A stretch of 64,000 nt of DNA, taken from Stutzerimonas stutzeri. Its GTDB lineage: Bacteria > Pseudomonadota > Gammaproteobacteria > Pseudomonadales > Pseudomonadaceae. The notes below the pieces were generated by a model, which made no database searches, was not told the DNA's origin, and worked only from the letters and a program-made list of their open reading frames with translations. The DNA lies in assembly GCF_024451105.1 (NCBI RefSeq), contig NZ_JANGEY010000004.1, forward strand, positions 1 through 64,000, given 5' to 3'. Below, piece by piece: positions 1-64,000 of this stretch (the first letter of the stretch is position 1; each line of letters starts with the position of its first letter). A program made the translations under genes and the position numbers.

Positions 1-713
1 CCAGCAGCCAGATGGGCGCCCTCACCAGCGCCCAGGTCGCCGCCATCGAGACCGCCGATCTGGCACAGCTCACCACCGCGCAGATCGCCGCCCTGAGCAC
101 CGCCAACATCGTCGGCCTGACCAGCGCCCAGATGGGGGCCCTCACCAGCACCCAGGTTGGCGCCATCGAGAACGTCGACCTGGCCAAGCTCACCGCCGCG
201 CAGATCGTCGCGCTGACCACCGCCAACGTCGCCGGCCTCACCAGCAGCCAGATGGGCGCCCTCACCAGCGCCCAGGTCGCCGCCATCGAGACCGCCGATC
301 TGGCACAGCTCACCACTGCGCAGATCGCCGCTCTGAGCACCGCCAACATCGTCGGCCTGACCAGCGCACAGATTGCCGCTTTCAGTGACAATCAGGTGGC
401 CGCCATCGAAACTGTTGATCTGGCCCGGATGTCGAGCACGCAAATCGCCGCTTTGACTACAGGCAATATCGATGCCCTGACTACGGCACAGATCAACGTG
501 CTGAGCGTCACGCAGCTGGATGGCCTTACCTTCGCCCAACTGGACGCGATGACTGCCTCGCAGCTCAGCGCCTTGAGCGAAACACAGGTCAAGAGCCTGG
601 TGCTCAATCAAGTCGTTAACGGTGATACACTGCTGGACCTCGATGGTGTAACCAACGTTGAGCTGGTCGGCTGGCTCGGCAGCATTTCCAGTCTTTATAA
701 CGAAATAGGTTGA
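1..713 (+). CDS. C-terminal part of an octapeptide-repeat protein (5' end outside window)
   Basis: The reading frame is open from the left edge (codons from base 3) to a TGA at 711-713, so the gene begins upstream; the ATG at 12 lies inside the repeat array and is not a convincing start. About 200 residues are 25 consecutive octapeptides of pattern [LIVM]-x-x-[LIMF]-[ST]-x-x-[QND], followed by a 33-residue non-repeat tail rich in Leu, Val and Asp/Asn. The repeats are full of Ser and Thr. There is no transmembrane segment or recognised catalytic motif. I do not recognise the family. The repetitive, Ser/Thr-rich make-up and the O-GlcNAc-type transferase gene directly downstream suggest a secreted or surface protein that may be glycosylated; this is inference. 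A strong terminator follows. Confidence 0.75.
   Translation, partial: SSQMGALTSAQVAAIETADLAQLTTAQIAALSTANIVGLTSAQMGALTSTQVGAIENVDLAKLTAAQIVALTTANVAGLTSSQMGALTSAQVAAIETADLAQLTTAQIAALSTANIVGLTSAQIAAFSDNQVAAIETVDLARMSSTQIAALTTGNIDALTTAQINVLSVTQLDGLTFAQLDAMTASQLSALSETQVKSLVLNQVVNGDTLLDLDGVTNVELVGWLGSISSLYNEIG
3..611 (+). repeat. 24-bp/120-bp coding repeat array
   Basis: The unit is 24 bp (8 codons), and five units form a 120-bp higher-order repeat. Bases 1-60 and 241-300 are identical, and 61-120 and 301-360 differ at only two positions (76 versus 316, and 92 versus 332 by inspection), while the intervening copy 121-240 is clearly diverged. From about base 372 the octads degenerate but keep the amino-acid pattern. 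This looks like recent copying of a 240-bp block on top of an older array. Confidence 0.9.
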
Positions 714-720
714 AAATCAG

Positions 721-747
721 TTCCCGGCAGATCAGCTCTGCCGGGAA
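721..747 (+). terminator. Perfect hairpin after the repeat-protein gene
   Basis: TTCCCGGCAG (721-730), a 7-nt loop, then CTGCCGGGAA (738-747): a perfect 10-bp stem starting 8 bases after the stop codon. It has no strong T tract, so it may act together with the canonical terminator that follows, or protect the mRNA 3' end. Confidence 0.55.
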
Positions 748-761
748 ATTTCACTCCTACG

Positions 762-789
762 ACACCGAGCCTTGGCTCGGTGTTTTTTT
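762..789 (+). terminator. Rho-independent terminator
   Basis: ACACCGAGCC (762-771), a 2-nt loop, GGCTCGGTGT (774-783), then a run of six T. A textbook intrinsic terminator separating the repeat-protein gene from the glycosyltransferase gene, so the latter needs its own promoter or read-through. Confidence 0.92.
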
Positions 790-821
790 AACTGCCCCAG
801 GAACACCAGGAGCAGCACCCA

Positions 822-3320
822 ATGCAAACTCATATCAGACAGCTCCAGCGATCAGTAGCCGACTTGTTTGAAGAAGCAGATCGCAAGAGCAAATCTGGCG
901 ACAAGGCTGCGGCGATAAAAATTTATCTAGACTGGCTAGCTTTGAATGCTCAATCGCCAATGGCTTATGCAGTTCTATTCAACCTGGGCGTAATGCAGTC
1001 GGAAGCCGCCAATCTGACAGACGCAGAGAATAGCTTCCGCACAGCCCTGACACTCAAGCCGGACTTCCTGCAAGCTGCTTTCAACCTCGGTTCAACTCTG
1101 GAAAAGCAACAGCGCTTCGACGATGCATTGACGGCTTGGGCAAACCTCTTGGCGCAGCCAGACGAGCTACCTGCCGACAGACTTGAGCTTCTGATCCTCG
1201 CCCTGAACAACAGCGGCCGCCTGCTGGAAACCCTCAAGCGCTACCCGCAGGCCGAGGCGGCACTGGAGCGCAGTCTGCGCATCGACCCGGCCCAGCCCAA
1301 CGTCATCCACCACTGGGCGCACCTGCGCCAGAAGCAGTGCAACTGGCCGGTGCTCGCCGAGCTGCCGGGCCTGCCGGCCGAGCGCAGCCTGCAGGCGGTG
1401 TCGGCGCTGTCGATGCTGGACATCTCCGACGACCCGGCGCTGCAGCTGGCCGCGGCGCAGCGCTACGTGGCGGAGAAAGCCCTGCCGGACCTCGAACCGC
1501 TGGCCAACCCGGCCGGCTACGGCCACCGCAAGCTGCGCATCGGCTACCTGTCCTCGGACTTCTCCCTGCATCCGGTGTCGATGCTCACCGTCGAGCTGCT
1601 GGAGCTGCACGACCGCGAGCAGTTCGAGGTGTACGGCTTCTGCTGGAGCCCCAACGACGGCTCGGCGCTGCGCCAGCGGATGATCGACGCGCTCGACGTC
1701 TACGTGCCGATCGGCGCACTGAGCGACGAGGAAGCGGCGCGGCGCATCCGTGCGGCGGAGATCGACATCCTCGTCGACCTGCAGGGCCTGACCGCCGGCG
1801 CACGGATCAACATCCTCGCCCGCCGCCCGGCGCCGGTGCAGGTGGCCTACCTGGGCTTCCCCGGCACCAGCGGCATGCCGTTCGTCGATTACGTGCTGTG
1901 CGACCGCTACGTGCTGCCCGAGGCCGCGCTGGCCCATTTCACCGAGCGGCCGCTGTACCTGCCCGAGGTGTTCCAGGTCTGCGACCGCCAGCGCCCGGTC
2001 GGGCCGACGCCGACCCGCGCGTCCTGCGGCCTGCCCGACGACGCCTTCGTGTTCTGCGCCTTCAACAACAACCACAAGTACACCCCGGAGCTGTTCGCGG
2101 TATGGCTGGACATCCTCGAGCAGGTGCCCGAGGGCGTGCTCTGGCTGCTCGCCGACAATCCCTCGGTGCAGCCCAACCTGCTGGCGCTGTGCGCCGAGCG
2201 CGGCATCGCCGCCGAGCGGCTGATCTTCGCCCCGCGCGCGCTGCCGCCGGACTACCTGGCGCGCTATCGCATCGCCGACCTGTTCCTCGACTGCTTCCCC
2301 TTCAACGGCGGCACCACCGCCAACGATGCGCTGTGGATGGGCCTGCCGCTGCTGACCTGCTCGGGGCGCAGCTTCGCTTCGCGGATGGCCGGCAGCCTGC
2401 TGCACAGCCTGGGCCTCGACGAGCTGGTCACCGACAACTTCGCCGACTACCGGCGCCTGGCGGTGGAGCTGGCCCACGACCGCGCGCGGCTGGCCGCGCT
2501 GCGCGCCCGCCTGGCGGCCAGCCGCGACAGCGCGGCGCTGTTCGACACCCCGAGCCAGGTACGCAAGATCGAGCAGTTGCTGCGCGAGGCTGCAACACTT
2601 GCCACCCCAGCCAATCAACCAGAGCAAGATGTGCCGAAGAACACAACTAGCTCGGACGCTCCAAAGCGTGCCCACCACCCGACGACTAAACCGTCGCCAC
2701 AGTCAGAAATGAACATCATGACCAAGACCTTCCTTCATGTTGGCTGCGGCCGCCTGCGCAAGGAGTCCACTACACGAGGCTTTAACGACAGCAGCTGGCG
2801 TGAGTTGCGCCTCGATATCGATGAGGCGGTCCGGCCGGATATTGTCGGCACCATGACCGATATGTCGCGGGTACCGAGCGCCTCTGTGGACGCTATCTAC
2901 TCCAGCCACAACATCGAGCACCTCTATCCGCATGAGGTACCGTTGGCATTGGCCGAGTTCATGCGAGTACTTAAATCAGATGGCTTTGCGGTGATCACCT
3001 GTCCCGACCTGAAGTCTGTATGCGCACTGGTGGCCGAAGACAGACTGACCGATCCGGCCTATCAATCACCCGCCGGCCCCATCGCACCGATCGATATCCT
3101 CTACGGCCATCGCCCTGAACTGGCCATGGGCAATCACTACATGGCGCATCGCTGCGGCTTTACCGAGAAAGTGCTGATTGGCACCCTTCAGGCAGCTGGG
3201 TTCGCTTCCGTGATCTCTCTTGCTCGTCCAGCATCCTTCGACTTGTGGGCCCTGGCCAGTAAGTCCGTACGCAGTGATGAGGAGCTGCGTGCGCTGGCGG
3301 CTATCCACTTCGTCAAGTAG
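822..3320 (+). CDS. TPR-containing GT41 (O-GlcNAc transferase-like) protein fused to a methyltransferase-like domain
   Basis: 832 residues from an ATG preceded by AGGAG. Residues about 15-190 form tetratricopeptide repeats. Residues about 235-590 are a GT41/SPINDLY catalytic region: GYLSSDF (about 241), a FNNNHKYTPE segment carrying the Lys typical of this family, and DLFLDCFPFNGGTTAND (about 486) for the nucleotide-sugar site. A Pro/Thr/Ser linker (about 590-630) leads to a class I methyltransferase-like domain with LHVGCG near 637-642 and NIEHLYPHE near 697. It probably moves a sugar from a nucleotide donor onto Ser/Thr of a protein; the neighbouring Ser/Thr-rich repeat protein or flagellin are candidate acceptors (inference). 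Base composition is mosaic: hand counts of 60-base samples give 31 GC at 841-900, 43 at 1381-1440 and 32 at 2701-2760. No membrane segment is seen. Confidence 0.85.
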   Translation: MQTHIRQLQRSVADLFEEADRKSKSGDKAAAIKIYLDWLALNAQSPMAYAVLFNLGVMQSEAANLTDAENSFRTALTLKPDFLQAAFNLGSTLEKQQRFDDALTAWANLLAQPDELPADRLELLILALNNSGRLLETLKRYPQAEAALERSLRIDPAQPNVIHHWAHLRQKQCNWPVLAELPGLPAERSLQAVSALSMLDISDDPALQLAAAQRYVAEKALPDLEPLANPAGYGHRKLRIGYLSSDFSLHPVSMLTVELLELHDREQFEVYGFCWSPNDGSALRQRMIDALDVYVPIGALSDEEAARRIRAAEIDILVDLQGLTAGARINILARRPAPVQVAYLGFPGTSGMPFVDYVLCDRYVLPEAALAHFTERPLYLPEVFQVCDRQRPVGPTPTRASCGLPDDAFVFCAFNNNHKYTPELFAVWLDILEQVPEGVLWLLADNPSVQPNLLALCAERGIAAERLIFAPRALPPDYLARYRIADLFLDCFPFNGGTTANDALWMGLPLLTCSGRSFASRMAGSLLHSLGLDELVTDNFADYRRLAVELAHDRARLAALRARLAASRDSAALFDTPSQVRKIEQLLREAATLATPANQPEQDVPKNTTSSDAPKRAHHPTTKPSPQSEMNIMTKTFLHVGCGRLRKESTTRGFNDSSWRELRLDIDEAVRPDIVGTMTDMSRVPSASVDAIYSSHNIEHLYPHEVPLALAEFMRVLKSDGFAVITCPDLKSVCALVAEDRLTDPAYQSPAGPIAPIDILYGHRPELAMGNHYMAHRCGFTEKVLIGTLQAAGFASVISLARPASFDLWALASKSVRSDEELRALAAIHFVK

Positions 3321-3366
3321 GCCTTCCCGGTGCGGCCGGACTCACGCTCGGCCGCAGCGCACGGCC

Positions 3367-3393
3367 TCAAGTTACCGCGGGTATTGTCGATAA
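3367..3393 (+). promoter_or_regulatory. FliA (sigma-28) promoter before the 3490 gene
   Basis: TCAA (3367-3370), exactly 15 bases, then GTCGATAA (3386-3393); this matches the sigma-28 pattern with one difference in the -10 element (GTCG for GCCG). It gives a leader of about 90 bases before the ATG at 3490. Confidence 0.7.
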
Positions 3394-3489
3394 GACGTAC
3401 TGGTCATTGTACTCCGGCAGCTCCCGTGAACTGCCGGATCACCATGGCCTCTGGATATTGTCTTTGCACCCATTCGCTTCGAGCCTGAC

Positions 3490-3999
3490 ATGGAACTCAA
3501 TGCCACCACGGAAATCGCCGTCATCCTGTTCGCCGCCCTGGCGCTGAGCAGCCTGGTCACCCTCCTGCTCGCCGGCTGGATCGGTCGCGGCTGGGCGGCG
3601 CGGCTGCGGCGCGAGCACGACCACGACCAGGCGCGGCGACTGCACCGCAGCGCGCTGCTGCTGGACAAGGAGTTCGAGGCCGCCTCGGCACTGGTGGCGC
3701 TGCTGCGCCAGTTCCTGCCCACCTTCCACTTCCCCGGCATGGCCTGGGAAACGGCCTGCAACGAGATCGCCTACGACTTCGCCAAGATCGACACGGCGCT
3801 CGGCGACTACCTGGCCCGCCACGGCGCGGTGCTGCCGCTGGAAGTGAGCGCACTGCTCGGCGAGGCCATCGGCCTGACCCGCGAGCACCGCTTCAAGATC
3901 ACCAGCGAGGTACCGCCGGCCGCCAGCAAGGCCGCCGCCACGCTGTACGACAAGCTGTGGAAGGCCGAGGCCGAGATGCTCAGGCTGCTGCGCCAGTAA
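3490..3999 (+). CDS. Small inner-membrane protein of unknown function, FliA-controlled
   Basis: 169 residues. One strong transmembrane helix near the N-terminus (about residues 8-31), then an Arg-rich stop-transfer segment and about 130 residues of mainly helical cytoplasmic sequence without a known motif. I do not recognise the family. A sigma-28 promoter lies about 97 bases upstream and flaG, with its own sigma-28 promoter, follows 95 bases downstream, so it is probably a late flagellar or motility gene. The ribosome binding site is weak (GAG about 10 bases before ATG). It could be a filament-assembly, motor or signalling accessory; nothing in the sequence decides this. Confidence 0.75.
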   Translation: MELNATTEIAVILFAALALSSLVTLLLAGWIGRGWAARLRREHDHDQARRLHRSALLLDKEFEAASALVALLRQFLPTFHFPGMAWETACNEIAYDFAKIDTALGDYLARHGAVLPLEVSALLGEAIGLTREHRFKITSEVPPAASKAAATLYDKLWKAEAEMLRLLRQ

Positions 4000-4024
4000 T
4001 CTCGTCGCCGACGAACGGCGGGAC

Positions 4025-4051
4025 TCAAGATTTCCCGCGGACTGCCGATAG
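4025..4051 (+). promoter_or_regulatory. FliA (sigma-28) promoter of flaG
   Basis: TCAA (4025-4028), 15 bases, GCCGATAG (4044-4051). One mismatch to the TAAA/GCCGATAA consensus in each element; the predicted transcript starts about 35 bases before the flaG ATG. Confidence 0.78.
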
Positions 4052-4094
4052 GCGGGCATAGCGCCTGCGCAGAGCTGCCCGGAGTGGAATCGCC

Positions 4095-4475
4095 ATGAGT
4101 ATCACGAACCTGGATGTCACCGCCCTGTTCCCCTTCCCCGGGGAGCTGGCTTCCCGCCCCCTGGAGGGCGTGCGCGCCGCCGGCGCCATGGCGAGCGTCG
4201 GCGCCGCGGGCGGCGCCGAGAAGGCCGCCGAGCAGGCGCCGGCGCCCGAGGCGGCGAACGCCGCGAGCCTGGCGGCAAGCGTGCAGCAGCTGAATGCCGA
4301 GCTGCAGAGCTTCGGCATCGAGTTCGAATTCAGCGACAGCGACCATCGCCTGATCACCCGCGTGGTCGACAGCGAGACCGGCGAGCTGATCCGCCAGATC
4401 CCCAGCGAAGAGGTGCTGCGCATGGCGCGCAGCCTGGCGGAAACCAGCGGGCGGCTGCTGCAGACCAGCGCCTGA
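4095..4475 (+). CDS. flaG: FlaG family flagellar protein
   Basis: 126 residues, usual for FlaG. The N-terminal half is low-complexity and Ala-rich; the C-terminal half carries the conserved FlaG core, with a FEFSDSDHRLITRVVD stretch followed by ETGELIRQIPSEEVLRMA. FlaG proteins influence filament length, and the gene usually sits next to fliC and fliD; here fliC is not adjacent and fliD is 34 kb away. It is transcribed alone from the FliA promoter at 4025-4051 and converges with the HD-GYP gene (11 bases between stop codons). Confidence 0.88.
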   Translation: MSITNLDVTALFPFPGELASRPLEGVRAAGAMASVGAAGGAEKAAEQAPAPEAANAASLAASVQQLNAELQSFGIEFEFSDSDHRLITRVVDSETGELIRQIPSEEVLRMARSLAETSGRLLQTSA

Positions 4476-4485
4476 GCGCGGCGGC

Positions 4486-6165
4486 TCAGTCTCCCGGTAC
4501 CAGCACGGCGTCCACCCGTCCCAGCGCGGCCAGGTCGGCGTCGGCGAGCAGCGGAGCGCCGGCCTGCGGGCCGAACAGCGAAGTAGCGGTCGGCTGCACC
4601 TGGGCGATGCGTCCCTCGCGGTCCAGGCGACGCACCCAGGCGAGCTGGCCGCCGACGAAGCGCACCAGACTGCCGACCGGAATGGCGCCGAAGTGACGGA
4701 TGTAGCGCTGGCTCCACTGCGGGTCGAACTGTTCGCCGCTGGCGAGCAGGTGACGGTAGATGGCGTCGATCGGCTGTGCCGGACGATCCGCCCGCGGCCG
4801 CGCCATGGCGTCCACCACGTCGGTCACCGCGGCCATCCGCGCCAGCTCACCGAGCCGCTCCGCCGCCGCGGCATGCGGGTAGCCGCTGCCGTCGAGCCGC
4901 TCGTTGATCGCACCGACCACCGCATCCACCACCGGCCCGGCCAGCCAGCGGCAGCTCTCCAGACGCTCGCGCAGCAGGCCGACGTGGGCGGCGAAGCGCT
5001 GCCGCTGACCGGCGTCGAGATGCCGGCTGCGCTGCAGTTCGCCGCTGAGCAGAGCCTTGCCGAAGTCGTGGACCAGCGCCGCGGCGACTATCGCCTTGGT
5101 CGCCTGGCGCGGCAGGTTGCGGGCCTGGGCCAGGTCCGCCAGGCGGGCGGCCAGGGCCATGCCGTGCTGCACCAGCAGCGGCTCGTCGGGCTGATGCTGG
5201 ACGGCGAACAGCAGCGCGTCGCGATCCTCGGCGAGCAGGTCGAGCAGCAGCTCGCTGTGCCGCGACAGCTGCCGGGAGTCGATCGCCGCGCCCTGGCGCA
5301 GCTTGATCAGCTGGGTATCGAGATAGCCGGCCACCCGCCCCAGGCGCCGGCCGATGCTGCTGCCCGGCAACGGGTTGCCGGCCGTCGGCAGCTGCAGCGG
5401 CGTGCGCTGGGCGAACAGCGCCGAGGGGCGCAGCGCGCGGCTGCTGTCATGGCTGGCGCGCGCCTTCTCGCGCTCGATCTCGCGCACGCTCAGCCACAGG
5501 CGCCGCTCCTGGTCGCCGCTGACGGCGAGGAACTGGCAGCCGAAACGCACGTTCTGCCAGTCCAGCTCGCTGTGCAGGTGACGGATCTGCGCGCTCAGCG
5601 CCAGGCGCTGACCGCCGGGGAAGCGCAGCTCGAGGCTGTCGAGCTCCTGCGGCCCCTCGATGCGCACCGCCTCGACGGCCGGCAGCTCGAGCAGACAGCC
5701 GCCCAGCGACAGGTTGAGCAGACGCCCGTGCAGCGCCCGCTCGACGCCCTGCAGACGCAGCTCGGCCTGCACCGGCATGTCGTCGCGCAGCTCGGCGCGG
5801 TAGGAGCTGCGCCTGTGCAGCAGGTCCAGCCAGGCGGGGTAGTCGCACAGGTACTGTAGCCGCGGCGTGCCCTCCAGGCGCTGGCGGGCGCTCAGCTCCG
5901 GGGTGCGCAGCATGGCGCCGTCCACCTGACCGCAGAGCTGGAAAGGTTCGCCGCGCTCGATCCGCGGCGCCAGCTCGGGGACGGCGCTGACGTCGATCAC
6001 CAGCCCCTCGTCCGGGTCCAGCTCCATGAGTACCACCGGGTGCGACTGGCCCGGCTCCGCCGGGAACAGCAGCGAGGCCCCGCCGGGCTGACACAGCCCC
6101 TCCAGCAGGGACAGGCACTCGCCGGGGTGCTCGATCCGCGTGGGGGCGTCGATATGCTCTTCCAT
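4486..6165 (-). CDS. YcgR-N / PilZ / degenerate HD-GYP fusion protein
   Basis: 559 residues from the ATG at 6165, which has AGAGG 6 bases upstream. Residues about 15-105 resemble the YcgR N-terminal domain. The PilZ domain follows, with RRSSYR (RxxxR, about 117-121) and NLSLGG (NxSxxG, about 150), the c-di-GMP binding signature. Residues about 290-500 are an HD-GYP domain with HDFGK (about 366), the following His, and DGSGYP (about 422-427), but the HH pair expected just before it is replaced by IN (NERLDGSGYP). Metal binding and phosphodiesterase activity are therefore doubtful, and the protein may act as a c-di-GMP-responsive flagellar brake. Upstream starts ATG 6195 and GTG 6210 exist, but a FliA promoter at 6210-6237 would leave them little or no leader, so I prefer 6165. 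Confidence 0.82.
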   Translation of the reverse strand: MEEHIDAPTRIEHPGECLSLLEGLCQPGGASLLFPAEPGQSHPVVLMELDPDEGLVIDVSAVPELAPRIERGEPFQLCGQVDGAMLRTPELSARQRLEGTPRLQYLCDYPAWLDLLHRRSSYRAELRDDMPVQAELRLQGVERALHGRLLNLSLGGCLLELPAVEAVRIEGPQELDSLELRFPGGQRLALSAQIRHLHSELDWQNVRFGCQFLAVSGDQERRLWLSVREIEREKARASHDSSRALRPSALFAQRTPLQLPTAGNPLPGSSIGRRLGRVAGYLDTQLIKLRQGAAIDSRQLSRHSELLLDLLAEDRDALLFAVQHQPDEPLLVQHGMALAARLADLAQARNLPRQATKAIVAAALVHDFGKALLSGELQRSRHLDAGQRQRFAAHVGLLRERLESCRWLAGPVVDAVVGAINERLDGSGYPHAAAAERLGELARMAAVTDVVDAMARPRADRPAQPIDAIYRHLLASGEQFDPQWSQRYIRHFGAIPVGSLVRFVGGQLAWVRRLDREGRIAQVQPTATSLFGPQAGAPLLADADLAALGRVDAVLVPGD

Positions 6166-6209
6166 CCATGCCTCTTCTGGCCAGGGGCGCGACATTGCAC
6201 AACCCTTCA

Positions 6210-6237
6210 CTATCGGCCCGGCCGGGCGGATTCTTTA
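6210..6237 (-). promoter_or_regulatory. FliA (sigma-28) promoter of the PilZ/HD-GYP gene
   Basis: On the minus strand TAAA (6237-6234), 16 bases, GCCGATAG (6217-6210). It lies in the gap directly downstream of the fliA stop codon (6246-6248), so this gene can be expressed by FliA independently of the fliA transcript. Confidence 0.7.
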
Positions 6238-6245
6238 GCGCCCGG

Positions 6246-6941
6246 TCAGTCGGCCAGGGCGCTGCGCAGGCGGGCCACGGCCTGGCTGTGCAGCTGGCAG
6301 ACGCGCGACTCGCTGACGCCGAGCACGGCGCCGATCTCCTTGAGGTTGAGGTCTTCCTGGTAGTAGAGCGCCAGCAGGAGACGCTCGCGCTCGGGCAGGC
6401 GCTCGATGGCCTTGACCAGGTCGGCGCGGCGCCGCCCCTCGAGCAGCTCCGCCAGCGGCGTGGCATGCGGCTCGCCGCAGAGGCTGTCGCCCTCCTCGTC
6501 GGGCAGTTCGTCGAGGGCGACCAGCTGGCTGCCGTTGGCGTCCATCAGCAGCTGGCGATACTCCTCGAGACCGACGCCCAAGGCGGCGGCGATCTCGCGA
6601 TCCTCCGGCGGACGACCCAGGCGCTGTTCGAGACGGCGGATCGTCTCGTCGAGGGCACGGGTGTTGCGGCGCACGCTGCGCGGCACCCAGTCGCGGCTGC
6701 GCAGCTCGTCGAGCATGGCGCCGCGAATGCGCTGGCTGGCGAAGGTGGCGAAGCTGGCGCCCTGGCCGGCGTCGTAGCGGTTGACCGCATCGAGCAGGCC
6801 GATCATCCCGGCCTGGAGCAGATCGTCCAGCTCGACGCTGGCCGGCAGGCGCACCTGCAGGTTCAGCGCCTGACGGCGCACCAGCGGCAGGTGCTCGTCG
6901 AACAGGTCGCGCTGTCTGATCTTGCCTTGTGCGGTGTACAT
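6246..6941 (-). CDS. fliA: RNA polymerase sigma factor FliA (sigma-28)
   Basis: 231 residues from the ATG at 6941 with AGAGG upstream; the reading frame stays open further upstream but that part is not family-like. Region 2 is seen in LVRRQALNLQVRLPASVELDDLLQAG and RFAT-like ASFATFASQRIRGAMLDELR; region 4 at the C-terminus has the helix-turn-helix around NLKEIGAVLGVSESRVCQLHSQ. It directs transcription of late flagellar and chemotaxis genes and is inhibited by FlgM (60947). The gene is solitary, with a FlhDC-like box about 140 bases upstream, matching its expected middle-class status. Confidence 0.95.
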   Translation of the reverse strand: MYTAQGKIRQRDLFDEHLPLVRRQALNLQVRLPASVELDDLLQAGMIGLLDAVNRYDAGQGASFATFASQRIRGAMLDELRSRDWVPRSVRRNTRALDETIRRLEQRLGRPPEDREIAAALGVGLEEYRQLLMDANGSQLVALDELPDEEGDSLCGEPHATPLAELLEGRRRADLVKAIERLPERERLLLALYYQEDLNLKEIGAVLGVSESRVCQLHSQAVARLRSALAD

Positions 6942-7330
6942 GGGTCTGCCTCTGCGCCGGTTCGAGCAAGGCGACCTGCCGTCCCGCAGGGGAAACGGAA
7001 ACAGGGCGCCGGCCCGCGATTCGCCGCCCTGGCGGAATCGGCGGGCCATGCCGGCATTGTTACCCCGGGCGCGGCGGCGCCAAGCGCGGAATAGTCGGCG
7101 TCCGCATGGACTATTCCGCGCTTTGCATGGGGAGATGGCGGAACCCGGCGCCGGACGCGGCGGCGCCGGAAAACTTGAACCCGAACAAGCGCGATTTCGC
7201 ATTCCTCTTCGTCCGATGAAATGTCCGTGCTCTGGTTCACACTACAAGGAGCATTCGCTCTTGCGCATCGGACGGCTCGCCGACGCTTGCGCCGGCGACA
7301 TCGGACAGCCAGACAAGAACCGCTGCAGAT
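6942..7330. other. Divergent control region fliA / winged-helix gene
   Basis: 389 bases with no supported gene. The main visible element is the 42-base inverted repeat at 7082-7123. Weak open frames here are not supported by a ribosome binding site or by family similarity. Confidence 0.6.
7082..7123. promoter_or_regulatory. Perfect inverted repeat, candidate FlhD4C2 box for fliA
   Basis: AAGCGCGGAATAGTC (7082-7096), 12-base spacer, GACTATTCCGCGCTT (7109-7123): a perfect 15-bp inverted repeat. The arm resembles the enteric FlhD4C2 half-site AAYGS-N2/3-AAATARCG and the 10-12 base spacer is as in that consensus. It lies upstream of fliA, a classical FlhDC target. A very stable hairpin could also form, but no T tract follows. 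Confidence 0.65.
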
Positions 7331-7711
7331 ATGACCGAGATTCACCAGCTAGGCATTCCCGTGCATGTGGGCAACTACCGGATCGATCTGCTGCATCGAC
7401 GCATCCGCAGCCTGGACGACCGCGAGGTGGTCCTCACCCCCGGCGAATTCTCCCTGCTGATGGGCCTGCTGGAGCGCCGCGGCGAGGTGGTGGCACGGCT
7501 CAGCCTGCTGGCCGCCCTGCATCCCGGCCAGGTCGGCGATCTCGGCGACCAGCGCACCGTCGACACCCTGGTGGTGCGCCTGCGCCGCAAGCTGGAGTGC
7601 GACCCCGGCCAGCCGCGGCTGATCCAGACCGTCTACGGCAAGGGCTATCGGCTGGCCGCGGAAAGCGAGCTGAACGCCACCGGCAACGGCCAGCCGTCGC
7701 TGGCCGGCTGA
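7331..7711 (+). CDS. Orphan OmpR/PhoB-type winged-helix DNA-binding protein
   Basis: 126 residues. Almost the whole protein is a Trans_reg_C winged-helix domain: LTPGEFSLLMGLLERRGEVV (about 36-55), the recognition helix DTLVVRLRRKLE (about 78-89), and the wing GQPRLIQTVYGKGYRL (about 93-108). There is no receiver domain or membrane segment, so it is not an ordinary response regulator. It sits alone on the plus strand between fliA and flhE and converges with flhE (5 bases between stop codons). A role in flagellar regulation is plausible from position only. Confidence 0.8.
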   Translation: MTEIHQLGIPVHVGNYRIDLLHRRIRSLDDREVVLTPGEFSLLMGLLERRGEVVARLSLLAALHPGQVGDLGDQRTVDTLVVRLRRKLECDPGQPRLIQTVYGKGYRLAAESELNATGNGQPSLAG

Positions 7712-7716
7712 GCGAC

Positions 7717-8118
7717 TCAGCGGTACTCCGCCAGCACCTGTAGCCCGCCCACTCGCAGCGGACGAGCGCCCTCCTCCAGACGGAAACACAACTGCAGCGG
7801 CGCGCCGGCATCCAGCCCGGCCAGCGCCCGGCTGCGCCCGCGCGCGCCCGGCAGCGCCGTGCAGCGCTGCGGGTGGCACAGCCAGGCCCGCAGCGGCGCG
7901 CCGGCCGGCGCGGCGAACTGCCAGGCGATGCCGGCCAACTGCCGGCCGCGGGCCAGCGCCGGCGGCCGCAGCGCCGCCGAGCAGCTGCGCAGGTCGCTGC
8001 GCGCCACCTGGAATGCCGGCGCGCGACCCTCCCAGCTGCCCGGCGCGGCCGGCTGCTCCGCGGCGTGGGCCGAGAGGCTCCAGAACAGTAGCGCCGACAG
8101 TGCGCAGCGCCTCAGCAT
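7717..8118 (-). CDS. flhE: Flagellar protein FlhE
   Basis: 133 residues with a clear signal peptide (basic MLRRC, hydrophobic core, cleavage after SAHA near residue 19). The mature part contains Cys pairs and a WEGRAP motif; size and position at the end of the flhBA operon fit FlhE, a periplasmic protein that in enteric bacteria affects flagellar export gating and proton leakage. It overlaps the preceding gene by 7 bases (ATGCTGA), so translation is coupled. FlhE is normally confined to peritrichous, FlhDC-type systems. Confidence 0.75.
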   Translation of the reverse strand: MLRRCALSALLFWSLSAHAAEQPAAPGSWEGRAPAFQVARSDLRSCSAALRPPALARGRQLAGIAWQFAAPAGAPLRAWLCHPQRCTALPGARGRSRALAGLDAGAPLQLCFRLEEGARPLRVGGLQVLAEYR

Positions 8119-8615
8119 GCCGCCCCCGACCGTTCGGGCAACAGCAGCAGCTCGGTATCCAGCCAGGCCGCCGCAGCCTCGCGCAGGTTGCCGAGCAGGC
8201 CGGCAGGCCCGGGGATGCCGGGGTGCAACGCCAGCAGGCGGCGCGGCCCGCCCGCCTCATGCAGCTGGCGCAGGATGCGCCAGGCGCGACGGAAGCCGTC
8301 GCCGTCGTCCTCCACCCACAGCGCCCAGCGCGACTGCTGCTCGGCCAGCACCGCCAGGTGCGGGCTGTCGGCCTCCAGCGCCACCAGCTTCCAGCGCGCC
8401 GGATCGCCCACCCAACGGTGGCCGCCGGCCTGCCAGCGCGCCAGACAGGCGCGCGCCGGCGTGCTGCGCAGCCCCGGCAGACCGACCACCATGAGGGTCA
8501 GCGGCTCGACGGCGGGCGGCACGGCGTCCCTGCCCGGTTCGGCCGCGACCGTCGCCGGCTGGCCGAACTGCTCGGCCCAGCGGCGCAGACCGGCGGCCTG
8601 ATCGCCCGCGCCCAT
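8112..8615 (-). CDS. FlhG/FleN-position protein without a P-loop (unknown function)
   Basis: 167 residues, starting in a TGATG overlap with the flhF stop and ending inside the flhE start. The centre has LTLMVVGLPGLRSTPARACLARW, a MinD-like beta-strand start but no Walker A (deviant or normal) lysine motif, and the C-terminal half (FRRAWRILRQLHEAGG, LLGNLREAAAAWL) vaguely resembles the end of MinD/FlhG ATPases. Genes in this position next to flhF usually encode the ATPase FlhG (FleN) of about 270 or more residues. This may be a shortened, non-catalytic relative or an unrelated protein. Confidence 0.6.
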   Translation of the reverse strand: MGAGDQAAGLRRWAEQFGQPATVAAEPGRDAVPPAVEPLTLMVVGLPGLRSTPARACLARWQAGGHRWVGDPARWKLVALEADSPHLAVLAEQQSRWALWVEDDGDGFRRAWRILRQLHEAGGPRRLLALHPGIPGPAGLLGNLREAAAAWLDTELLLLPERSGAAC

Positions 8616-10999
8616 CAGTGCGCTCCGGCGTTGCCGGCCACCTGGCGCAGACTGTCGCGGGCGGCGAGCAGGTGCAGCAGGGCATCCAGCTGCTGCTGGG
8701 CGCTGCGCTGGCGGCGGCCGCCGGCCAGGCTGAGCAGCTGGGCGCGCACGTCCATCGCCCAGTCGGCCTCGGCCTGCTCGAGATGGCTGGCGGTGGCCGC
8801 CAGCGCGGCGGCGACGAACAGCCGCAGCTCGGCCTGCAACGGGCCGAACAGGCCGTCCAGGCTCAGCCAGGCGCGGCCGGTCAGGCTCGGCAGGTCGTCG
8901 CTCTGCAACTGGCGCAGCAACAGCCCCTGCTGCTGCAGGAGACCCTCCTCGCCGGGGCAGGCGCTGCTGGCCAGCCAGAAGCGCTGCAGCGGCGGGCGGG
9001 CGCCGTCGGGATCGTGCAGCTGGCCGAACCAGGCCTGCAGCGGCCAGGCGCCGCTGTGCTGGCCGCGCTCGCGGCCGGCGTCGAGGCCGACGTCGAGCAG
9101 CGCCAGATCGAGCTGCAGCGCATGGCCGCGGTAGCGACAGGCCAGGCTGGCCTGCGGCATGGCGATCTCGGCCAGGGTCTGCAGCGCATAGCGCTCGCCG
9201 AGGTAGTCGACCCGGGCGTTGCCCTTGGCCGCCGCCGCCCAGGCGCTGCCCTGCGCCGCCAGGGCGCGCAGGGTGGCGGCGTCGGGCGGCGCGGCGAGCA
9301 GATGGTCGGCCTGCGGCCACTGCTGCGCCGCCCACTCCAGGCGCGCCGCGGCGCCGGCCGGCAGCTGGTGGGCCAGCCACGGCCGGGCCTGCAGGCGGCC
9401 GTCGGCGGCGAAACTCAGCAGCGGCATCTGCCAGGTCTGCCCGGGCAGCGCGCCGGGGCGCCCCCAGAGCAGCAGGCCGGCGGCGGCGGCGGGACTGGCG
9501 GCGAGCAACTGGGCAAGACGCTCGCCCTGCAGGCTGCGCGGCAGCGCGGCGAGCTGCCAGGCGGCCTCGAGCAGGGCGAAGCCGTCCACCTCGCGGCGCA
9601 GGCCGTCGAGCGCCGCGGCCATCGCCCGGCCGTGGCCGAGCAGGCCGCGCGCCAGGGCCTCCAGGCGCTGGCCGGGCGCCGCCGGCGCGCCGGCCGGAGC
9701 GACGAAGGCCGAGCCCTGGCTGGCCGCCAGCGCCTGGCGGACCAGCGCCGGGGCATCGGCCGGATGCAGGTCCTCGGGCACCTGCTGGCCGCTGGACAGG
9801 TAGTGCAGGCGCAGGTTGTGGCGGATCAGGATGTCCAGCACCGGCCCCAGGCGCGCGGCCTCGTCGCTCTTGGTGACGACGCAGTCGTCGAGGCGCGAGC
9901 CGGCGGCGCGGGCGGCGCGCTGGTAGGTGGCGACCACCTCCTCGAGGGTGTCGCCGTGGCTGGCGGCGTTGAGCAGCAGCAGCAGCCGCACCGCATGGCC
10001 GGCGCCGCCGAGCTGGGCGATCTGACCGATCAGCCGCTGATCGCGCTGGCTCATGCCGATGGTGTCGATGATCACCAGGCGCTTGTCGGCCAGCTGTGCC
10101 AGCACGCCGTCCAGCGCCGCCTCGGCGGGCAGCGCCTGCACCTCGACGCCGAGCAGCCGGCCGTAGATGCGCAGCTGCTCGTGGGCGCCGATCCGGTAGC
10201 TGTCGGTGCTGAGCAGGGCGACCTGGCCGCTGCCGTGGCGCATCACGTAGCGCGCCGCCAGCTTGGCGGTGGTGGTGGTCTTGCCGACCCCGGTGGGACC
10301 GACCAGCGCCAGCACGCCGCCGGCGTCGAGCAGGTCGCCCTCGTCGGCCGGCACCGGCAGGCGCGCGGCCAGCTGGCGTTCCAGCCAGGCGCGCGCAGCC
10401 GGATCGTCGGCGCCGGCGCCCTGCAGCTCGGCGGGCAGCGCGGCGAGGATCTCGTCGCACAGCCGGACGCCGAAGCCGGCCAGCAGCATCAGCTGGCGCA
10501 GCCGTCCGGCGCCGCTGTCGGGACTGGCGGCCGGACCGATCTGCCGGTTGAGCAGCTCGCGCATGCCCTGCATCTCGCCGAGCAGCAGCTCGCCGAGGGC
10601 GGCGAAATCCGCCGCGGCGGACGGCGGCGCGGCGGCGCGGTCGATCGACGGCGGCGCACCTTCCTCCTGGGTACGCTGGTAGGCGGCGGCGTGGCGCGCG
10701 GCGAAGCCGGCGGGCACGGTCGCCGGCCGGGCGCCCGGCTGGGACGCGGCAGCCGGGCCCTGCTGCAGCTCGGCGGCCGCGACCGCCGGACGGACGGGCG
10801 GCGTCGGCCGCGGGGCGGCAGCGGGCTGCGGCGGCGCCTCGGGCACCAGGCGCTGGTGCTCGTCGTCGGCCATGGCGAGGATCTCCACGCCCTCGGCGGT
10901 GGTGCGGTTGGAGAGGATCAGGGCATCCTCGCCGAGCGCCGCGCGCACCTGGCGCATCGCCTCCCGGCTGTTGGCTCCGACAAAACGTCTGACACTCAT
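8615..10999 (-). CDS. flhF: Flagellar biosynthesis GTPase FlhF with a long C-terminal extension
   Basis: 794 residues against about 400-500 in typical FlhF. The N-terminal B domain (MSVRRFVGANSREAMRQVRAALG) is followed by a Pro/Ala-rich linker and an SRP-type NG GTPase: P-loop GPTGVGKTTTT (about 232-242), DSYRIGAHEQL, IDTIGMSQRD (G3) and TKSDE (G4). The GTPase ends near residue 425; about 365 further residues, rich in Leu, Ala, Gln and Trp, have no motif I know. FlhF recruits early basal-body parts and sets flagellar position in many bacteria. Start and stop both overlap neighbours as TGATG, so flhA, flhF and the next gene are translationally coupled. Confidence 0.92.
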   Translation of the reverse strand: MSVRRFVGANSREAMRQVRAALGEDALILSNRTTAEGVEILAMADDEHQRLVPEAPPQPAAAPRPTPPVRPAVAAAELQQGPAAASQPGARPATVPAGFAARHAAAYQRTQEEGAPPSIDRAAAPPSAAADFAALGELLLGEMQGMRELLNRQIGPAASPDSGAGRLRQLMLLAGFGVRLCDEILAALPAELQGAGADDPAARAWLERQLAARLPVPADEGDLLDAGGVLALVGPTGVGKTTTTAKLAARYVMRHGSGQVALLSTDSYRIGAHEQLRIYGRLLGVEVQALPAEAALDGVLAQLADKRLVIIDTIGMSQRDQRLIGQIAQLGGAGHAVRLLLLLNAASHGDTLEEVVATYQRAARAAGSRLDDCVVTKSDEAARLGPVLDILIRHNLRLHYLSSGQQVPEDLHPADAPALVRQALAASQGSAFVAPAGAPAAPGQRLEALARGLLGHGRAMAAALDGLRREVDGFALLEAAWQLAALPRSLQGERLAQLLAASPAAAAGLLLWGRPGALPGQTWQMPLLSFAADGRLQARPWLAHQLPAGAAARLEWAAQQWPQADHLLAAPPDAATLRALAAQGSAWAAAAKGNARVDYLGERYALQTLAEIAMPQASLACRYRGHALQLDLALLDVGLDAGRERGQHSGAWPLQAWFGQLHDPDGARPPLQRFWLASSACPGEEGLLQQQGLLLRQLQSDDLPSLTGRAWLSLDGLFGPLQAELRLFVAAALAATASHLEQAEADWAMDVRAQLLSLAGGRRQRSAQQQLDALLHLLAARDSLRQVAGNAGAH

Positions 11000-13083
11000 C
11001 AGTTGTTGCCTCCGATCAGGCTGGTCACGCGCAGCATGCGGTCATCGGGAATCTCGGCCAGCGACATCACCACCAGGTGGCGCAGACGCCGGCGCAGGAA
11101 GCGCGCCAGCAGGGCGCGCAGGCGGTGCTGGACGACCAGCACCGGAGCGTCGCCGTTGGCTTCCTGACGGTTGAGGGCGGTTTCGGCCAGTTGCATCAGG
11201 TTGCCGGCCAGGCCCGGCTCCAGCGCGCCGCCGTTGCTCATGGCCTGGGCCAGCACCTGCTCGAGGCCGGCGTCGAGGCCGATCACCCGCAGCTCGCCCT
11301 CGCTGCCGAACCACTGCTGGGTGATCGCCCGGCCGAGCGCCACGCGCACCACGCCGACCAGCTCCTGGGCGTCGCTCTGCGCGCCGGCGTGTTCGGCCAG
11401 GGTGTCGAGGATGGTGCGCAGGTCGCGGATCGACACCTCCTCCTCCAGCAGGCTCTGCAGGATGCGTTGCAGGGTGGTGAGGCCGACCGCCTTGGGCACC
11501 ACCTCCTCGACCAGCGTCTTGTTGTCCTCGCCGAGCTTGTCGAGCAACTGCTGCACTTCCTGGCGGCCGAGCAGATCGCTGGCGTGGCGGTGCAGCAGGT
11601 GGTTGAGATGGGTGGCCGCCACGGTGCTGGCGTCCACCACCGTGTAGCCGTAGACCTGCGCCAGCTCGCGCTGCGCCAGGTCGATCCACACCGCCGGCAG
11701 GCCGAACGCCGGGTCGCTGGTGGCCTGCCCTTCCAGCCGACCGCTCACCTGGCCGGGGTCGATGGCCAGCCACTTGCCCGGCTGCAGCTCGGCGCGGCCG
11801 ATCTCCACGCCCTTGAGGCGGATCACGTAGGTGTTCGGTCCCAGTTCCAGGTTGTCGCGGATGTGCACCACCGGCGGCAGGAAGCCGACCTCCTGGGCGA
11901 ACTTCTTGCGCACGCCCTTGATCCGGCCGAGCAGCTCGCCCTGCTGGCGGTGGTCGACCAGCGGGATCAGCCGGTGGCCGACCTCCAGACCGAGGGTGTC
12001 GACCAACTGCACGTCGTCCCAGCTGGCTTCGGGCGCTTCGGCCGGCGGCGGCGGCTCGGGATTCAGCGCCTTCTCGACCTGCTGTCGCTCGTCGCGGCGC
12101 ATCAGCCACCAGGCCAGCGCGGACAGCAGCGCGGTGAACAGCAGGAACACCAGGTTGGGCATGCCCGGCACCAGGCCGAGCAGGCCCATCACCCCGGCGG
12201 CCAGCCAGAGCACCTTGGGATTGGCGAACAGCTGGCCGAGCATCTGCTGGCCGACGTCCTGGTCGGTGTTGACCCGCGAGACGGTGACGCCGGCGGCGGT
12301 GGAGATCACCAGCGCGGGGATCTGCGCCACCAGGCCGTCGCCGATGGTCAGCAGCACGTAGGTCTGCGCCGCGGCGCCGAAGGCCATGTCGTGCTGCAGC
12401 ATGCCGATCAGCAGGCCGCCGACGATGTTCACCACCATGATCACCAGGCCGGCCACCGCGTCGCCGCGGACGAACTTGCTGGCGCCGTCCATCGAGCCGT
12501 AGAAGTCGGCCTCCTGGGACACCTCGCGGCGCCGCTGGCGCGCCTCGTCCTCGCCGATCAGCCCGGCGTTGAGGTCGGCGTCGATGGCCATCTGCTTGCC
12601 GGGCATCGAATCGAGGGTGAAGCGCGCGCCGACCTCGGCGATGCGCCCGGCGCCCTTGGTGATGACCATGAAGTTGATGATCACCAGGATCAGGAACACC
12701 GCCAGACCCACGGCGAAGTTGCCGCCGACCAGGAACTGGCCGAATGCCTCGATCACCTTGCCGGCGGCGTCGCCGCCCTGGTGACCCTCCATCAGCACCA
12801 CCCGGGTCGAGGCGACGTTCAGCGACAGGCGCAGCAGGGTGGTGAACAGCAGGATCGCCGGGAAGGCGGCGAAGTCCAGCGGCCGCTTGGTGAACATGCT
12901 GACCAGCAGCACCATGATCGACAGGGCGATGTTGAAGGTGAAGAACAGGTCGAGGGCGAACGGCGGCAGCGGCAGGATCATCATCGACAGGATGAGGAGG
13001 ATCAGCAGCGGGCCGGCGAACAGCTTCATGTCGCCGTTGCCGCCCAGGCCGCTGCGCCCCAGCCAGGCGCTCAGTGCATTCAT
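10999..13083 (-). CDS. flhA: Flagellar type III export apparatus protein FlhA
   Basis: 694 residues, normal length. The first 330 or so residues hold about eight transmembrane helices, with the FHIPEP signature in DSMPGKQMAIDADLNAG; the remainder is the cytoplasmic domain that docks chaperone-substrate complexes. It sits between flhB (4-base overlap) and flhF (TGATG overlap) in an flhB-flhA-flhF operon. It forms the export ring and couples proton flow to secretion. Confidence 0.97.
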   Translation of the reverse strand: MNALSAWLGRSGLGGNGDMKLFAGPLLILLILSMMILPLPPFALDLFFTFNIALSIMVLLVSMFTKRPLDFAAFPAILLFTTLLRLSLNVASTRVVLMEGHQGGDAAGKVIEAFGQFLVGGNFAVGLAVFLILVIINFMVITKGAGRIAEVGARFTLDSMPGKQMAIDADLNAGLIGEDEARQRRREVSQEADFYGSMDGASKFVRGDAVAGLVIMVVNIVGGLLIGMLQHDMAFGAAAQTYVLLTIGDGLVAQIPALVISTAAGVTVSRVNTDQDVGQQMLGQLFANPKVLWLAAGVMGLLGLVPGMPNLVFLLFTALLSALAWWLMRRDERQQVEKALNPEPPPPAEAPEASWDDVQLVDTLGLEVGHRLIPLVDHRQQGELLGRIKGVRKKFAQEVGFLPPVVHIRDNLELGPNTYVIRLKGVEIGRAELQPGKWLAIDPGQVSGRLEGQATSDPAFGLPAVWIDLAQRELAQVYGYTVVDASTVAATHLNHLLHRHASDLLGRQEVQQLLDKLGEDNKTLVEEVVPKAVGLTTLQRILQSLLEEEVSIRDLRTILDTLAEHAGAQSDAQELVGVVRVALGRAITQQWFGSEGELRVIGLDAGLEQVLAQAMSNGGALEPGLAGNLMQLAETALNRQEANGDAPVLVVQHRLRALLARFLRRRLRHLVVMSLAEIPDDRMLRVTSLIGGNN

Positions 13084-14243
13084 CGGTTTTCCTCGGGCGC
13101 CCTGCGCCGCTTGGGTTCATCGAGTCCGGCCGGCACCGGCAGGTCGCGCGGGGTCGGCGGTCGCTCGCCGCCCTCCTCGCGCACGCGGCGGAGCCGGTAG
13201 GCCCAGGCCAGCACCTCGGCCACCGCGGTGTAGAGTTCGGCCGGGATCTCCTTGTCGAGATCCACGTGGTGATACAACGCGCGCGCCAGCGGCGGCGCCT
13301 CGAGCAGCGGCACGCCGTGCTCGGCGCCCAGCTCGCGGATCCGCGCGGCGACCAGCTCGGCGCCCTTGGCCACCACCTTCGGCGCGCCCATGCTGCCTTC
13401 CTCGTAGCTCAGCGCCACCGCGTAGTGGGTCGGGTTGGTGACGATCACGTCGGCGCCCGGCACCTTGCTCATCATCCGCCGCCGCGCCACCGCCTGCTGC
13501 TGGGCGCGGATGCGGCCCTTGACATGCGGATCGCCCTCCGCCTCCTTGTGCTCCTTGCGCAAGTCTTCCTTGCTCATGCGCAGCTTCCTGGCATGGCTCC
13601 ACAACTGGTAGGGCACGTCGATGCCGACCACCACGATCAGGGTCAGCACGATCAGCGCGCAGGCCAGTGCCGCCAGGCCGAGGGCGCTGGCCAGCGCCTG
13701 GTGCAGCGGCTGGGTCATCAGCGCCATCATCTCGCCGACGTGGCTGGAGATGAACTGCACCGCCACCGTGCCGACCAGCAGCGACTTGGCGATCGCCTTG
13801 CCCAGCTCCGCCAGCGCGTGGCTGGAGAACAGCCGCTTGAGCCCCTTGAGCGGATTGAGCCGGGAGAACTGCGGGACCAGCGACTTGGCCGACAGCAGCC
13901 AGCCGCCGAGCAGCATGGGACCGATCAGGGCGATCAGCAGCAACAGCACGAACAGCGGCAGCAGGGCCAGCAGGCTGCGCTGGGCGAGGCTCCAGAAGTG
14001 CGTCAGCATCACCGCCGGATCGAAGGCCACGGCGCGCTCGAACAGGAACGACTGCTCGACCACCAGGCCGAGCTGGGCGTACAGCACGCCGCCCATCGCC
14101 CACAGCCCGCCGACCCCGCCGACCAGCAGCAGGAAGGTGCTCAACTCGCGGGAACGGGCGATCTGCCCCTCTTCGCGCGCCTTCTCCAGGCGCCGGGGTG
14201 TCGCCGCTTCTGTCTTGTCGTCCTGATCGCTCTCGTCAGCCAT
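13080..14243 (-). CDS. flhB: Flagellar export switch protein FlhB
   Basis: 387 residues: a short charged N-terminus, four transmembrane helices and a C-terminal cytoplasmic domain with the autocleavage motif NPTH (about residue 268) in VIVTNPTHYAVAL. Cleavage between N and P switches export from rod/hook to filament substrates in concert with FliK. It is the first gene of the flhBAF operon; a FlhDC-like box lies about 230-270 bases upstream. Confidence 0.97.
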   Translation of the reverse strand: MADESDQDDKTEAATPRRLEKAREEGQIARSRELSTFLLLVGGVGGLWAMGGVLYAQLGLVVEQSFLFERAVAFDPAVMLTHFWSLAQRSLLALLPLFVLLLLIALIGPMLLGGWLLSAKSLVPQFSRLNPLKGLKRLFSSHALAELGKAIAKSLLVGTVAVQFISSHVGEMMALMTQPLHQALASALGLAALACALIVLTLIVVVGIDVPYQLWSHARKLRMSKEDLRKEHKEAEGDPHVKGRIRAQQQAVARRRMMSKVPGADVIVTNPTHYAVALSYEEGSMGAPKVVAKGAELVAARIRELGAEHGVPLLEAPPLARALYHHVDLDKEIPAELYTAVAEVLAWAYRLRRVREEGGERPPTPRDLPVPAGLDEPKRRRAPEENR

Positions 14244-14471
14244 GGCCTTGTCCGCGCCTGCCGGCCCGTGCGGTCGGTTGGTCAGCTCAAGTTCGGATGA
14301 CCATGGTTTCGAGACCGGGCGCCGCGACGAGTCATAGCAGGGCTATGGCGAGGAGCGGCAACGCAGTATCGGGGCCATGGGCGCCGAAATTGACGGATCG
14401 AACCGACCGGACAGGCCGCAGGGCGACTCAATACGGGCAAAACGGCATTGTGCCGCCAGGCGTACGCGGGC

Positions 14472-14515
14472 AATCGGCGAAACAGCGCGGCGATTAGCCT
14501 GCTTATCGGGCCGCG
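14472..14515. promoter_or_regulatory. Candidate FlhD4C2 box of flhB
   Basis: Left arm AATCGGCGAAACAGCG (14472-14487) matches 11 of 13 defined positions of the enteric half-site AAYGS-N3-AAATARCG. After a 12-base spacer the right arm TGCTTATCGGGCCGCG (14500-14515) matches its inverse more loosely. Confidence 0.5.
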
Positions 14516-14583
14516 GGCCGGGCGGCGGCGCGACGCCCCCGAGCGGAACGCCACAGTCGAAAATCCGTCGCAACAACAAGCAC

Positions 14584-14613
14584 TTGGACGAGCGGATGGC
14601 CGAATGCCATAAT
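14584..14613 (+). promoter_or_regulatory. Sigma-70-like promoter of the diguanylate cyclase gene
   Basis: TTGGAC (14584-14589), 18 bases, CATAAT (14608-14613), about 90 bases before the TTG start. It suggests house-keeping rather than FliA control of this gene. Confidence 0.5.
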
Positions 14614-14704
14614 TTCAACTCGACTTGCACTCGGCAGCGCGCCGGATGCCGCCCCTCGGCGGCGACCGGCGACGCGCGCCCAGCCCGGAAAGGACGCCCG
14701 AAGA

Positions 14705-17101
14705 TTGACGGCCAGCAACGATAACGACAACGCCACCCTCCCCGCCCGCCCCCGCCTCGCCCCCGCCCTGTCGGTCCTGCTGCTGGCCCTGGTCTGCCTT
14801 GGCCTGATCCTCAACCAGCTGCAGGTGCGTCACCGCGAGGCCCTGCACGAGCACTTCCTGGCCGACAGCGAGCACCTGACCACCAGCATCGGCTGGCACC
14901 TGAGCGCCTACGCGCAGATCCTCCACGGCGCCGCCGGGCTGTTCTCGGCGTCCGGCCAGGTCAGCCGCGATGGCTGGCGGCGCTATGTCGAGCAGCTCGA
15001 CCTCGACCGCGTCTACGGCGGCATCCTCGGGGTCGGCTACAGCCAGTTCATCCCCGCCGGGCAACTGGCCGAGCACGAGCGGACGATCCGCGCCCAGGGC
15101 TTTGCCGACTACCGGGTCAACCCGCCGGGCGAGCGCGCGGCCTACAGCAGCATCGTCTACCTCGAGCCGTTCGCCGACCGCAACCTGCGCGCCTTCGGCT
15201 ACGACATGTTCTCCGAGCCAGTGCGCCGCGCGGCCATGGAACAGGCCCGCGACAGCGGCGCGCTGGCCTTCTCCGGCAAGGTCACGCTGGTGCAGGAGAC
15301 CGACCGCAACGTCCAGGCCGGCATCCTCGCCTACTACCCGGTGTATGCCCAGGGCACCTTCCCGACCAGCCCCGAGCAGCGCCGCGCCGCGCTGCTCGGC
15401 TGGACCTACAGCCCCTACCGGATGAACGACCTGATCGAGGCGATGCTCAAGGGCGCGCCGACCGACATCCGCCTGGAGATCTTCGACAGCGCCGCCCAGC
15501 TCGACGCGACGACGCTGCTCTACGACAGCCGGCCCGGCGCAGCCCGCGGCGACGAGCCGCTGCGCTTCGAGCGCCTGGCCAGCCTGCAGCTCGACGGCGG
15601 CAGGACCTGGACGCTGCGCTACAGCACCCTGCCCGGCTTCTTCGCCGGCGCCCGGGTGACCCCGCCGTGGGCGGAGTACGCCGCCGCCGCGCTGATCGGC
15701 CTGCTGCTCTGCGGCCTCGGCTGGGCGCTGCTCAACACCCGACGCCGGGCCGAGCGCATCGCCACGCAGATGACCGCCTCGCTGCGCGACAGCCAGCGCG
15801 AGTTCCGCGCCCTGAGCGAGCGCCTGGGCGAGGTGATCTGGGCCACCAACATCGGCACCTGGGAGTGGAACCTCGCCGACGGCACCATCCTCCTCAACGA
15901 ACGCTGGACGGAGATCGTCGGCTACCGCCTCGACGAGCTGGCGCCGACCGGCATCGACGCCTGGCGCCGGCTCGCCCACCCCGACGACCTGCGGCGCTCC
16001 GACGCCGAACTGGCGCGCTGCTTCAACCGCGAGTGCGAGCTCTACGAGTGCGAGGTGCGCATGCGCCACCGGGACGGTCACTGGGTCTGGGTGCAGGACC
16101 GCGGCCGGGTCGTCGAGTGGCGCGCGGACGGCCGGCCGCTGCGGGTTTCCGGCACCCACCAGGACATCACCGCGCGCAAGGCGGCGGAGCACCGCCTGCA
16201 ACTGGCCGCCAGCGTGTTCGACCACGCCCGCGAGGGCATCGTCGTCACCGACGCCGACGGCCTGATCCTCGAGGCCAACCGGCCGTTCAGCGAGATCGGC
16301 GGCTACACCCGCGAGGAGAGCCGGGGCCGGCCGGTCTGGCTGTTGCTGGCCGGCCGCCATCCCGAGCGCTTCTTCCAGTCGATGCGCCAGGCCGGCGCCG
16401 CCGCCGACCACTGGTCCGGCGAAGTCTGGTGCCGGCGCAAGGGCGGCGAGCTGTACGCCGCGCAACTGACCATCAGCGCCGTGCGCGACGCCGCCGGGGC
16501 GATCGGCAACTGGGTGGTGCTGTTCAACGACATCACCTCGAGCAAGGCGCAGCAGCGGCAGCTCGAGCAGATGGCCTACCACGACGCCCTGACCGGCCTG
16601 CCCAACCGCACCCTGCTCGCCGACCGCCTGCAGCAGGCGATGGCGCAGGCCGACCGCAACCGCCAGCACCTGGCGGTGGTCTATCTCGATCTGGACGGTT
16701 TCAAGGCGGTCAACGACCGCTACGGCCACGATACCGGCGACGAGCTGCTGATCGCCCTGGCCAGACGCATGAAGGCGACCCTGCGCGAGGTCGACACCCT
16801 GGCACGGATCGGCGGCGACGAGTTCGTCGCCGTGCTCGCCGGCCTCGAACGCCCCGGGGACTGCGAGCGGGTACTGCAGCGCCTGCTGCGCGCGGCCGCC
16901 GAGCCGGTGGCGCTGGAAGCGGCGACCCTGCAGGTTTCCGCCAGCGTCGGCGCGACCTGCTATCCGCAGCCCGGCGCCGGCGCCGAGCTGCTCCTGCAGC
17001 AGGCCGACCAGGCCATGTACCGCGCCAAGCACGCCGGGAAGAACCGCTTCGAGCTGTTCCGTCCCGGCGGCCTGGCCTGCAGCGCCTGCCAGCTCGGCTG
17101 A
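14705..17101 (+). CDS. Membrane diguanylate cyclase: CHASE - PAS - PAS - GGDEF
   Basis: 798 residues from a TTG start behind a purine-rich GGAAAGGA. Transmembrane helix 1 (about 19-38), a periplasmic CHASE-type sensor (about 60-300, with FVxYRVNPPGERAAYSSIVYLEPF-like pattern), transmembrane helix 2 (about 322-343), two PAS/PAC modules (about 375-500 and 500-615) and a GGDEF domain (about 620-790). The active site GGDEF (about 702) is intact and the inhibitory RxxD site (REVD) lies five residues before it, so it should make c-di-GMP with product inhibition. No EAL domain follows. It is inserted, in the opposite orientation, between cheZ and flhB, which are adjacent in enteric loci; it may tie c-di-GMP to motility through the PilZ protein at 4486. 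Confidence 0.9.
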   Translation: MTASNDNDNATLPARPRLAPALSVLLLALVCLGLILNQLQVRHREALHEHFLADSEHLTTSIGWHLSAYAQILHGAAGLFSASGQVSRDGWRRYVEQLDLDRVYGGILGVGYSQFIPAGQLAEHERTIRAQGFADYRVNPPGERAAYSSIVYLEPFADRNLRAFGYDMFSEPVRRAAMEQARDSGALAFSGKVTLVQETDRNVQAGILAYYPVYAQGTFPTSPEQRRAALLGWTYSPYRMNDLIEAMLKGAPTDIRLEIFDSAAQLDATTLLYDSRPGAARGDEPLRFERLASLQLDGGRTWTLRYSTLPGFFAGARVTPPWAEYAAAALIGLLLCGLGWALLNTRRRAERIATQMTASLRDSQREFRALSERLGEVIWATNIGTWEWNLADGTILLNERWTEIVGYRLDELAPTGIDAWRRLAHPDDLRRSDAELARCFNRECELYECEVRMRHRDGHWVWVQDRGRVVEWRADGRPLRVSGTHQDITARKAAEHRLQLAASVFDHAREGIVVTDADGLILEANRPFSEIGGYTREESRGRPVWLLLAGRHPERFFQSMRQAGAAADHWSGEVWCRRKGGELYAAQLTISAVRDAAGAIGNWVVLFNDITSSKAQQRQLEQMAYHDALTGLPNRTLLADRLQQAMAQADRNRQHLAVVYLDLDGFKAVNDRYGHDTGDELLIALARRMKATLREVDTLARIGGDEFVAVLAGLERPGDCERVLQRLLRAAAEPVALEAATLQVSASVGATCYPQPGAGAELLLQQADQAMYRAKHAGKNRFELFRPGGLACSACQLG

Positions 17102-17165
17102 GGGACGCGCCGCGAAGGGCCGGAAGGCCCGGGCGCCGGCGCGCGACTTCGGGAACGGCGCGGGC

Positions 17166-17849
17166 TCAGAAGCCCAGCTGGTCGAGCAGGTCGTCGACCT
17201 GGTCCTGGCTGACCACCGCATCGCCGGCGGTCGGCTTGATCTGCGGGCCGTTGAGCAGGCTCTTGGGCTTCTCCGGCTCCCACTCGCTCTCGGCCAGGCG
17301 CTTGAGGATGACCGCCTCGCTGCCGTCCGGCACGCTCTCGATCAGCACCTGGATCAGCTGGTGCTCGATCTCGCGGATCACCTCGTTCATCTTCTTGATG
17401 ACCTGGCCGGTGAGGTCCTGGAAGTCCTGGGCCATGAGGATCTCCATCAGCTCGCGCTGGGTCGCCTGGGTCTGGCGCGGCACCTCGGCCAGGTAGCTGC
17501 GGGTGTCCCTGACCAGTTCGCGGGCCTCTTCCAGCTCGACCGGGTTGGCGAACCAGGCCTCCCAGCGGCGGTCCAGATCGTCGGCGCCCTTGGCCAGTTC
17601 GTCCTGCAGCGGCTGAGCACGGTCGATGGCGTTGAGCGCCCGCTCGGCGGCCTGCTCGGTCATGGTCGCCACGTAGGTCAGACGGTCGCGGGCATCGGGA
17701 ATGGCCTCGGCGGCCTTCTCGATCTCCTTGTCCAGACCGAGCTCGCGCATGCTGTCGCGCAGCATCCGGGTCAGTTGGCCGATGCGCTGGATCAGTTCAT
17801 CGGGGGCAACGTCCCAGCTGCCCGCTGCTTGCTGTGCGTCAACGCTCAT
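17166..17849 (-). CDS. cheZ: Chemotaxis phosphatase CheZ
   Basis: 227 residues with the long helical hairpin typical of CheZ. The catalytic segment [15 protein letters not shown] (about 142-157) includes the Gln that removes phosphate from CheY-P, and the extreme C-terminus [14 protein letters not shown] is the CheY-binding helix. It follows cheY by 24 bases and closes the chemotaxis operon; the cyclase gene converges on it. Confidence 0.96.
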
Positions 17850-17873
17850 AAGCTGTCTCCTCGGGGGCGCTTC

Positions 17874-18263
17874 TTATTTGCCCAACTTCTCGAAAATCTT
17901 GTTCAGCTTTTCTTCCAGGGTCGCCGCCGTGAAGGGCTTGACCACGTAGCCGTTGGCACCGGCCTGGGCGGCCGCGATGATGTTCTCCTTCTTCGCCTCG
18001 GCGGTCACCATCAGCACCGGCAGGTGCTTGAGGCTGTCGTCGGCGCGGATCTGCTTGAGCATGTCCAGACCGTCGAGGTTGGGCATGTTCCAGTCGGAGA
18101 CGACGAAATCGAACTTGCCGGCCCGCAGCTTGTTCAGGGCATCCTGGCCGTCCTCGGCTTCCTCCACGTTGGTGAAGCCCAGTTCCTTGAGCAGACTCCG
18201 CACGATCCGGCGCATGGTCGGAAAGTCGTCCACAACCAGCATGCTCATGTTCTTGTCGGCCAT
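17874..18263 (-). CDS. cheY: Chemotaxis response regulator CheY
   Basis: 129 residues, a single receiver domain. Acidic pocket DD (about 12-13), phosphorylated Asp in [13 protein letters not shown] (about 57), Thr in [11 protein letters not shown] and Lys in VVKPFT are all present, and the sequence is close to E. coli CheY throughout. AGAGG precedes the ATG. CheY-P binds FliM (46306) and reverses rotation; CheZ next door removes the phosphate. Confidence 0.97.
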
Positions 18264-18299
18264 TTGTATCCTCTCGATCTCGATGGCTGTTGGATGATC

Positions 18300-18319
18300 G
18301 ACCGCCCCGCGGGGCGGTC
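18300..18319. repeat. GC-only palindrome between chemoreceptor and cheY
   Basis: A perfect 20-base palindrome centred at 18309/18310 (arm GACCGCCCCG) within the 103-base gap between the receptor stop and the cheY start; flanking GATCGCGCCCCGC-like sequence extends potential pairing. No T tract follows. It may stabilise or attenuate the mRNA between the two genes. Confidence 0.45.
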
Positions 18320-18366
18320 GCGGGGCGCGATCTGCGCCCCGGCTGTTCGGCGGTTGCCCGCGCGGC

Positions 18367-20061
18367 TCAGAAGGTCTCCCAGTCGCCCTCGGCGGCGACC
18401 GCGGTGCGCCGCGCCGGCTCGGCCGCGAAAGCGGCCGGGGCCTGGCTGCGTGCGGCCGGCGGCGCAGGACGCGCGAGGCTCCGGCGCGCCTGCTCGCCGG
18501 ACAGGCGGAACACCTCCACCGCCTGCTCCAGGTTGTGCGCCTGGTCGGCCAGCGAGGCGGAGGCGGCGGAGGCCTCCTGCACCAGGGAAGCGTTCTGCTG
18601 GGTGACCTCGTCCATCTGCGCGATGGCGGTGTTGATCTGGCCGATCCCGGCGCTCTGCTCCTGGGAGGCGGCGGAAATCTCGTCGATGATGTCGGTGACC
18701 CGGCGGACCGCGGCCACCACCTCGCCGATGGTCTTGCCGGCCTGGTCGACCAGCTCCGAGCCGTCGCGCACGCGGCGCGTGGAGTCCTCGATCAGCGCCT
18801 TGATCTCGCGCGCCGCATCGGCGCAGCGCCCGGCCAGGTTGCGCACCTCGCCGGCCACCACGGCGAAGCCGCGGCCCTGCTCGCCGGCCCGCGCCGCCTC
18901 CACCGAAGCGTTCAGCGCCAGGATGTTGGTCTGGAAAGCGATCGAGTCGATGACCCCGATGATGTTGGCGATCTGCCGCGAGCTCTCGTTGATCTCCTGC
19001 ATGGTCTCGACGACCCGACCGACCACCTCGCGCCCCTGGCCGGCAGCGCTGGAGGCATCGCTGGCCAGGGTGCTGGCCTGCCGGGCGTTGTCGGCGTTCT
19101 GCTTCACCGTCGCGGTGAGCTGGTCCATGCTGGCGGCGGTCTCCTCAAGCGAGGCGGCCTGCTGCTCGGTACGCGAGGACAGGTCGGCGTTGCCGGTGGC
19201 GATCTGCTGGGCGCCGACCAAGATCGAGCCGCTGGCGTCGCGCACGCTGGCGACGATCCGCGCCAGGCTGTCCTGCATCTCGCGCATCGCCGCCAGCAGC
19301 TGGCCCACCTCGTTCTGCGAGCTGACCTCGATCGGCTGCGACAGGTCGGCCTTGGCCAGCCGCTGCAGGTGGCCGACCGCCTCGTTGACCGGCCGCACCA
19401 CCAGGGCGATCAGCGCGAAACGGATGGCCAGCAGCAGGATCAGCGCGAAGGCCAGCGCCAGGGCGCCGACCGCGGCGAAGGTCGAGACGCTCGACTGGTA
19501 GGCTTCCTGGCGGCCCTTGTAGTGCTTCTCGGCGGTCAGGTAGAAGGCGTCCAGCGCCTTGTTGGTGGCCGGACTGTGCTGGGTCAGCAGGACTTCCTTC
19601 TGCTCGGCGAAGCGCTGCATGTCGCCGGCGCGCAGCGCCTCGATCAGCGACAGCTGGGCGGCCAGCGCCGGCTCGAAGACGGCCTCGAACTCGCCGGCCA
19701 GCCGCTCGAGCTCGGCATCCTCGATGGCCGGCGCCGACTTGAAGAGGTTGAAGCGATCCTGCGAGCGGCGGATGAAGTCCTCGGCCTCGACCAGCAGCGC
19801 CTGGTGCTTGTCGCCCTCGCCCCTGGCGCGGAACTCGACGTAGCGCTCGATGCGCAGGAAGGCGTTGAGACGCAGGATGTAGGCGCGATTCATCGCGTCG
19901 ACCATCTGGATGTCGAGGCCTTCCGTGCGCCTGATTTCCTGGTTGGCCATGCGCGTGCTGGCCAGCCCCAGGGCGGCGATCATCACGATCAGCACGGCGA
20001 AACACACCAGCGTCGCGTTCAGGATCGCCCGAATGCTCAGCCTGCGCAGTAGTTGTTGCAT
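18367..20061 (-). CDS. Methyl-accepting chemotaxis protein, Tar-like 4-helix sensor
   Basis: 564 residues from the ATG at 20061 (GAGAGG upstream). Transmembrane helix 1 (about 10-30), a periplasmic all-helical domain of about 175 residues, transmembrane helix 2 (about 205-228), HAMP, then the coiled-coil signalling domain with the hairpin tip [20 protein letters not shown]. The C-terminus ends GDWETF, nearly identical to the NWETF tether that binds CheR and CheB in E. coli receptors. It lies between cheB and cheY, the place of tar/tap-like genes. The ligand is unknown. Confidence 0.92.
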
Positions 20062-20074
20062 ATACCTCTCCCGA

Positions 20075-21133
20075 TCAGACGCGCTGTGCCCGCCCGGAGG
20101 CGGCCACCTGCTTGAGAATCCGCTCGGCCATCTGGTCGAGGGACACCACCTCGCACGCCCCGCCGAGGGCGATGCCCTCGCGCGGCATGCCGAATACCAC
20201 GCAGCTTGCCTCGTCCTGGGCGAAGGTGAAGGCGCCGGCCTGGCGCATCTCCAGCAGGCCACGGGCACCGTCCTTGCCCATGCCGGTAAGCAGTACGCCG
20301 ATGGCGTTGCGGCCGGCGCTCTGCGCCGCCGACGAGAACAGCACGTCCACCGAGGGGCGGTGGCGGTTGACCGGCGGACCGTCGTCGAGCCGCGCCACGT
20401 AGTTGGCGCCGCTGCGCACCACCTTGAGGTGCGCGGTGCCCGGCGCGATGTAGGCGTGACCGGGAATGATCCGCTCGCCGTCCTCGGCCTCCTTGACCTC
20501 GATGTTGCACAGGCGGTTGAGGCGCTCGGCGAACGAGCGGGTGAAGCCGCCGGGCATGTGCTGGGCGATCAGGATCGCCGGGCTGTTGGCCGGCAGCGGC
20601 TGCAGCACCTCGCGGATCGCCTCGGTGCCGCCGGTGGACGCACCGATGATCACCAGCTTCTCGCTGGAGATCAGCGGCGCCTTGAGCTCCGCCGGGCGCG
20701 GCGCGCCGGCGACCGCCTGGCGCGGCCGCGAGCGTGCGGCGGCGCGGATCTTCTCGGCGATCAGCTCGCTGTATTCGAGCATGCCGTGGCGGATGCCCAT
20801 CTGCGGCTTGGCGATGAAGTCCAGCGCGCCCAGCTCCAGCGCGCGCAGGGTGACTTCCGAGCCGGCCTGGGTCAGCGAGGAGACCATCAGCACCGGCATC
20901 GGCCGCAGGCGCATCAGGCGCTCGAGGAAGTCGAGGCCGTCCATGCGCGGCATCTCGACGTCCAGGGTCAGCACGTCGGGGTTGTGCAACTTGATCAGAT
21001 CGCGGGCCATCAGCGGATCGGCGGCCACCGCCACCACCTCCATGTCCGGCTGCGAGTTGATGATCTCGCGCAGCAGGTCGCGGATCAGCGCCGAGTCGTC
21101 GACGCAAAGAACCTTGATCTTGGGAACACTCAA
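20075..21133 (-). CDS. cheB: Protein-glutamate methylesterase/deamidase CheB
   Basis: 352 residues from a TTG start at 21133, chosen because GAGGAG lies 7 bases upstream and the protein then begins [13 protein letters not shown] like other CheB proteins. An N-terminal receiver domain (phospho-Asp in [13 protein letters not shown]) is followed by the esterase domain with catalytic Ser in IGASTGG, His in AQHMPGG and Asp in [10 protein letters not shown]. It removes receptor methyl groups when phosphorylated by CheA. It has its own FliA promoter at 21206-21232. Confidence 0.95.
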
Positions 21134-21205
21134 GCCACTCTCCTCGTGCTCGAACCGCCGGCTGCGGCGGCCATGGCATGCTTCATATCGACATTTCGCC
21201 AACTG

Positions 21206-21232
21206 ATATCGGCCGCCGGCCCTCAGACTTTA
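21206..21232 (-). promoter_or_regulatory. FliA (sigma-28) promoter of cheB
   Basis: Minus strand TAAA (21232-21229), 15 bases, GCCGATAT (21213-21206). The -35 element lies inside the last codons of cheR. It gives cheB, the 18367 receptor, cheY and cheZ an internal late promoter. Confidence 0.75.
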
Positions 21233-22098
21233 GGCTGGCCGGCCGAACGCAGCGTGTAGACGGTCTGTCCGCGCAGGACGAAGTCGTCGTTGATGAAGGT
21301 GAAGTTCTCCGAATGGCCGGTGATCAGCAGCCCGTCCGGCTTCAGGTAGGGCACGAAGTGCTTGAGAATCTTCGCCTGGCTGGGTTTGTCGAAGTAGATC
21401 ATGATGTTGCGGCAGAAGATCGCGTCGAACGGCCCGCTGAGGTTCCACTGCGCATCGTGCAGGTTGAGCTGGCGGAACTCGATCATGTCCATCAGCTCCT
21501 GGCGCACCCGCGCCAGCCCCAGGCGCTCGCCGCTGCCGCGCAGGAAGTAGCGCCGCGCCCGCTCCTCGCCCATCTCCAGCACCTGCTTGAGCGGATAGAC
21601 GCCGGTACGCGCCTTGGCCAGCGCATCGGTGTCGATGTCGGTGGCGACGATCCGCGACTGGCTGGCCAGCTGCGGGCCGAGCGCCTCGATCAGGGTGATG
21701 GCGATGGAGTACGGCTCCTCGCCGGTGGAGGCCGCCGCACACCAGATGCGCGCCGGCTCGCGGCGGCCGGCCAGATGGGCGGCCAGCAGCGGGAAGTGGT
21801 GCGCCTCGCGGAAGAACGCGGTGAGGTTGGTGGTCAGCGCGTTGGTGAACGCCTCCCACTCCCGCGCGCCCGGCTGGCGGGCAAGGCGGTCGAGATACTC
21901 GCCGAAGCTGGTCATCCCGTGCAGGCGCAGCCGCTTGGCCAGGCGGCTGTAGACCATCTCGCGCTTGTTGTCGGCCAGGACGATGCCGGCGCGCTCGTAG
22001 ATCAGCTGGCAGATGCGCCGGAAGTCCGCATCGGTCAGCGTCAGATCGTGCCCAAAGACGGATCCGGCAGAGAGCTCGGCATTCATCGGTATGCTCAA
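21223..22098 (-). CDS. cheR: Chemotaxis methyltransferase CheR
   Basis: 291 residues. N-terminal helical domain, SAM-binding motif in [34 protein letters not shown], and [14 protein letters not shown] near the C-terminus, all typical of CheR. I take the TTG at 22098, with AGGAAATAGGTC upstream; an ATG four codons on (22086) is possible but lacks a good binding site. It methylates receptor glutamates and could dock on the W-x-x-F tails of the receptors encoded nearby. It lies 20 bases downstream of the first Aer-like gene. Confidence 0.95.
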
Positions 22099-22118
22099 GA
22101 CCTATTTCCTGTGGCTGG

Positions 22119-23810
22119 TCAAAATTCGCTCCACTCCTCGACGGCGCGACTCTCGCGACGCGCCGCGGCGGCGGGAACGGGGCTGGGCGGCGGCGCCAGG
22201 CGCTCCGCCGGGGCACGACGCCGGCCGGCGCCCTGCAGGCTGCGCAGGCGGAACACCCCCATGGTGCGCAGCGCGTCGGTCAGGTTGCCCTCGAGGGCCT
22301 GCGAAGCGCGCGCGGCGGTCTCCACCAGGCCGGCGTTGCGCTGGGTGACGTCGTCCATCTGCGCCACCGCCTGGTTGACCTGGGCGATGCCGGCGCTCTG
22401 CTCGTCCGAGGCCGCGGCGATCTCGCCCATGATGTCGTTGACCTTGGTCACCGCGCTCACCACGCTGTCGATGCTCTCTTCGGCGCGCTGCACCAGCTGG
22501 GCGCCCTCGTCGATCTGCCGCGAGGAGCTGACGATCAGCGCGCGGATCTCCTTCGAGGCGTCCGCCGAGCGGCTGGCCAGGTTGCGCACCTCGCTGGCCA
22601 CCACGGCGAAGCCGCGGCCCTGCTCGCCGGCCCGCGCCGCCTCCACCGAAGCGTTCAGCGCCAGGATGTTGGTCTGGAAGGCGATCGAGTCGATGGTGTT
22701 GATGATCTCGGTCATCTTCCGCGAGGTCGCGGTGATCTGCTCCATGGTGCCGACCACCTGGCCCATCACCTCGCCGCTCTCGCGCACCGTGACGGAGGCG
22801 TCGCCGGCCAGCTGGCTGGCCTGGCGGGCGTTGCCGGCGTTCTGCTGCACGGTGGCGGTCAGCTCCTCCATGCTCGCCGCAGTCTGCTGCAGCGAGGCCG
22901 CCTGCTGCTCGGTGCGCGCCGACAGCTCGCCGTTGCCGTGGGCGATTTCCTCGGTGGCCCGCGACAGCGAGTCGACGCTGCGGTTCACGTCGCGGGCGAT
23001 GCTCGCCACGCTGTTGCGCAGGGAGGCCTGGAAGCGGATCAGTTCGGCCATTTCGGTGAGATGGCCGCGGGCCGGCTGGGCGTCGAGGTTGCCGGCGGCC
23101 AGCTGCGCCATGTAGTCGACCGAGCCACGCAGCGAACGCAGCAGGCTGGTGCAGGTGCGCAGCAGCAGGGCGATCATCGCCAGGCCGATCAGCGCCGTCG
23201 CCCCGGTCTGCAGGATAGTGCCGAGCTCGGCGCCGCCGAGCAGCGCGCGGGCCAGCTCGAGGCCGTTGTCGAGCAGCAGCAACGAGGCGAGCACCAGCAG
23301 CCACACCCGGGCGCGCAGGGAGTCCGGCCGCAGGCGGGTCAGCCAGCCGCGCGGGCCGCGGCGGACCAGGCGGCCGCGATCCAGGCCCAGATGGCCGCCG
23401 CGCCCCTCGCGGATCAGCCGGTAGGCCTCGCTGGCGGCATCGACCTCGCTGCGGCACGGCCGCGAGCGGATCGAGGTGTAACCGACCACCTTGCCGTCCT
23501 CGACGGTGGGGGTGACGTTGGCGCGTACCCAGTAGTGGTCGCCGTTCTTGCGGCGGTTCATCACCAGGCCGTTCCAGGCGTGCCCCTGCTGGATGGTCTG
23601 CCAGAGGTTGGCGAAGGCCACCGGCGGCATGTCCGGGTGGCGCACCAGGTTATGGTCGGCGCCGTGCAGTTCTTCCCAGCTGTAGCCGCTGACGGCGATG
23701 AACGCGGGGTTGGCGTAGAGGATCCGACCCTTGAGGTCGGTACGCGAAATCAGGAAGTCGTCCTCCTTCAGCTCGTACTCACGATGGGTGACCGGCAGGT
23801 TGTTACGCAT
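22119..23810 (-). CDS. aer: Aer-like PAS chemoreceptor (copy 1)
   Basis: 563 residues. The N-terminal PAS domain (about 10-120: [44 protein letters not shown]) matches the FAD-binding redox sensor Aer. A hydrophobic segment around 165-215 anchors it, then HAMP-like and signalling domains with the MCP tip [20 protein letters not shown]. There is no periplasmic domain. The C-terminus EEWSEF is a CheR-tether-like W-x-x-F tail. It is a tandem paralogue of the next gene; the signalling halves are almost identical at the DNA level. Likely role: energy or oxygen taxis. Confidence 0.9.
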
Positions 23811-23958
23811 ACGGAACTTGCTCTACTGATATGGCTGGCCGGTACTGCCGGCGTGCCTTCTTGTCATTGTCGAGGGGCCGCCGGGAAGATCCGCGGCAGC
23901 CCGGGTGTATCGCGTCCGAGGACGCTCCAGGCGACGACTTCCCTGTCGTCGGCCATGC

Positions 23959-25662
23959 TCAGAACTCGCTCCACTCGCCGACCGGCTCGGCGCGGCTGCC
24001 CTGCCGGCCCGTGCGCGGCTCGGACCGGGCGGCCGGCGCGAGCGCAGCCGCGCCGGCGACCGAGCGCACCTGCGCCCGCTGCGGTCGTCCCTCCATCTTG
24101 AACACGCCCATGGTGCGCAGCGCGTCCTCCAGATGCCCCTCCAGCGCCACCGCGGCGTTCGCCGCGGTCTGCACCAGGCCGGCGTTGCGCTGGGTGACGT
24201 CGTCCATCTGCGCCACCGCCTGGTTGACCTGGGCGATGCCGGCGCTCTGCTCGTCCGAGGCCGCGGCGATCTCGCCCATGATGTCGTTGACCTTGGTCAC
24301 CGCGCTCACCACGCTGTCGATGCTCTCTTCGGCGCGCTGCACCAGCTGGGCGCCCTCGTCGATCTGCCGCGAGGAGCTGACGATCAGCGCGCGGATCTCC
24401 TTCGAGGCGTCCGCCGAGCGGCTGGCTAGGTTGCGCACCTCGCTGGCCACCACGGCGAAGCCGCGGCCCTGCTCGCCGGCCCGCGCCGCCTCCACCGAAG
24501 CGTTCAGCGCCAGGATGTTGGTCTGGAAGGCGATCGAGTCGATGGTGTTGATGATCTCGGTCATCTTCCGCGAGGTCGCGGTGATCTGCCCCATGGTGCC
24601 GACCACCTGGCCCATCACCTCGCCGCTCTCGCGCACCGTGGCGGAGGCGTCACCGGCCAGCTGGCTGGCGTGGCGGGCGTTGCCGGCGTTCTGCTGCACG
24701 GTGGCGGTCAGCTCCTCCATGCTCGCCGCGGTCTGCTGCAGCGAGGCCGCCTGCTGCTCGGTGCGCGAGGACAGCTCCTCGTTGCCGCGCACGATCTCTT
24801 CGGTGGCCCGCGCCAGGGCTTCGACGCTGTGGTCGACGTCGCGGGAGATGCCGCGCACGCTCTTGCGCAGGAAGTCCTGGAAGCGCGCCAGCATGGCCAG
24901 CTCGGTGATCCGGCTGCCGCGCAGGCGCACGTCGAGGTTGCCGGCCGCCAGCTGGGCCATGCCGTCCACCGCCGCCTCGAGGCTCTCGTCGAGGGCACGC
25001 GCGGTGCGCAGGGTCATGATCAGGAGGAGCACGCCGAGGGTGGCCATGATGCCTTCGGCGACCATCTCCAGCCCGATGTCTTCCTCCAGGTACTTGGTGA
25101 CCCCGGAGATGCTGTTGCCGAGCACCATCAGCACCGTGATCAAGCGGATCAGGCCCAGCCGGAAGCCCAGCGAGGCGGTCTGCAGGTGCGCCCGCCAGCC
25201 GGCCAGGCCGCGGCGCACCAGGGCGCCGCGCTGCAGGCCGAGATGGCCGCCGCGGCCCTCGCGGATCAGCCGGTAGGCCTCGCTGGCCTTCTCCACCTCG
25301 TTGCGCGGCGGCTTGCAGCGGATCGAGGTATAGCCGACCACCTTGCCGTCCTCGATGGTCGGGGTGACGTTGGCCATGACCCAGTAGTGGTCGCCGTTCT
25401 TGCGGCGGTTCATCACCAGGCCGTTCCAGGCGTGGCCGTCCTGGATGGTCTGCCAGAGGTTGGCGAAGGCCTCCGGCGGCATGTCCGGGTGGCGCATCAG
25501 GTTGTGGTCGGCGCCGTACAGCTCGTCCCAGCAATAGCCGCTGACGCGGATGAAGGTCGGATTGGCGTAGGTGATGCGACCCTTGAGGTCGGTGCGCGAG
25601 ATCAGGAAGTCGTCTTCCTTCAGTTCGTACTCGCGGTGCGTGACCGGCTGGTTGTTGCGCAT
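23959..25662 (-). CDS. aer: Aer-like PAS chemoreceptor (copy 2)
   Basis: 567 residues from the ATG at 25662, where similarity to copy 1 begins ([20 protein letters not shown]). The order is PAS, membrane anchor (two hydrophobic stretches about 180-250), HAMP-like, and MCP signalling domain; it ends GEWSEF. The membrane regions of the two copies differ strongly while PAS and signalling domains are very similar, so sensing may be shared but membrane packing or gain different. The 148-base gap to copy 1 shows no promoter match. Confidence 0.9.
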
Positions 25663-25744
25663 GTTGACTGCTCCGAAGCTCTCGAGATTTCCGTTGTCGC
25701 GCCGCGGCCGGACACCGCTCACCCGCCGCCGTGTCCGCCGATCG

Positions 25745-27055
25745 TTAGAAGGTCTGCCAGTCGTCCTCGGCATCCTGGGTGCGCTTCGCGCCCGGCTGGG
25801 CGGCGCCGCGATCCTGCTCGGCGAGCTGGCGCTGCGCGCTCTCGTACTGCCGGCGCGCCCACGAGCCTTCGCTCCTCGGGCTGCGCGGCGCTTCGCCGGC
25901 GATGCGGAACACCTCCACCGCCTCGCGCAGACGCTGCGCCTCGGCGACCAGTTCGCTGGCCGAGCGGGCCGAGTCCTGCACCAGGCTGGCGTTCTGCTGG
26001 GTGACCTGGTCCATCTGGGTGACCGCCTGGTTGACCAGGCCGATGCCGTTGCTCTGCTCGGCCGAGGCGGCGGCGATCTCGTCCATGATGTCGGCGACCT
26101 TCTGCACCGCCTCGACGATTTCCTGCATCGCGCTGCCGGCCTGGCCGACCAGGCTGCTGCCGGTCTCGACCCGCGCCACCGACTCGCCGATCAGGGTGCG
26201 GATGTCCTTGGCCGCATCGGCGCTGCGGCTGGCCAGGCTGCGCACCTCGCCGGCCACCACGGCGAAGCCGCGGCCCTGCTCGCCGGCCCGCGCCGCCTCC
26301 ACCGAGGCGTTCAGCGCCAGGATGTTGGTCTGGAAGGCGATCGAGTCGATCAGCTTGATGATCTCGGCGACCTTGTGCGAGCTGCTGCTGATCTCGCCCA
26401 TGGTGCTGACCACCTCGTTGACCACCTCGCCGCCGCGCTGGGCGGCGCGCGCCGCGGTGGCCGCCAGCTGGCTGGCCTGGCGGGCGTTGTCGGCGTTCTG
26501 GCCGACCGTGGAGGTCAGCTCCTCCATGCTCGAGGCGGTGTTCTCCAGCGAGGCGGCCTGGTCGATGGTCCGCGTGGACAGGTTGCGGTTGCCCTCGGCG
26601 ATCTCGTCGGCGCCGTCGCGGATCAGTTCGCTGCTGTGGCGCACGGTGCCGACGGTGGCGGTCAGGCGCTGCTGGATGTGCGCCAGCGAAGCGAACAGCT
26701 GGCCGATCTCGTTGCGGCTGGCGTGCTCGATGGACTCGGCCAGGTTGCCGGCGGCGATCTGCTCGCAGTGCGCCACCACTCGCTGCAGCGGGCGGATCAC
26801 GTTGCGGTTCACCCCCCACACCACCGCCACGATGCTGGTGGCCGAAACCAGCAGGATCAGGGCGATGGCCGAGCGCATCAGCAGGGCGAAACCGGCGAAG
26901 GCCTCGGGCGCCTGACCGCCCTGGGCGGCGATCACTTCCTCGGCGAAGCCGAGGCCGTAGAGCCCCAGCGCGCTGAGCACGCAGACCAGGCCGGCGAACA
27001 GGCCCAGCACCAGATTCCAGCTCAGCCGCACCGTCATGTCGTTCAGTAGTTTCAC
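25745..27055 (-). CDS. Chemoreceptor with minimal periplasmic loop
   Basis: 436 residues from the GTG at 27055, chosen for AAGGAG six bases upstream; an in-frame ATG at 27037 is the alternative. Two transmembrane helices (about 10-35 and 55-80) enclose only about 20 residues, too few for a normal ligand-binding domain. A HAMP domain and an MCP signalling domain follow (hairpin tip present), ending DDWQTF, a tether-like tail. It may sense a membrane or cytoplasmic signal or work within mixed arrays. Confidence 0.88.
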
Positions 27056-27101
27056 CTTGCTCTCCTTAACGCGCTGCTGCGCATCTCGCCCGGGGGGTGC
27101 C

Positions 27102-28739
27102 TCAGGCCCAGGCCGCTTCGGCCGTCTCGCCCGCGGCGGAGGCCGGCGCCGGGCGCTCGCTGCGCGGCGCACGGCTCCGCGCCGCCTGCGCCTCGCCGGC
27201 GATGACGAAGCGCACCACGTGCTGGTTGAGGCGCACGCTCTGCTGGCTCAGGCGCTGCGCGGCGTGGGCGCCGTCCTGCACCATGCCGGCGTTGCGCCGG
27301 GTCATCTGGTCCATCTGCGCCACCGCCACGCTGACCTGCTCGATGCCGTTGCTCTGCTCGGCCGAGGCCGAGGAGATCTCGCCGATCAGGGTGTTGAGAC
27401 GCCCCATGTCGGCGACCATGCCGCGGATCACCTCGCCGGTCTGGCGCACCCGCTCGTTGCCGGTGCGCACCTGGCCGCCGGCGCCATCGATCAGCCCCTT
27501 GATCTCGTGGGCCGCCTCGGCGCTGCGGCTGGCCAGCTTGCGCACCTCGCCGGCGACCACCGCGAAACCGCGCCCCTGCTCGCCGGCCCGCGCCGCCTCC
27601 ACCGAGGCGTTCAGCGCCAGGATGTTGGTCTGGAAAGCGATCGAGTCGATGGTGTCGACGATGCTCGACATCTGCCCGGCGCTGGCCTGGATGGCGTTCA
27701 TCGCCTCGACCACCTGCTCCATGGCGGTGCCGCCCTTGCGCGCGTTGTCGGCGCAGTTGGCGGCCAGGCGACGCGCCTGGTCGGCGTGATCGGCGTTCTG
27801 GCGCACGGTGGAGGTCAGCTCCTCCATGGTCGAGGCGGTCTCGGCCAGGGCGGCGGCCTGCTGCTCGGTGCGCGCGGCCAGTTCGGCGTTGCTGGCGCTG
27901 ATCGCCTGCGCCTCGTCCTGCACCTCGTGGGCGCTCTGGCTGATGTCGCCGATGGTGCGCGCCAGCGACTCGCGCATGCGGTTCATCTCGGCCAGCAGGC
28001 TCTCGCTGTCGCCCGGCTGCAGACGCGGCGGCTGGCTGAGGTCGCCCTCGGCGATCTGCCGCACCACGCTCACCGCGTAGCGCGGATCGCCGCCCAGGTT
28101 GCGCAGCAGGTCGCGGATCACCCAGCCCATCAGCAGCGACAGCGGCAGGCCGACCAGCAGCAGGGCAAAACCGGACTGGATCAGTCGGCCGAAGAACATC
28201 TGGTTGATGTCGGCGATGTAGGTACCGGTGCCGATGTACCAGCCCCAGGGCTCGAAGGCGCGCACGAAGGAGCGCTTGTTCTCCAGTTCGGCGCCGTTGG
28301 CGTGCGCCCAGCGGTAGTCGACGAAGGCACGGTCGCCGGCCTTCTTGACCGCCTCGGCCATCTCGACGAACAGGTGGCGCCCGTCGGCGTCCTTGAAGTC
28401 CTCGACCGGAGTGCTGGCCGGGATGGTCGGGTGGGCGAGCACGAAACTGTCGTCGAAGATGAAGAAATAGCCGCGCCCGTCGTCGTAGCGCATGCTCTTG
28501 ATCAGTTCGGAGGCGTACAGCTGGCCGGCATCCAGGCTCATGCCCCCGCGCTGCACCTGGGCCGCCACGTCGCGGATCACCGAGCGGGCGATCTCGATCT
28601 GGCTCTCGACCTTGGCCCGCCGCTCGTCGAACAGGACGCTGCGAGCCTGCCAGGCGCTCCAGAACATCAGCACCAGCATGGCCAGCCAGGCAGCGACCAG
28701 GGTTGCCCACAGTTTTTGGCTTGTCGTCAGATTGCGCAT
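27102..28739 (-). CDS. Chemoreceptor with single Cache domain
   Basis: 545 residues from the ATG at 28739; the longer frame upstream is not MCP-like. Transmembrane helix 1 (about 11-30), a periplasmic sCache_2-type domain (DGRGYFFIFDDSFVLAHP at about 92-109, and PWGWYIGTGTYIADI), transmembrane helix 2 (about 190-212), HAMP, and MCP signalling domain. Such domains often bind small organic acids. Unlike the other receptors here it ends AAWA, without the final x-F, so it lacks a complete CheR-docking tail. It is the first gene of the receptor cluster and has a FliA promoter at 28821-28847. Confidence 0.9.
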   Translation of the reverse strand: MRNLTTSQKLWATLVAAWLAMLVLMFWSAWQARSVLFDERRAKVESQIEIARSVIRDVAAQVQRGGMSLDAGQLYASELIKSMRYDDGRGYFFIFDDSFVLAHPTIPASTPVEDFKDADGRHLFVEMAEAVKKAGDRAFVDYRWAHANGAELENKRSFVRAFEPWGWYIGTGTYIADINQMFFGRLIQSGFALLLVGLPLSLLMGWVIRDLLRNLGGDPRYAVSVVRQIAEGDLSQPPRLQPGDSESLLAEMNRMRESLARTIGDISQSAHEVQDEAQAISASNAELAARTEQQAAALAETASTMEELTSTVRQNADHADQARRLAANCADNARKGGTAMEQVVEAMNAIQASAGQMSSIVDTIDSIAFQTNILALNASVEAARAGEQGRGFAVVAGEVRKLASRSAEAAHEIKGLIDGAGGQVRTGNERVRQTGEVIRGMVADMGRLNTLIGEISSASAEQSNGIEQVSVAVAQMDQMTRRNAGMVQDGAHAAQRLSQQSVRLNQHVVRFVIAGEAQAARSRAPRSERPAPASAAGETAEAAWA

Positions 28740-28820
28740 CCCATGAAACCCCGTAATTTGTAGTTTTCGCTTATGGTTCGCCGACGAACCGGTCCCGAAG
28801 CGTCCCGACCGGTACAACTT

Positions 28821-28847
28821 CTATCGGCAATCCGGGGTTGAACTTTG
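28821..28847 (-). promoter_or_regulatory. FliA (sigma-28) promoter of the receptor operon
   Basis: Minus strand CAAA (28847-28844), 15 bases, GCCGATAG (28828-28821), with GTTC following the -35 as in the extended consensus. It probably drives the 28739 receptor and genes downstream toward cheR. Confidence 0.75.
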
Positions 28848-28905
28848 GCCGCCGTCGCCGCGACGCACGCGCGACGGACGGCAGCCACCTGCGGTTGCCG
28901 CGCCC

Positions 28906-29397
28906 TCAGGCCGCGGTCTTCTCCACCAGCGCCATTTCCTCGCTGGTGAGCATCTTGTCGATGTCGACCAGCACCAGCATGCGGCTGTCCAGGCTGGCCA
29001 GCCCGCTGAGGTAGTCGGAGGACAGCGACAGCCCGAACTCCGGTGCCGGCTTGATCTGCTCGGGGGTCAGGCTGAGCACGTCGGAGACGCCGTCGACCAC
29101 CACGCCGACCACCCGGCCGGAGACGTTGACCACGATCACCACGGTCTGGCCGTCGTACTCGACGCGGTCGAGATTGAACTTGATGCGCAGGTCGACGATG
29201 GGCACGATCACCCCGCGCAGGTTGGTCACCCCCTTGATGAACGGCGGCGCGCTGGCGATCCGCGTGACGTTCTCGTAGCCGCGGATTTCCTGGGCCTTGA
29301 GGATGTCGATGGCGTACTCCTCGTCGCCGAGGGAGAACACCAGGAATTCGCGGGGCTGGGCCTCGGAGGCCGCGGTATCGGTCGGATGGAAGGACAT
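28906..29397 (-). CDS. cheW: Chemotaxis coupling protein CheW
   Basis: 163 residues, single CheW domain ([49 protein letters not shown]). It links receptors to CheA. The start overlaps the cheA stop by one base (TGATG), and the product is close to E. coli CheW. It ends the motA-motB-cheA-cheW operon; the FliA promoter of the receptor operon lies in the following gap. Confidence 0.97.
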
Positions 29398-31583
29398 CAG
29401 ATAACCTCCAGGAGGGAAGCGCCGGCGCCTCGCGGGTCGCGGGCGGCGGATTGGCTACGGTTGAGACGCTGCAGGTCGCCGACGTCGAGGATCAGCGCGA
29501 CGCTGCCGTCGCCGAGGATGGTCGCGGCGGAAATGCCGGGAACGCGGCGATAGTTGGTTTCCAGGTTCTTGACCACCACCTGCTGCTGGCCGATCAGATC
29601 GTCGACCTGCAGCGCATAGCGGCGCCCCTCGCCCTGGACGATCACGGTGATCGACTCGGTCGGCTCGCGGCGCGCGTCGGCCACGTCCATGACCTGGTGC
29701 AGGGCGACCACCGGCAGGTATTCGTCGCGCACCTTGAGCAGCAGGTCGGTGCCGGCCATCGAGTAGAGGTCCTCGCTGCGCGGCTGCAGCGATTCGAGCA
29801 CCGCGCTGAGCGGCAGGATGAAGATCTCCCGACCGACGCGCACCGACATGCCGTCGAGGATCGCCAGGGTCAGCGGCAGGACGATGCGGATGGTGGTACC
29901 CAGGCCCAGACGCGACTCGATCTGCACGTGGCCGCCCATCGACTGGATGTTGCGACGCACCACGTCCATGCCGACGCCGCGCCCGGAGACGTCGCTGACC
30001 TGCTCGGCGGTGGAGAAGCCGGGGGCGAAGATCAGTTGCCAGACCTCGTCGTCGGGCATGCCGTCGCTCACCGCCAGCCCCTGGCTGCGCGCCTTGGCCA
30101 GCAGCTTGTCGCGGTTCAGGCCGGCGCCGTCGTCGCGCACCTCGATGAGGATGTTGCCGCCCTGGTGCTGGGCGGACAGGGTCAGCCGGCCGACCGGCGA
30201 CTTGCCGGCGGCCGCGCGCTTCTCCGGCGACTCGATGCCATGGTCGAGGCTGTTGCGCACCAGATGGGTCAGCGGGTCGATGATCCGCTCGACCAGGCTC
30301 TTGTCCAGCTCGGTGGACTTGCCCTCGGTGATCAGCTCGACCTGCTTGCCGAGCTTGGCGGCCAGGTCGCGCACCTGGCGCGGGAAGCGACTGAACACGT
30401 AGTCCATCGGCACCATGCGGATCGACATCACCGCTTCCTGCAGGTCGCGGGCGTTGCGCTTGAGCAGGCCCATGCTGTTGAGCAGCTCGCTGTGCAGGCC
30501 GCTGTCGAGCTGGCTGGCGGTCTGCTCGAGCATCGACTGGGTGATCACCAGCTCGCCGACCAGGTTGATGATCTGGTCGACCTTGTCGACCGGCACGCGC
30601 AGGCTGCTGGACTCTGCGCTGGCCGCCGGCGCGGCGGGACGCGGCGCGGCGGCGGCCGGCCTGGCGGCGAGCGGCGCGGCCGCAGCGGCGGCGGCGGCGG
30701 CGGGCGGGGCAGGTTCCGGCGCAGGAGGCGCCGCAGCGATCGCCGGCGCTGCGGGCTCGGGTTCGGGCTCGGACTCGGGTTCGGCGAGCGGCGGTGCGAA
30801 GGCGGCGACCAGTTGGGCGATGGGCTCGGGCTTGACGGCCGGCGCAGCGTCGGCGATCCCCAGCACGCAGATCTCCAGCTGCTCGGGCTCGGCGATGAAG
30901 CACATCACCGCCTCGATGTCGTCGGCGTCCTCGCCGGTCAGCAGCTCCACCTCGTAGCGCTGCGCGTCGCCGCCCTGGCGGAGGATGCTGCCGAACTGCT
31001 TGAGCTCGTCGACCAGCAACTGGCGATCCTTGTCCTTGACGCCGAGCAGGGCCACGCACAGGCGCACCTCGCCGCCGGCCGCCGCCGGCTCGGCCGGCGC
31101 CACGGGTTCCGGCTCCGGTTCGGGCTCGGGCACCGCCTGGGCAACCGGCGGTGCCGGCGGCGCGGATGCCGCAGGGGCGCCGGCCGCCGCCTGGCCGATC
31201 TCCTCCAGGGCCAGCTGCTGGAGGGTCTGGCAGATGCGCGCGAAGGCCTCCGCATCGGGCTCGGCGCTGTTGCGGTAGGCGTCCAGCTGATCCTGAAGCA
31301 TGTCCTTGGTTTCCAGAAAGATGTCGACGATGTCGCGGCGCAGCTTCAGTTCGCCGCGGCGCAGGTGATCGAGCAGGTTCTCGAAGATGTGGGTGGTCTT
31401 CTGCAGCACGTCGAAGCCGAAGGTGCCCGCGCCGCCCTTGATCGAGTGCGCGGCGCGAAAGATGGCATTGAGCTGCTCGCTATCCGGAGCGTCGAGGTCC
31501 AGCTCCAGCAGGTGACGCTCCATGTCGCCCAGCAGTTCTGCGGCCTCCTCGAAGAAGGTGTCGTAGAAATCGGTGATATCCAT
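29397..31583 (-). CDS. cheA: Chemotaxis histidine kinase CheA
   Basis: 728 residues from the ATG at 31583; a GTG at 31595 overlapping the motB stop as GTGA is an alternative four codons upstream. Domains: HPt with phospho-His in [10 protein letters not shown] (about 46), a CheY-binding P2 region within Pro/Ala/Glu-rich linkers (about 130-320), dimerisation helices, HATPase_c with N box RNSLDHGIE and G boxes DDGAGLN and GRGVGMDVV, and a C-terminal CheW-like domain. It autophosphorylates and passes phosphate to CheY and CheB. Confidence 0.96.
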
Positions 31584-31591
31584 GGAGAGGC

Positions 31592-32494
31592 TCACTCAGA
31601 GGTCGGGGTGGATACGCCGGAAGCAGGCGGCGCGGTGCCCGCCTCTTCCGGATCGAGGGCGTAGGAACTCTGCTGCAGGATTCCGGCAGCGGTACGCTTG
31701 TCGAGGACGATCACCGCGATGCGCCGGTTCATCGGATCGTGCGGATCGCTGTCGTCGTAGGGGATGCGGTCGGCCATGCCGGCCACCCGCAGCAGCTTGC
31801 TCAGCGCCAGGCCGCCGGCCACCAGTTCGCGACGGGAGGCATTGGCGCGTTCGCTGGAAAGTTCCCAGTTGCCGTAGCCGGCCTCGCCGCCGGGATAGGG
31901 ACGGCTGTCGGTATGGCCGGTGATCTGGATGCTGTTCGGCAGCTCGTTGAGCAGCGGCGCGATGGTGCGCAGCAGGTTGCTCAGGTAGGGCGCCACCCGG
32001 GCGCTGCCGACCTCGAACATCGGCCGCTGCTCGCTGTCGATCAGCTGGATGCGCAGCCCCTCGGGGGTCAGGTCGGTGCGGATCTGCTCCTTCAGCTCGC
32101 GCAGCACCGGGTCGGCCTCGATGGTCGACTCGATGCGCTCCTTGAGGTTCTGCAGGCGCGCCTGCTCGTCGCTGGAGCGGGTGCGCTCGCGGATATCGAC
32201 GCGCATCCGCTCGCCGTCGGCATGCATGGGGTCAGGCCCGCCGCCGGGAATCGCGCTGTTGCTGGCGGTGGACTTGTTGCCGCCGGCCATGGCCACCAGC
32301 AGCGGAGTACTGAAGTACTCGGCGACCGCCTGCTGGGTCTTCTCGTCCGAGGAGGCGAGGATCCACATGACCAGGAAGAACGCCATCATGGCGGTCATGA
32401 AGTCGGCGAAGGCGATCTTCCAGGCCCCGCCGTGATGGCCATGGCTGACCTTCTTGCGGCGGACGATGATGATCGGGCGGTCGTGCTCGCTCAT
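31592..32494 (-). CDS. motB: Flagellar motor stator protein MotB
   Basis: 300 residues. One N-terminal transmembrane helix with the proton-carrying Asp (about 31) in FADFMTAMMAFFLVMW, then a plug region and an OmpA-like peptidoglycan-binding domain (ITGHTDSRPYPGG, LSSERANASRREL). The N-terminus is enteric-like (HDRPIIIVRRKKVSHGHHGGAWKIAF pattern), pointing to a proton-driven stator. It overlaps motA by 4 bases. Confidence 0.96.
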   Translation of the reverse strand: MSEHDRPIIIVRRKKVSHGHHGGAWKIAFADFMTAMMAFFLVMWILASSDEKTQQAVAEYFSTPLLVAMAGGNKSTASNSAIPGGGPDPMHADGERMRVDIRERTRSSDEQARLQNLKERIESTIEADPVLRELKEQIRTDLTPEGLRIQLIDSEQRPMFEVGSARVAPYLSNLLRTIAPLLNELPNSIQITGHTDSRPYPGGEAGYGNWELSSERANASRRELVAGGLALSKLLRVAGMADRIPYDDSDPHDPMNRRIAVIVLDKRTAAGILQQSSYALDPEEAGTAPPASGVSTPTSE

Positions 32495-33366
32495 GCATTA
32501 CCCGCCGCCGGTTTGTGGTTGCGCACGTGCTCCTCCAGCTCCGCCGCGGTCGGCCGCTCGACGGTGTCGAGCGCCTTGCGGCCGAACTCCACGGCGATCT
32601 GCGGCGCGTAGCCGTTGACGCTGGCCAGCAGGGTCACACGCATGCACTGCATCATCTTCAGCACTTCGGCCACCTGCCGGTTGATGCGGCTGGCCAGCGG
32701 GGCGACGAAGCCGTAGGCCAACAGGATGCCGAGGAAGGTGCCGACCAGGGCGTGGGCGATCATCATGCCCATCTGGTCCGGCGGCGCACCGGCGGCGGTG
32801 CTCAGGGTCTTCACCACGCCCATCACCGCGGCGACGATACCGAACGCCGGCAGGGCGTCGCTGACCTTGGTCAGCGCATCGGCGGGCAGGTGCGCCTCGT
32901 GCTCGAACGACTCGATCTCGTGGAGCATCAGCTCGTCGATCTCGTGGGAGCTCATGTTGCCGCTGACCATCAGGCGCAGGTAGTCGGTGAGGAAGTGCAT
33001 GATCATGGTGTCCTCGAGCAGCGCCGGATGCTCGGCGAACAGGGCGCTCTCGGCGGGACTCTCGATGTCGCGCTCGATGGCCAGCATGCCGTCGCGGCGC
33101 GCCTTGGCCAGCAGCTTGTACTGCAGGGTGAGCACTTCCATGTACATGGCCTTGTCGTACTTCAGGCTGCGCTTGAGGGTCGAGGCGGCCCTGAAGGTGC
33201 TCTTGATCGCCTTGCCGTGGTTGGCGGCGAGGAAGGCGCCCAGCGCGGCGGCGCAGATGATCAGCACTTCGGTGGGCTGCCAGAGCGGCCCGAGGCTGCC
33301 GCCGGACAGCACGAAACCGCCGAACACGGAGAAGAGGACCACGGCGAATCCGATCACGATGAGCAC
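32491..33366 (-). CDS. motA: Flagellar motor stator protein MotA
   Basis: 291 residues when started at the GTG at 33366: AAGGAAG lies 7 bases upstream and the N-terminus MLIVIGFAVVLFSVFGG then lines up with E. coli MotA. A TTG at 33396 would add ten residues and has a poorer site. Four transmembrane helices; the cytoplasmic loop contains the torque-contact residues around ALLEDTMIMHFLTDYLRL and the ending matches enteric MotA (NGYAPQIAVEFGRK, LEEHVR). First gene of motAB-cheAW, with a FliA promoter upstream. Confidence 0.96.
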   Translation of the reverse strand: MLIVIGFAVVLFSVFGGFVLSGGSLGPLWQPTEVLIICAAALGAFLAANHGKAIKSTFRAASTLKRSLKYDKAMYMEVLTLQYKLLAKARRDGMLAIERDIESPAESALFAEHPALLEDTMIMHFLTDYLRLMVSGNMSSHEIDELMLHEIESFEHEAHLPADALTKVSDALPAFGIVAAVMGVVKTLSTAAGAPPDQMGMMIAHALVGTFLGILLAYGFVAPLASRINRQVAEVLKMMQCMRVTLLASVNGYAPQIAVEFGRKALDTVERPTAAELEEHVRNHKPAAGNA

Positions 33367-33411
33367 GACGACGCTTCCTTGGTTCAGACCAGGCAAAGGA
33401 TGACCTGAGAA

Positions 33412-33438
33412 CTATCGGCAGGCGCGGCGGGAACTTGA
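33412..33438 (-). promoter_or_regulatory. FliA (sigma-28) promoter of motAB-cheAW
   Basis: Minus strand TCAA (33438-33435), 15 bases, GCCGATAG (33419-33412). The start of transcription would fall about 10 bases downstream, near the rejected TTG start of motA, which supports the GTG start at 33366. Confidence 0.8.
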
Positions 33439-33475
33439 GGAGCAAAGCGCCGCGCGCGAGCGCAGGACGGGGAGC

Positions 33476-33502
33476 GCGGGGCGCCGTCATGCGGCGCCCC
33501 GC
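33476..33502 (-). terminator. Hairpin after flhC
   Basis: GCGGGGCGCC (33476-33485) and GGCGCCCCGC (33493-33502) form a perfect 10-bp stem with a 7-base loop, 13 bases downstream of the flhC stop and upstream of the motA promoter. There is no T tract, so it may only partly stop transcription or stabilise the flhDC mRNA. Confidence 0.45.
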
Positions 33503-33515
33503 AACCCGGAAGGGA

Positions 33516-34127
33516 TCAGCCCTGGCCGACCGCCAGGGAGACGTCGGCGAATCCGGAGTCGCCCGCAGCGCCGGCGCTGTCGCCGGCCGCCTCCAGGCCC
33601 GCCTCGCGCTGCTTGCGGGTCTTGCCGGCCCGCGACGGCGGCTGGCAGATGCCGCACACGTAGCCGCGCCGCGGCGCATGGGCGTGGGCGACGAAACGGC
33701 CGCTGCAGCTGGTGCAGCGCACCAGCTCGAGCATCTCGCTCTCGAAGAAGCGCACCAGGGTCCAGGCACGGGTCAGACCGAGCACCACCTCCTCGCCGTC
33801 GACCACCCCGACCTGCTCCAGGTAGAGCCGGTAAGCCTTGACGAAGGCCTCCATGCGCTCGCAACCGTGCGCGTTAACCAGCCGGTCGTAGATGTTGTAG
33901 AACAGCGAGGAATGGATGTTCGGCAACCAGGTGACGAACCAGTCGGTGGAGAACGGCAGCATCCCCTTCGGCGGCGATACGCCGCGCACTTCCTTGTACA
34001 GACGAATGAGCCGGCCACGACTGAGATCGGTTTCCGTCTCGAGCACCTGCAGCCGCGCACCCAGCTCGATCAGGTCGATCGCCAGCTGCACCTGCTGCAT
34101 CTCGTTGAGCAAACTCTTTTCGGTCAT
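33516..34127 (-). CDS. flhC: Flagellar master regulator subunit FlhC
   Basis: 203 residues from the ATG at 34127. Characteristic zinc ligands CTSC and CGIC surround the [13 protein letters not shown] segment, as in E. coli FlhC; N-terminal part [29 protein letters not shown] is also family-typical. It forms FlhD4C2, which binds inverted-repeat boxes upstream of middle flagellar operons; five candidate boxes occur in this window. It begins 11 bases after flhD. Among pseudomonads FlhDC is characteristic of Azotobacter, where it replaces FleQ as flagellar master. Confidence 0.95.
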
Positions 34128-34138
34128 GGCTCGTCCGT

Positions 34139-34462
34139 TCACCCCGCCACCGCACCCGCAGGCGCCGCCGAGGCCATCAGCAGCGCCGCATGGATCTGCC
34201 CCAGTCCGGACTCGCGCTGTCCCTGGGTGATGCGTGCCAGCTGCCCGGCATCGTCGAGCACCATCCGGCACAGCATCTGCTTGGTGCGCGACAGCTGCAT
34301 GAGCTGCTTGACCGACAGGCCAGCAATCAGCTCGGCGGTTTCCGGGCTGAGCTTGAGGCGGAACAGCGCCGTCACCGGATCCTCGCGCAGCAGTTTCTGG
34401 GCGAGCAGGAGGTAGGCAAGATTGAGCTCCTGGATGTCATCCAGCAGGCTATCAACGGTCAT
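34139..34462 (-). CDS. flhD: Flagellar master regulator subunit FlhD
   Basis: 107 residues, helical. [31 protein letters not shown] aligns with the start of E. coli FlhD, and the Cys in QMLCRMVL corresponds to the one forming the dimer disulfide. It is the first gene of flhDC. The upstream region (34463-34824) is AT-rich compared with its surroundings and carries an inverted repeat at 34658-34689. In Azotobacter vinelandii flhDC is under negative control by AlgU and CydR; no clear site for either could be called here. Confidence 0.94.
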
Positions 34463-34824
34463 TCAAGAGTCCCTAACAGATTCGAGCGTCATCCCGGCTG
34501 CACGCCGCCCAACGACTAAAGTTGTACGTTTTTTTGACAGCGCGGATGCACTGCACGGTGGTTTTTCTTGTTGCAGTCGATATTGCAGGCGGAGCGAAAC
34601 TCTCTGAGATCGAAAGTTCCGCTCTTGGGGAAAAGATTACCACGCCGAATTGTGAACCAGGTAGCACAAAAAACGGTTATAGCTACCTGAAAAATAGCGA
34701 TAACGAAGCTAGGCAGGGGTAAAAGCGCCGATCCACCGGAAAAGCCCGGAAAAATGGCGCCAAAAAAATTTCATCGCCGTACAAGCGCTGCAGAACCCGA
34801 CCGACAGACGGAAAGCCGACACCC
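34463..34824. other. flhDC upstream control region
   Basis: 362 bases without a supported gene, noticeably AT-richer than neighbouring DNA and with several A/T runs (for example around 34528-34537 and 34666-34673). It also receives the end of the fliD-fhlB operon, which is transcribed in the same direction. A convincing sigma-70 promoter could not be singled out. Confidence 0.55.
34658..34689. promoter_or_regulatory. Inverted repeat upstream of flhDC
   Basis: CAGGTAGC (34658-34665), 16-base A/T-rich spacer, GCTACCTG (34682-34689): perfect 8-bp arms about 200 bases before the flhD start. It could be an operator for a dimeric repressor of flhDC or an mRNA hairpin in a long leader. Confidence 0.4.
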
Positions 34825-35106
34825 TCAGTCTGCCGGCTCGCCCGGCGGCAGACGCCCGACCCAGACCAGCAGCTCGGCCACCACCCGATAGAGCTGCGGC
34901 GGAATCCGCGCGTCGAGATCGAGGCGCATCAGCAGCCCGACCAGTTCGGGCGAATCGTGGATCGGCACCCCATGGCGCCGCGCCTCGGCGATGATCCGCT
35001 CGGCGACCTCGCCGTAACCCTTGGCCACCAGCCGCGGCGCGCCGTCGGCCTCGCCATAGCTGAGCGCCAGGGCCTGCCGACGCCGCGGCAGCCGCTCGTC
35101 GCTCAC
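34825..35106 (-). CDS. fhlB: FlhB C-terminal-domain homologue (FhlB type)
   Basis: 93 residues from a GTG at 35106 that overlaps the preceding stop as GTGA, with GGGGAGGGG upstream. The sequence ALALSYGEADGAPRLVAKGYGEVAERIIAEARRHGVPIHDSPELVGLL aligns with the part of FlhB just after its cleavage site, but the NPTH motif and all membrane helices are absent. Stand-alone FlhBc proteins occur next to a second fliK in Pseudomonas and can substitute for the cleaved FlhB fragment in export switching. Confidence 0.85.
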   Translation of the reverse strand: MSDERLPRRRQALALSYGEADGAPRLVAKGYGEVAERIIAEARRHGVPIHDSPELVGLLMRLDLDARIPPQLYRVVAELLVWVGRLPPGEPAD

Positions 35107-36206
35107 GCCACCCCCTCCCCGTCCAGCCGCAGCTCGACGCTGTCGAGACCGCAGGCCAGCAGACTCGCCCGCAACTGGTCGCGACCGGCACGGAAGTGCT
35201 CGCGCAGCGCCGCGGAGTCGCTGCGCAGGAGCAACTGCAGATTGCCGCCCTGCAGGCGGATGTCGGCGGCCAGCTCGCCATGCCCGGACAGCTGCAAGCC
35301 CAGGCGCACCCGCCACTCCGAGGCCGGGCGATCCTCCTCGGCATCCGCCGCCTGGTCGCCACCGGGGCGCTCGCCCTCGGCAGGCAGCTCGATGGCCAGG
35401 GCCATGAACAGCCCCGCCCACACCTGCCCCTCCCAGCGCAGCTGCGGAACCGCCAGCAGCTCGAGCTGCTGGCGCACCAGCGAGACCAGGGACTCGCGCG
35501 GCTCCGCCGCGCCCTCCTCCGCCGGCAACGGCAGCGCCTCGGAGGGTCGCTCCGGCTCTGCGGCCGCCCGCAACGCGGCAGCCGGCGGCAGCGGACCCGC
35601 CGCCGACGGCGCCGACGACTCGCCCGGCACCGCGCGCGCCGCCTCGCCGCCGGAGGCGAGCACGGCCGGCGCCTGGCGCATCTGCGGCTCGTGGCGCAGC
35701 GCCTCGAGCGGCAGCTCGCCGCGCACCCAGCGCGCCACATGCGATTCGTAGAACAGCCCGCTGCGCTCGACGCTCTGCTGCAGGCTGGCGGCGACCTGCC
35801 CGGCAGGCGCGTCGGCGGCCGACAACAGGGGAGCTGCGGGAGAGATGGCCGCCGGCGGCAGCGGAACGCGCTGCAGGACGTCGGCGATGGCGCGCGCCGC
35901 GGCGCTGAAGGTGGTCACGGTCGACCCCTGTGGCTGGGTCGACGGATTCGGCGCATGGCGGGGCGCCTGACCGTCCCGGCCGACGAGCGCCTCGCGCGCG
36001 CCCTCGACGACCGCCTGACGCTCGCCGGACGGCGCCTGCGGCAGCGTGCGCGCATCGAGCCGCGAGTCGCTGTGCACGGCTCGCGCGCCTTCCACCGGCA
36101 TGGGCGCAGCGACCGGCTGATTCAGATCCCGGGGTACGGGAATGTCCACGCGCCTGCCCAGCACCTGATGCAGCAAGGTATCCAGCAGGGGCGTGATGCC
36201 ACTCAC
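35103..36206 (-). CDS. Second FliK-like hook-length control protein
   Basis: 367 residues. A long Pro/Ala-rich middle separates the N-terminus from a C-terminal Flg_hook-like region (about 255-365, with RVRLGLQLSGHGELAADIRLQGGNLQLLLRSDS). This matches the FliK-like protein that precedes FlhBc in pseudomonads rather than the canonical FliK at 44474. It overlaps both neighbours by 4 bases. It may help the export switch act on the FlhBc protein; its exact role is unknown. Confidence 0.75.
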   Translation of the reverse strand: MSGITPLLDTLLHQVLGRRVDIPVPRDLNQPVAAPMPVEGARAVHSDSRLDARTLPQAPSGERQAVVEGAREALVGRDGQAPRHAPNPSTQPQGSTVTTFSAAARAIADVLQRVPLPPAAISPAAPLLSAADAPAGQVAASLQQSVERSGLFYESHVARWVRGELPLEALRHEPQMRQAPAVLASGGEAARAVPGESSAPSAAGPLPPAAALRAAAEPERPSEALPLPAEEGAAEPRESLVSLVRQQLELLAVPQLRWEGQVWAGLFMALAIELPAEGERPGGDQAADAEEDRPASEWRVRLGLQLSGHGELAADIRLQGGNLQLLLRSDSAALREHFRAGRDQLRASLLACGLDSVELRLDGEGVA

Positions 36207-36562
36207 ATGCCGCCTCCGTCGAAGCCTCCGGGCAGACCGGGAGCATAGGCGCGGCCGGCTTCGATCTGGCGGCGCGACACCGCGATCAGGCGCCCCAGCT
36301 CGTCGCGGCGCGCCAGCAGGCAGCCGCGGATCTCCGCCTCCAGCTCGAGGATCTGCTCGAGCAGACAGGCGCGCCGCAGGCGGTCGCCCCCCTCGATGCC
36401 GAGCCGGCGCTCGGACTGCGCGACGTTCTCCAGCTCGACCAGATAGCGCGACTTCTCCAGCACCAGGTTCGCCCAGTCGCCCTGGCGGGCGTACTCGAGC
36501 ATGCGCTGGGACTGGCGCAGCAACTGCTGATAGGCGTCGATGACCTGCGATTGGGAAGCCAT
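36203..36562 (-). CDS. fliT: Flagellar export chaperone FliT
   Basis: 119 residues from the ATG at 36562, one base after the fliS stop. All-helical, with FliT-like features (AYQQLLRQSQRMLEYARQGDWANLVLEKSRYLVELE) and a flexible Gly-rich tail. FliT carries FliD and, in enteric systems, also restrains FlhDC. The fliD-fliS-fliT order is standard. Confidence 0.82.
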   Translation of the reverse strand: MASQSQVIDAYQQLLRQSQRMLEYARQGDWANLVLEKSRYLVELENVAQSERRLGIEGGDRLRRACLLEQILELEAEIRGCLLARRDELGRLIAVSRRQIEAGRAYAPGLPGGFDGGGM

Positions 36563-36563
36563 G

Positions 36564-36968
36564 TCAGTGACCGTCCACCTGAGGACCGATTTCCCGCCAC
36601 GCCGAGCCGATGTCCTCGAGCAGGCGCTCGGCCTCGTCCAGGCGCTGCGGATCGTTGTGCAGATTGGCCTGCAGCAGCAGGCGCACCACATAGTCATAGA
36701 GCTGTTCGAGCCGCTCGGCAAGCTCGCCGCCCTGCTGCGGGTCGAGCGCCGCGATAAGCCCCTGATTGACGATGTCGATGGCCTTGGAAATGGCCTTGCC
36801 CTTCTCGGCGACGGCGCCGCTCTGCATGTGCAGGCGAGCCGCGCGGATGGAGGCCAGGGCGCCGTCGAACAGCATGACGATCAGCCGATGGGGAGTGGCG
36901 GTCATCACGCTGCTTTCCACACCCACCCGGGCATAGGCAGCCGCACCGCGCATGGCACTGGAAACCAT
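36564..36968 (-). CDS. fliS: Flagellin chaperone FliS
   Basis: 134 residues from the ATG at 36968, which has GAGAGGAAGAAG directly upstream; the longer frame is not family-like. Typical FliS signatures AYARVGVESSVMTATPHRLIVMLFDGAL and KAIDIVNQGL are present. It binds the C-terminus of flagellin and prevents premature polymerisation. The matching fliC is not in this window. Confidence 0.95.
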   Translation of the reverse strand: MVSSAMRGAAAYARVGVESSVMTATPHRLIVMLFDGALASIRAARLHMQSGAVAEKGKAISKAIDIVNQGLIAALDPQQGGELAERLEQLYDYVVRLLLQANLHNDPQRLDEAERLLEDIGSAWREIGPQVDGH

Positions 36969-36996
36969 CTTCTTCCTCTCTGCGAGCGTGTCGTTG

Positions 36997-38388
36997 TCAG
37001 CCCTTGAGCTGGGCATTGAGAGCCTCGAACTGCTGGCTCAGGTAACTGGTGGTGGCGTTCATCTGCGAGAGCATCAGGTCGAGCTGGGTGAACTGCTTGC
37101 GATAGCGCTCGATGGTGGCGGCGATGCCCTCCTCCATCCGCGCGGAACGCTCGTCCAGGGACTTGATCCGCCCCTCGAGCCCCTTGGTCACCCCGGCCAG
37201 AGGACCGTCGTCCTTGAGAAAAGCCTCCAGGGTGGCGTTCAGCTTGCCGGCCAGCCCCGTCCCGGCGCTGGCGCCGGCGAAGAACCCGCCGAGCGCCGGC
37301 AGGTCGCTGGCGATCAGCTTGTCCAGCTTGGACTCATCCAGCTTGAGGGTGCCCTTGAGCTCCAGGTCGATGCCGATGTCGGCCAGACGGGCGAGCGCCC
37401 CCTCGCCCAGGGTCGAGGTCAGCACGTTGCGCAGCTGGCTCTGCGCGCTGCGCAGGGTGGCGTCGCCGAGCAGGTCGCCGGCCACCTGGGTGTCGGCGTT
37501 GTAGGAGGTCAGGCTGGACATGGTGCCCTGCAGCGAGTTCCAGGCCGTCACGAAGCCGTTGACCGCCGACTTGATCGCCGCATTGTCGCGCTCGACGCTC
37601 AGCACGTGGCTGCCGCCCTTCTCGCTCAGCGACAGGGTCACCCCCTGCACCGCATCCTCCACCACGTTGGACTGGCTGGCGATGGCGACGCCGTTGACCT
37701 CCAGGCTGGCATTGGCGGCCGCCACGGTCTGGGTCATCGGGTTGTCTTCGGCAGGGAGCGCCGCATCGTAGCCGAGCAGGTCGGCCAGTTCGCCGCTGCC
37801 GGAGAAGCTCACGGTCATCTGCGCCGCCGTACCGGTGGCCGTCGAGGTCAGCACCAGTCGGTGCGGCGTACCGCTGCCGTCGTTGACGATGCTGGCGCTG
37901 ACCCCGCCGTTCTGCTTGTTGATCGCATTGCGCACGTCTTCCAGCGAGCTGGCGTTGGCGGCCAGCTCGATGGTCATGGTCTTGGCCGCATCGCCGCTGC
38001 CGACGGTGATGCTCAGGGTGCCCTCGCCCAGATCGGCAGTACGGTCGGCGACGCCCGCGCTGGCCAGGCTCTGCGCGCGCGCCAGTTCGTTGACCTTGAT
38101 CTCGTAGCGACCGGCCACCGCATCGCTCCGCGCCGCGACCGCTACCCCGTTGCCGGTGACGCTGCTGGTCACCGCCTGGAAGGTCTTGCCGTCGTTGAGC
38201 GCCTTGGCCGCCGTCTGCAGGCCGGTCAGCGCGCTCTTCAGGCGTCCGTAGGCGGTGATCTTGGCCTGCTGGGCCTTTTTCTGGGTGGCCAGCGGCTGCA
38301 GCTTGAGACGCTCGGCCTTGTCGAGCTGGTCGAGCAGGCCGCCGAGGTCGAGGCCGGAACCGACGCCCAGTGAAGTAATGGAGGCCAT
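36997..38388 (-). CDS. fliD: Filament cap protein FliD
   Basis: 463 residues from the ATG at 38388, preceded by AGGGAG. Conserved N-terminus (MASITSLGVGSGLDLGGLLDQL) and C-terminal coiled coil (YRKQFTQLDLMLSQMNATTSYLSQQFEAL) with variable middle domains. It caps the filament and places flagellin subunits. It is the first gene of fliD-fliS-fliT-fliK2-fhlB and has a FliA promoter at 38484-38511. Confidence 0.96.
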   Translation of the reverse strand: MASITSLGVGSGLDLGGLLDQLDKAERLKLQPLATQKKAQQAKITAYGRLKSALTGLQTAAKALNDGKTFQAVTSSVTGNGVAVAARSDAVAGRYEIKVNELARAQSLASAGVADRTADLGEGTLSITVGSGDAAKTMTIELAANASSLEDVRNAINKQNGGVSASIVNDGSGTPHRLVLTSTATGTAAQMTVSFSGSGELADLLGYDAALPAEDNPMTQTVAAANASLEVNGVAIASQSNVVEDAVQGVTLSLSEKGGSHVLSVERDNAAIKSAVNGFVTAWNSLQGTMSSLTSYNADTQVAGDLLGDATLRSAQSQLRNVLTSTLGEGALARLADIGIDLELKGTLKLDESKLDKLIASDLPALGGFFAGASAGTGLAGKLNATLEAFLKDDGPLAGVTKGLEGRIKSLDERSARMEEGIAATIERYRKQFTQLDLMLSQMNATTSYLSQQFEALNAQLKG

Positions 38389-38483
38389 GGGATTCTCCCT
38401 TGCACAGCGCCCGACTCTGCGCCGGCGCGCTGGATCCATCGAAGGTTGTGCCGCGCAGCGGGACCGCACCGGCTATTGCCTCT

Positions 38484-38511
38484 CTATCGACCGGCGGGCG
38501 ACTCGACTTTA
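38484..38511 (-). promoter_or_regulatory. FliA (sigma-28) promoter of fliD
   Basis: Minus strand TAAA (38511-38508), 16 bases, GTCGATAG (38491-38484), between the fliE stop and the fliD start. Confidence 0.65.
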
Positions 38512-38544
38512 GACGAAGCAGGCGAAAAAACCTGCCCACCGAGC

Positions 38545-38874
38545 TCAGACCTGCATGTTCATCACGTCCTTGTAGGCGGTCAGCAGGCGATTGCGCACCT
38601 GCACGCCCATCTGGAAGGCGACGCTGGCCTTCTGCATGTCGACCATCACGTCGGCGAGCTCGACGCCCGGCGCCCCGGCCTGCAGGGCGAGCGCCTTGCC
38701 GTTGGCGGTCTGCTGCAGACTGTTGATGCGCTGGATCGAGGCGCGCAGCTCGGCGGCGAAGCCGCCCTGGCCGACGAGCTGGGCCGCCTGCTGGGTGCCG
38801 CCGGACTGGCCGGCGGCCTGGCTGGCCAGGGTCTGCAACTGCTGCAGGGCGGACTGGATGGCGGGTGCACTCAT
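38545..38874 (-). CDS. fliE: MS ring-rod junction protein FliE
   Basis: 109 residues from the ATG at 38874 (MSAPAIQSALQQLQ). The C-terminal part VMVDMQKASVAFQMGVQVRNRLLTAYKDVMNMQV is the conserved FliE core. It joins the MS ring to the rod. It is divergent from fliF across a 248-base region with a candidate FlhDC box, the enteric fliE/fliF arrangement. No strong ribosome binding site is visible. Confidence 0.94.
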   Translation of the reverse strand: MSAPAIQSALQQLQTLASQAAGQSGGTQQAAQLVGQGGFAAELRASIQRINSLQQTANGKALALQAGAPGVELADVMVDMQKASVAFQMGVQVRNRLLTAYKDVMNMQV

Positions 38875-38947
38875 CGATGGATTCCGAAGGGCAATGGATG
38901 GCGATGCTGGCAAGCCTAGCAACCCGGGCTCACCGACCAAGCCCCCA

Positions 38948-38989
38948 AATGACGGCAAAAGCCTGGGCTTTTCAGGCCTTTAGGGCGGG
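38948..38989. promoter_or_regulatory. Candidate FlhD4C2 box between fliE and fliF
   Basis: Left arm AATGACGGCAAAAGCC (38948-38963), 10-base spacer, right arm AGGCCTTTAGGGCGGG (38974-38989). The left arm fits the enteric half-site well, the right loosely. The centre (AAAAGCC-TG-GGCTTTT, 38957-38972) could also fold as a short hairpin. Confidence 0.5.
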
Positions 38990-39122
38990 GCGTCGCCACC
39001 ATAATGGCAGCCATCACAGGTCCGCCCGGCGCCAACCGGCCAGGCGGGCCATCGCGACAGATTCTGCCAGCGGAAACCGCAATGCCCCTCGTAAAGACCC
39101 TGACCAGCCCCCGGAGCTGCGC

Positions 39123-40871
39123 ATGAGCAACGCCAGCCCGGGGACCGTCGGCAGCGCGGCCAGCAGCGCACAGGGCCAGCCCTTCGAGCGCCTGCTGGCC
39201 CAGCTGCGCGGCAATCCGCTGCTCCCGCTGCTGATCGCCGGCGCGGCGGCCATCGCCGTGATCGCCGCCCTGCTGCTGTGGGCGCAGAGTCCCGACTACC
39301 GGGTGCTGTACTCCAACTTCAGCGAGGCGGACGGCGGGCGCATCATCGCCGAACTCGACAAGCGCGGCGTACCCTACCGTCTCAGCGAGGGCGGCAGCGC
39401 CCTGCTGGTGCCTGCCGAACGCATGCACAGCCTGCGCCTGCAGCTGGCCGAGCAGGGCCTGCCGCAGGCCGGCAACGTGGGCTTCGAGCTGATGGACAAG
39501 CAGGCCTTCGGGGTCAGCCAGTTCGCCGAACACATCAACTTCCAGCGCGGCCTCGAGGGCGAGCTGGCCCGCTCCATCGAGTCGCTCGGCCCGGTGGCCA
39601 AGGCCCGCGTGCACCTGGCGATGGCCAAGCAGTCGATCTTCGTGCGCGACCGCCAGCCGGCGAGCGCCTCGGTGGTGCTCACCCTGCACCCGGGCCGCAG
39701 CCTCGGCGAAGGCCAGGTCGACGCCATCGTCCACATGGTCAGCTCCAGCGTACCGCAGCTGGCTGCCGAGGCGGTCACCGTGGTCGACCAGAACGGCCGC
39801 CTGCTGTCGATGCCCAGCGGCAGCGCGCGCGACCTCGACGGCAGCCAGCTGAGCTACATCGACGAGGTGGAGAGCGCCTACCAGCGGCGCATCGAACGCA
39901 TCCTCGCCCCCATCCTCGGCGCCGACAACGTGCGCGCCCAGGTCGCCGCGGAGATCGACTTCGCCAGCCGCGAGCAGACCGCCGAACGCTTCGCACCCAA
40001 CCAGAACATGGCCGATGCGGCGATCCGCAGCCAGCAGTCCAGCGAGAGCTACAGCGGCGACCGCGACCTGGCCCGCGGCGTGCCCGGCGCGCTGTCCAAC
40101 ACGCCGCCGGCGCCACCCGCACCGCCGCAGACGCCGCCCGACGAACCCGAGGGCGCCGCGCAGACCGGCGAAGGCGTCGCTGGCAGCGGCGGCTCGCTGC
40201 GCCGCGACAACCTGATCAACTACGAGGTCGACCGCAGCGTCGAGCACGTGCAGCAGCGTCGCGGCAGCGTCAAGCGACTGACCGCCGCGGTGGTGGTCAA
40301 CTACCGCAGCGGCCTCGACGAAGACGGCAACCCGACCCGCGAGCCGCTGAGCGACGAGGAACTCGAGCGCATCAATCGCCTGGTCAGGCAGGCCATGGGC
40401 TTTTCCGAGAGCCGCGGCGACGCCCTCGAGGTGGTCAACAGCCCGTTCAGCGAGAGCGCGCCGAGCGCCGCCCAGGAAGTCTGGTGGCAGACGCCGGAGT
40501 TCTTCGTGATGGCCACCTCGATCGCCCGCTACCTGCTGGTCGCCCTCGCCGCCCTGCTGCTCTGGTTGCTCCTGCTGCGCCCGCTGGTCCGCCGCTACGC
40601 GGCGCCGGTGCCGGCACCGGCGAGCGCCGCCGACGGCGACGCAGCCGTCCAGGCGGCCGGCGCCGACGGCGAGACGCCAGCCGGCGCGAGCCAGGCCGGC
40701 GTCGCCGTCGACGAGGCGGCCGCCGCACTGGCCAACGGCGAGCTGCAGCGCCGCATGCGCCGCCGCTCTGCCGTCTACGAACACAACCTGGCCACGCTGC
40801 GCGAGATGGCCCAGGAAGACCCACGTCTGATCGCCATGATCGTCAGCGGCTGGATGAAGAAGAATGACTGA
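39123..40871 (+). CDS. fliF: MS ring protein FliF
   Basis: 582 residues from the ATG at 39123 (CGGAG eight bases upstream). Transmembrane helices near 33-56 and 468-488 flank a large periplasmic region with the ring-building motif domains (ADGGRIIAELDKRGVPYRL, RVHLAMAKQSIFVR) and a Pro-rich insertion; the C-terminal tail EDPRLIAMIVSGWMKK binds FliG. First gene of fliFGHIJK, overlapping fliG by 8 bases. Confidence 0.97.
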   Translation: MSNASPGTVGSAASSAQGQPFERLLAQLRGNPLLPLLIAGAAAIAVIAALLLWAQSPDYRVLYSNFSEADGGRIIAELDKRGVPYRLSEGGSALLVPAERMHSLRLQLAEQGLPQAGNVGFELMDKQAFGVSQFAEHINFQRGLEGELARSIESLGPVAKARVHLAMAKQSIFVRDRQPASASVVLTLHPGRSLGEGQVDAIVHMVSSSVPQLAAEAVTVVDQNGRLLSMPSGSARDLDGSQLSYIDEVESAYQRRIERILAPILGADNVRAQVAAEIDFASREQTAERFAPNQNMADAAIRSQQSSESYSGDRDLARGVPGALSNTPPAPPAPPQTPPDEPEGAAQTGEGVAGSGGSLRRDNLINYEVDRSVEHVQQRRGSVKRLTAAVVVNYRSGLDEDGNPTREPLSDEELERINRLVRQAMGFSESRGDALEVVNSPFSESAPSAAQEVWWQTPEFFVMATSIARYLLVALAALLLWLLLLRPLVRRYAAPVPAPASAADGDAAVQAAGADGETPAGASQAGVAVDEAAAALANGELQRRMRRRSAVYEHNLATLREMAQEDPRLIAMIVSGWMKKND

Positions 40872-41859
40872 GATGAGCGGCGTCCGCCGCAGCGCAATCC
40901 TGCTCCTCAGCCTCGACGAGGACAGCGCCGCGGAGGTATTCAAGTACCTCTCCACCCAGGACATCGAGGCGGTCAGCCTGGAGATGGCCCGCCTGCAGCA
41001 GGTCTCCCACGAGGAGATGCGCCAGGTCCTCGACGAGTTCTTCGACGAGACCGAGCAGTACGCGGCGATCAACCTGCTGTCCAGCGACCACATCCGCGCG
41101 GTGCTGACCAAGGCCCTCGGCAGCGAGCGCGCCGAGAGCCTGATCGAGGACATCCTCGACGCCAGCGGCACCAGCTCCGGCATCGAGAAGCTCAACCTGA
41201 TGGAGCCGGGCATGGTCGCCGAGCTGATCCGCGACGAGCATCCGCAGATCATCGCCACCATCCTCGTCCACCTCGAGCGCGGTCAGGCCGCCGACATCCT
41301 GCAGCTGTTCGACGACCGCCTGCGCAACGACATCATCCTGCGCGTGGCCACCTTCAACGGCGTGCAGCCGGCGGCGCTGCAGGAGCTCACCGAGGTGCTC
41401 GGCGGCATGCTCGACGGCCAGAACCTCAAGCGCAGCAAGATGGGCGGCGTGCGCACCGCGGCGGAGATCCTCAACCTGCTCAACTCCAACCAGGAGGAGT
41501 CGGCCATCGAGACCCTGCGCGCCCACAACGAGGACCTGGCGCAGAAGATCCTCGACGAGATGTTCCTGTTCGAGAACCTGCTCGACGTCGACGACCGCGG
41601 CATCCAGCTGATCCTCAAGGAGGTCGACACCAACTCGCTGGTGGTCGCCCTCAAGGGTGCCGAACCGGCGCTGCTCGACAAGTTCCTGCGCAACATGTCG
41701 CAGCGTGCCGCGCAGCTGTTCCGCGAGGATCTCGAGGCGCGCGGGCCGATCCGCGTGTCGCAGGTCGAGGCCGAACAGAAGGCGATCCTGCAGATCGTCC
41801 GCCGTCTGGCCGACAGCGGCGAGATAGTGCTCGGCGGCGGGGACGACTCGTATGTCTGA
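40864..41859 (+). CDS. fliG: Motor switch protein FliG
   Basis: 331 residues, standard length. The EHPQ-type motif (DEHPQIIATILVHLE), the GG-containing hinge and the C-terminal torque helix with charged residues (LRNMSQRAAQLFREDLEARGP) are all present. It contacts FliF, FliM and the MotA loop. The ATG lies inside the fliF end, so the two are translationally coupled. Confidence 0.98.
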   Translation: MTEMSGVRRSAILLLSLDEDSAAEVFKYLSTQDIEAVSLEMARLQQVSHEEMRQVLDEFFDETEQYAAINLLSSDHIRAVLTKALGSERAESLIEDILDASGTSSGIEKLNLMEPGMVAELIRDEHPQIIATILVHLERGQAADILQLFDDRLRNDIILRVATFNGVQPAALQELTEVLGGMLDGQNLKRSKMGGVRTAAEILNLLNSNQEESAIETLRAHNEDLAQKILDEMFLFENLLDVDDRGIQLILKEVDTNSLVVALKGAEPALLDKFLRNMSQRAAQLFREDLEARGPIRVSQVEAEQKAILQIVRRLADSGEIVLGGGDDSYV

Positions 41860-42595
41860 GCGCCGTCCGCCGCACGCCGGCGAGCAGTGGCGCCCCTGGC
41901 AGATGGACGAGCTGGGCGGCGCCGGCGAGCCGCAGCGCCAGCAGCGCGAGGCGCAGCGCCAGGAAGCGCAGCGCCAGGCCGCCTTCAAGCGCAACGCCGA
42001 GCTGCAGGCGTTGCGCGAGCAGGCCCAGCGGCAGGCTCGCGAGCAGGGCTATCAGGAAGGCTTCGCCGAAGGTCGTCAGGCCGGCTACGCCGACGGCCTC
42101 GAGCAAGGCCGCCAGGCCGGCGAGCTGGAGCTGCAACAGACCCTGCAGCAGACCCTGCAGCCGCTGCTCGGCATGGCCGAGCAGTTCCGCGCCGCCCTCG
42201 CCCTGCTCGACGAGCGGATCGCCGCCGAGCTGGTCGAGCTGGCCATGGTCACCGGCCGGCAACTGGCCGGCGAGGCGCTGGAAGCGCATCCCGAGCAGAT
42301 CCTCGAGATCGTCCGCGAACTGCTGCACAGCGAACCGGCGCTCGCCGGCCAGCCGCGCCTGTGGCTGCATCCGGCCGACCTGCTGCTGGTCAAGGCGCAT
42401 CTGGGCGACGAGCTGGAGGCCGCCGGCTGGCGCCTGCAGCCGGACGGCGCGATCAGCCGCGGCGGCTGCCGGGCCGCCGCCGCCAGCGGCGAGCTGGATG
42501 CCACCCGCGAGCGGCGCTGGGAGGCACTGATCGCCCAGGTCCGCCAGCGCCAGCAGGCCGAAGGCCGCACCGCCGGCCTGGACATGGGAGCCTGA
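41852..42595 (+). CDS. fliH: Flagellar export regulator FliH
   Basis: 247 residues. The N-terminal third is a Gln/Arg/Glu-rich coiled coil with repeated GxxxG-like spacing ([25 protein letters not shown]), typical of FliH; the C-terminal domain resembles the V-type ATPase delta subunit. It binds FliI and docks it to the export gate. It overlaps fliG by 8 bases and precedes fliI by 4. Confidence 0.94.
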
Positions 42596-42599
42596 GCCG

Positions 42600-43988
42600 A
42601 TGGCCGCCAACCCGCACCAGCAGCACTGGCAGCAGGCCCTCGGCAGCGTCGCCGCACGCATCGCCGCCGCGCCGCGCTACAGCGCCAGCGGGCGGGTGAT
42701 CCGCGCCACCGGCATGGTGCTGGAGGCCACCGGCCTGCAGGTGCCGCTCGGCGGGGTGTGCCGCATCGAGCTGGCGCCGCGCGGCGCGGCCAGCCACGGC
42801 GGCGCCTGCGCCGAAGCCGAGGTGGTCGGCTTCGCCGGCGAGAAGCTGTTTCTCATGCCGCTGGAGGAGATCGGCGGCCTGCGTCCCGGCGCGCGGGTAT
42901 TCCCGCTCGGCGACAGCGCCGACGAGCGCGAGAGCGCGCGGCGCTTCCCGCTCGGGGAGGTTCTGCTCGGCCGGGTGCTCGACGGCGGCGGTCGCCCGCT
43001 CGACGGCCGCCCGCTGCCGGAGGGCTGCCACTACGCGCCGCTGGCCACCGAGCCGATCAACCCGCTCAGCCGCGCGCCCATCGAGGCGCAGATCGACGTC
43101 GGCATCCGCGCCATCAACGGCCTGCTCAGCGTCGGCCGAGGCCAGCGCATGGGCCTGTTCGCCGGCTCCGGGGTCGGCAAGTCGGTACTGCTCGGCATGA
43201 TGGCGCGCTTCACCCGCGCCGACGTCATCGTCGTCGGCCTGATCGGCGAGCGCGGCCGCGAGGTGCAGGACTTCATCGACAACATCCTCGGCGAGGAGGG
43301 CCGCCGACGCGCCGTGGTGGTCGCCGCGCCGGCCGACACCTCGCCGCTCAAGCGCCTGCAGGGCGCCGCCTACGCCACCCGCCTGGCCGAGGACTTCCGC
43401 GACCGGGGCCGCGACGTGCTGCTGATCATGGACTCGCTGACCCGCTACGCCATGGCCCAGCGCGAGATCGCCCTGGCGATCGGCGAGCCGCCGGCGACCA
43501 AGGGCTATCCGCCGTCGGTGTTCGCCAAGCTGCCCAGGCTGGTGGAGAAGGCCGGCAACGGCCCGCGCGGCGGCGGCTCGATCACCGCCTTCTACACCGT
43601 GCTCAGCGAGGGCGACGACCAGCAGGACCCGATCGCCGATTCGGCGCGGGCGATCCTCGACGGCCACGTGGTGCTGTCGCGCCAGCTGGCCGAGAGCGGC
43701 CACTACCCGGCCATCGACGTCGAGGCGTCGATCAGCCGGGCGATGACCGCGATCGTCGACGACGGCCAGCGCCGCCGCGCCCAGCAGTTCAAGCAGACGC
43801 TGTCGCGCTACCAGCGCAACCGCGACCTGATCAGCGTCGGCGCCTACGTCGCCGGCCACGACCCGCAGCTCGACCACGCCGTGGCGCTCTACCCGCGCCT
43901 GGAACGCTTCCTCCAGCAGCGCATCGACGAGCGCGCCGGCATCGAGGAAACCCTGCAGCAACTCTCCGCCCTGGTACCCGGGCTCTGA
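42600..43988 (+). CDS. fliI: Flagellum-specific ATPase FliI
   Basis: 462 residues. Walker A in [17 protein letters not shown], Walker B in [18 protein letters not shown], and the ATPase signature [13 protein letters not shown]. It is related to the F1 beta subunit and supports substrate delivery to the FlhA/FlhB gate. It lies between fliH and fliJ. Confidence 0.98.
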
Positions 43989-44006
43989 CCATCGAGGTGA
44001 TCCGGC

Positions 44007-44477
44007 ATGTCACGTTCATCGGCACTCGACACCCTGATCGAGCTGACCCGCGAGGCGCTCGAAAACGCCGGCCGCCTGCTCGCCGGGGCCCGCCGCAGCC
44101 AGCAGCAGGCCCAGGCCCAGCTGGATACCCTGCAGCACTACCGCCAAGAGTACGCCCGCGGCCTGCAGCAGGCCATGCTCGAGGGCATGGAGCCGGCCAG
44201 CCTGCTCAACTACCAGGCCTTCCTGCGCACCCTGGACGATGCCATCGACCGCGCGCGCCTGAGCGTCGGCGAGCAGCAGCGGCAGGTCGGCCAGCGCCAG
44301 CAGCACTGGCAGGAACAGCAGCGCAAGCTCAACTCCTACCACACCCTGATCGAGCGCCGCGCCCAGGCCGCCCTGCTGCAGGACAGCCGCAGCCAGCAGC
44401 GCCTGACCGACGAACTGAGCGCGCAGCTGCGCCTGCGCGGTACCCCCTTCAACCCGCCTTCCGGCGGCAGCCTGTGA
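44007..44477 (+). CDS. fliJ: Flagellar export protein FliJ
   Basis: 156 residues forming one long helical hairpin rich in Gln, Leu and Arg. FliJ inserts into the FliI ring and activates the export gate. It begins 18 bases after fliI, and its stop overlaps the fliK GTG start (GTGA). Identification rests on size, coiled-coil composition and position. Confidence 0.92.
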   Translation: MSRSSALDTLIELTREALENAGRLLAGARRSQQQAQAQLDTLQHYRQEYARGLQQAMLEGMEPASLLNYQAFLRTLDDAIDRARLSVGEQQRQVGQRQQHWQEQQRKLNSYHTLIERRAQAALLQDSRSQQRLTDELSAQLRLRGTPFNPPSGGSL

Positions 44478-45691
44478 GCAGCTCCATGGACATCAGCATC
44501 ATCGCCGCCAGCAGCGCCGCGCCGCCGCGCAGCGCATCCGCCGCCGGCAAGGCCGGCGACGGCAGCTTCGCCAACCAGTTGCAGCAAGCCGGCGCCCGAC
44601 CCTCGACGACCGCCAGACCGAGCGCGGCAAGCACGCCCGCCGCCAACGCACAGAACGCGCCCGCCGCCCCTGCGGAACGGGCGACGTCCGGCATGCCGGC
44701 CGCCGCCCTGCCCGCCGGCATGAACGAAACGCCTCCGCTGCCGCCCTCCGGCGTGCCGGGCGAGCCGGTCGCGCTGCCCGAGCTGGCGGCAGACGGGACC
44801 TCGCCTGACGCAGTTGGCGGCGACCCGCTCGAGGAGATCCGCCGGCGCCTGGCGCTGATCGAGCAGGCCGGCCAGTTGCCGACCGACGCGGCCGCGGCAG
44901 GCCTCGCCGGTCCGGCCGTTCCGCCCGCCGCGGCCACCCGGCCGACCGCGGCAACGCTGCCGGATGAGGCGTCGGAGGCGAGTGCACCGCGCGAATTCGC
45001 GGCCCGCAGCAGCGCCGCAGAGCCGGCGGCGCTCGCCGCGCCGCAGCCCGCCGCCGAGCGCGACGCGCTGCCGCCCGCCCGGAGCGAGCCGGCGGCGAAC
45101 CGCGCGCCCGCCGTCGATGCCCTCCCCGGCACGCGCGACGACGGCCCCGCGACGACGGCCGTCGACAGCGCGCCGCGCGGCGAACCGCTGCCGCCCCTGC
45201 CGAGCGCCGTGAGCGGCGCGACGGCCCAGACGGCCGTCGCGCCGGGCACCGCCCCCGGCGGTCCCGCCCTGACCGCGCCCCTGGCCAGTCCGCAGTGGCA
45301 GGCCGGCCTCGGCCAGCAGCTGATCGGTCTGCACCAGCGCGGCGAGCAGCAGGTCGAGCTGCACCTGCATCCGGCCGAGCTGGGCCCGCTGTCGATCAGC
45401 CTCAAGGTCAGCGAACTGGGCGCCCAGGCGCAGTTCCTCAGCGCCCATCCGCAGGTCCGCGCCGCGGTCGAACAGGCCATCCCGCAACTGCGCGAAGCAC
45501 TCGCCGCCCAGGGCATCAGCCTCGGCGAGACCTCGGTCGGCGAGCAGCGCCAGCCGGCGGGCGAGCAACCGGCGGGCGACGGAGGATCGCGCCGCGACAC
45601 GGCCCGCAGCGAGGCCGGCGAGAACCCGGAGGAGCCCCTCGTCTCCCGGCCGTTGCGCAGCCTGAGCGGCCAGGTCGATCTCTACGCCTGA
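44474..45691 (+). CDS. fliK: Hook-length control protein FliK
   Basis: 405 residues from the GTG at 44474 (GTGA overlap with fliJ); an ATG at 44486 is the alternative. The N-terminal two thirds are low-complexity Ala/Pro-rich, acting as a ruler; the C-terminal Flg_hook domain contains the conserved VELHLHPAELGPLSISLKVS and ISLGETSVGEQ segments. It measures hook length and triggers the FlhB switch. It ends the fliFGHIJK operon. Confidence 0.95.
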   Translation: MSSSMDISIIAASSAAPPRSASAAGKAGDGSFANQLQQAGARPSTTARPSAASTPAANAQNAPAAPAERATSGMPAAALPAGMNETPPLPPSGVPGEPVALPELAADGTSPDAVGGDPLEEIRRRLALIEQAGQLPTDAAAAGLAGPAVPPAAATRPTAATLPDEASEASAPREFAARSSAAEPAALAAPQPAAERDALPPARSEPAANRAPAVDALPGTRDDGPATTAVDSAPRGEPLPPLPSAVSGATAQTAVAPGTAPGGPALTAPLASPQWQAGLGQQLIGLHQRGEQQVELHLHPAELGPLSISLKVSELGAQAQFLSAHPQVRAAVEQAIPQLREALAAQGISLGETSVGEQRQPAGEQPAGDGGSRRDTARSEAGENPEEPLVSRPLRSLSGQVDLYA

Positions 45692-45704
45692 GCGCCTGGC
45701 GGCA

Positions 45705-45746
45705 AAGCGGCAAGATAGGCTCGATAGGCTGGCTTTTTCGAGCCAT
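45705..45746. promoter_or_regulatory. Candidate FlhD4C2 box of fliL
   Basis: Left arm AAGCGGCAAGATAGGC (45705-45720), 10-base spacer, right arm GGCTTTTTCGAGCCAT (45731-45746). Both arms fit the enteric FlhD4C2 half-site in opposite orientation. It stands 64 bases before the fliL ATG. Confidence 0.55.
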
Positions 45747-45809
45747 CGGGCCGCGACCGCCGTCGCCATACTTGCCCCCCTGTAATCCGTCCATCGAGCA
45801 CGTACCCCC

Positions 45810-46301
45810 ATGGCCAACCCCGAATCCGCCGGCAAGTCGACTCCCTGGCTGGTGATCGTCCTGCTGCTCCTGCTCTGCTCGGCCGGCAGCGCGGCCGCCG
45901 TGTACTTCCTGTTCGGCGGCGCCAAGCTCGGCGCTCTCGGCGGCGAGGCCAGCGCGGCAGCCGCTGCCCCGGCCAAGGCGCCGACCCCGCGCTTCGTGCC
46001 GATCAGCCCGTTCACCGTCAACCTGCAGGGCGAACCCGCCGGACAGCGTCTGCTGTACATCGGCCTGTCGCTGAGGGTCGGCGACGCGGCCACCGAGGCG
46101 CTGCTCAAGGAGCACATGCCCGAGGTGCGCAGCCGTCTGCTGATGCTGATGGCCAGCCAGAAGGCCAGCGAGCTGATCACCCCGGCCGGCAAGGAGGCGC
46201 TGACCGCGCAGATCCTCGCCCTGTTCAACGCCCCCCTGACCAGCCCGCAACCGCCCCTGGCGATCGACGGCGTGCTGTTCTCCGACTTCATCGTCCAGTA
46301 G
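45810..46301 (+). CDS. fliL: Flagellar basal-body protein FliL
   Basis: 163 residues: short cytoplasmic N-terminus, one transmembrane helix (about 13-35) and a periplasmic stomatin-like domain (FVPISPFTVNLQ, YIGLSLRVGD, PEVRSRLLMLMASQKASEL, IDGVLFSDFIVQ). FliL encircles and supports the stator. It opens the fliLMNOPQR operon, with a FlhDC-like box upstream. Confidence 0.95.
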   Translation: MANPESAGKSTPWLVIVLLLLLCSAGSAAAVYFLFGGAKLGALGGEASAAAAAPAKAPTPRFVPISPFTVNLQGEPAGQRLLYIGLSLRVGDAATEALLKEHMPEVRSRLLMLMASQKASELITPAGKEALTAQILALFNAPLTSPQPPLAIDGVLFSDFIVQ

Positions 46302-46305
46302 CCTC

Positions 46306-47358
46306 ATGTCCCAGAGCGACCTGCTCTCCCAGGAGGAGATCGACGCCCTGCTCAAGGGCGTGACCGGCGAGGACGAGGCCCAGGCCGGCGACAGCTCCGG
46401 CCCCACGCGCGTGCGCCCCTACGACCCGAGCACCCAGCGGCGGGTGATCCGCGGCCGCCTGCCGGCCCTGGAGATCATCAACGAACGCTTCGCCCGACGC
46501 TTCCGCATGGGGCTGTTCAACCTGATCCGGCGCAGCGCCGACATCACCGTGGACAGCGTGCGCTACCAGAGCTACAGCGAATTCGCCCGCAACGTGCCGG
46601 TGCCGACCAACCTGAACCTGATCGCCATGAAGCCGCTGCGCGGCACGGCGCTGGTGGTGTTCCCGCCGAGCCTGGTGTTCATGGTGGTCGACAACCTGTT
46701 CGGCGGCGACGGACGTTTCCTCACCAAGAACGAGGGCCGCGAGTTCACCAACACCGAGCAGCGCATCATCCGCCGTCTGCTGGGACTGGCGCTGGAGGCC
46801 TACACCGACTCCTGGCGCGCGGTCTATCCGCTGGAGATCGACTTCCTGCGCTCGGAGATGCAGGTCAAGTTCGCCAACATCACCAGCTCGCCCAACGAGA
46901 TCGTGGTCAACACCACCTTCCACCTGGAAGTCGGCAACCTGGCCAGCGATTTCAACATCTGCATTCCCTATTCGATGATCGAGCCGCTGCGCGACCTGCT
47001 CAACGGCCCGCTGACCGACAACAATCCCGACGAGGATCGGCTGTGGAACCAGCGCATGGCCGGGGAGATCCGCCAGTCGCAGGTCGAGCTGATCGCCGAC
47101 TTCGTCGAGATCCCCAGCAGCATCGCGCGGATCATGGCGCTCAAGGTCGGCGACGTGCTGCCCATCGAGCTGCCCGAACGGGTCACCGCGCGGGTCGACG
47201 ACGTGCCGGTGATGCACTGCGAGTACGGCAGCCAGAACGGTCTGCGCGCCCTGCGGGTCCGCCAGTTGGTCGATCACACGCCGTCTTCCGTCAAGGCGAC
47301 TGCCGATCTGTTCGCCAAGGGCCCGATGCCCGATGCCAAGGAATCCAACCATGACTGA
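46306..47358 (+). CDS. fliM: Motor switch protein FliM
   Basis: 350 residues. The N-terminal CheY-P docking peptide SDLLSQEEIDALLKGV is followed by the CheC-like middle domain (RRFRMGLFNLIRRSADITVD, NLFGGDGR) and a C-terminal SpoA domain. It receives the CheY-P signal and switches rotation. It starts 4 bases after fliL and overlaps fliN by 8. Confidence 0.98.
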   Translation: MSQSDLLSQEEIDALLKGVTGEDEAQAGDSSGPTRVRPYDPSTQRRVIRGRLPALEIINERFARRFRMGLFNLIRRSADITVDSVRYQSYSEFARNVPVPTNLNLIAMKPLRGTALVVFPPSLVFMVVDNLFGGDGRFLTKNEGREFTNTEQRIIRRLLGLALEAYTDSWRAVYPLEIDFLRSEMQVKFANITSSPNEIVVNTTFHLEVGNLASDFNICIPYSMIEPLRDLLNGPLTDNNPDEDRLWNQRMAGEIRQSQVELIADFVEIPSSIARIMALKVGDVLPIELPERVTARVDDVPVMHCEYGSQNGLRALRVRQLVDHTPSSVKATADLFAKGPMPDAKESNHD

Positions 47359-47827
47359 TCCCAATTCCCCCGAGCAATCCGGCCTCGACGCCGACTGGGC
47401 CAGCGCCATGGCCGAACAGGGCGGGGCCGGACCGGCCGCCGACGACGATCCCTGGGCCGCCGCCTTCGCCGAACAGGCCGCCGCCACGCCGCCGGCCGCA
47501 CCGGCGAAGAGCGCCGGGGAAAGCGTGTTCAAGCCGCTCGACAAGAGCGCCGGCAGCGCCGGCATGCGCGACCTCGAGATGATCATGGACATCCCGGTCA
47601 GGCTCACCGTGGAGCTCGGCCGCACGCGCATCACCATCAAGCAGTTGCTCGAACTGGCCCAGGGCTCGGTGATCGAGCTCGACGGCCTGGCCGGCGAGCC
47701 GATGGACATCCTGATCAACGGCTACCTGATCGCCCAGGGCGAGGTGGTGGTGGTGGACGACAAGTACGGCATCCGCATCACCGAGATCATCACGCCCTCC
47801 GAACGCGTGCAGAAGCTCAACCGATGA
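47351..47827 (+). CDS. fliN: Motor switch protein FliN
   Basis: 158 residues from the ATG at 47351, inside the fliM end (ATGACTGA). An acidic, Ala-rich N-terminal half and a C-terminal SpoA domain ([39 protein letters not shown]). It forms the lower C ring and helps export docking through FliH. The N-terminal extension is like other pseudomonad FliN proteins. Confidence 0.97.
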
Positions 47828-48234
47828 GCGAGACGGCCACCGCGGCCCAGCAGGCCGCCGGCAGCGGCAGCGAGGCCCTGCTCGGCATGGCCGCGCTCGG
47901 CAAGACCGGACTCGCCCTGCTGCTGGTGATCGCTCTGATCCTGCTGTGCAGCTGGCTGCTGCGCCGCCTGGCCAGCGGCCAGCGGCTGCCGGGCCAGCCG
48001 CTCAGGGTGCTCGGCAGCACCATGCTCGGCCAGCGCGAGCGGGTGGTGATCGTCGAGGTGGCCGGCACCTGGCTGGTGCTCGGCGTCGCCCCCGGCCAGG
48101 TCAGCAAGCTGCACGAACTGCCGGCGCCGCCCGCCGCGGCGACAGCGCCGGCCGGCGAGGCGCCGCCCCTCGACGGCGGCTTCGCCGCACGCCTGGCCCA
48201 GGCCGTGCGCCACAACCTGCGCCGCACGCCATGA
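47824..48234 (+). CDS. fliO: Flagellar export assembly protein FliO
   Basis: 136 residues with one transmembrane helix (about 26-46) and a small cytoplasmic domain ([33 protein letters not shown]). It aids assembly of the FliP ring. It overlaps fliN and fliP by 4 bases each (ATGA). Confidence 0.93.
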
Positions 48235-48980
48235 GCGCCGCCCGCCCGCTGCGCTGGCTGGTCCTGCTTGCGCTCGCCCTGCCCGGCCTGGCCCTCGCCG
48301 AGATCGGCCTGCCCGGCCTGGTCAGCAAGCCGCTGGCCGACGGCGGCCAGCAATGGTCGCTCAGCCTGCAGACCCTGCTGCTGCTCAGCTCGATGGCCTT
48401 CCTGCCGGCCATGCTGCTGATGATGACCTCCTTCACCCGCATCATCATCGTCCTCGGCCTGCTGCGCACCGCCCTCGGCACCCCGTCGACGCCGCCCAAC
48501 CAGGTGCTGATCGGCCTGGCGCTGTTTCTCAGCTTCTTCGTCATGTCGCCGGTGCTGACCCAGGTGCACCAGCAGGCCTGGCAGCCGTTCTCGCGCGACG
48601 AGATCGACTTCGAGCAGTTCATCGCGACCGGCAGTCAGCCGTTCCGCGAGTTCATGCTCGGCCAGACCCGCGAGAGCGACCTGGCGCTGTTCGCCCGCCT
48701 CGCCCAGGTCGGCGAGATCGAAGGTCCCGAGCAGGTGCCGATGCGCGTGCTGCTGCCGGCCTTCGTCACCAGCGAGCTGAAGACCGCCTTCCAGATCGGC
48801 TTCACCATCTTCATCCCGTTCCTGATCATCGACCTGGTGGTGGCCAGCGTGCTGATGGCGCTGGGCATGATGATGGTGCCGCCGGCGACCATCTCGCTGC
48901 CGTTCAAGCTGATGCTGTTCGTGCTGGTCGACGGCTGGCAGTTGCTGATCGGCTCGCTGGCGCAGAGCTTCTACACCTGA
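48231..48980 (+). CDS. fliP: Flagellar export gate protein FliP
   Basis: 249 residues from the ATG at 48231. Cleavable signal peptide ([23 protein letters not shown]), then four transmembrane helices with the family signatures [29 protein letters not shown] and [18 protein letters not shown]. It forms the core of the export gate with FliQ and FliR. Confidence 0.97.
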
Positions 48981-49002
48981 CCCACTTCCCGGAGCCGCCG
49001 CG

Positions 49003-49272
49003 ATGACACCCGAATCGGTCATGGACCTCGCCTACCAGGGCATGCGCGTCACCCTGATGCTGGCCGGCCCGCTGCTGCTCACCGCCCTACTGGTGGGCCT
49101 GCTGATCAGCCTGTTCCAGGCAGCCACGCAGATCAACGAGATGACCCTGTCGTTCATCCCCAAGATCCTCGCGGTGTTCACCGTGCTGGTGCTGGCCGGT
49201 CCGTGGATGATCCAGCTGATCGTCGACTTCACCCGCCAGCTGCTGAGCAACCTGCCGCTGATGATCGGCTGA
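49003..49272 (+). CDS. fliQ: Flagellar export gate protein FliQ
   Basis: 89 residues, two transmembrane helices; conserved GLLISLFQAATQINEMTLSFIPKILAV. It lies 22 bases after fliP and 7 before fliR. Confidence 0.97.
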   Translation: MTPESVMDLAYQGMRVTLMLAGPLLLTALLVGLLISLFQAATQINEMTLSFIPKILAVFTVLVLAGPWMIQLIVDFTRQLLSNLPLMIG

Positions 49273-49279
49273 GGCCGCG

Positions 49280-50068
49280 GTGGTCGAGGTCGATTTCGCC
49301 CAGCTGCAGCTGTGGCTGACCACCTTCTTCTGGCCGTTCGTGCGCCTGACCGCGTTTCTCGCCGCCTCGCCGCTGTGGGGGCACGACAGTGTGCCGATGC
49401 GCGTCAAGATCGGCCTGGCCGCCCTGCTGGCGGTGCTGCTCGGGCCGACCCTGCCGCCGCTGCCGGCGGTGCCGCTGGTGTCCTGGACCAGCCTGGGCAT
49501 CCTCGTCGAGCAGATGGCGATCGGCATCGCCATCGGCCTGACCATGCGGGTGACCTTCGCCGTGGTGCAGGCCGCCGGCGAGATCGTCGGCCTGCAGATG
49601 GGCCTGGGCTTCGCCACTTTCTTCGCCCCGGACACCGGCACCAACACCATGATCCTGTCCAGGCTGCTGTACATGTTCAGCCTGTTGATCTTCCTCGCCC
49701 TGAACGGCCACCTGATCGTCCTGGAGATCCTCGCCGCCAGCTTCGCCAGCCTGCCGATCGGCCAGACGCTCGATCCGGGCGCGGGGATCGCCCTGGTCCG
49801 CCACGCCGGCATCGTGATCGCCTCGGGCCTGCTGCTGGCGCTGCCGCTGGTGGCGGCGCTGCTGACCATCAACCTGGCGATGGGCATCCTCAACCGCGCC
49901 TCGCCGCAGCTGACGGTGTTCGCCGTCGGCTTCCCGCTGACCCTGACCGTCGGCCTGGTGCTGCTGATGGTGCTGATGAACGACCTGGGCCGCTTTCTCG
50001 AGGGCCTGTTCGGCGACGCCCTGCTGTTCCTGCGCACCTTCGTCGACAGTCTGGCGGCCGCCGGCTGA
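49280..50068 (+). CDS. fliR: Flagellar export gate protein FliR
   Basis: 262 residues from a GTG start, with about six transmembrane helices and the typical MGLGFATFFAPDTGTNT and LPLVAALLTINLAMGILNRASPQL segments. It completes the FliPQR gate and the fliLMNOPQR operon. It converges with flgL. Confidence 0.96.
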   Translation: MVEVDFAQLQLWLTTFFWPFVRLTAFLAASPLWGHDSVPMRVKIGLAALLAVLLGPTLPPLPAVPLVSWTSLGILVEQMAIGIAIGLTMRVTFAVVQAAGEIVGLQMGLGFATFFAPDTGTNTMILSRLLYMFSLLIFLALNGHLIVLEILAASFASLPIGQTLDPGAGIALVRHAGIVIASGLLLALPLVAALLTINLAMGILNRASPQLTVFAVGFPLTLTVGLVLLMVLMNDLGRFLEGLFGDALLFLRTFVDSLAAAG

Positions 50069-50072
50069 GGAC

Positions 50073-50103
50073 CGAGGGGCCACGCGCGATGCGCCGCCCC
50101 TCG
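50073..50103. terminator. Hairpin between convergent fliR and flgL
   Basis: CGAGGGGC (50073-50080) and GCCCCTCG (50096-50103) form a perfect 8-bp stem with a 15-base loop in the 44-base convergent gap. No T tract on either side, so it is at best a weak or factor-assisted terminator. Confidence 0.4.
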
Positions 50104-50112
50104 CCCGGGCAC

Positions 50113-51033
50113 TCAGAGACGGTCGAACAGCGACAGCTTCTGCACCTCGACGAAGGACTTCTGCGCCGCCTGCAGGCCGACCTGGCGCAGGGTGTACTCG
50201 GAGATCGCCTTGTTGTAGTCGAGGTCGAGACGGTCGGAGAGCACCTGCTCGTAGTTGAGCAGGCGGCTGCTGCCGACCACGTCGAGCACGTCCAGCTCGT
50301 TGAGGCGCGCGCCGACCGAAGCGCGCACGGCGAGCACGTTGTCGAAGCTCTTGTCCAGCGCCGCACCGGCGACGGACAGGGTCGCCTCGAGGTTGGCGCG
50401 CCCCTCCGCGCCCTCCACCGGCGCGGACAGCACGTCGATCATGTCCTTGAGGGCGCCGAACAGGTCGGCGTCCTCGGCGCTGGCGAAGATCGCCCGCCCG
50501 GTGTCCACCGAGGGCATCATGCGTGCCGAGTCGACGTGCTGGGCCTTGACCCCGTCGTCGCCGACGTAGCCGATCCGCCCCGTCTCGTCGGCGACGAAGG
50601 GCGGGGTGCCGTCCTGGTGGCCGCCGAACAGGTAGCGGCCGCTGCCGTCCCGGGAGTTGGCCTGGCCGAGCAGCCCCTGGTAGATGCCGTTGAGCTCCTG
50701 GGCGACGGCGTTGCGATCGGCGTCGCTCAGGGTGCCGTTGCGCGCCTGGACCAGCAGGGTGCGCGCGCGGACGATGAAGTCGGAGGCGCTGCCGAGCACG
50801 CTCTCCTGCTGGGACAGGCTGTTGCGCGCGCTGACCCGGGCATTGGCGTACTGCTCGTCGACGGCCTTGGCCTGGGCAACGCCCACCGCCAGCGAGGCGG
50901 CCTGCGGGTCGTCGGAGGGGTTGACCACCCGCCGGCCGCTGGAGATCTGCAGGCCGGTCTTGAGGAATTCGCCCTGCTGGCGGTTGAGCGAGTTGAGGCT
51001 CTGCTCGTACATGGTGATGGTGCTGATGCGCAT
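50113..51033 (-). CDS. flgL: Hook-filament junction protein FlgL
   Basis: 306 residues. Flagellin-like N-terminus (MRISTITMYEQSLNSLNRQQGEFLKTGLQISSGRRVVNPSDDP pattern) and a C-terminal coiled coil (DLDYNKAISEYTLRQVGLQAAQKSF). It joins hook-associated FlgK to the filament. It follows flgK by 19 bases and shares its FliA promoter. Confidence 0.95.
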   Translation of the reverse strand: MRISTITMYEQSLNSLNRQQGEFLKTGLQISSGRRVVNPSDDPQAASLAVGVAQAKAVDEQYANARVSARNSLSQQESVLGSASDFIVRARTLLVQARNGTLSDADRNAVAQELNGIYQGLLGQANSRDGSGRYLFGGHQDGTPPFVADETGRIGYVGDDGVKAQHVDSARMMPSVDTGRAIFASAEDADLFGALKDMIDVLSAPVEGAEGRANLEATLSVAGAALDKSFDNVLAVRASVGARLNELDVLDVVGSSRLLNYEQVLSDRLDLDYNKAISEYTLRQVGLQAAQKSFVEVQKLSLFDRL

Positions 51034-51052
51034 GACGCGTTACTCCGGTCGA

Positions 51053-52681
51053 TCAGGCACGGATGCCGAGCAGGGTGTCGAGGACCGCCGCGCCGATCTC
51101 GATGACCTTGGCGTTGGCCTGGTAGTACTGCTGGTAGCGGATCAGGTTGGCCGCCTCCTCGTCGAGGTTGACCCCCGAGTCGGCCTGCTGCAGGCCGCGC
51201 AGCTGTTCGCTGAGCCCCTGCTGGGCGCTCAGGTTGGCGGCGGCGATGTTGGTGCGGTTGCCGACGTCGCTGACGATGGCCGCGTAGCCCTGGCTGAGGG
51301 TCGCCTGGCCGCCGACCACGCTGCGGGTCTGCAGCGCCTGCAGGGCCAGCGCATTGCGGTTGTCGCCCGAGCCGCTGCCGCCTTCCGGCTGGCCGGCGGC
51401 GATGCGCGCCGGATCGCTCGGAGCGACGGCGAGCTTGGCGGCCGAGCGACGGGTGGGCTGGATCACGAAACGGTCGCCCTCGGCGGGAGTACCACTGAGC
51501 TGCACGGTCATCCCGGCGAAGCTCAGGGTGCCGCTGGCGCTGTCGTAGCTGGCGTCCACTGCGGCGCCGATGTCGCGGCGCACCACACTGAAGCCCTGCG
51601 CGTCGCTCCAGGTCAGGTCGTAGTCGCTGGCGGTCAGACTGCCCAGCGTCTCCGGGTCGAAGCTGGCGCTCAGCGCCGCATCGCCGCGGTTGCCGGTGTT
51701 GCTGAAGCTGACCGGCTGACCGATGGCGAAGAAATCGCCGCCGGCCTCGCCGTACAGGTCGACGCCCTGGGCGTGCTGCTGGTTGAAGGCCACCGCCAGG
51801 GATACCGCCAGCTGGCCCAGCTGGTTCTGGGTGCGGTCGAGGGTTTCGCGGCGGAAGGTCATCAGGCCGCCCAGCTCGCCGTCCTTGAAGGTGCTGTCGG
51901 AAAACTCGATCAGGTTGCCGCCCGGATCGCGGTAGCCGACCACGAAGCGGCTGGCTTCCTCGGAGGAGCGCATCGCCTCGAGGCTGAAGCTGTTGGCGCC
52001 GCTGACCAGGCTCAGGCCGTTGCTCAGGGTCAGGTTGTAGCTGCCGCCGTCCTGGATGGTCAGCCGCGCGTCGATGCGCTGGCTCAGCTCGGCGACCAGC
52101 TGGTCGCGCATGTTGAGCAGGCCGTTGGGCGCCTCGCCGGTCTTGGCCTTGGCCATGGCGATCTCGCGGTTGAGCTTGGCCACCTGGCCGGCGGTGTTGT
52201 TGATCTGGGTGACCTGGTCCTTGATCTGGCCGTTGATGCTCTCCTGCATGGAGCTCAGGTAGCCGTCGAAGGCGCGGAACTGCCCGGTCAGGGTCTGCGC
52301 AGCGCCCAGCACGCCCTGGCGGGCGGCCGGATCGGCCGGCGAGGCCACCACGTCCTCGATGGCGGAGAAGAACGCGCTCATCAGCGGCGCCAGGCCGGCC
52401 TCGCGGTCGGCCAGCAAGGTGTCGATCTGGCTGACCTGCGCGTAGTAGCTGCCCAGCGCCCCCGCCGCGCCCTGGCTGCGGTTGAGCTGGGCATTGACGA
52501 ACTGGTTGAACTGGCGCTCGACGTTCATCACCTCGACGCCGGCCCCGGCGAAACGCTCGCCGACGTGCGCCAGCTGGCGGTTGTAGCCTGGGGTGTAGAC
52601 GTTGCTGATGTTGTTGCTGGTGGTGGCCAGCACCGTCTGCGCGGTCTGCAGGCCGCTGACGCCGATGGAGAAGATGCTCAT
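51053..52681 (-). CDS. flgK: Hook-filament junction protein FlgK
   Basis: 542 residues. Conserved N-terminus (FSIGVSGLQTAQTVLATTSNNISNVYTPGYNRQ) and C-terminus (GVNLDEEAANLIRYQQYYQANAKVIE) that pair as terminal helices. AGGA precedes the ATG. It is preceded by a FliA promoter with a perfect -10 element at 52711-52737. Confidence 0.96.
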   Translation of the reverse strand: MSIFSIGVSGLQTAQTVLATTSNNISNVYTPGYNRQLAHVGERFAGAGVEVMNVERQFNQFVNAQLNRSQGAAGALGSYYAQVSQIDTLLADREAGLAPLMSAFFSAIEDVVASPADPAARQGVLGAAQTLTGQFRAFDGYLSSMQESINGQIKDQVTQINNTAGQVAKLNREIAMAKAKTGEAPNGLLNMRDQLVAELSQRIDARLTIQDGGSYNLTLSNGLSLVSGANSFSLEAMRSSEEASRFVVGYRDPGGNLIEFSDSTFKDGELGGLMTFRRETLDRTQNQLGQLAVSLAVAFNQQHAQGVDLYGEAGGDFFAIGQPVSFSNTGNRGDAALSASFDPETLGSLTASDYDLTWSDAQGFSVVRRDIGAAVDASYDSASGTLSFAGMTVQLSGTPAEGDRFVIQPTRRSAAKLAVAPSDPARIAAGQPEGGSGSGDNRNALALQALQTRSVVGGQATLSQGYAAIVSDVGNRTNIAAANLSAQQGLSEQLRGLQQADSGVNLDEEAANLIRYQQYYQANAKVIEIGAAVLDTLLGIRA

Positions 52682-52710
52682 GAAGCCGTTCCTGTTGAAC
52701 CCTGCTCAGC

Positions 52711-52737
52711 TTATCGGCCGCGCCGGGATAATCTTGA
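52711..52737 (-). promoter_or_regulatory. FliA (sigma-28) promoter of flgKL
   Basis: Minus strand TCAA (52737-52734), 15 bases, GCCGATAA (52718-52711): the -10 element is a perfect match. It lies between flgJ and flgK, as in enteric bacteria. Confidence 0.85.
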
Positions 52738-52754
52738 TGGCCGTTCGGCCGCGA

Positions 52755-53768
52755 TCACAGCTGCGCCAGGCGCAGCGGCGCAGCGACGGGCCCGATGGTC
52801 GCCATCACCGCGATCAGCTTGTCGGCATAGGCCGGATCGGTGGCATAGCCGCCGGCCTGCAGGGCGCGGGCTGCCTGCTGGGCGTCGGGCGCGGCGAGTA
52901 CCCCGGCGTAGCGCGGGTTGCTGCCGATCAGCCGGGCGTAGTCGGTGAAGGCGGCCTCGAAGGAGTCGTAGACGCGGAAACGCTCGATGCGACTCACCGC
53001 CCGGCCGTCCACGTACTCGGTGGTGCGCACTTCGGTGGTCGGCCCCTGCCAGCCGGCGCCGGCCTTGATGCCGAACAGGTTGTGGCTGTTGCCGCCGCTG
53101 GCGGTGGCGATCTCGTGGCGACCCCAGCCGGTCTCCAGCGCGGCCTGGGCGAGGATCAGCTCGGCCGGCACGCCGCTGGCGCGGCTGGCGGCGCGCGCCG
53201 GCTCCTGCAGGCGGGCGACGAAGGACTCGACATGCCCGCCGCGCGCAGCATCGCCGCCGCGCCCGACGCCGCCTGCGCGTCCGCTCTCGCCGGGCGAGGA
53301 CGCCGCCGGCTGCGTCTCGCTGCGCCGGGCGCGCGACTCGAGCGGCGCCGGCGCGCCGTCCGGCGCGTCGATCCGCAACGCGCCGTAGAGCGGGCGCGGC
53401 GTACCGCGCGGGATGCCGCCGATCAGCCCGTCGGCGCTGGCCGCGCCCGTCGGCGGCGCCGCCGCGCCCGTCTGGCTGGCCAGTTGCAAGGCCAGCCGCT
53501 CGGCCAGGCCCAGGCCGTTGCCGGCCAGTTGCTGCGCCCACTGCTGGTCGAGCAGCTCGGTGTAGAAGCGGCTCTGCTGGCTGTCGAGCAGGCCGGACTG
53601 CGGGCCGGCCTCGCGCATGCTCTTGAGCATCATCTGCAGGAGCAGCGCCTCGAACTGCCGACTGGCCTCGCCGAGCCCCTGCTGCGGGTCGTGACGGGCG
53701 CTCTGCTTGAGACGCTGCAGCCCCTGCAGGTCGAGGGCGAACTGACTGCCCAGGTCGGCGACGCTCAT
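52755..53768 (-). CDS. flgJ: Rod cap and peptidoglycan hydrolase FlgJ
   Basis: 337 residues. N-terminal rod-cap domain (EASRQFEALLLQMMLKSMREAG, FYTELLDQQWAQQLA) and, after a Ser/Pro/Ala linker, a C-terminal GH73 muramidase domain (AQAALETGWGRHEI with catalytic Glu; NSHNLFGIKAG; PRYAGVL). It opens the peptidoglycan for the rod. Its start overlaps the flgI stop (TGATG). Confidence 0.96.
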   Translation of the reverse strand: MSVADLGSQFALDLQGLQRLKQSARHDPQQGLGEASRQFEALLLQMMLKSMREAGPQSGLLDSQQSRFYTELLDQQWAQQLAGNGLGLAERLALQLASQTGAAAPPTGAASADGLIGGIPRGTPRPLYGALRIDAPDGAPAPLESRARRSETQPAASSPGESGRAGGVGRGGDAARGGHVESFVARLQEPARAASRASGVPAELILAQAALETGWGRHEIATASGGNSHNLFGIKAGAGWQGPTTEVRTTEYVDGRAVSRIERFRVYDSFEAAFTDYARLIGSNPRYAGVLAAPDAQQAARALQAGGYATDPAYADKLIAVMATIGPVAAPLRLAQL

Positions 53769-54898
53769 CAGATGATCTCCAGTTCGGCGCGCAGGGCGCC
53801 GGCGGCCTTGAGCGCTTCGAGAATCGACATCAGGTCCTGGGGCGTGGCGCCGAGGGCGTTGAGCGCCCTGACCACCTCGAGCAGGCTGGCGCTCGGCGCC
53901 ACCATGCGCAGCCCGGTACCCTGCTGCTCGACCGAGATCTGCGCATCGGGCACCACCACGGTCTCGCCGCCACCGAACGGCGCCGGCTGGCTGACCCGCG
54001 GCTGGTTGTCGATCACCACCGACAGGTTGCCGTGGGCCACCGCGGCGCTCTGCAGGGTGACGCTGCCGTTGAGGACCACGGCGCCGCTGCGCGAGTTGAT
54101 GATGACCCGGGGCGCCACCTCCGACGGTGCGATGTCCAGGCTCTCCAGGCGCGCCATGAAGTTGACCCGTCCGTTCGGATCGCGCGGCGCGTCGAGCAGG
54201 ATCAGCCCGCCGTCCTGGGCGCTGGCCACGGTGCGGCCGAAGGCGTGGTTGATGGTCGTGACCATGCGCTGCGCCAGGCCGAAGTCGGGCTGCTTGAGGT
54301 GCAGCTCGAGCAGCCCGCGCTCGTTGCCGAGGACCAGCGGCACCTCGCGCTCGACGGTGGCGCCGCGGGCGATCCGTCCGCCGGCTTGCTGGTTGATCTG
54401 CACGCTGCTGCCACCGGCCTCGGCGCCGGCGCCGCCGACCAGCAGGTGGCCCTGGGCCAGGGCGTAGGTCTCGCCGTCGGCGCCCTTGAGCGGGGTCATC
54501 AGCAGGGTGCCGCCGCGCAGGCTGCGCGCATTGCCCACCGAGGACACCACCACGTCGAGCTGCTGGCCGGGCCGGGTGAAGGCCGGCAGCTCGGCGGTAA
54601 CCATCACCGCGGCGATGTTGCGCAGCTGCATGTTGGTGCCCGGCGGCACGGTGATGCCCAGCTGCGAGAGCATGTTGGTCAGACTCTGTCCGGTGAAGGG
54701 AGCCTGCATGGTCTGGTCGCCGCTGCCGTCGAGTCCCACCACCAGGCCGTAGCCGACCAGCGCGTTGCTGCGCACGCCGGCGAACTCGGCCAGGTCGCGC
54801 AGACGCTCGGCCTGGGCCGCGCCGGCAAGGCCTGCGGCGAGCAGCAGGCCGAACAGCTGCAGGGAGAGACGGAGACGGCGGAAAACGGACGATTTCAT
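53768..54898 (-). CDS. flgI: Periplasmic P-ring protein FlgI
   Basis: 376 residues with a signal peptide (cleavage after AAQA, about residue 30). Typical segments are [38 protein letters not shown] and the C-terminal [24 protein letters not shown]. It forms the bushing around the rod in the peptidoglycan layer, assisted by FlgA. It lies 22 bases downstream of flgH. Confidence 0.97.
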
Positions 54899-54920
54899 GG
54901 CGGGTCCCGGCGCTCGCCGC

Positions 54921-55595
54921 TCAGAACGGCGAGATGTTGAGGAAGAAGCGTTGCAGCCAGCCCATGTACTGGGCCTCGTTGATGTAGCCGTCGCCGACGT
55001 ACTCGATACGCGCGTCGGCCACCTGGGTCGAGGGCACGGTGTTCTGGCCGGTGATGGTGCGCGGATTGACCACCCCCGAGAAGCGGATGAACTCGGTACC
55101 CTGGTTGATGGCGATCTGCTTCTCGCCGCGCACCCGCAGGTTGCCGTTGGGCATGACCTCCAGCACCGATACGGTGATGGTGCCGGTGAAGGTGTTGTTG
55201 GCGCGCGAGCCGCCGCCGCCGCTGAAGGTGTTGTCGCCTTCCAGCTCGGTCCCCCACTCGGACAGCTTGCGCAGCTTGTCCGGCACGGTGATCGGCGTCA
55301 GGCTGGCCGAGCCGCTGCGATTGGCGTTGGAGGCGGCGTTCTTGCTGGCACTGACCTGCTCGTTGAGGACGATGGTGAGGATGTCGCCGACCATCCGCGG
55401 GCGGCGGTCCTCGAACAGCGGCTGGAAGCCCTGGCGCGGCTGGTAGATGGCGCCGTTGGCCGGCGCCGGCGCCCGCTCGGGAATCTGCACCCGCTCCTGC
55501 TCGCCGACCACCGAGGGCCGCGGCAGCTGGGCGCAGCCGGCGAGCAGCAGCGCGAACAGCAGCGGCAGCGCCCGGCGCGGAGCGAAGCGGAGCAT
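54921..55595 (-). CDS. flgH: Outer-membrane L-ring lipoprotein FlgH
   Basis: 224 residues from the ATG at 55595. Lipoprotein signal with lipobox LLAGC (Cys about 21), then the L-ring domain ([53 protein letters not shown]). It forms the ring in the outer membrane. It begins 14 bases after flgG. Confidence 0.97.
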
Positions 55596-55609
55596 GGCCG
55601 GCCCCCCGG

Positions 55610-56392
55610 TCACAGCTGGGTCAGCCGGGCGAGCATCTCGTCGGAGGTCTGCACGGCCTTGCTGTTGATCTCGTAGGCGCGCTGGGTCTGGATCATGCTG
55701 ACCATCTCCTCCACCACGTTGACGTTGGAAGTCTCCACGTAGCCCTGCAGCAGCCGGCCGATACCGTTGAGCCCCGGCGTGCTCTCGTTGCGCGGCCCGG
55801 AGCTGTCGGTCTCCAGATAGAGGTTCTCGCCGATGCTCTGCAGGCCGGCCGGATTGATGAAGTTGGCCAGGGTGATCTGGCCGACCTCGCGGGTCTGCGT
55901 GCTGCCCGGCTCGGTGATCGAGACCACGCCGTCCTGGGCGACGGTCACGCTCAGGGCGTTGTCCGGAATGGTGATCGAGGGCTCCAGCGGATAGCCGCTG
56001 GCGGTGACCAGCTGGCCGTTCTGGTCGATCTGGAAGCTGCCGTCGCGGGTGTAGGCGGTGGAGCCGTCGGGCAGCAGCACCTGGAAGAAGCCGTTGCCGT
56101 TGATCGCCAGATCGCGCGAATTCTCGGTGTTCTGCAGGTTGCCCTGGGTGTGCAGGCGCTCGGTGGCCACCGGGCGCACGCCGGTGCCGATCTGCAGGCC
56201 GGACGGCAGGCTGTTCTCGGTCGAGCTCTTCGCGCCCGGTTGACGCAGGTTCTGGTACAGCAGGTCCTCGAACACCGCGCGCGAGCGCTTGAAGCCGGTG
56301 GTGCCGACGTTCGCCAGGTTGTTGGCGATCACGTCCATCTGCACCTGCTGGGATTCCAGGCCGGTCTTCGCCGTCCACAGCGATCTGATCAT
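55610..56392 (-). CDS. flgG: Distal rod protein FlgG
   Basis: 260 residues, the normal length. N-terminal [33 protein letters not shown] and C-terminal [35 protein letters not shown] motifs are the rod/hook family signatures. It lies 35 bases after flgF in the flgBCDEFGHIJ operon. Confidence 0.97.
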
Positions 56393-56427
56393 CTCGTCGT
56401 CTCTCCGAATGGGGTGGCGGTACGCGC

Positions 56428-57180
56428 TCAGCTCAGCGACAGCAGGCTGTTGGCGCGCTGGGCATTCTCGTCGGCACTGCCGAGAACCTTCATCTGCATG
56501 TCGTAGCGCCGGGCATTGTCGATCATCGCCACCATCGCGGCGGTCGGGCTGACGTTGCTGCCCTCCAGCGCGCCGGTGGCCACCCGCACGTTCTCGTCGG
56601 CCGGCAGGGCGGCGCCCGCGCCGCCGGCATCGGGCTGGAAGCGGAACAGGCCGTCTTCGCCGCGCACCAGGACCCCAGGGGCCGCCGACACCAGCTTGAG
56701 ACGCCCGACCTCGGCGATGGTATCCGGCGACTGGCCCTCGCCGATGGCGCTCAGCGTGCCGTCGCTGCCGATGCTGACGCTGCTGCCCAGCGGCACGGTC
56801 AGCGGACCGCCGTCGCCGATCACCGGGCGCCCCTGCACGCTGAGCATGCCGCTGGCATCCAGCTGCAGGTCGCCGCGACGGGTGTAGGCCTCGCTGCCGT
56901 CGGCGGCCTGCACCGCCAGCCAGCCGTCGCCGGCGATGGCCACATCCAGCTCGCGCCCGGTCGCGGTCATCGGTCCGGGACTGAAGTCGGCGCCCGGCGT
57001 GGTGGCGACCGCCAGGGTGCGGGTCGCCTGGCCTTCGCCGCCGACCGGCTCGGCGCGCAGCACCGCCAGCTGGGCGCGAAAGCCCGGGGTCGCGGCGTTG
57101 GCCAGGTTGTGGCTGACCACCGCCTGCTGCTCGAGGCTGGTACGCGCGCCGCTCATGGCGGTGTAGAGGATGCGATCCAT
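56428..57180 (-). CDS. flgF: Proximal rod protein FlgF
   Basis: 250 residues. Rod-family N-terminus ([31 protein letters not shown]) and C-terminus ([29 protein letters not shown]). It lies 12 bases after flgE and before flgG. Confidence 0.96.
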
Positions 57181-57192
57181 GGTTCAGGGCCC

Positions 57193-58380
57193 TCAGCGCA
57201 GGTTCACGGCCTGCTGCAGCACTTCGTCCTGCAGCTTGATGGTCTGCGCGTTGGCCTGGAAGTTGCGTTGGGCGATGATCAGGTTGACCAGCTCCCTGGT
57301 CAGGTCGACGTTGGAGGTCTCGATCACTCCGGCCTCGATGTCGCCGAACAGGCCGGTGCCGGCCTCGCCGATCAGCGCCTGGCCGGAGTCGGCCGTCTCC
57401 ACCCAGCCGCCGCCCACCGGGGTCAGGCCCTCGGGGTTGCGGAAGTTGGCCATGGCGATGGTGCCCAGCACCTGGGTGCGCTCGTTGGAGTAGTTGCCGA
57501 TGATCTGGCCCTTCTTGTCCACCGAGATGCCCACCAGGCTGCCGGAGGTGAAACCGTTCTGGTTGAGGCTGCCCAGCTCGAATTCGTTGGCGAACTGGGT
57601 GCTGCCGGCCACGTTGAGCTTGAACTGCAGATCGTTGGCGCCGTTGCTCAAGGCGAAGTTGATCTCGCCGGGCTCGTAATCGGTGAGCAGCAGGCCATTG
57701 CTGTCGAAGGACAGCTGGATCTCGTCGGAGGAGAACTCCTGGCCCTCGGGGGTGGCGCGCGCCACCTTGACGTCCCAGCTGTTGATGTCGGTCTTGATGA
57801 AGTACAGGGTCAGCGTCTGCGGCGTACCCTGGGAGTCGAACACGGTGGCGCCGTTGGCGTAGGAGTAGGTGCTGGCCTTGAGCGGATCGAAGGCGCCCGC
57901 ATCCAGGCTCGGCAGGGTGGCGTCCAGATTCAGGGTGGCCTTGAGCTCGGTGGTCGCCCGGGCCGGCAGACCCGCCGCGGAGATGTTCAGCTGCTGCAGC
58001 TGGCCGCCGTTGCCCGCGGCGCCCAGGTAGCCGGTCAGGCGGCCGCCCTGGGCGTTTTCCAGGAAGCCGTCCGGCGTCATGGTCAGCTGGCCGTTGCGCG
58101 CATAGACGATCTGCTCGCCCATGTCGAAACGCAGGAAGCCGCCGCCGCTGATGGCCAGGTCGAGGTTGCGGCCGGTGGCCTCCAGGTTGCCGTCCTTGAA
58201 GTTCTGCTGCACGCCAGCGATGCTGACGCCCAGACCGACCTTGGCCCCGGCATACACGTCGGCGAACTGCATGCTGGCGCTCTTGTAGCCGACGGTCTGC
58301 GAGTTGGCGATGTTGTTGCCCATCACATCGAGGTTCTTGGCGGCCGCGTTGAGACCGCTGAGTGCCTGTGAAAAGCCCAT
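57193..58380 (-). CDS. flgE: Flagellar hook protein FlgE
   Basis: 395 residues from the ATG at 58380 ([33 protein letters not shown] pattern). The longer frame upstream is not hook-like. The C-terminus [29 protein letters not shown] is the conserved D0 helix. It builds the universal joint on top of the FlgD scaffold. Confidence 0.97.
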
Positions 58381-58444
58381 GCTGACTTGACTCCCCTGCT
58401 GCGGCGGGCTACCGCCCTGCCGCGCGATTGCGATGAAAAGGTGG

Positions 58445-59116
58445 TTAAAGGATCTGGCGGATGTCCTGCAGACCGACGCGCCCCAGGGTGGCGCCGAGGT
58501 CGAGCAGCGGCCCGTTGCTGCCGGTGCTGATCGCGCCGACCCGGGCATAGGTCAGCACGGTGGAGGACTGGACGCGGCCGTCGCTGCTGGCCTCCACCCG
58601 CACCCGGTAGGCGCCGTCCGGCGCGGTGCTGCCGTCGTCGAGGGTGCCGTCCCAGACGAAGGACTCCACCCCGGCCTGCATGGCGCCGAGATCGAACTGG
58701 CGGACCGCCTGGCCCGCGCCGTCGAGAATGGAGACCTTGACCTGGTCGGCGCCCCGGTCCAGTTCGATGCCGAACGGGGTGGCCTCGCCGCTGCCGACCA
58801 ACACGCGATCGCCGGGCACCAGCACGCTGCGACCGATCAGCGCCGAGGCCTGCAGGGTCTGTCCGGCGTCGATCTGCCCGGTGATGGCCTGCAGGGTCTT
58901 GTTCAGCTCCTCCACGCCGCTGAGCGTGTTGATCTGCGCCAGCTGCGAGGTCATCTCGGCGTTTTCCATCGGATTGAGCGGATCCTGGTTCTTCAGCTGG
59001 GTGACCAGGAGGGTCATGAAGTTGGTGCGCAACTCGTCGGCCTGGCTGCTCTTGCCGCCGCTCGCCGCCGCAGTGCCGTTGATCGCCGCCAGCGTGGAGG
59101 TGTCGATGCCGGTCAT
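58445..59116 (-). CDS. flgD: Hook cap protein FlgD
   Basis: 223 residues. N-terminal FMTLLVTQLKNQDPLNPMENAEMTSQLAQINTLSGVE is the FlgD signature; the C-terminal half has the Ig-like/Tudor domains (DGAGQAVRQFDLGAMQAG, FVWDGTLDDGSTAPDGAYRVRV). It caps the growing hook and is later replaced by FlgK. Confidence 0.96.
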   Translation of the reverse strand: MTGIDTSTLAAINGTAAASGGKSSQADELRTNFMTLLVTQLKNQDPLNPMENAEMTSQLAQINTLSGVEELNKTLQAITGQIDAGQTLQASALIGRSVLVPGDRVLVGSGEATPFGIELDRGADQVKVSILDGAGQAVRQFDLGAMQAGVESFVWDGTLDDGSTAPDGAYRVRVEASSDGRVQSSTVLTYARVGAISTGSNGPLLDLGATLGRVGLQDIRQIL

Positions 59117-59127
59117 GGTCGCCGTCC

Positions 59128-59535
59128 TCAGCCTTCGCCCAGGGCGAGGGTCTTGAGCATCAGCTGCTTGCTGGTGTTCATCACCTCGACGTTGGCCTGG
59201 TAGGAGCGCGAGGCGGAGATCATGTTGACCATCTCGCTGACCGGCTCGACGTTGGGCAGGGTCACGTAGCCGCGCTCGTCGGCCAGCGGGTGGCCCGGAC
59301 GGTACTCCTGGCGCATCGGCGCCGGATCCTCGATCACCTGCGCCACCTGCACGCCGCCGATGCCCCGGCTGTCGGCACCGCGCGCCTCGAAGACGACCTG
59401 CTTGGCACGGTAGGGCTGGCCGTCGGGACCGGTCACGCTGTCGGCGTTGGCCAGGTTGCTGGCGGTGACGTTCATGCGCTGCGACTGCGCGCTCAGCGCG
59501 GAACTGGAGATGTTGAAGATGTTGAACATCGACAT
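59128..59535 (-). CDS. flgC: Proximal rod protein FlgC
   Basis: 135 residues from the ATG at 59535, matching the family start ([20 protein letters not shown]). A GTG three codons upstream (59544) overlaps the flgB stop as GTGA and is a possible alternative. C-terminal [30 protein letters not shown] is typical of rod proteins. Confidence 0.96.
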
Positions 59536-59540
59536 GGCGG

Positions 59541-59951
59541 TCACTCGGGCTGCAGGGCGGTCTTGAGGCCCTGGATACGGCTGTTCATCAGCGTCAGGCT
59601 GGCCTGGTAGCGCACTGCGTTGTCGGCGAACTCGCCGCGTTCGAGGTCCATGTCCACGGTATTGCCATCCATGCTCGGCTGCGCGGGAATGCGGTAGAGC
59701 AGCTCGCGCTCGGCGGCGAGGCTGTCCAGGCGTGCCTCCAGATGGCGCGGATCGGTGGTGCGCAGACGCCCGCCGGCCAGCTGTGCGCCCTGGGCGGCCT
59801 TACCCAGCTCGGCGGCGAAGTCGAAGTCGCGCGCCTTGAAGTTGGGCGTATCGGCGTTGGCGATATTGTTGGCCAGCACCTGCTGGCGTTCGGCGCGCAA
59901 GCCCAGCGCCAGTTGATGCAGGCGCAGCGCGCCGTCGAGCTTGTCGATCAT
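59541..59951 (-). CDS. flgB: Proximal rod protein FlgB
   Basis: 136 residues from the ATG at 59951 ([39 protein letters not shown] pattern). First gene of the rod/hook operon flgBCDEFGHIJ, divergent from flgA across 164 bases with a candidate FlhDC box. Confidence 0.96.
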
Positions 59952-60018
59952 GCTGGCGACCTCCGCGCCCAGGGCAAGATTGTTCAGGGCACAGGATAGG
60001 ACCGCCCCCGGCGCTGCA

Positions 60019-60061
60019 AAGGACTGAACAGGCGGCCATTTACCGGCCAATTTCCGCCTTG
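60019..60061. promoter_or_regulatory. Candidate FlhD4C2 box between flgB and flgA
   Basis: Left arm AAGGACTGAACAGGCG (60019-60034), 11-base spacer, right arm GCCAATTTCCGCCTTG (60046-60061). Fit to the enteric half-site is moderate (about 8 of 13 in the left arm), but position matches the FlhDC-controlled flgA/flgB promoters of E. coli. Confidence 0.4.
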
Positions 60062-60115
60062 GCGGGAGACCGACACCCCTAGAATCCTTGCCGTCATGCC
60101 CGCCGAGCCATCGCC

Positions 60116-60829
60116 ATGCCGCTCTACCGCCGCCACCCGCCCCGCCCGCGGCCTCCCCGGCCGCCCCTGTTGCCGACGCTGGCGCTGACCCTGCTGGCGC
60201 TGACTCCGGCGAGCCGTGCCGAGCCGCCCGCGGACAGCCTGGAACAGCGGGTGCGCGCACTGCTGATCGACGCGGCCGGCAGCAGCCACGAGGCCCGTGT
60301 GGCGATCCAGCCGTTCGCCGCCCAGCTGCCGCCCTGCACGGACCCGCAGCCCTTCCTGCCGCATGGCGCGCCGCGCCTTCCCGGCCGCGTCGCCGTGGGC
60401 GTGCGCTGCGGCGACGGGACCACGCGCTACCTGCAGGCCAGCGTGGCGCTCAGCGGCGAATACCCGGTGACCCGCCGCGCCCTGAGCGCCGGCGAGGTGC
60501 TGAGCGTCGACCTGCTCGAACTGCGTCGCGGCGACCTCGGCAGCCTGCCACGCAACGCCCTGCTCGATCTCGACCAGGCGCTCGGCAAGGCCCTCACCCG
60601 CCCTCTTCCCCAAGGCAGTCCGCTGCCCGGCAACGCTCTGCGCGCCGTGCCGCTGGTCGAGCGCGGCGCACGGGTCAGGGTCGAGGCGCGCGCCGGCGGC
60701 TTCGTCGCCAGCCGCGAGGGGACCGCCCTGGACAGCGGCGGCCTGGACGAGGAAGTGCGCGTGCGGACCGAAGGCGGCATCCTGCGCGCACGGGTCAAAG
60801 GTCGGAATCTGCTCGCCGTCGATTTCTAG
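60116..60829 (+). CDS. flgA: P-ring assembly chaperone FlgA
   Basis: 237 residues. Pro/Arg-rich start and hydrophobic signal sequence with cleavage near ASRA (about 38), then the FlgA fold with an SAF-like domain (YPVTRRALSAGEVLSVDLLELRRGDL) and a C-terminal RVKGRNLLAVDF. It acts in the periplasm on FlgI. The RBS is weak (GAGCCATCGCC). It is followed by flgM after 117 bases containing a FliA promoter. Confidence 0.92.
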   Translation: MPLYRRHPPRPRPPRPPLLPTLALTLLALTPASRAEPPADSLEQRVRALLIDAAGSSHEARVAIQPFAAQLPPCTDPQPFLPHGAPRLPGRVAVGVRCGDGTTRYLQASVALSGEYPVTRRALSAGEVLSVDLLELRRGDLGSLPRNALLDLDQALGKALTRPLPQGSPLPGNALRAVPLVERGARVRVEARAGGFVASREGTALDSGGLDEEVRVRTEGGILRARVKGRNLLAVDF

Positions 60830-60887
60830 AGCGCCGTCGTACAGGCATAATCTGCGATGCGCCACGCACTTCCAGCGCCGGTCGCGC

Positions 60888-60914
60888 TCAAGTCCGCCCG
60901 TTTGCGGTCGATAA
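60888..60914 (+). promoter_or_regulatory. FliA (sigma-28) promoter of flgM
   Basis: TCAA (60888-60891), 15 bases, GTCGATAA (60907-60914), about 32 bases before the flgM GTG. It lets FliA raise the level of its own anti-sigma factor, as in enteric flgM. Confidence 0.8.
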
Positions 60915-60946
60915 TCCAGTCAGAACCCACGCAAGGGAGACCCCCA

Positions 60947-61225
60947 GTGAAAATCGACAGCTCTTACCAGCCGCCTCGCCCGAGCGCAGCGGAGGGCAAG
61001 GAAGCTTCGCCCCGCGTGCAGTCCGGCCAGGTTGCCGCCGCGGGCGCGCCGTCCAGCGTGACCCACCTGAGCGCCGCCGGCAGTCGCAACGCCGCCCAGG
61101 ACATCGACCCGGCGCGCGTCGCCGAACTGCGCGAGGCGATCCGCGAAGGTCGCTTCGCCATCGACACCGACCGCATCGCCGACGCCCTGATCGACAGCGT
61201 GCGCGAGCAGCTCGCCCAGGACTGA
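60947..61225 (+). CDS. flgM: Anti-sigma-28 factor FlgM
   Basis: 92 residues from the GTG at 60947 (AAGGGAG upstream); the longer frame from 60857 would overlap the promoter. C-terminal half VAELREAIREGRFAIDTDRIADALIDSVREQLAQ is the FliA-binding region; the N-terminus is disordered and Ser/Ala-rich for export through the hook. It holds FliA inactive until the hook is complete. Confidence 0.95.
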   Translation: MKIDSSYQPPRPSAAEGKEASPRVQSGQVAAAGAPSSVTHLSAAGSRNAAQDIDPARVAELREAIREGRFAIDTDRIADALIDSVREQLAQD

Positions 61226-61245
61226 ACCCAGCCACGGAGTCGCCC

Positions 61246-61698
61246 ATGAGCCTGGCCCAGCACCTTGCCCGTCAGTCCGCCTGCGTCGCGCAGCTCCTCG
61301 CCCTGCTTGAGAACGAAGCGCAGCTGCTCGGCAGCGGCCCCGTCGACGGCGAACGCCTGACCGCCCTGGCCGCCGACAAGCAGGCCCTGCTCGTCGGCAT
61401 CGAGCAGCTGGAGTCCCAGCGCCGCCACGCCCAGCAGCGCCTCGGCTACGGCGACGACCAGGCGGGCGCCGAGCGCGCCGCCGCCGACGCCGGCTGCCGC
61501 CCCGCCTGGCTGCAGCTGCTCGCCATGGCGCGCCGTGCGCAACGACTCAACCGCCTCAACGGCGAGCACATCCGCATGCGCCTCGAGCACAACCAGCGCC
61601 TGCTCAACTTCCTCCACGAGGCCGCCGGCAAGGGGCTCTACGGCCCCGACGGCCAGTCCCGCCACGGCCGCCTCGGCAACCTCGCCTCGCACGCCTGA
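61246..61698 (+). CDS. flgN: FlgK/FlgL export chaperone FlgN
   Basis: 150 residues from the ATG at 61246, 20 bases after flgM. All-helical, with a FlgN-like C-terminus (AQRLNRLNGEHIRMRLEHNQRLLNFLHEAAGKGLYGPDGQ). The flgA-flgM-flgN order is standard. It delivers the junction proteins FlgK and FlgL to the export gate. Confidence 0.93.
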   Translation: MSLAQHLARQSACVAQLLALLENEAQLLGSGPVDGERLTALAADKQALLVGIEQLESQRRHAQQRLGYGDDQAGAERAAADAGCRPAWLQLLAMARRAQRLNRLNGEHIRMRLEHNQRLLNFLHEAAGKGLYGPDGQSRHGRLGNLASHA

Positions 61699-61807
61699 TC
61701 CCTCCTCGAGAGTTCCGGATGCCGCGCTCAAGACAGCCACGCTGTCACAAAAGCGCAACGACTCGGTGATATCAAATCGACATCACTCAGCCATTCTGGA
61801 ATAACGG

Positions 61808-63454
61808 ATGCTCTCCCGCCTCACCATCGGCACCCGCCTGGGGCTTGCCTTCGGCTGTACCACCCTCCTGCTGATCGCCGCCACCGGCGTCGCCCTGCTC
61901 GGCCTTGCCACCCAGAAGCGCTCCGCCGACGAACTGCTGCACGTCGACGTGGCCATCGCCCATAACGCCGCGGAGGTGCGCCGCCTGTCCCTCGAAGGGC
62001 GCCGCGCGGAAAAGAACCTCTTCCTCAACGTCAGCAACCCGCAGGCCGTCGACACCTACAAGCGGCAATGGGACGACGCTCATCGGGCACTGGGTGAAAT
62101 CCTCCAGCAGGGCGCGGCTCTCGCCCCCGACGATGCACTGCGCGAGCCGTACCGCCAGGCCGGCATGATGCTCGACGCCTACCACGCCGGCTTCAGCCGC
62201 GTGTACGCCCGCATCGAGGCCGGCGAGATCACCGACCCGGGGATCGCCGACATGGTCTTCGGCCAGTTCAACGACGAGATCCAGCAACTGGACGAGCAGG
62301 CCGAACTCATCCAGCAGGGAGCCTCGCGCCTGATGGACGGCGCCAGCAGCCAGATCGCCCGCCAACACCAGCTCGCCCTGAGCGGCCTGCTGCTGTTCGC
62401 CGCCCTCGCCCTGGCGATCGCCCTGAGCATGGCCGTCCTCATCACCCGCAGCATCACGAGACCGCTGCAGCACGCCCTGGACGCCACCCGCCGCCTCGCC
62501 GAAGGCGACCTCACCCAGGTGGTACACGGCGAGTCGCGCGACGAAACCGGCCAGCTGCTCGATGCCATGGGCGAAACCAACCGCAGACTGTCTGGACTGG
62601 TCGGCTCGCTGCACGACAGCAGCGCGCGGGTCTTCAACGGCGCCCACGAGGTCATGGTCGGCAGCCGCGAACTGTCCGCCCGCACCGATGAGCAGGTTGC
62701 CGCCCTGCAACAGACCGCCTCCAGCATGGAGCAGATCACCGCCCTGCTGCTGCAGAACAGCGCCTCGACCGAGCAGGCCAGCCGGCTGGCCGCCAGCGCG
62801 GCCGACACCGCAGCCAGCGGCGGCCGCGACGTCGAACGAAGCGTCCGCCTGATGCAGGAACTGGCCGCCAGTTCGCAGAAGATCAACGACATCATCCAGG
62901 TCATCGACTCGATCGCCTTCCAGACCAACATCCTCGCCCTCAACGCCTCCGTGGAGGCGGCGCGCGCCGGCGAGCAGGGCCGCGGCTTCGCCGTGGTCGC
63001 CGCGGAAGTGCGCAATCTGGCCAGCCGCAGCGCCGACTCGGCGAACGAGATCCGCAGCCTGATCGAGGAGATCGCCGGGAAGATCGACCAGGGCGTACGC
63101 CAGGCCGAGCACAGCGGCCAGACCATCCGCGAAACCGTCGCCTCGATCGGTCAGCTGTCCGGACTGATGCAGGAAATCGCCGGCGCCACCCGCGAGCAGA
63201 ACGCCGGCATCGCCCAGATCAACTCGGCTATCGGCCAGTTGGACAGCACCACCCAGCAGAACGCCACCCTGGTCGAACAGTCGCGCGCCGCCGTGGCGAG
63301 CCTGGAAAGCCAGGCCGGACGGATGAAGGAACTGGTCGCCCTGTTCATGACCGCCGACCAGGAGGCTCGGCCGGTGACCGAGATCGCACCGCCTGCGGCC
63401 CGACAGCCACACCACCGGGACGAGCGCAGCGAGCTGCAGTGGGCGGCATTCTGA
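61808..63454 (+). CDS. Methyl-accepting chemotaxis protein with helical periplasmic sensor
   Basis: 548 residues. Transmembrane helix 1 (about 12-32), a periplasmic all-helical domain of about 155 residues ([32 protein letters not shown]) of the 4-helix-bundle type, transmembrane helix 2 (about 190-215), HAMP and MCP signalling domain with [20 protein letters not shown]. It ends LQWAAF, a W-x-x-F tail that may bind CheR. The upstream gap has a GACAGC/GCTGTC hairpin (from about 61734) but no FliA match. Ligand unknown. Confidence 0.92.
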
Positions 63455-63660
63455 ACGCCGCCACTTCCCGAACGGCCAAGTCCGGCGCCCGTTAGCGGAC
63501 GGCACCAGCGGGCGCATCACCCACTCCACCCGCCCTGCCGAAGGACCGCACCGGCAGGAATATCGACCGAGGGACGGCACTCGCAGCCATAGGGTATGCC
63601 TCCGTATCGCCCCTCCAGATGCCCTCGAACCGCAAGAGCAACACTCAGCCCCCAGAAACA

Positions 63661-63684
63661 GAAAAACCGGCACAAGGCCGGTTT
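63661..63684 (-). terminator. Rho-independent terminator of tRNA-Leu
   Basis: On the minus strand AAACCGGC, 5-base loop, GCCGGTTT followed by TTC: a good intrinsic terminator 55 bases downstream of the mature tRNA-Leu 3' end. The arms are at 63677-63684 and 63664-63671. Confidence 0.8.
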
Positions 63685-63738
63685 CTCTGGGTTTCCGTCT
63701 GATCCGGGTGAGTCGGGATCAAGCTGGAAGCATGTCAA

Positions 63739-63825
63739 TGGTGCCCGAACCCGGACTCGAACCGGGATGACCTTGCGGCCGAGAGATTTTAAGTCTCCTG
63801 CGTCTACCGATTTCGCCATTCGGGC
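63739..63825 (-). tRNA. leuZ: tRNA-Leu(UAA)
   Basis: 87 bases including encoded CCA. Acceptor arms GCCCGAA and TTCGGGC pair fully; anticodon loop CTTAAAA reads TAA; a long variable arm (CTCGGCCGCAAGGTC-type) marks a class II leucine tRNA; T-arm CCCGG-TTCGAGT-CCGGG is canonical. Its own promoter and terminator flank it. Confidence 0.97.
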
Positions 63826-63861
63826 GGCAGCGCTGTGGTGTGCCAAAAACACGGGGCGGAC

Positions 63862-63889
63862 TATATACAGTCGCTCCCCTCTGCTGCAA
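63862..63889 (-). promoter_or_regulatory. Sigma-70 promoter of tRNA-Leu
   Basis: Minus strand TTGCAG (63889-63884), 16 bases, TATATA (63867-63862), followed by a GC-rich discriminator (GTCCGCCCCG) as in stringently controlled stable-RNA promoters. Transcription would begin about 30 bases before the mature 5' end. Confidence 0.7.
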
Positions 63890-63916
63890 GTTTGCGGAAG
63901 TTGCTTCTGCAATGAA

Positions 63917-63949
63917 AAAGCCCTGCAGATCAAGGATCTACAGGGCTTT
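63917..63949 (-). terminator. Terminator-like hairpin between tRNA-Cys and tRNA-Leu
   Basis: Arms AAAGCCCTG-x-AGATC (63917-63931) and GATCT-x-CAGGGCTTT (63935-63949) with a 3-base loop and one internal mismatch; on the minus strand the stem is followed by a T run (CTTTTTC). It lies 6 bases past the tRNA-Cys 3' end and should end that transcript. Confidence 0.8.
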
Positions 63950-63955
63950 CAACGA

Positions 63956-64000
63956 TGGAGACCGAGCACGGAATGAACCAGCGCACACGGATTTGCAATC
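63956..64000 (-). tRNA. cysT: tRNA-Cys(GCA), 3' part only (window edge)
   Basis: The last 45 bases of a tRNA on the minus strand: anticodon loop TTGCAAA (anticodon GCA), AATCC stem, variable loop, T-arm, acceptor end, discriminator U (as in tRNA-Cys) and encoded CCA. The T-loop reads TTCATT instead of the usual TTCGATT (one base short), and the T stem pairs poorly, so the gene may be degenerate or carry a sequence error. The order Cys then Leu(UAA) matches the glyW-cysT-leuZ cluster. Confidence 0.75.

Follow-up and report, generated by a model that had tools for sequence, protein, structure and literature searches.

Predicted FlhD4C2 boxes before five class-2 flagellar loci in a Stutzerimonas stutzeri cluster that encodes FlhDC

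Introduction

FlhDC is a known flagellar master regulator in Azotobacter vinelandii, where an flhC mutant is without flagella and a fleQ mutant is still flagellated, according to the available portion of the report (PMC2885672). The second flagellum of Pseudomonas fluorescens F113 is FlhDC-controlled and its cluster is described, in an excerpt of the source, as homologous to that of Azotobacter (PMC5031763). Sites for RpoD, FliA and AlgU and a CydR box were sought in these two studies, and no FlhDC box is reported in the sections available (PMC2885672, PMC5031763). FlhDC boxes in Azotobacter are not the subject of any paper in the literature that we searched, outside which most subscription journals lie. 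The E. coli FlhD4C2 box is printed as AAYGSSNNAAATAGCG-N10-12-CGCTATTTNNSSCRTT in the accessible part of PMC9962212. An extract of PMC4183435 counts fliD among the FlhDC-bound operons of E. coli and adds that in vivo binding there is not predicted by motif match alone.

We analysed a 64-kb stretch of Stutzerimonas stutzeri DNA (the window), which encodes both FlhD and FlhC (PF05280, PF05247). FlhC is 53% identical to its E. coli counterpart, and C138, C141, C158 and C161, which we take to be the zinc cysteines, are invariant in 8 of 8 aligned sequences.

Results

Five boxes and their register

Five imperfect palindromes of 44 bp precede fliA, flhB, fliE/fliF, fliL and flgB/flgA (Table 1), and we consider it highly likely that these serve class-2 flagellar promoters as FlhD4C2 operators. 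Their half-sites follow a consensus of about AAAGS-N3-GAATAGYC, with A10, A11 and G14 among the conserved positions, and the spacer is 12 nt at four boxes. At fliL the box as given is extended by one base to the left, leaving a 17-nt left half and an 11-nt spacer within the same 44 bp. All five sites named in a preliminary description are present, but its fliE/fliF coordinates (38948-38989) are about 9 bp out of register. In the register used here, the conserved second half of the fliE/fliF box is CAAGCCCCCAAATGAC and the spacer is 12 nt; this register was picked after the 12-nt rule had been seen at the other sites, and an initial one with a spacer of 2 was discarded for it. Perfect 15-bp arms at fliA, separated by a 12-nt spacer, were recovered by an inverted-repeat scan as had been claimed. 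The view that this arm is shifted from the enteric pattern fails, because lengthening it by one base to AAAGC-GCG-GAATAGTC brings it into the 16-nt frame of AAYGSSNNAAATAGCG.

Table 1. Features of the window, with coordinates, strand and remarks
Feature	Position	Strand	Remark
fliA, flagellar sigma factor	6246..6941	-	Sigma70_r2/r3/r4
fliA -10 hexamer AACAAT	7056..7061	-	19 nt from box edge
Predicted FlhDC box of fliA, AAAGCGCGGAATAGTC-N12-GACTATTCCGCGCTTG	7081..7124	-	matrix, relatives-only model
flhB, then flhA and flhF	13080..14243	-	
flhB -10 hexamer CACAAT	14447..14452	-	19 nt from box edge
Predicted FlhDC box of flhB	14472..14515	-	weakest of five; one half degenerate in this genome
sigma-28-like site before motA	33412..33438	-	2 mismatches; without FlhDC box
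flhC	33516..34127	-	four cysteines common with E. coli FlhC
flhD	34139..34462	-	
fliE	38545..38874	-	
fliE -10 hexamer TAGGCT	38913..38918	-	19 nt from box edge; hexamer also present at E. coli fliE
Predicted FlhDC box common to divergent fliE and fliF	38938..38981	-	matrix, relatives-only model
fliF -10 hexamer CATAAT	39000..39005	+	18 nt from opposite box edge
fliF	39123..40871	+	
Predicted FlhDC box of fliL	45704..45747	+	matrix, relatives-only model
fliL -10 hexamer CATACT	45767..45772	+	19 nt from box edge; unchanged across 10/10 genomes
fliL	45810..46301	+	
sigma-28-like site before flgK	52711..52737	-	1 mismatch; class-3 type; without FlhDC box
flgB	59541..59951	-	
flgB -10 hexamer TATCCT	59993..59998	-	19 nt from box edge
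Predicted FlhDC box common to divergent flgB and flgA	60018..60061	-	matrix, relatives-only model
flgA -10 hexamer TAGAAT	60080..60085	+	18 nt from opposite box edge
flgA	60116..60829	+	

Chance occurrence in the window and the genome

Inverted-repeat scoring finds a near-perfect repeat at fliA alone among the five, and fliA is the sole locus of the window with perfect arms of at least 13 bp and a spacer of 8-14. Seventeen such repeats occur in 564 kb of the same genome, five with arms of at least 15 bp, the fliA repeat and overlapping registers being counted in. The flhB, fliE/fliF, fliL and flgB/flgA sites are ordinary as plain inverted repeats and distinct only as half-site matches. As plain inverted-repeat scoring fails to separate these four from background, half-site matrices were used instead. 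Searching for the simple pattern GGCNNGAAANRGCC, 2 mismatches being allowed, was uninformative and dropped (2,934 matches genome-wide versus 3,257 for the reversed control).

The resemblance of the arms to the enteric half-site, already remarked upon, is seen at every site: the best agreement with the published enteric consensus within 2 positions is 18-20 of 28 (fliA 19, flhB 20, fliE/fliF 20, fliL 18, flgB/flgA 19). At the exact box registers, fliE/fliF, fliL and flgB/flgA have 17 of 28 each (flgB/flgA 18 with an 11-nt spacer). Background windows (276 bp, n = 2,031) reach at least 18 in 104 cases (5.1%), at least 19 in 20 (1.0%) and at least 20 in 3, indicating that single sites are modest against this consensus and that all five jointly are not chance. 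Training on related sequences ties the scores of the matrix and the model to shared descent; the test using the enteric consensus only is free of this dependence but weaker.

Each operon was tested with a matrix built from the remaining four and scored on 564 kb of this 3.69-Mb genome. No equally good position was found among 564,000 for fliA, fliE or flgB, while there were 2 for fliL and 42 for flhB. A model built from relatives only gave nine matches at E<=10 in the whole genome, eight of them at the five boxes; the remaining one (C7:11105-11134, E 0.22) is a terminator-like hairpin between convergent ORFs. In a matrix scan of 500 kb sampled from the same genome, one other place, L080:4100 (17.1), outscores flhB (16.3), and it is absent from the relatives-only matches at E<=10. 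The matrix scan of the window picks the five class-2 places, the next best place scoring 11.4, and finds no box at a score of at least 9.5 for fliD. The statement that the sites mark exactly the operons activated by FlhDC in E. coli does not hold in full, fliD being the exception.

Spacing between box and -10 hexamer

The distance from box edge to -10 hexamer is 18-19 nt at all seven hexamers, which matches E. coli. Since the edge facing the class-2 gene stands at this distance before the -10, the expected -35 location coincides with the outermost bases of the box. Over 69 promoter sides the -10 fit peaks at offset 18/19 with a mean of 4.0 of 6, the exceptions being flgA of two relatives (G056 and G044), both at 20. 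As a built-in control, the 29 sides of fliA, flhB and fliL boxes not facing any class-2 gene gave no peak (fit 1.4). Six E. coli sides, taken from matrix-picked boxes without fliD, also peak at 18/19 (fit 4.3).

The matrix ranks the E. coli K-12 fliA and flgA/B boxes first in their stretches; the former is identical to the box in Table 1 of PMC9962212, and the latter is one base longer at one end than printed there, whereas the picks at fliE and fliL differ from the printed boxes (comparisons with the available part of that paper). The fliL match (12.4) is barely above one inside yedK (12.1). No match reaching score 8 lies upstream of E. coli flhB, and the two best in its stretch (15.9, 14.0) are inside genes.

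Conservation and co-occurrence with FlhC

The same boxes precede the same operons in up to 11 FlhC-carrying genomes of the family. Mean identity over 10 genomes (9 for flhB) is 0.85 in the box core and 0.90 in the -10 hexamer, versus 0.42 in N3, 0.48 in the gap to the -10 and 0.44 downstream; arms are therefore kept while flanks drift, the outcome expected of the alignment check that had been proposed. Identity in the box spacer is 0.59, and 0.71 at flgB, indicating that the spacer is not free to vary, and total length is 44 in all aligned boxes. The unalignable flhB region of G353 was left out, as was G025 for fliE, fliL and flgB (fragmented assembly); G025, a near copy of G050, was also left out of the conservation and -10-offset counts.

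Among 119 family genomes, box-model matches at E<=0.01 occur in 11, nine with FlhC and two without. Boxes thus track FlhC (9 of 10 FlhC genomes versus 2 of 109 FlhC-less ones), the two FlhC-less genomes being about what this cut-off lets through. G061 has no model match at E<=0.01, yet its boxes score 15.9-30.1 by matrix.

The nearest FlhC outside the family is Halomonas-type, with up to 80% identity, and in Halomonas-type clusters a similar box stands upstream of flgB/flgA at 4 of 4 loci and upstream of fliE/fliF at some. When 276 bp upstream of genes in 80 named FlhC loci were scanned at a threshold score of at least 15, boxes were found at flgB/flgA in 4/4, fliE/fliF in 9/24, flhB in 3/9 and fliA in 3/9, so that below half of the fliE, flhB and fliA regions reach 15; without three Pseudomonas the counts are 4/4, 6/21, 2/7 and 1/7. 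Control genes at the same threshold gave 1/80 (flhD), 0/74 (motA), 0/62 (cheW), 0/25 (cheY) and 0/4 (flgM). Most Halomonadaceae fliE/fliF boxes stay under a matrix score of 15, implying that the local consensus differs there. The tree drawn with the named FlhC loci has 87 rows, and L159, L161, L165, L166 and L167 of the 80 named loci were left out of it. A Halomonas-type lineage is the probable donor of the regulator, the cluster and the boxes, all acquired together. The idea of a transplanted regulatory code is plausible if it is taken to cover the entire cluster and its regulator, with this lineage rather than the enterics as the source.

Discussion

Arm conservation, the presence of FlhC and FlhD in the window, and the E. 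coli-like box and -10 distance all support reading the five repeats as FlhDC boxes, as the preliminary description had proposed. The sequence, conservation, position and spacing of the boxes and the outcome of the genome-wide scan are direct observations. FlhDC made from flhDC (33.5-34.5 kb) would bind the 44-bp boxes and, once bound, would recruit sigma-70 polymerase at the class-2 promoters. As the two boxes between divergent operons would serve both sides, five boxes would drive seven promoters (fliA, flhB, fliE, fliF, fliL, flgB and flgA). FliA would next activate class-3 operons, among them flgK and motA, both preceded by a sigma-28-like site and neither by a box. A scan for such sites with at most 2 mismatches gives 9 distinct places, some within genes.

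The perfect 15-bp arms at fliA might instead form an RNA hairpin, an intrinsic terminator or leader structure, the other four sites being chance resemblances, and the sole non-box match genome-wide (C7:11105-11134, between convergent ORFs) resembles such a hairpin. We regard this as highly improbable: no T-run follows the repeat on either strand, with the flanks read on both sides, and in several relatives the arms are imperfectly complementary while the same base positions are kept and the -10 distance is fixed. Chance resemblance is further opposed by the leave-one-out counts, with 0, 0, 0 and 2 equal positions at four of the five sites. That the boxes are operators of another regulator such as FleQ, a family match to which exists in this genome (C12:213096-213446), is less credible still. 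The sigma-54 -24/-12 consensus is TGGCACG-N4-TTGCA, and 64 kb searched on both strands hold no match to it with at most one mismatch. The resemblance of the sites to the consensus known for FlhDC in E. coli also speaks against FleQ, and they follow FlhC, not the family. FleQ does drive the flagella of P. aeruginosa, but the A. vinelandii fleQ mutant keeps its flagella, as the available text of PMC2885672 describes.

The boxes could also be relics of an acquired cluster whose class-2 operons are now driven otherwise, for example by a sigma-28 promoter at flhB. The cluster does look acquired, present use is not provable from conservation alone, and a sigma-28-like site with 2 mismatches (14471-14497) overlaps the flhB box. 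However, core identity (0.85) exceeds that of adjacent bases of equal age (0.42-0.59), which indicates that selection is acting, and in the aligned relatives the sigma-28-like site at flhB has not retained its CTAA part. With flagella of A. vinelandii also requiring flhC (PMC2885672, in the part available), we find relics very hard to credit.

The sites very probably operate as FlhDC boxes, a sound but largely expected extension of the known FlhDC system. They supply the cis-half of the known Azotobacter-group regulator: a local consensus, seven predicted promoters and a spacing rule shared with E. coli. With so few boxes genome-wide, the regulon is open to complete testing. A bolder proposal, which we hold only tentatively and slightly doubt, is that FlhDC serves the Azotobacter group as a closed switch with a single purpose, with five boxes genome-wide in one cluster and seven promoters only; that regulator, boxes and promoter geometry (44-bp length, -10 at 18-19 nt, use in both directions) were transferred as a unit and displaced FleQ; and that this geometry is general for gamma-proteobacterial FlhDC. 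If true, the geometry rule would make FlhDC regulons readable from sequence. The boxes also open to testing how a lineage swaps FleQ for another flagellar master regulator, by acquiring a regulator with pre-wired target promoters.

The A. vinelandii and F113 systems, as far as described in the excerpted sources, have the same regulator and belong to the same family as the cluster in the window. The boxes of the window and of E. coli have in common the 16-nt half-site frame, a palindrome of 42-44 bp and the class-2 flagellar operons that they precede; boxes between fliE/fliF and flgB/flgA are shared as well, as is the TAGGCT of fliE. By contrast, position 9 is mostly G in the window boxes and A in E. 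coli, and position 3 is mostly A where E. coli has C or T.

Inverted repeats at five flagellar promoters

The preliminary description had proposed that inverted repeats before fliA, flhB, fliE/fliF, fliL and flgB/flgA are FlhD4C2 boxes. Family searches of the window, which covers 64 kb of contig C20 in a genome of 3.69 Mb (25 contigs), confirmed the genes at all five places. The fliA repeat has perfect 15-bp arms around 12 nt of spacer, and no other window locus combined perfect arms of at least 13 with a spacer of 8-14; the fliE/F, fliL, flgB/A and flhB sites were unremarkable when scored as plain inverted repeats. The sites were then compared with the enteric consensus AAYGSSNNAAATAGCG-N10-12 (28 scored positions, from the accessible part of PMC9962212), a test that draws on no sequence from relatives. 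The best matches, at most 2 positions off, were 19 (fliA), 20 (flhB), 20 (fliE/F), 18 (fliL) and 19 (flgB/A); exact box starts gave 19, 20, 17, 17 and 18, respectively, with 17 for flgB/A when its spacer was set to 12 nt. Background scores of at least 18 occurred at 118 of 563,945 single positions; among 2,031 background windows, each 276 bp long, 104 reached that score, 20 scored at least 19 and 3 at least 20. A single site therefore receives modest support from the enteric consensus, and the five boxes jointly, in the correct promoters, are well beyond chance.

Conservation and promoter geometry

FlhC was present in 11 of 398 genomes of the Pseudomonadaceae: seven belong to the genus of the window (own genome counted), three to genus g17 and one to g14. 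G009, of the same genus, had no FlhC or FlhB match, and its FliA match was only a distant sigma factor (28%). When upstream regions from the flagellar clusters of FlhC-carrying relatives were aligned, the arms formed conserved blocks in all five alignments, as expected of arms kept while flanks drift. Mean pairwise identity, averaged over 10 genomes (9 for flhB), was high in the core arms (0.85) and the -10 hexamer (0.90) and lower in the spacer (0.59), the gap to the -10 (0.48), the free N3 (0.42) and the sequence beyond the hexamer (0.44). The spacer was more constrained than the gap, flgB/A being the extreme. Spacer identities at flgB/A (TAAAT; 0.71) and fliL (GATAG; 0.62) exceed the expectation for a free spacer.

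The alignments also changed one register. The fliE/F site at first had a 2-nt spacer, which became 12 nt once one half was moved; the spacer is then 12 nt at fliA, flhB, fliE/F and flgB/A. The fliL box combines an 11-nt spacer with a 17-nt left half, for a total of 44 bp. Fit to TATAAT was maximal at an offset of 18/19 (4.0 of 6; 69 promoter sides, 10 genomes), except at flgA of two relatives, G056 and G044 (offset 20). No signal appeared at 18/19 in 29 control sides, those of the fliA, flhB and fliL boxes facing no class-2 gene (1.4). Thus the proposed boxes stood as regards sites, conserved arms and promoter geometry, and the fliE/F register had to be corrected.

Features of the window and predicted -10 elements (distances from the gene-facing box edge)
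Feature	Position	Strand	Description
FlhC	33516-34127	minus	family search; within flagellar cluster
FlhD	34139-34462	minus	family search; within flagellar cluster
flgB/A box	60018-60061		
fliL box	45704-45747		
fliA -10			AACAAT, 19 nt
flhB -10			CACAAT, 19 nt
fliE -10			TAGGCT, 19 nt
fliL -10			CATACT, 19 nt
flgB -10			TATCCT, 19 nt
fliF -10			CATAAT, 18 nt
flgA -10			TAGAAT, 18 nt
sigma-28-like site	14471-14497	minus	2 mismatches; overlaps flhB box
hairpin stretch	14244-14440	minus	197 nt, predicted to fold as a single long hairpin (-93.4 kcal/mol, z -4.1)
Trans_reg_C ORF	7331-7711	plus	lone winged-helix ORF, divergent to fliA
repeat and TPR proteins	12-3320	plus	ALTTAQ-repeat protein, then TPR/glycosyltransferase-41/methyltransferase protein; adjoins flagellar cluster
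tRNA gene	63742-63825	minus	immediately past flgM and chemoreceptor gene

Specificity of the predicted boxes within the genome

Each site was scored by a half-site matrix trained on the remaining four operons, against 564,000 own-genome positions. No position equalled fliA (21.9 bits), fliE (26.7) or flgB (27.3), and two equalled fliL (13.8). As flhB (6.5 bits) left 42 equally good positions, its predicted box is supported mainly by conservation; the second half is degenerate here and nearer consensus in G061, G044, G017 and G056. With the full matrix, in 500 kb sampled outside the window, one place (L080:4100, 17.1) scored above flhB (16.3). A sequence-only profile, made from 40 boxes found in relatives with the own genome excluded, was run on the whole genome, with 150 of 872 first-look candidates scored. 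Among these, nine matches had E<=10. The five boxes, hit on one strand or on both, account for eight; the remaining match (C7:11105-11134, E 0.22) was rejected as a hairpin between convergent ORFs.

Several neighbouring features were also recorded. The CTAA part of the sigma-28-like site at flhB is not conserved in aligned relatives. The flhB box lies about 160 nt farther from its gene than in five relatives of the genus, with G061 intermediate. The hairpin stretch, a 136-nt piece of which occurs once in the genome, is possibly a relic of an inserted hairpin element. Among compared clusters, the Trans_reg_C ORF has a close match only in G069, partial and about 1.2 kb from the fliA box of that genome. 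The tRNA gene is a possible integration point.

The regulator and origin of the cluster

Compared with E. coli FlhC, the FlhC of the window shows 53% identity and four invariant cysteines; it also matches two FlhC chains of solved structure, 8j56_C and 2avu_E. Profile matches at E<=0.01 were found in 11 of 119 family genomes (taken as G000-G118 from handle order, hence without G353), comprising 9 of 10 FlhC carriers and 2 of 109 others, the latter close to the chance yield of the cut-off. Because most carriers were also in the training set, the evidence lies in how rarely FlhC-less genomes match. Upstream of flgK, motA, flaG and one chemoreceptor gene, putative sigma-28-like sites (2 mismatches or fewer) were found, and the matrix scan of the window placed no box there, a pattern by which the cluster would recover an enteric-like two-step hierarchy.

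Among 59 family genomes, FlhA of six FlhC carriers was 82-100% identical to that of the window, and 45 other genomes with a match reached at most 59%. FlhA of G353, the g14 carrier outside this set, reached 72%, and FlhA of Idiomarinaceae and a Halochromatium bin 72-78%. An FlhC tree, with weak deep forks and a long E. coli branch, grouped all 14 Pseudomonadaceae rows (support 100/97) beside Halomonadaceae, Alcanivoracaceae and others, remote from E. coli. The simplest reading is that the whole cluster may have been acquired together with its boxes. A FleQ-family gene remains elsewhere in the genome.

Comparison with other FlhC systems

Upstream regions in 80 named FlhC loci, none of which includes those of fliL or flgK, were scanned at a cut-off of 15. 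Scores of at least 15 were found at flgB/flgA in 4/4, fliE/fliF in 9/24 (the two genes share one box), flhB in 3/9, fliA in 3/9 and fliD in 3/34, with controls at 1/80 (flhD), 0/74 (motA), 0/62 (cheW), 0/25 (cheY) and 0/4 (flgM), and 25 positions elsewhere in 1.53 Mb. Removing three Pseudomonas loci (L113, L118, L142) left 4/4, 6/21, 2/7 and 1/7 for flgB/flgA, fliE/fliF, flhB and fliA.

For E. coli K-12, a pseudomonad-only matrix was applied to 42 kb of flagellar sequence. Two boxes each topped their stretch: that of fliA (18.0), which agrees exactly with Table 1 of PMC9962212, and that of flgA/B (17.3), from which the printed version lacks a single base at one end. In the first stretch fliE/F (16.0), fliD (13.0) and fliL (12.4) followed, the last barely exceeding a match within yedK (12.1); for fliE and fliL, the table gives boxes unlike those picked by the matrix. 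Upstream of E. coli flhB nothing reached 8, and the two top matches of that stretch (15.9, 14.0) lie inside genes. At the same offset as in the pseudomonads, six sides of matrix-picked E. coli boxes (fliA, fliE, fliF, fliL, flgA, flgB) gave a TATAAT fit of 4.3, and the E. coli fliE -10 is identical to that of the window.

According to the available part of PMC2885672, an A. vinelandii flhC mutant has no flagella, A. vinelandii likewise retains a FleQ gene, and León and Espín looked for AlgU, RpoD and FliA sites; within partial literature coverage, we found none on FlhDC boxes in Azotobacter. The predicted boxes appear to be a sound and useful result, mostly expected: regulator, boxes, E. coli-like geometry and A. 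vinelandii genetics all agree with putative control by FlhDC.
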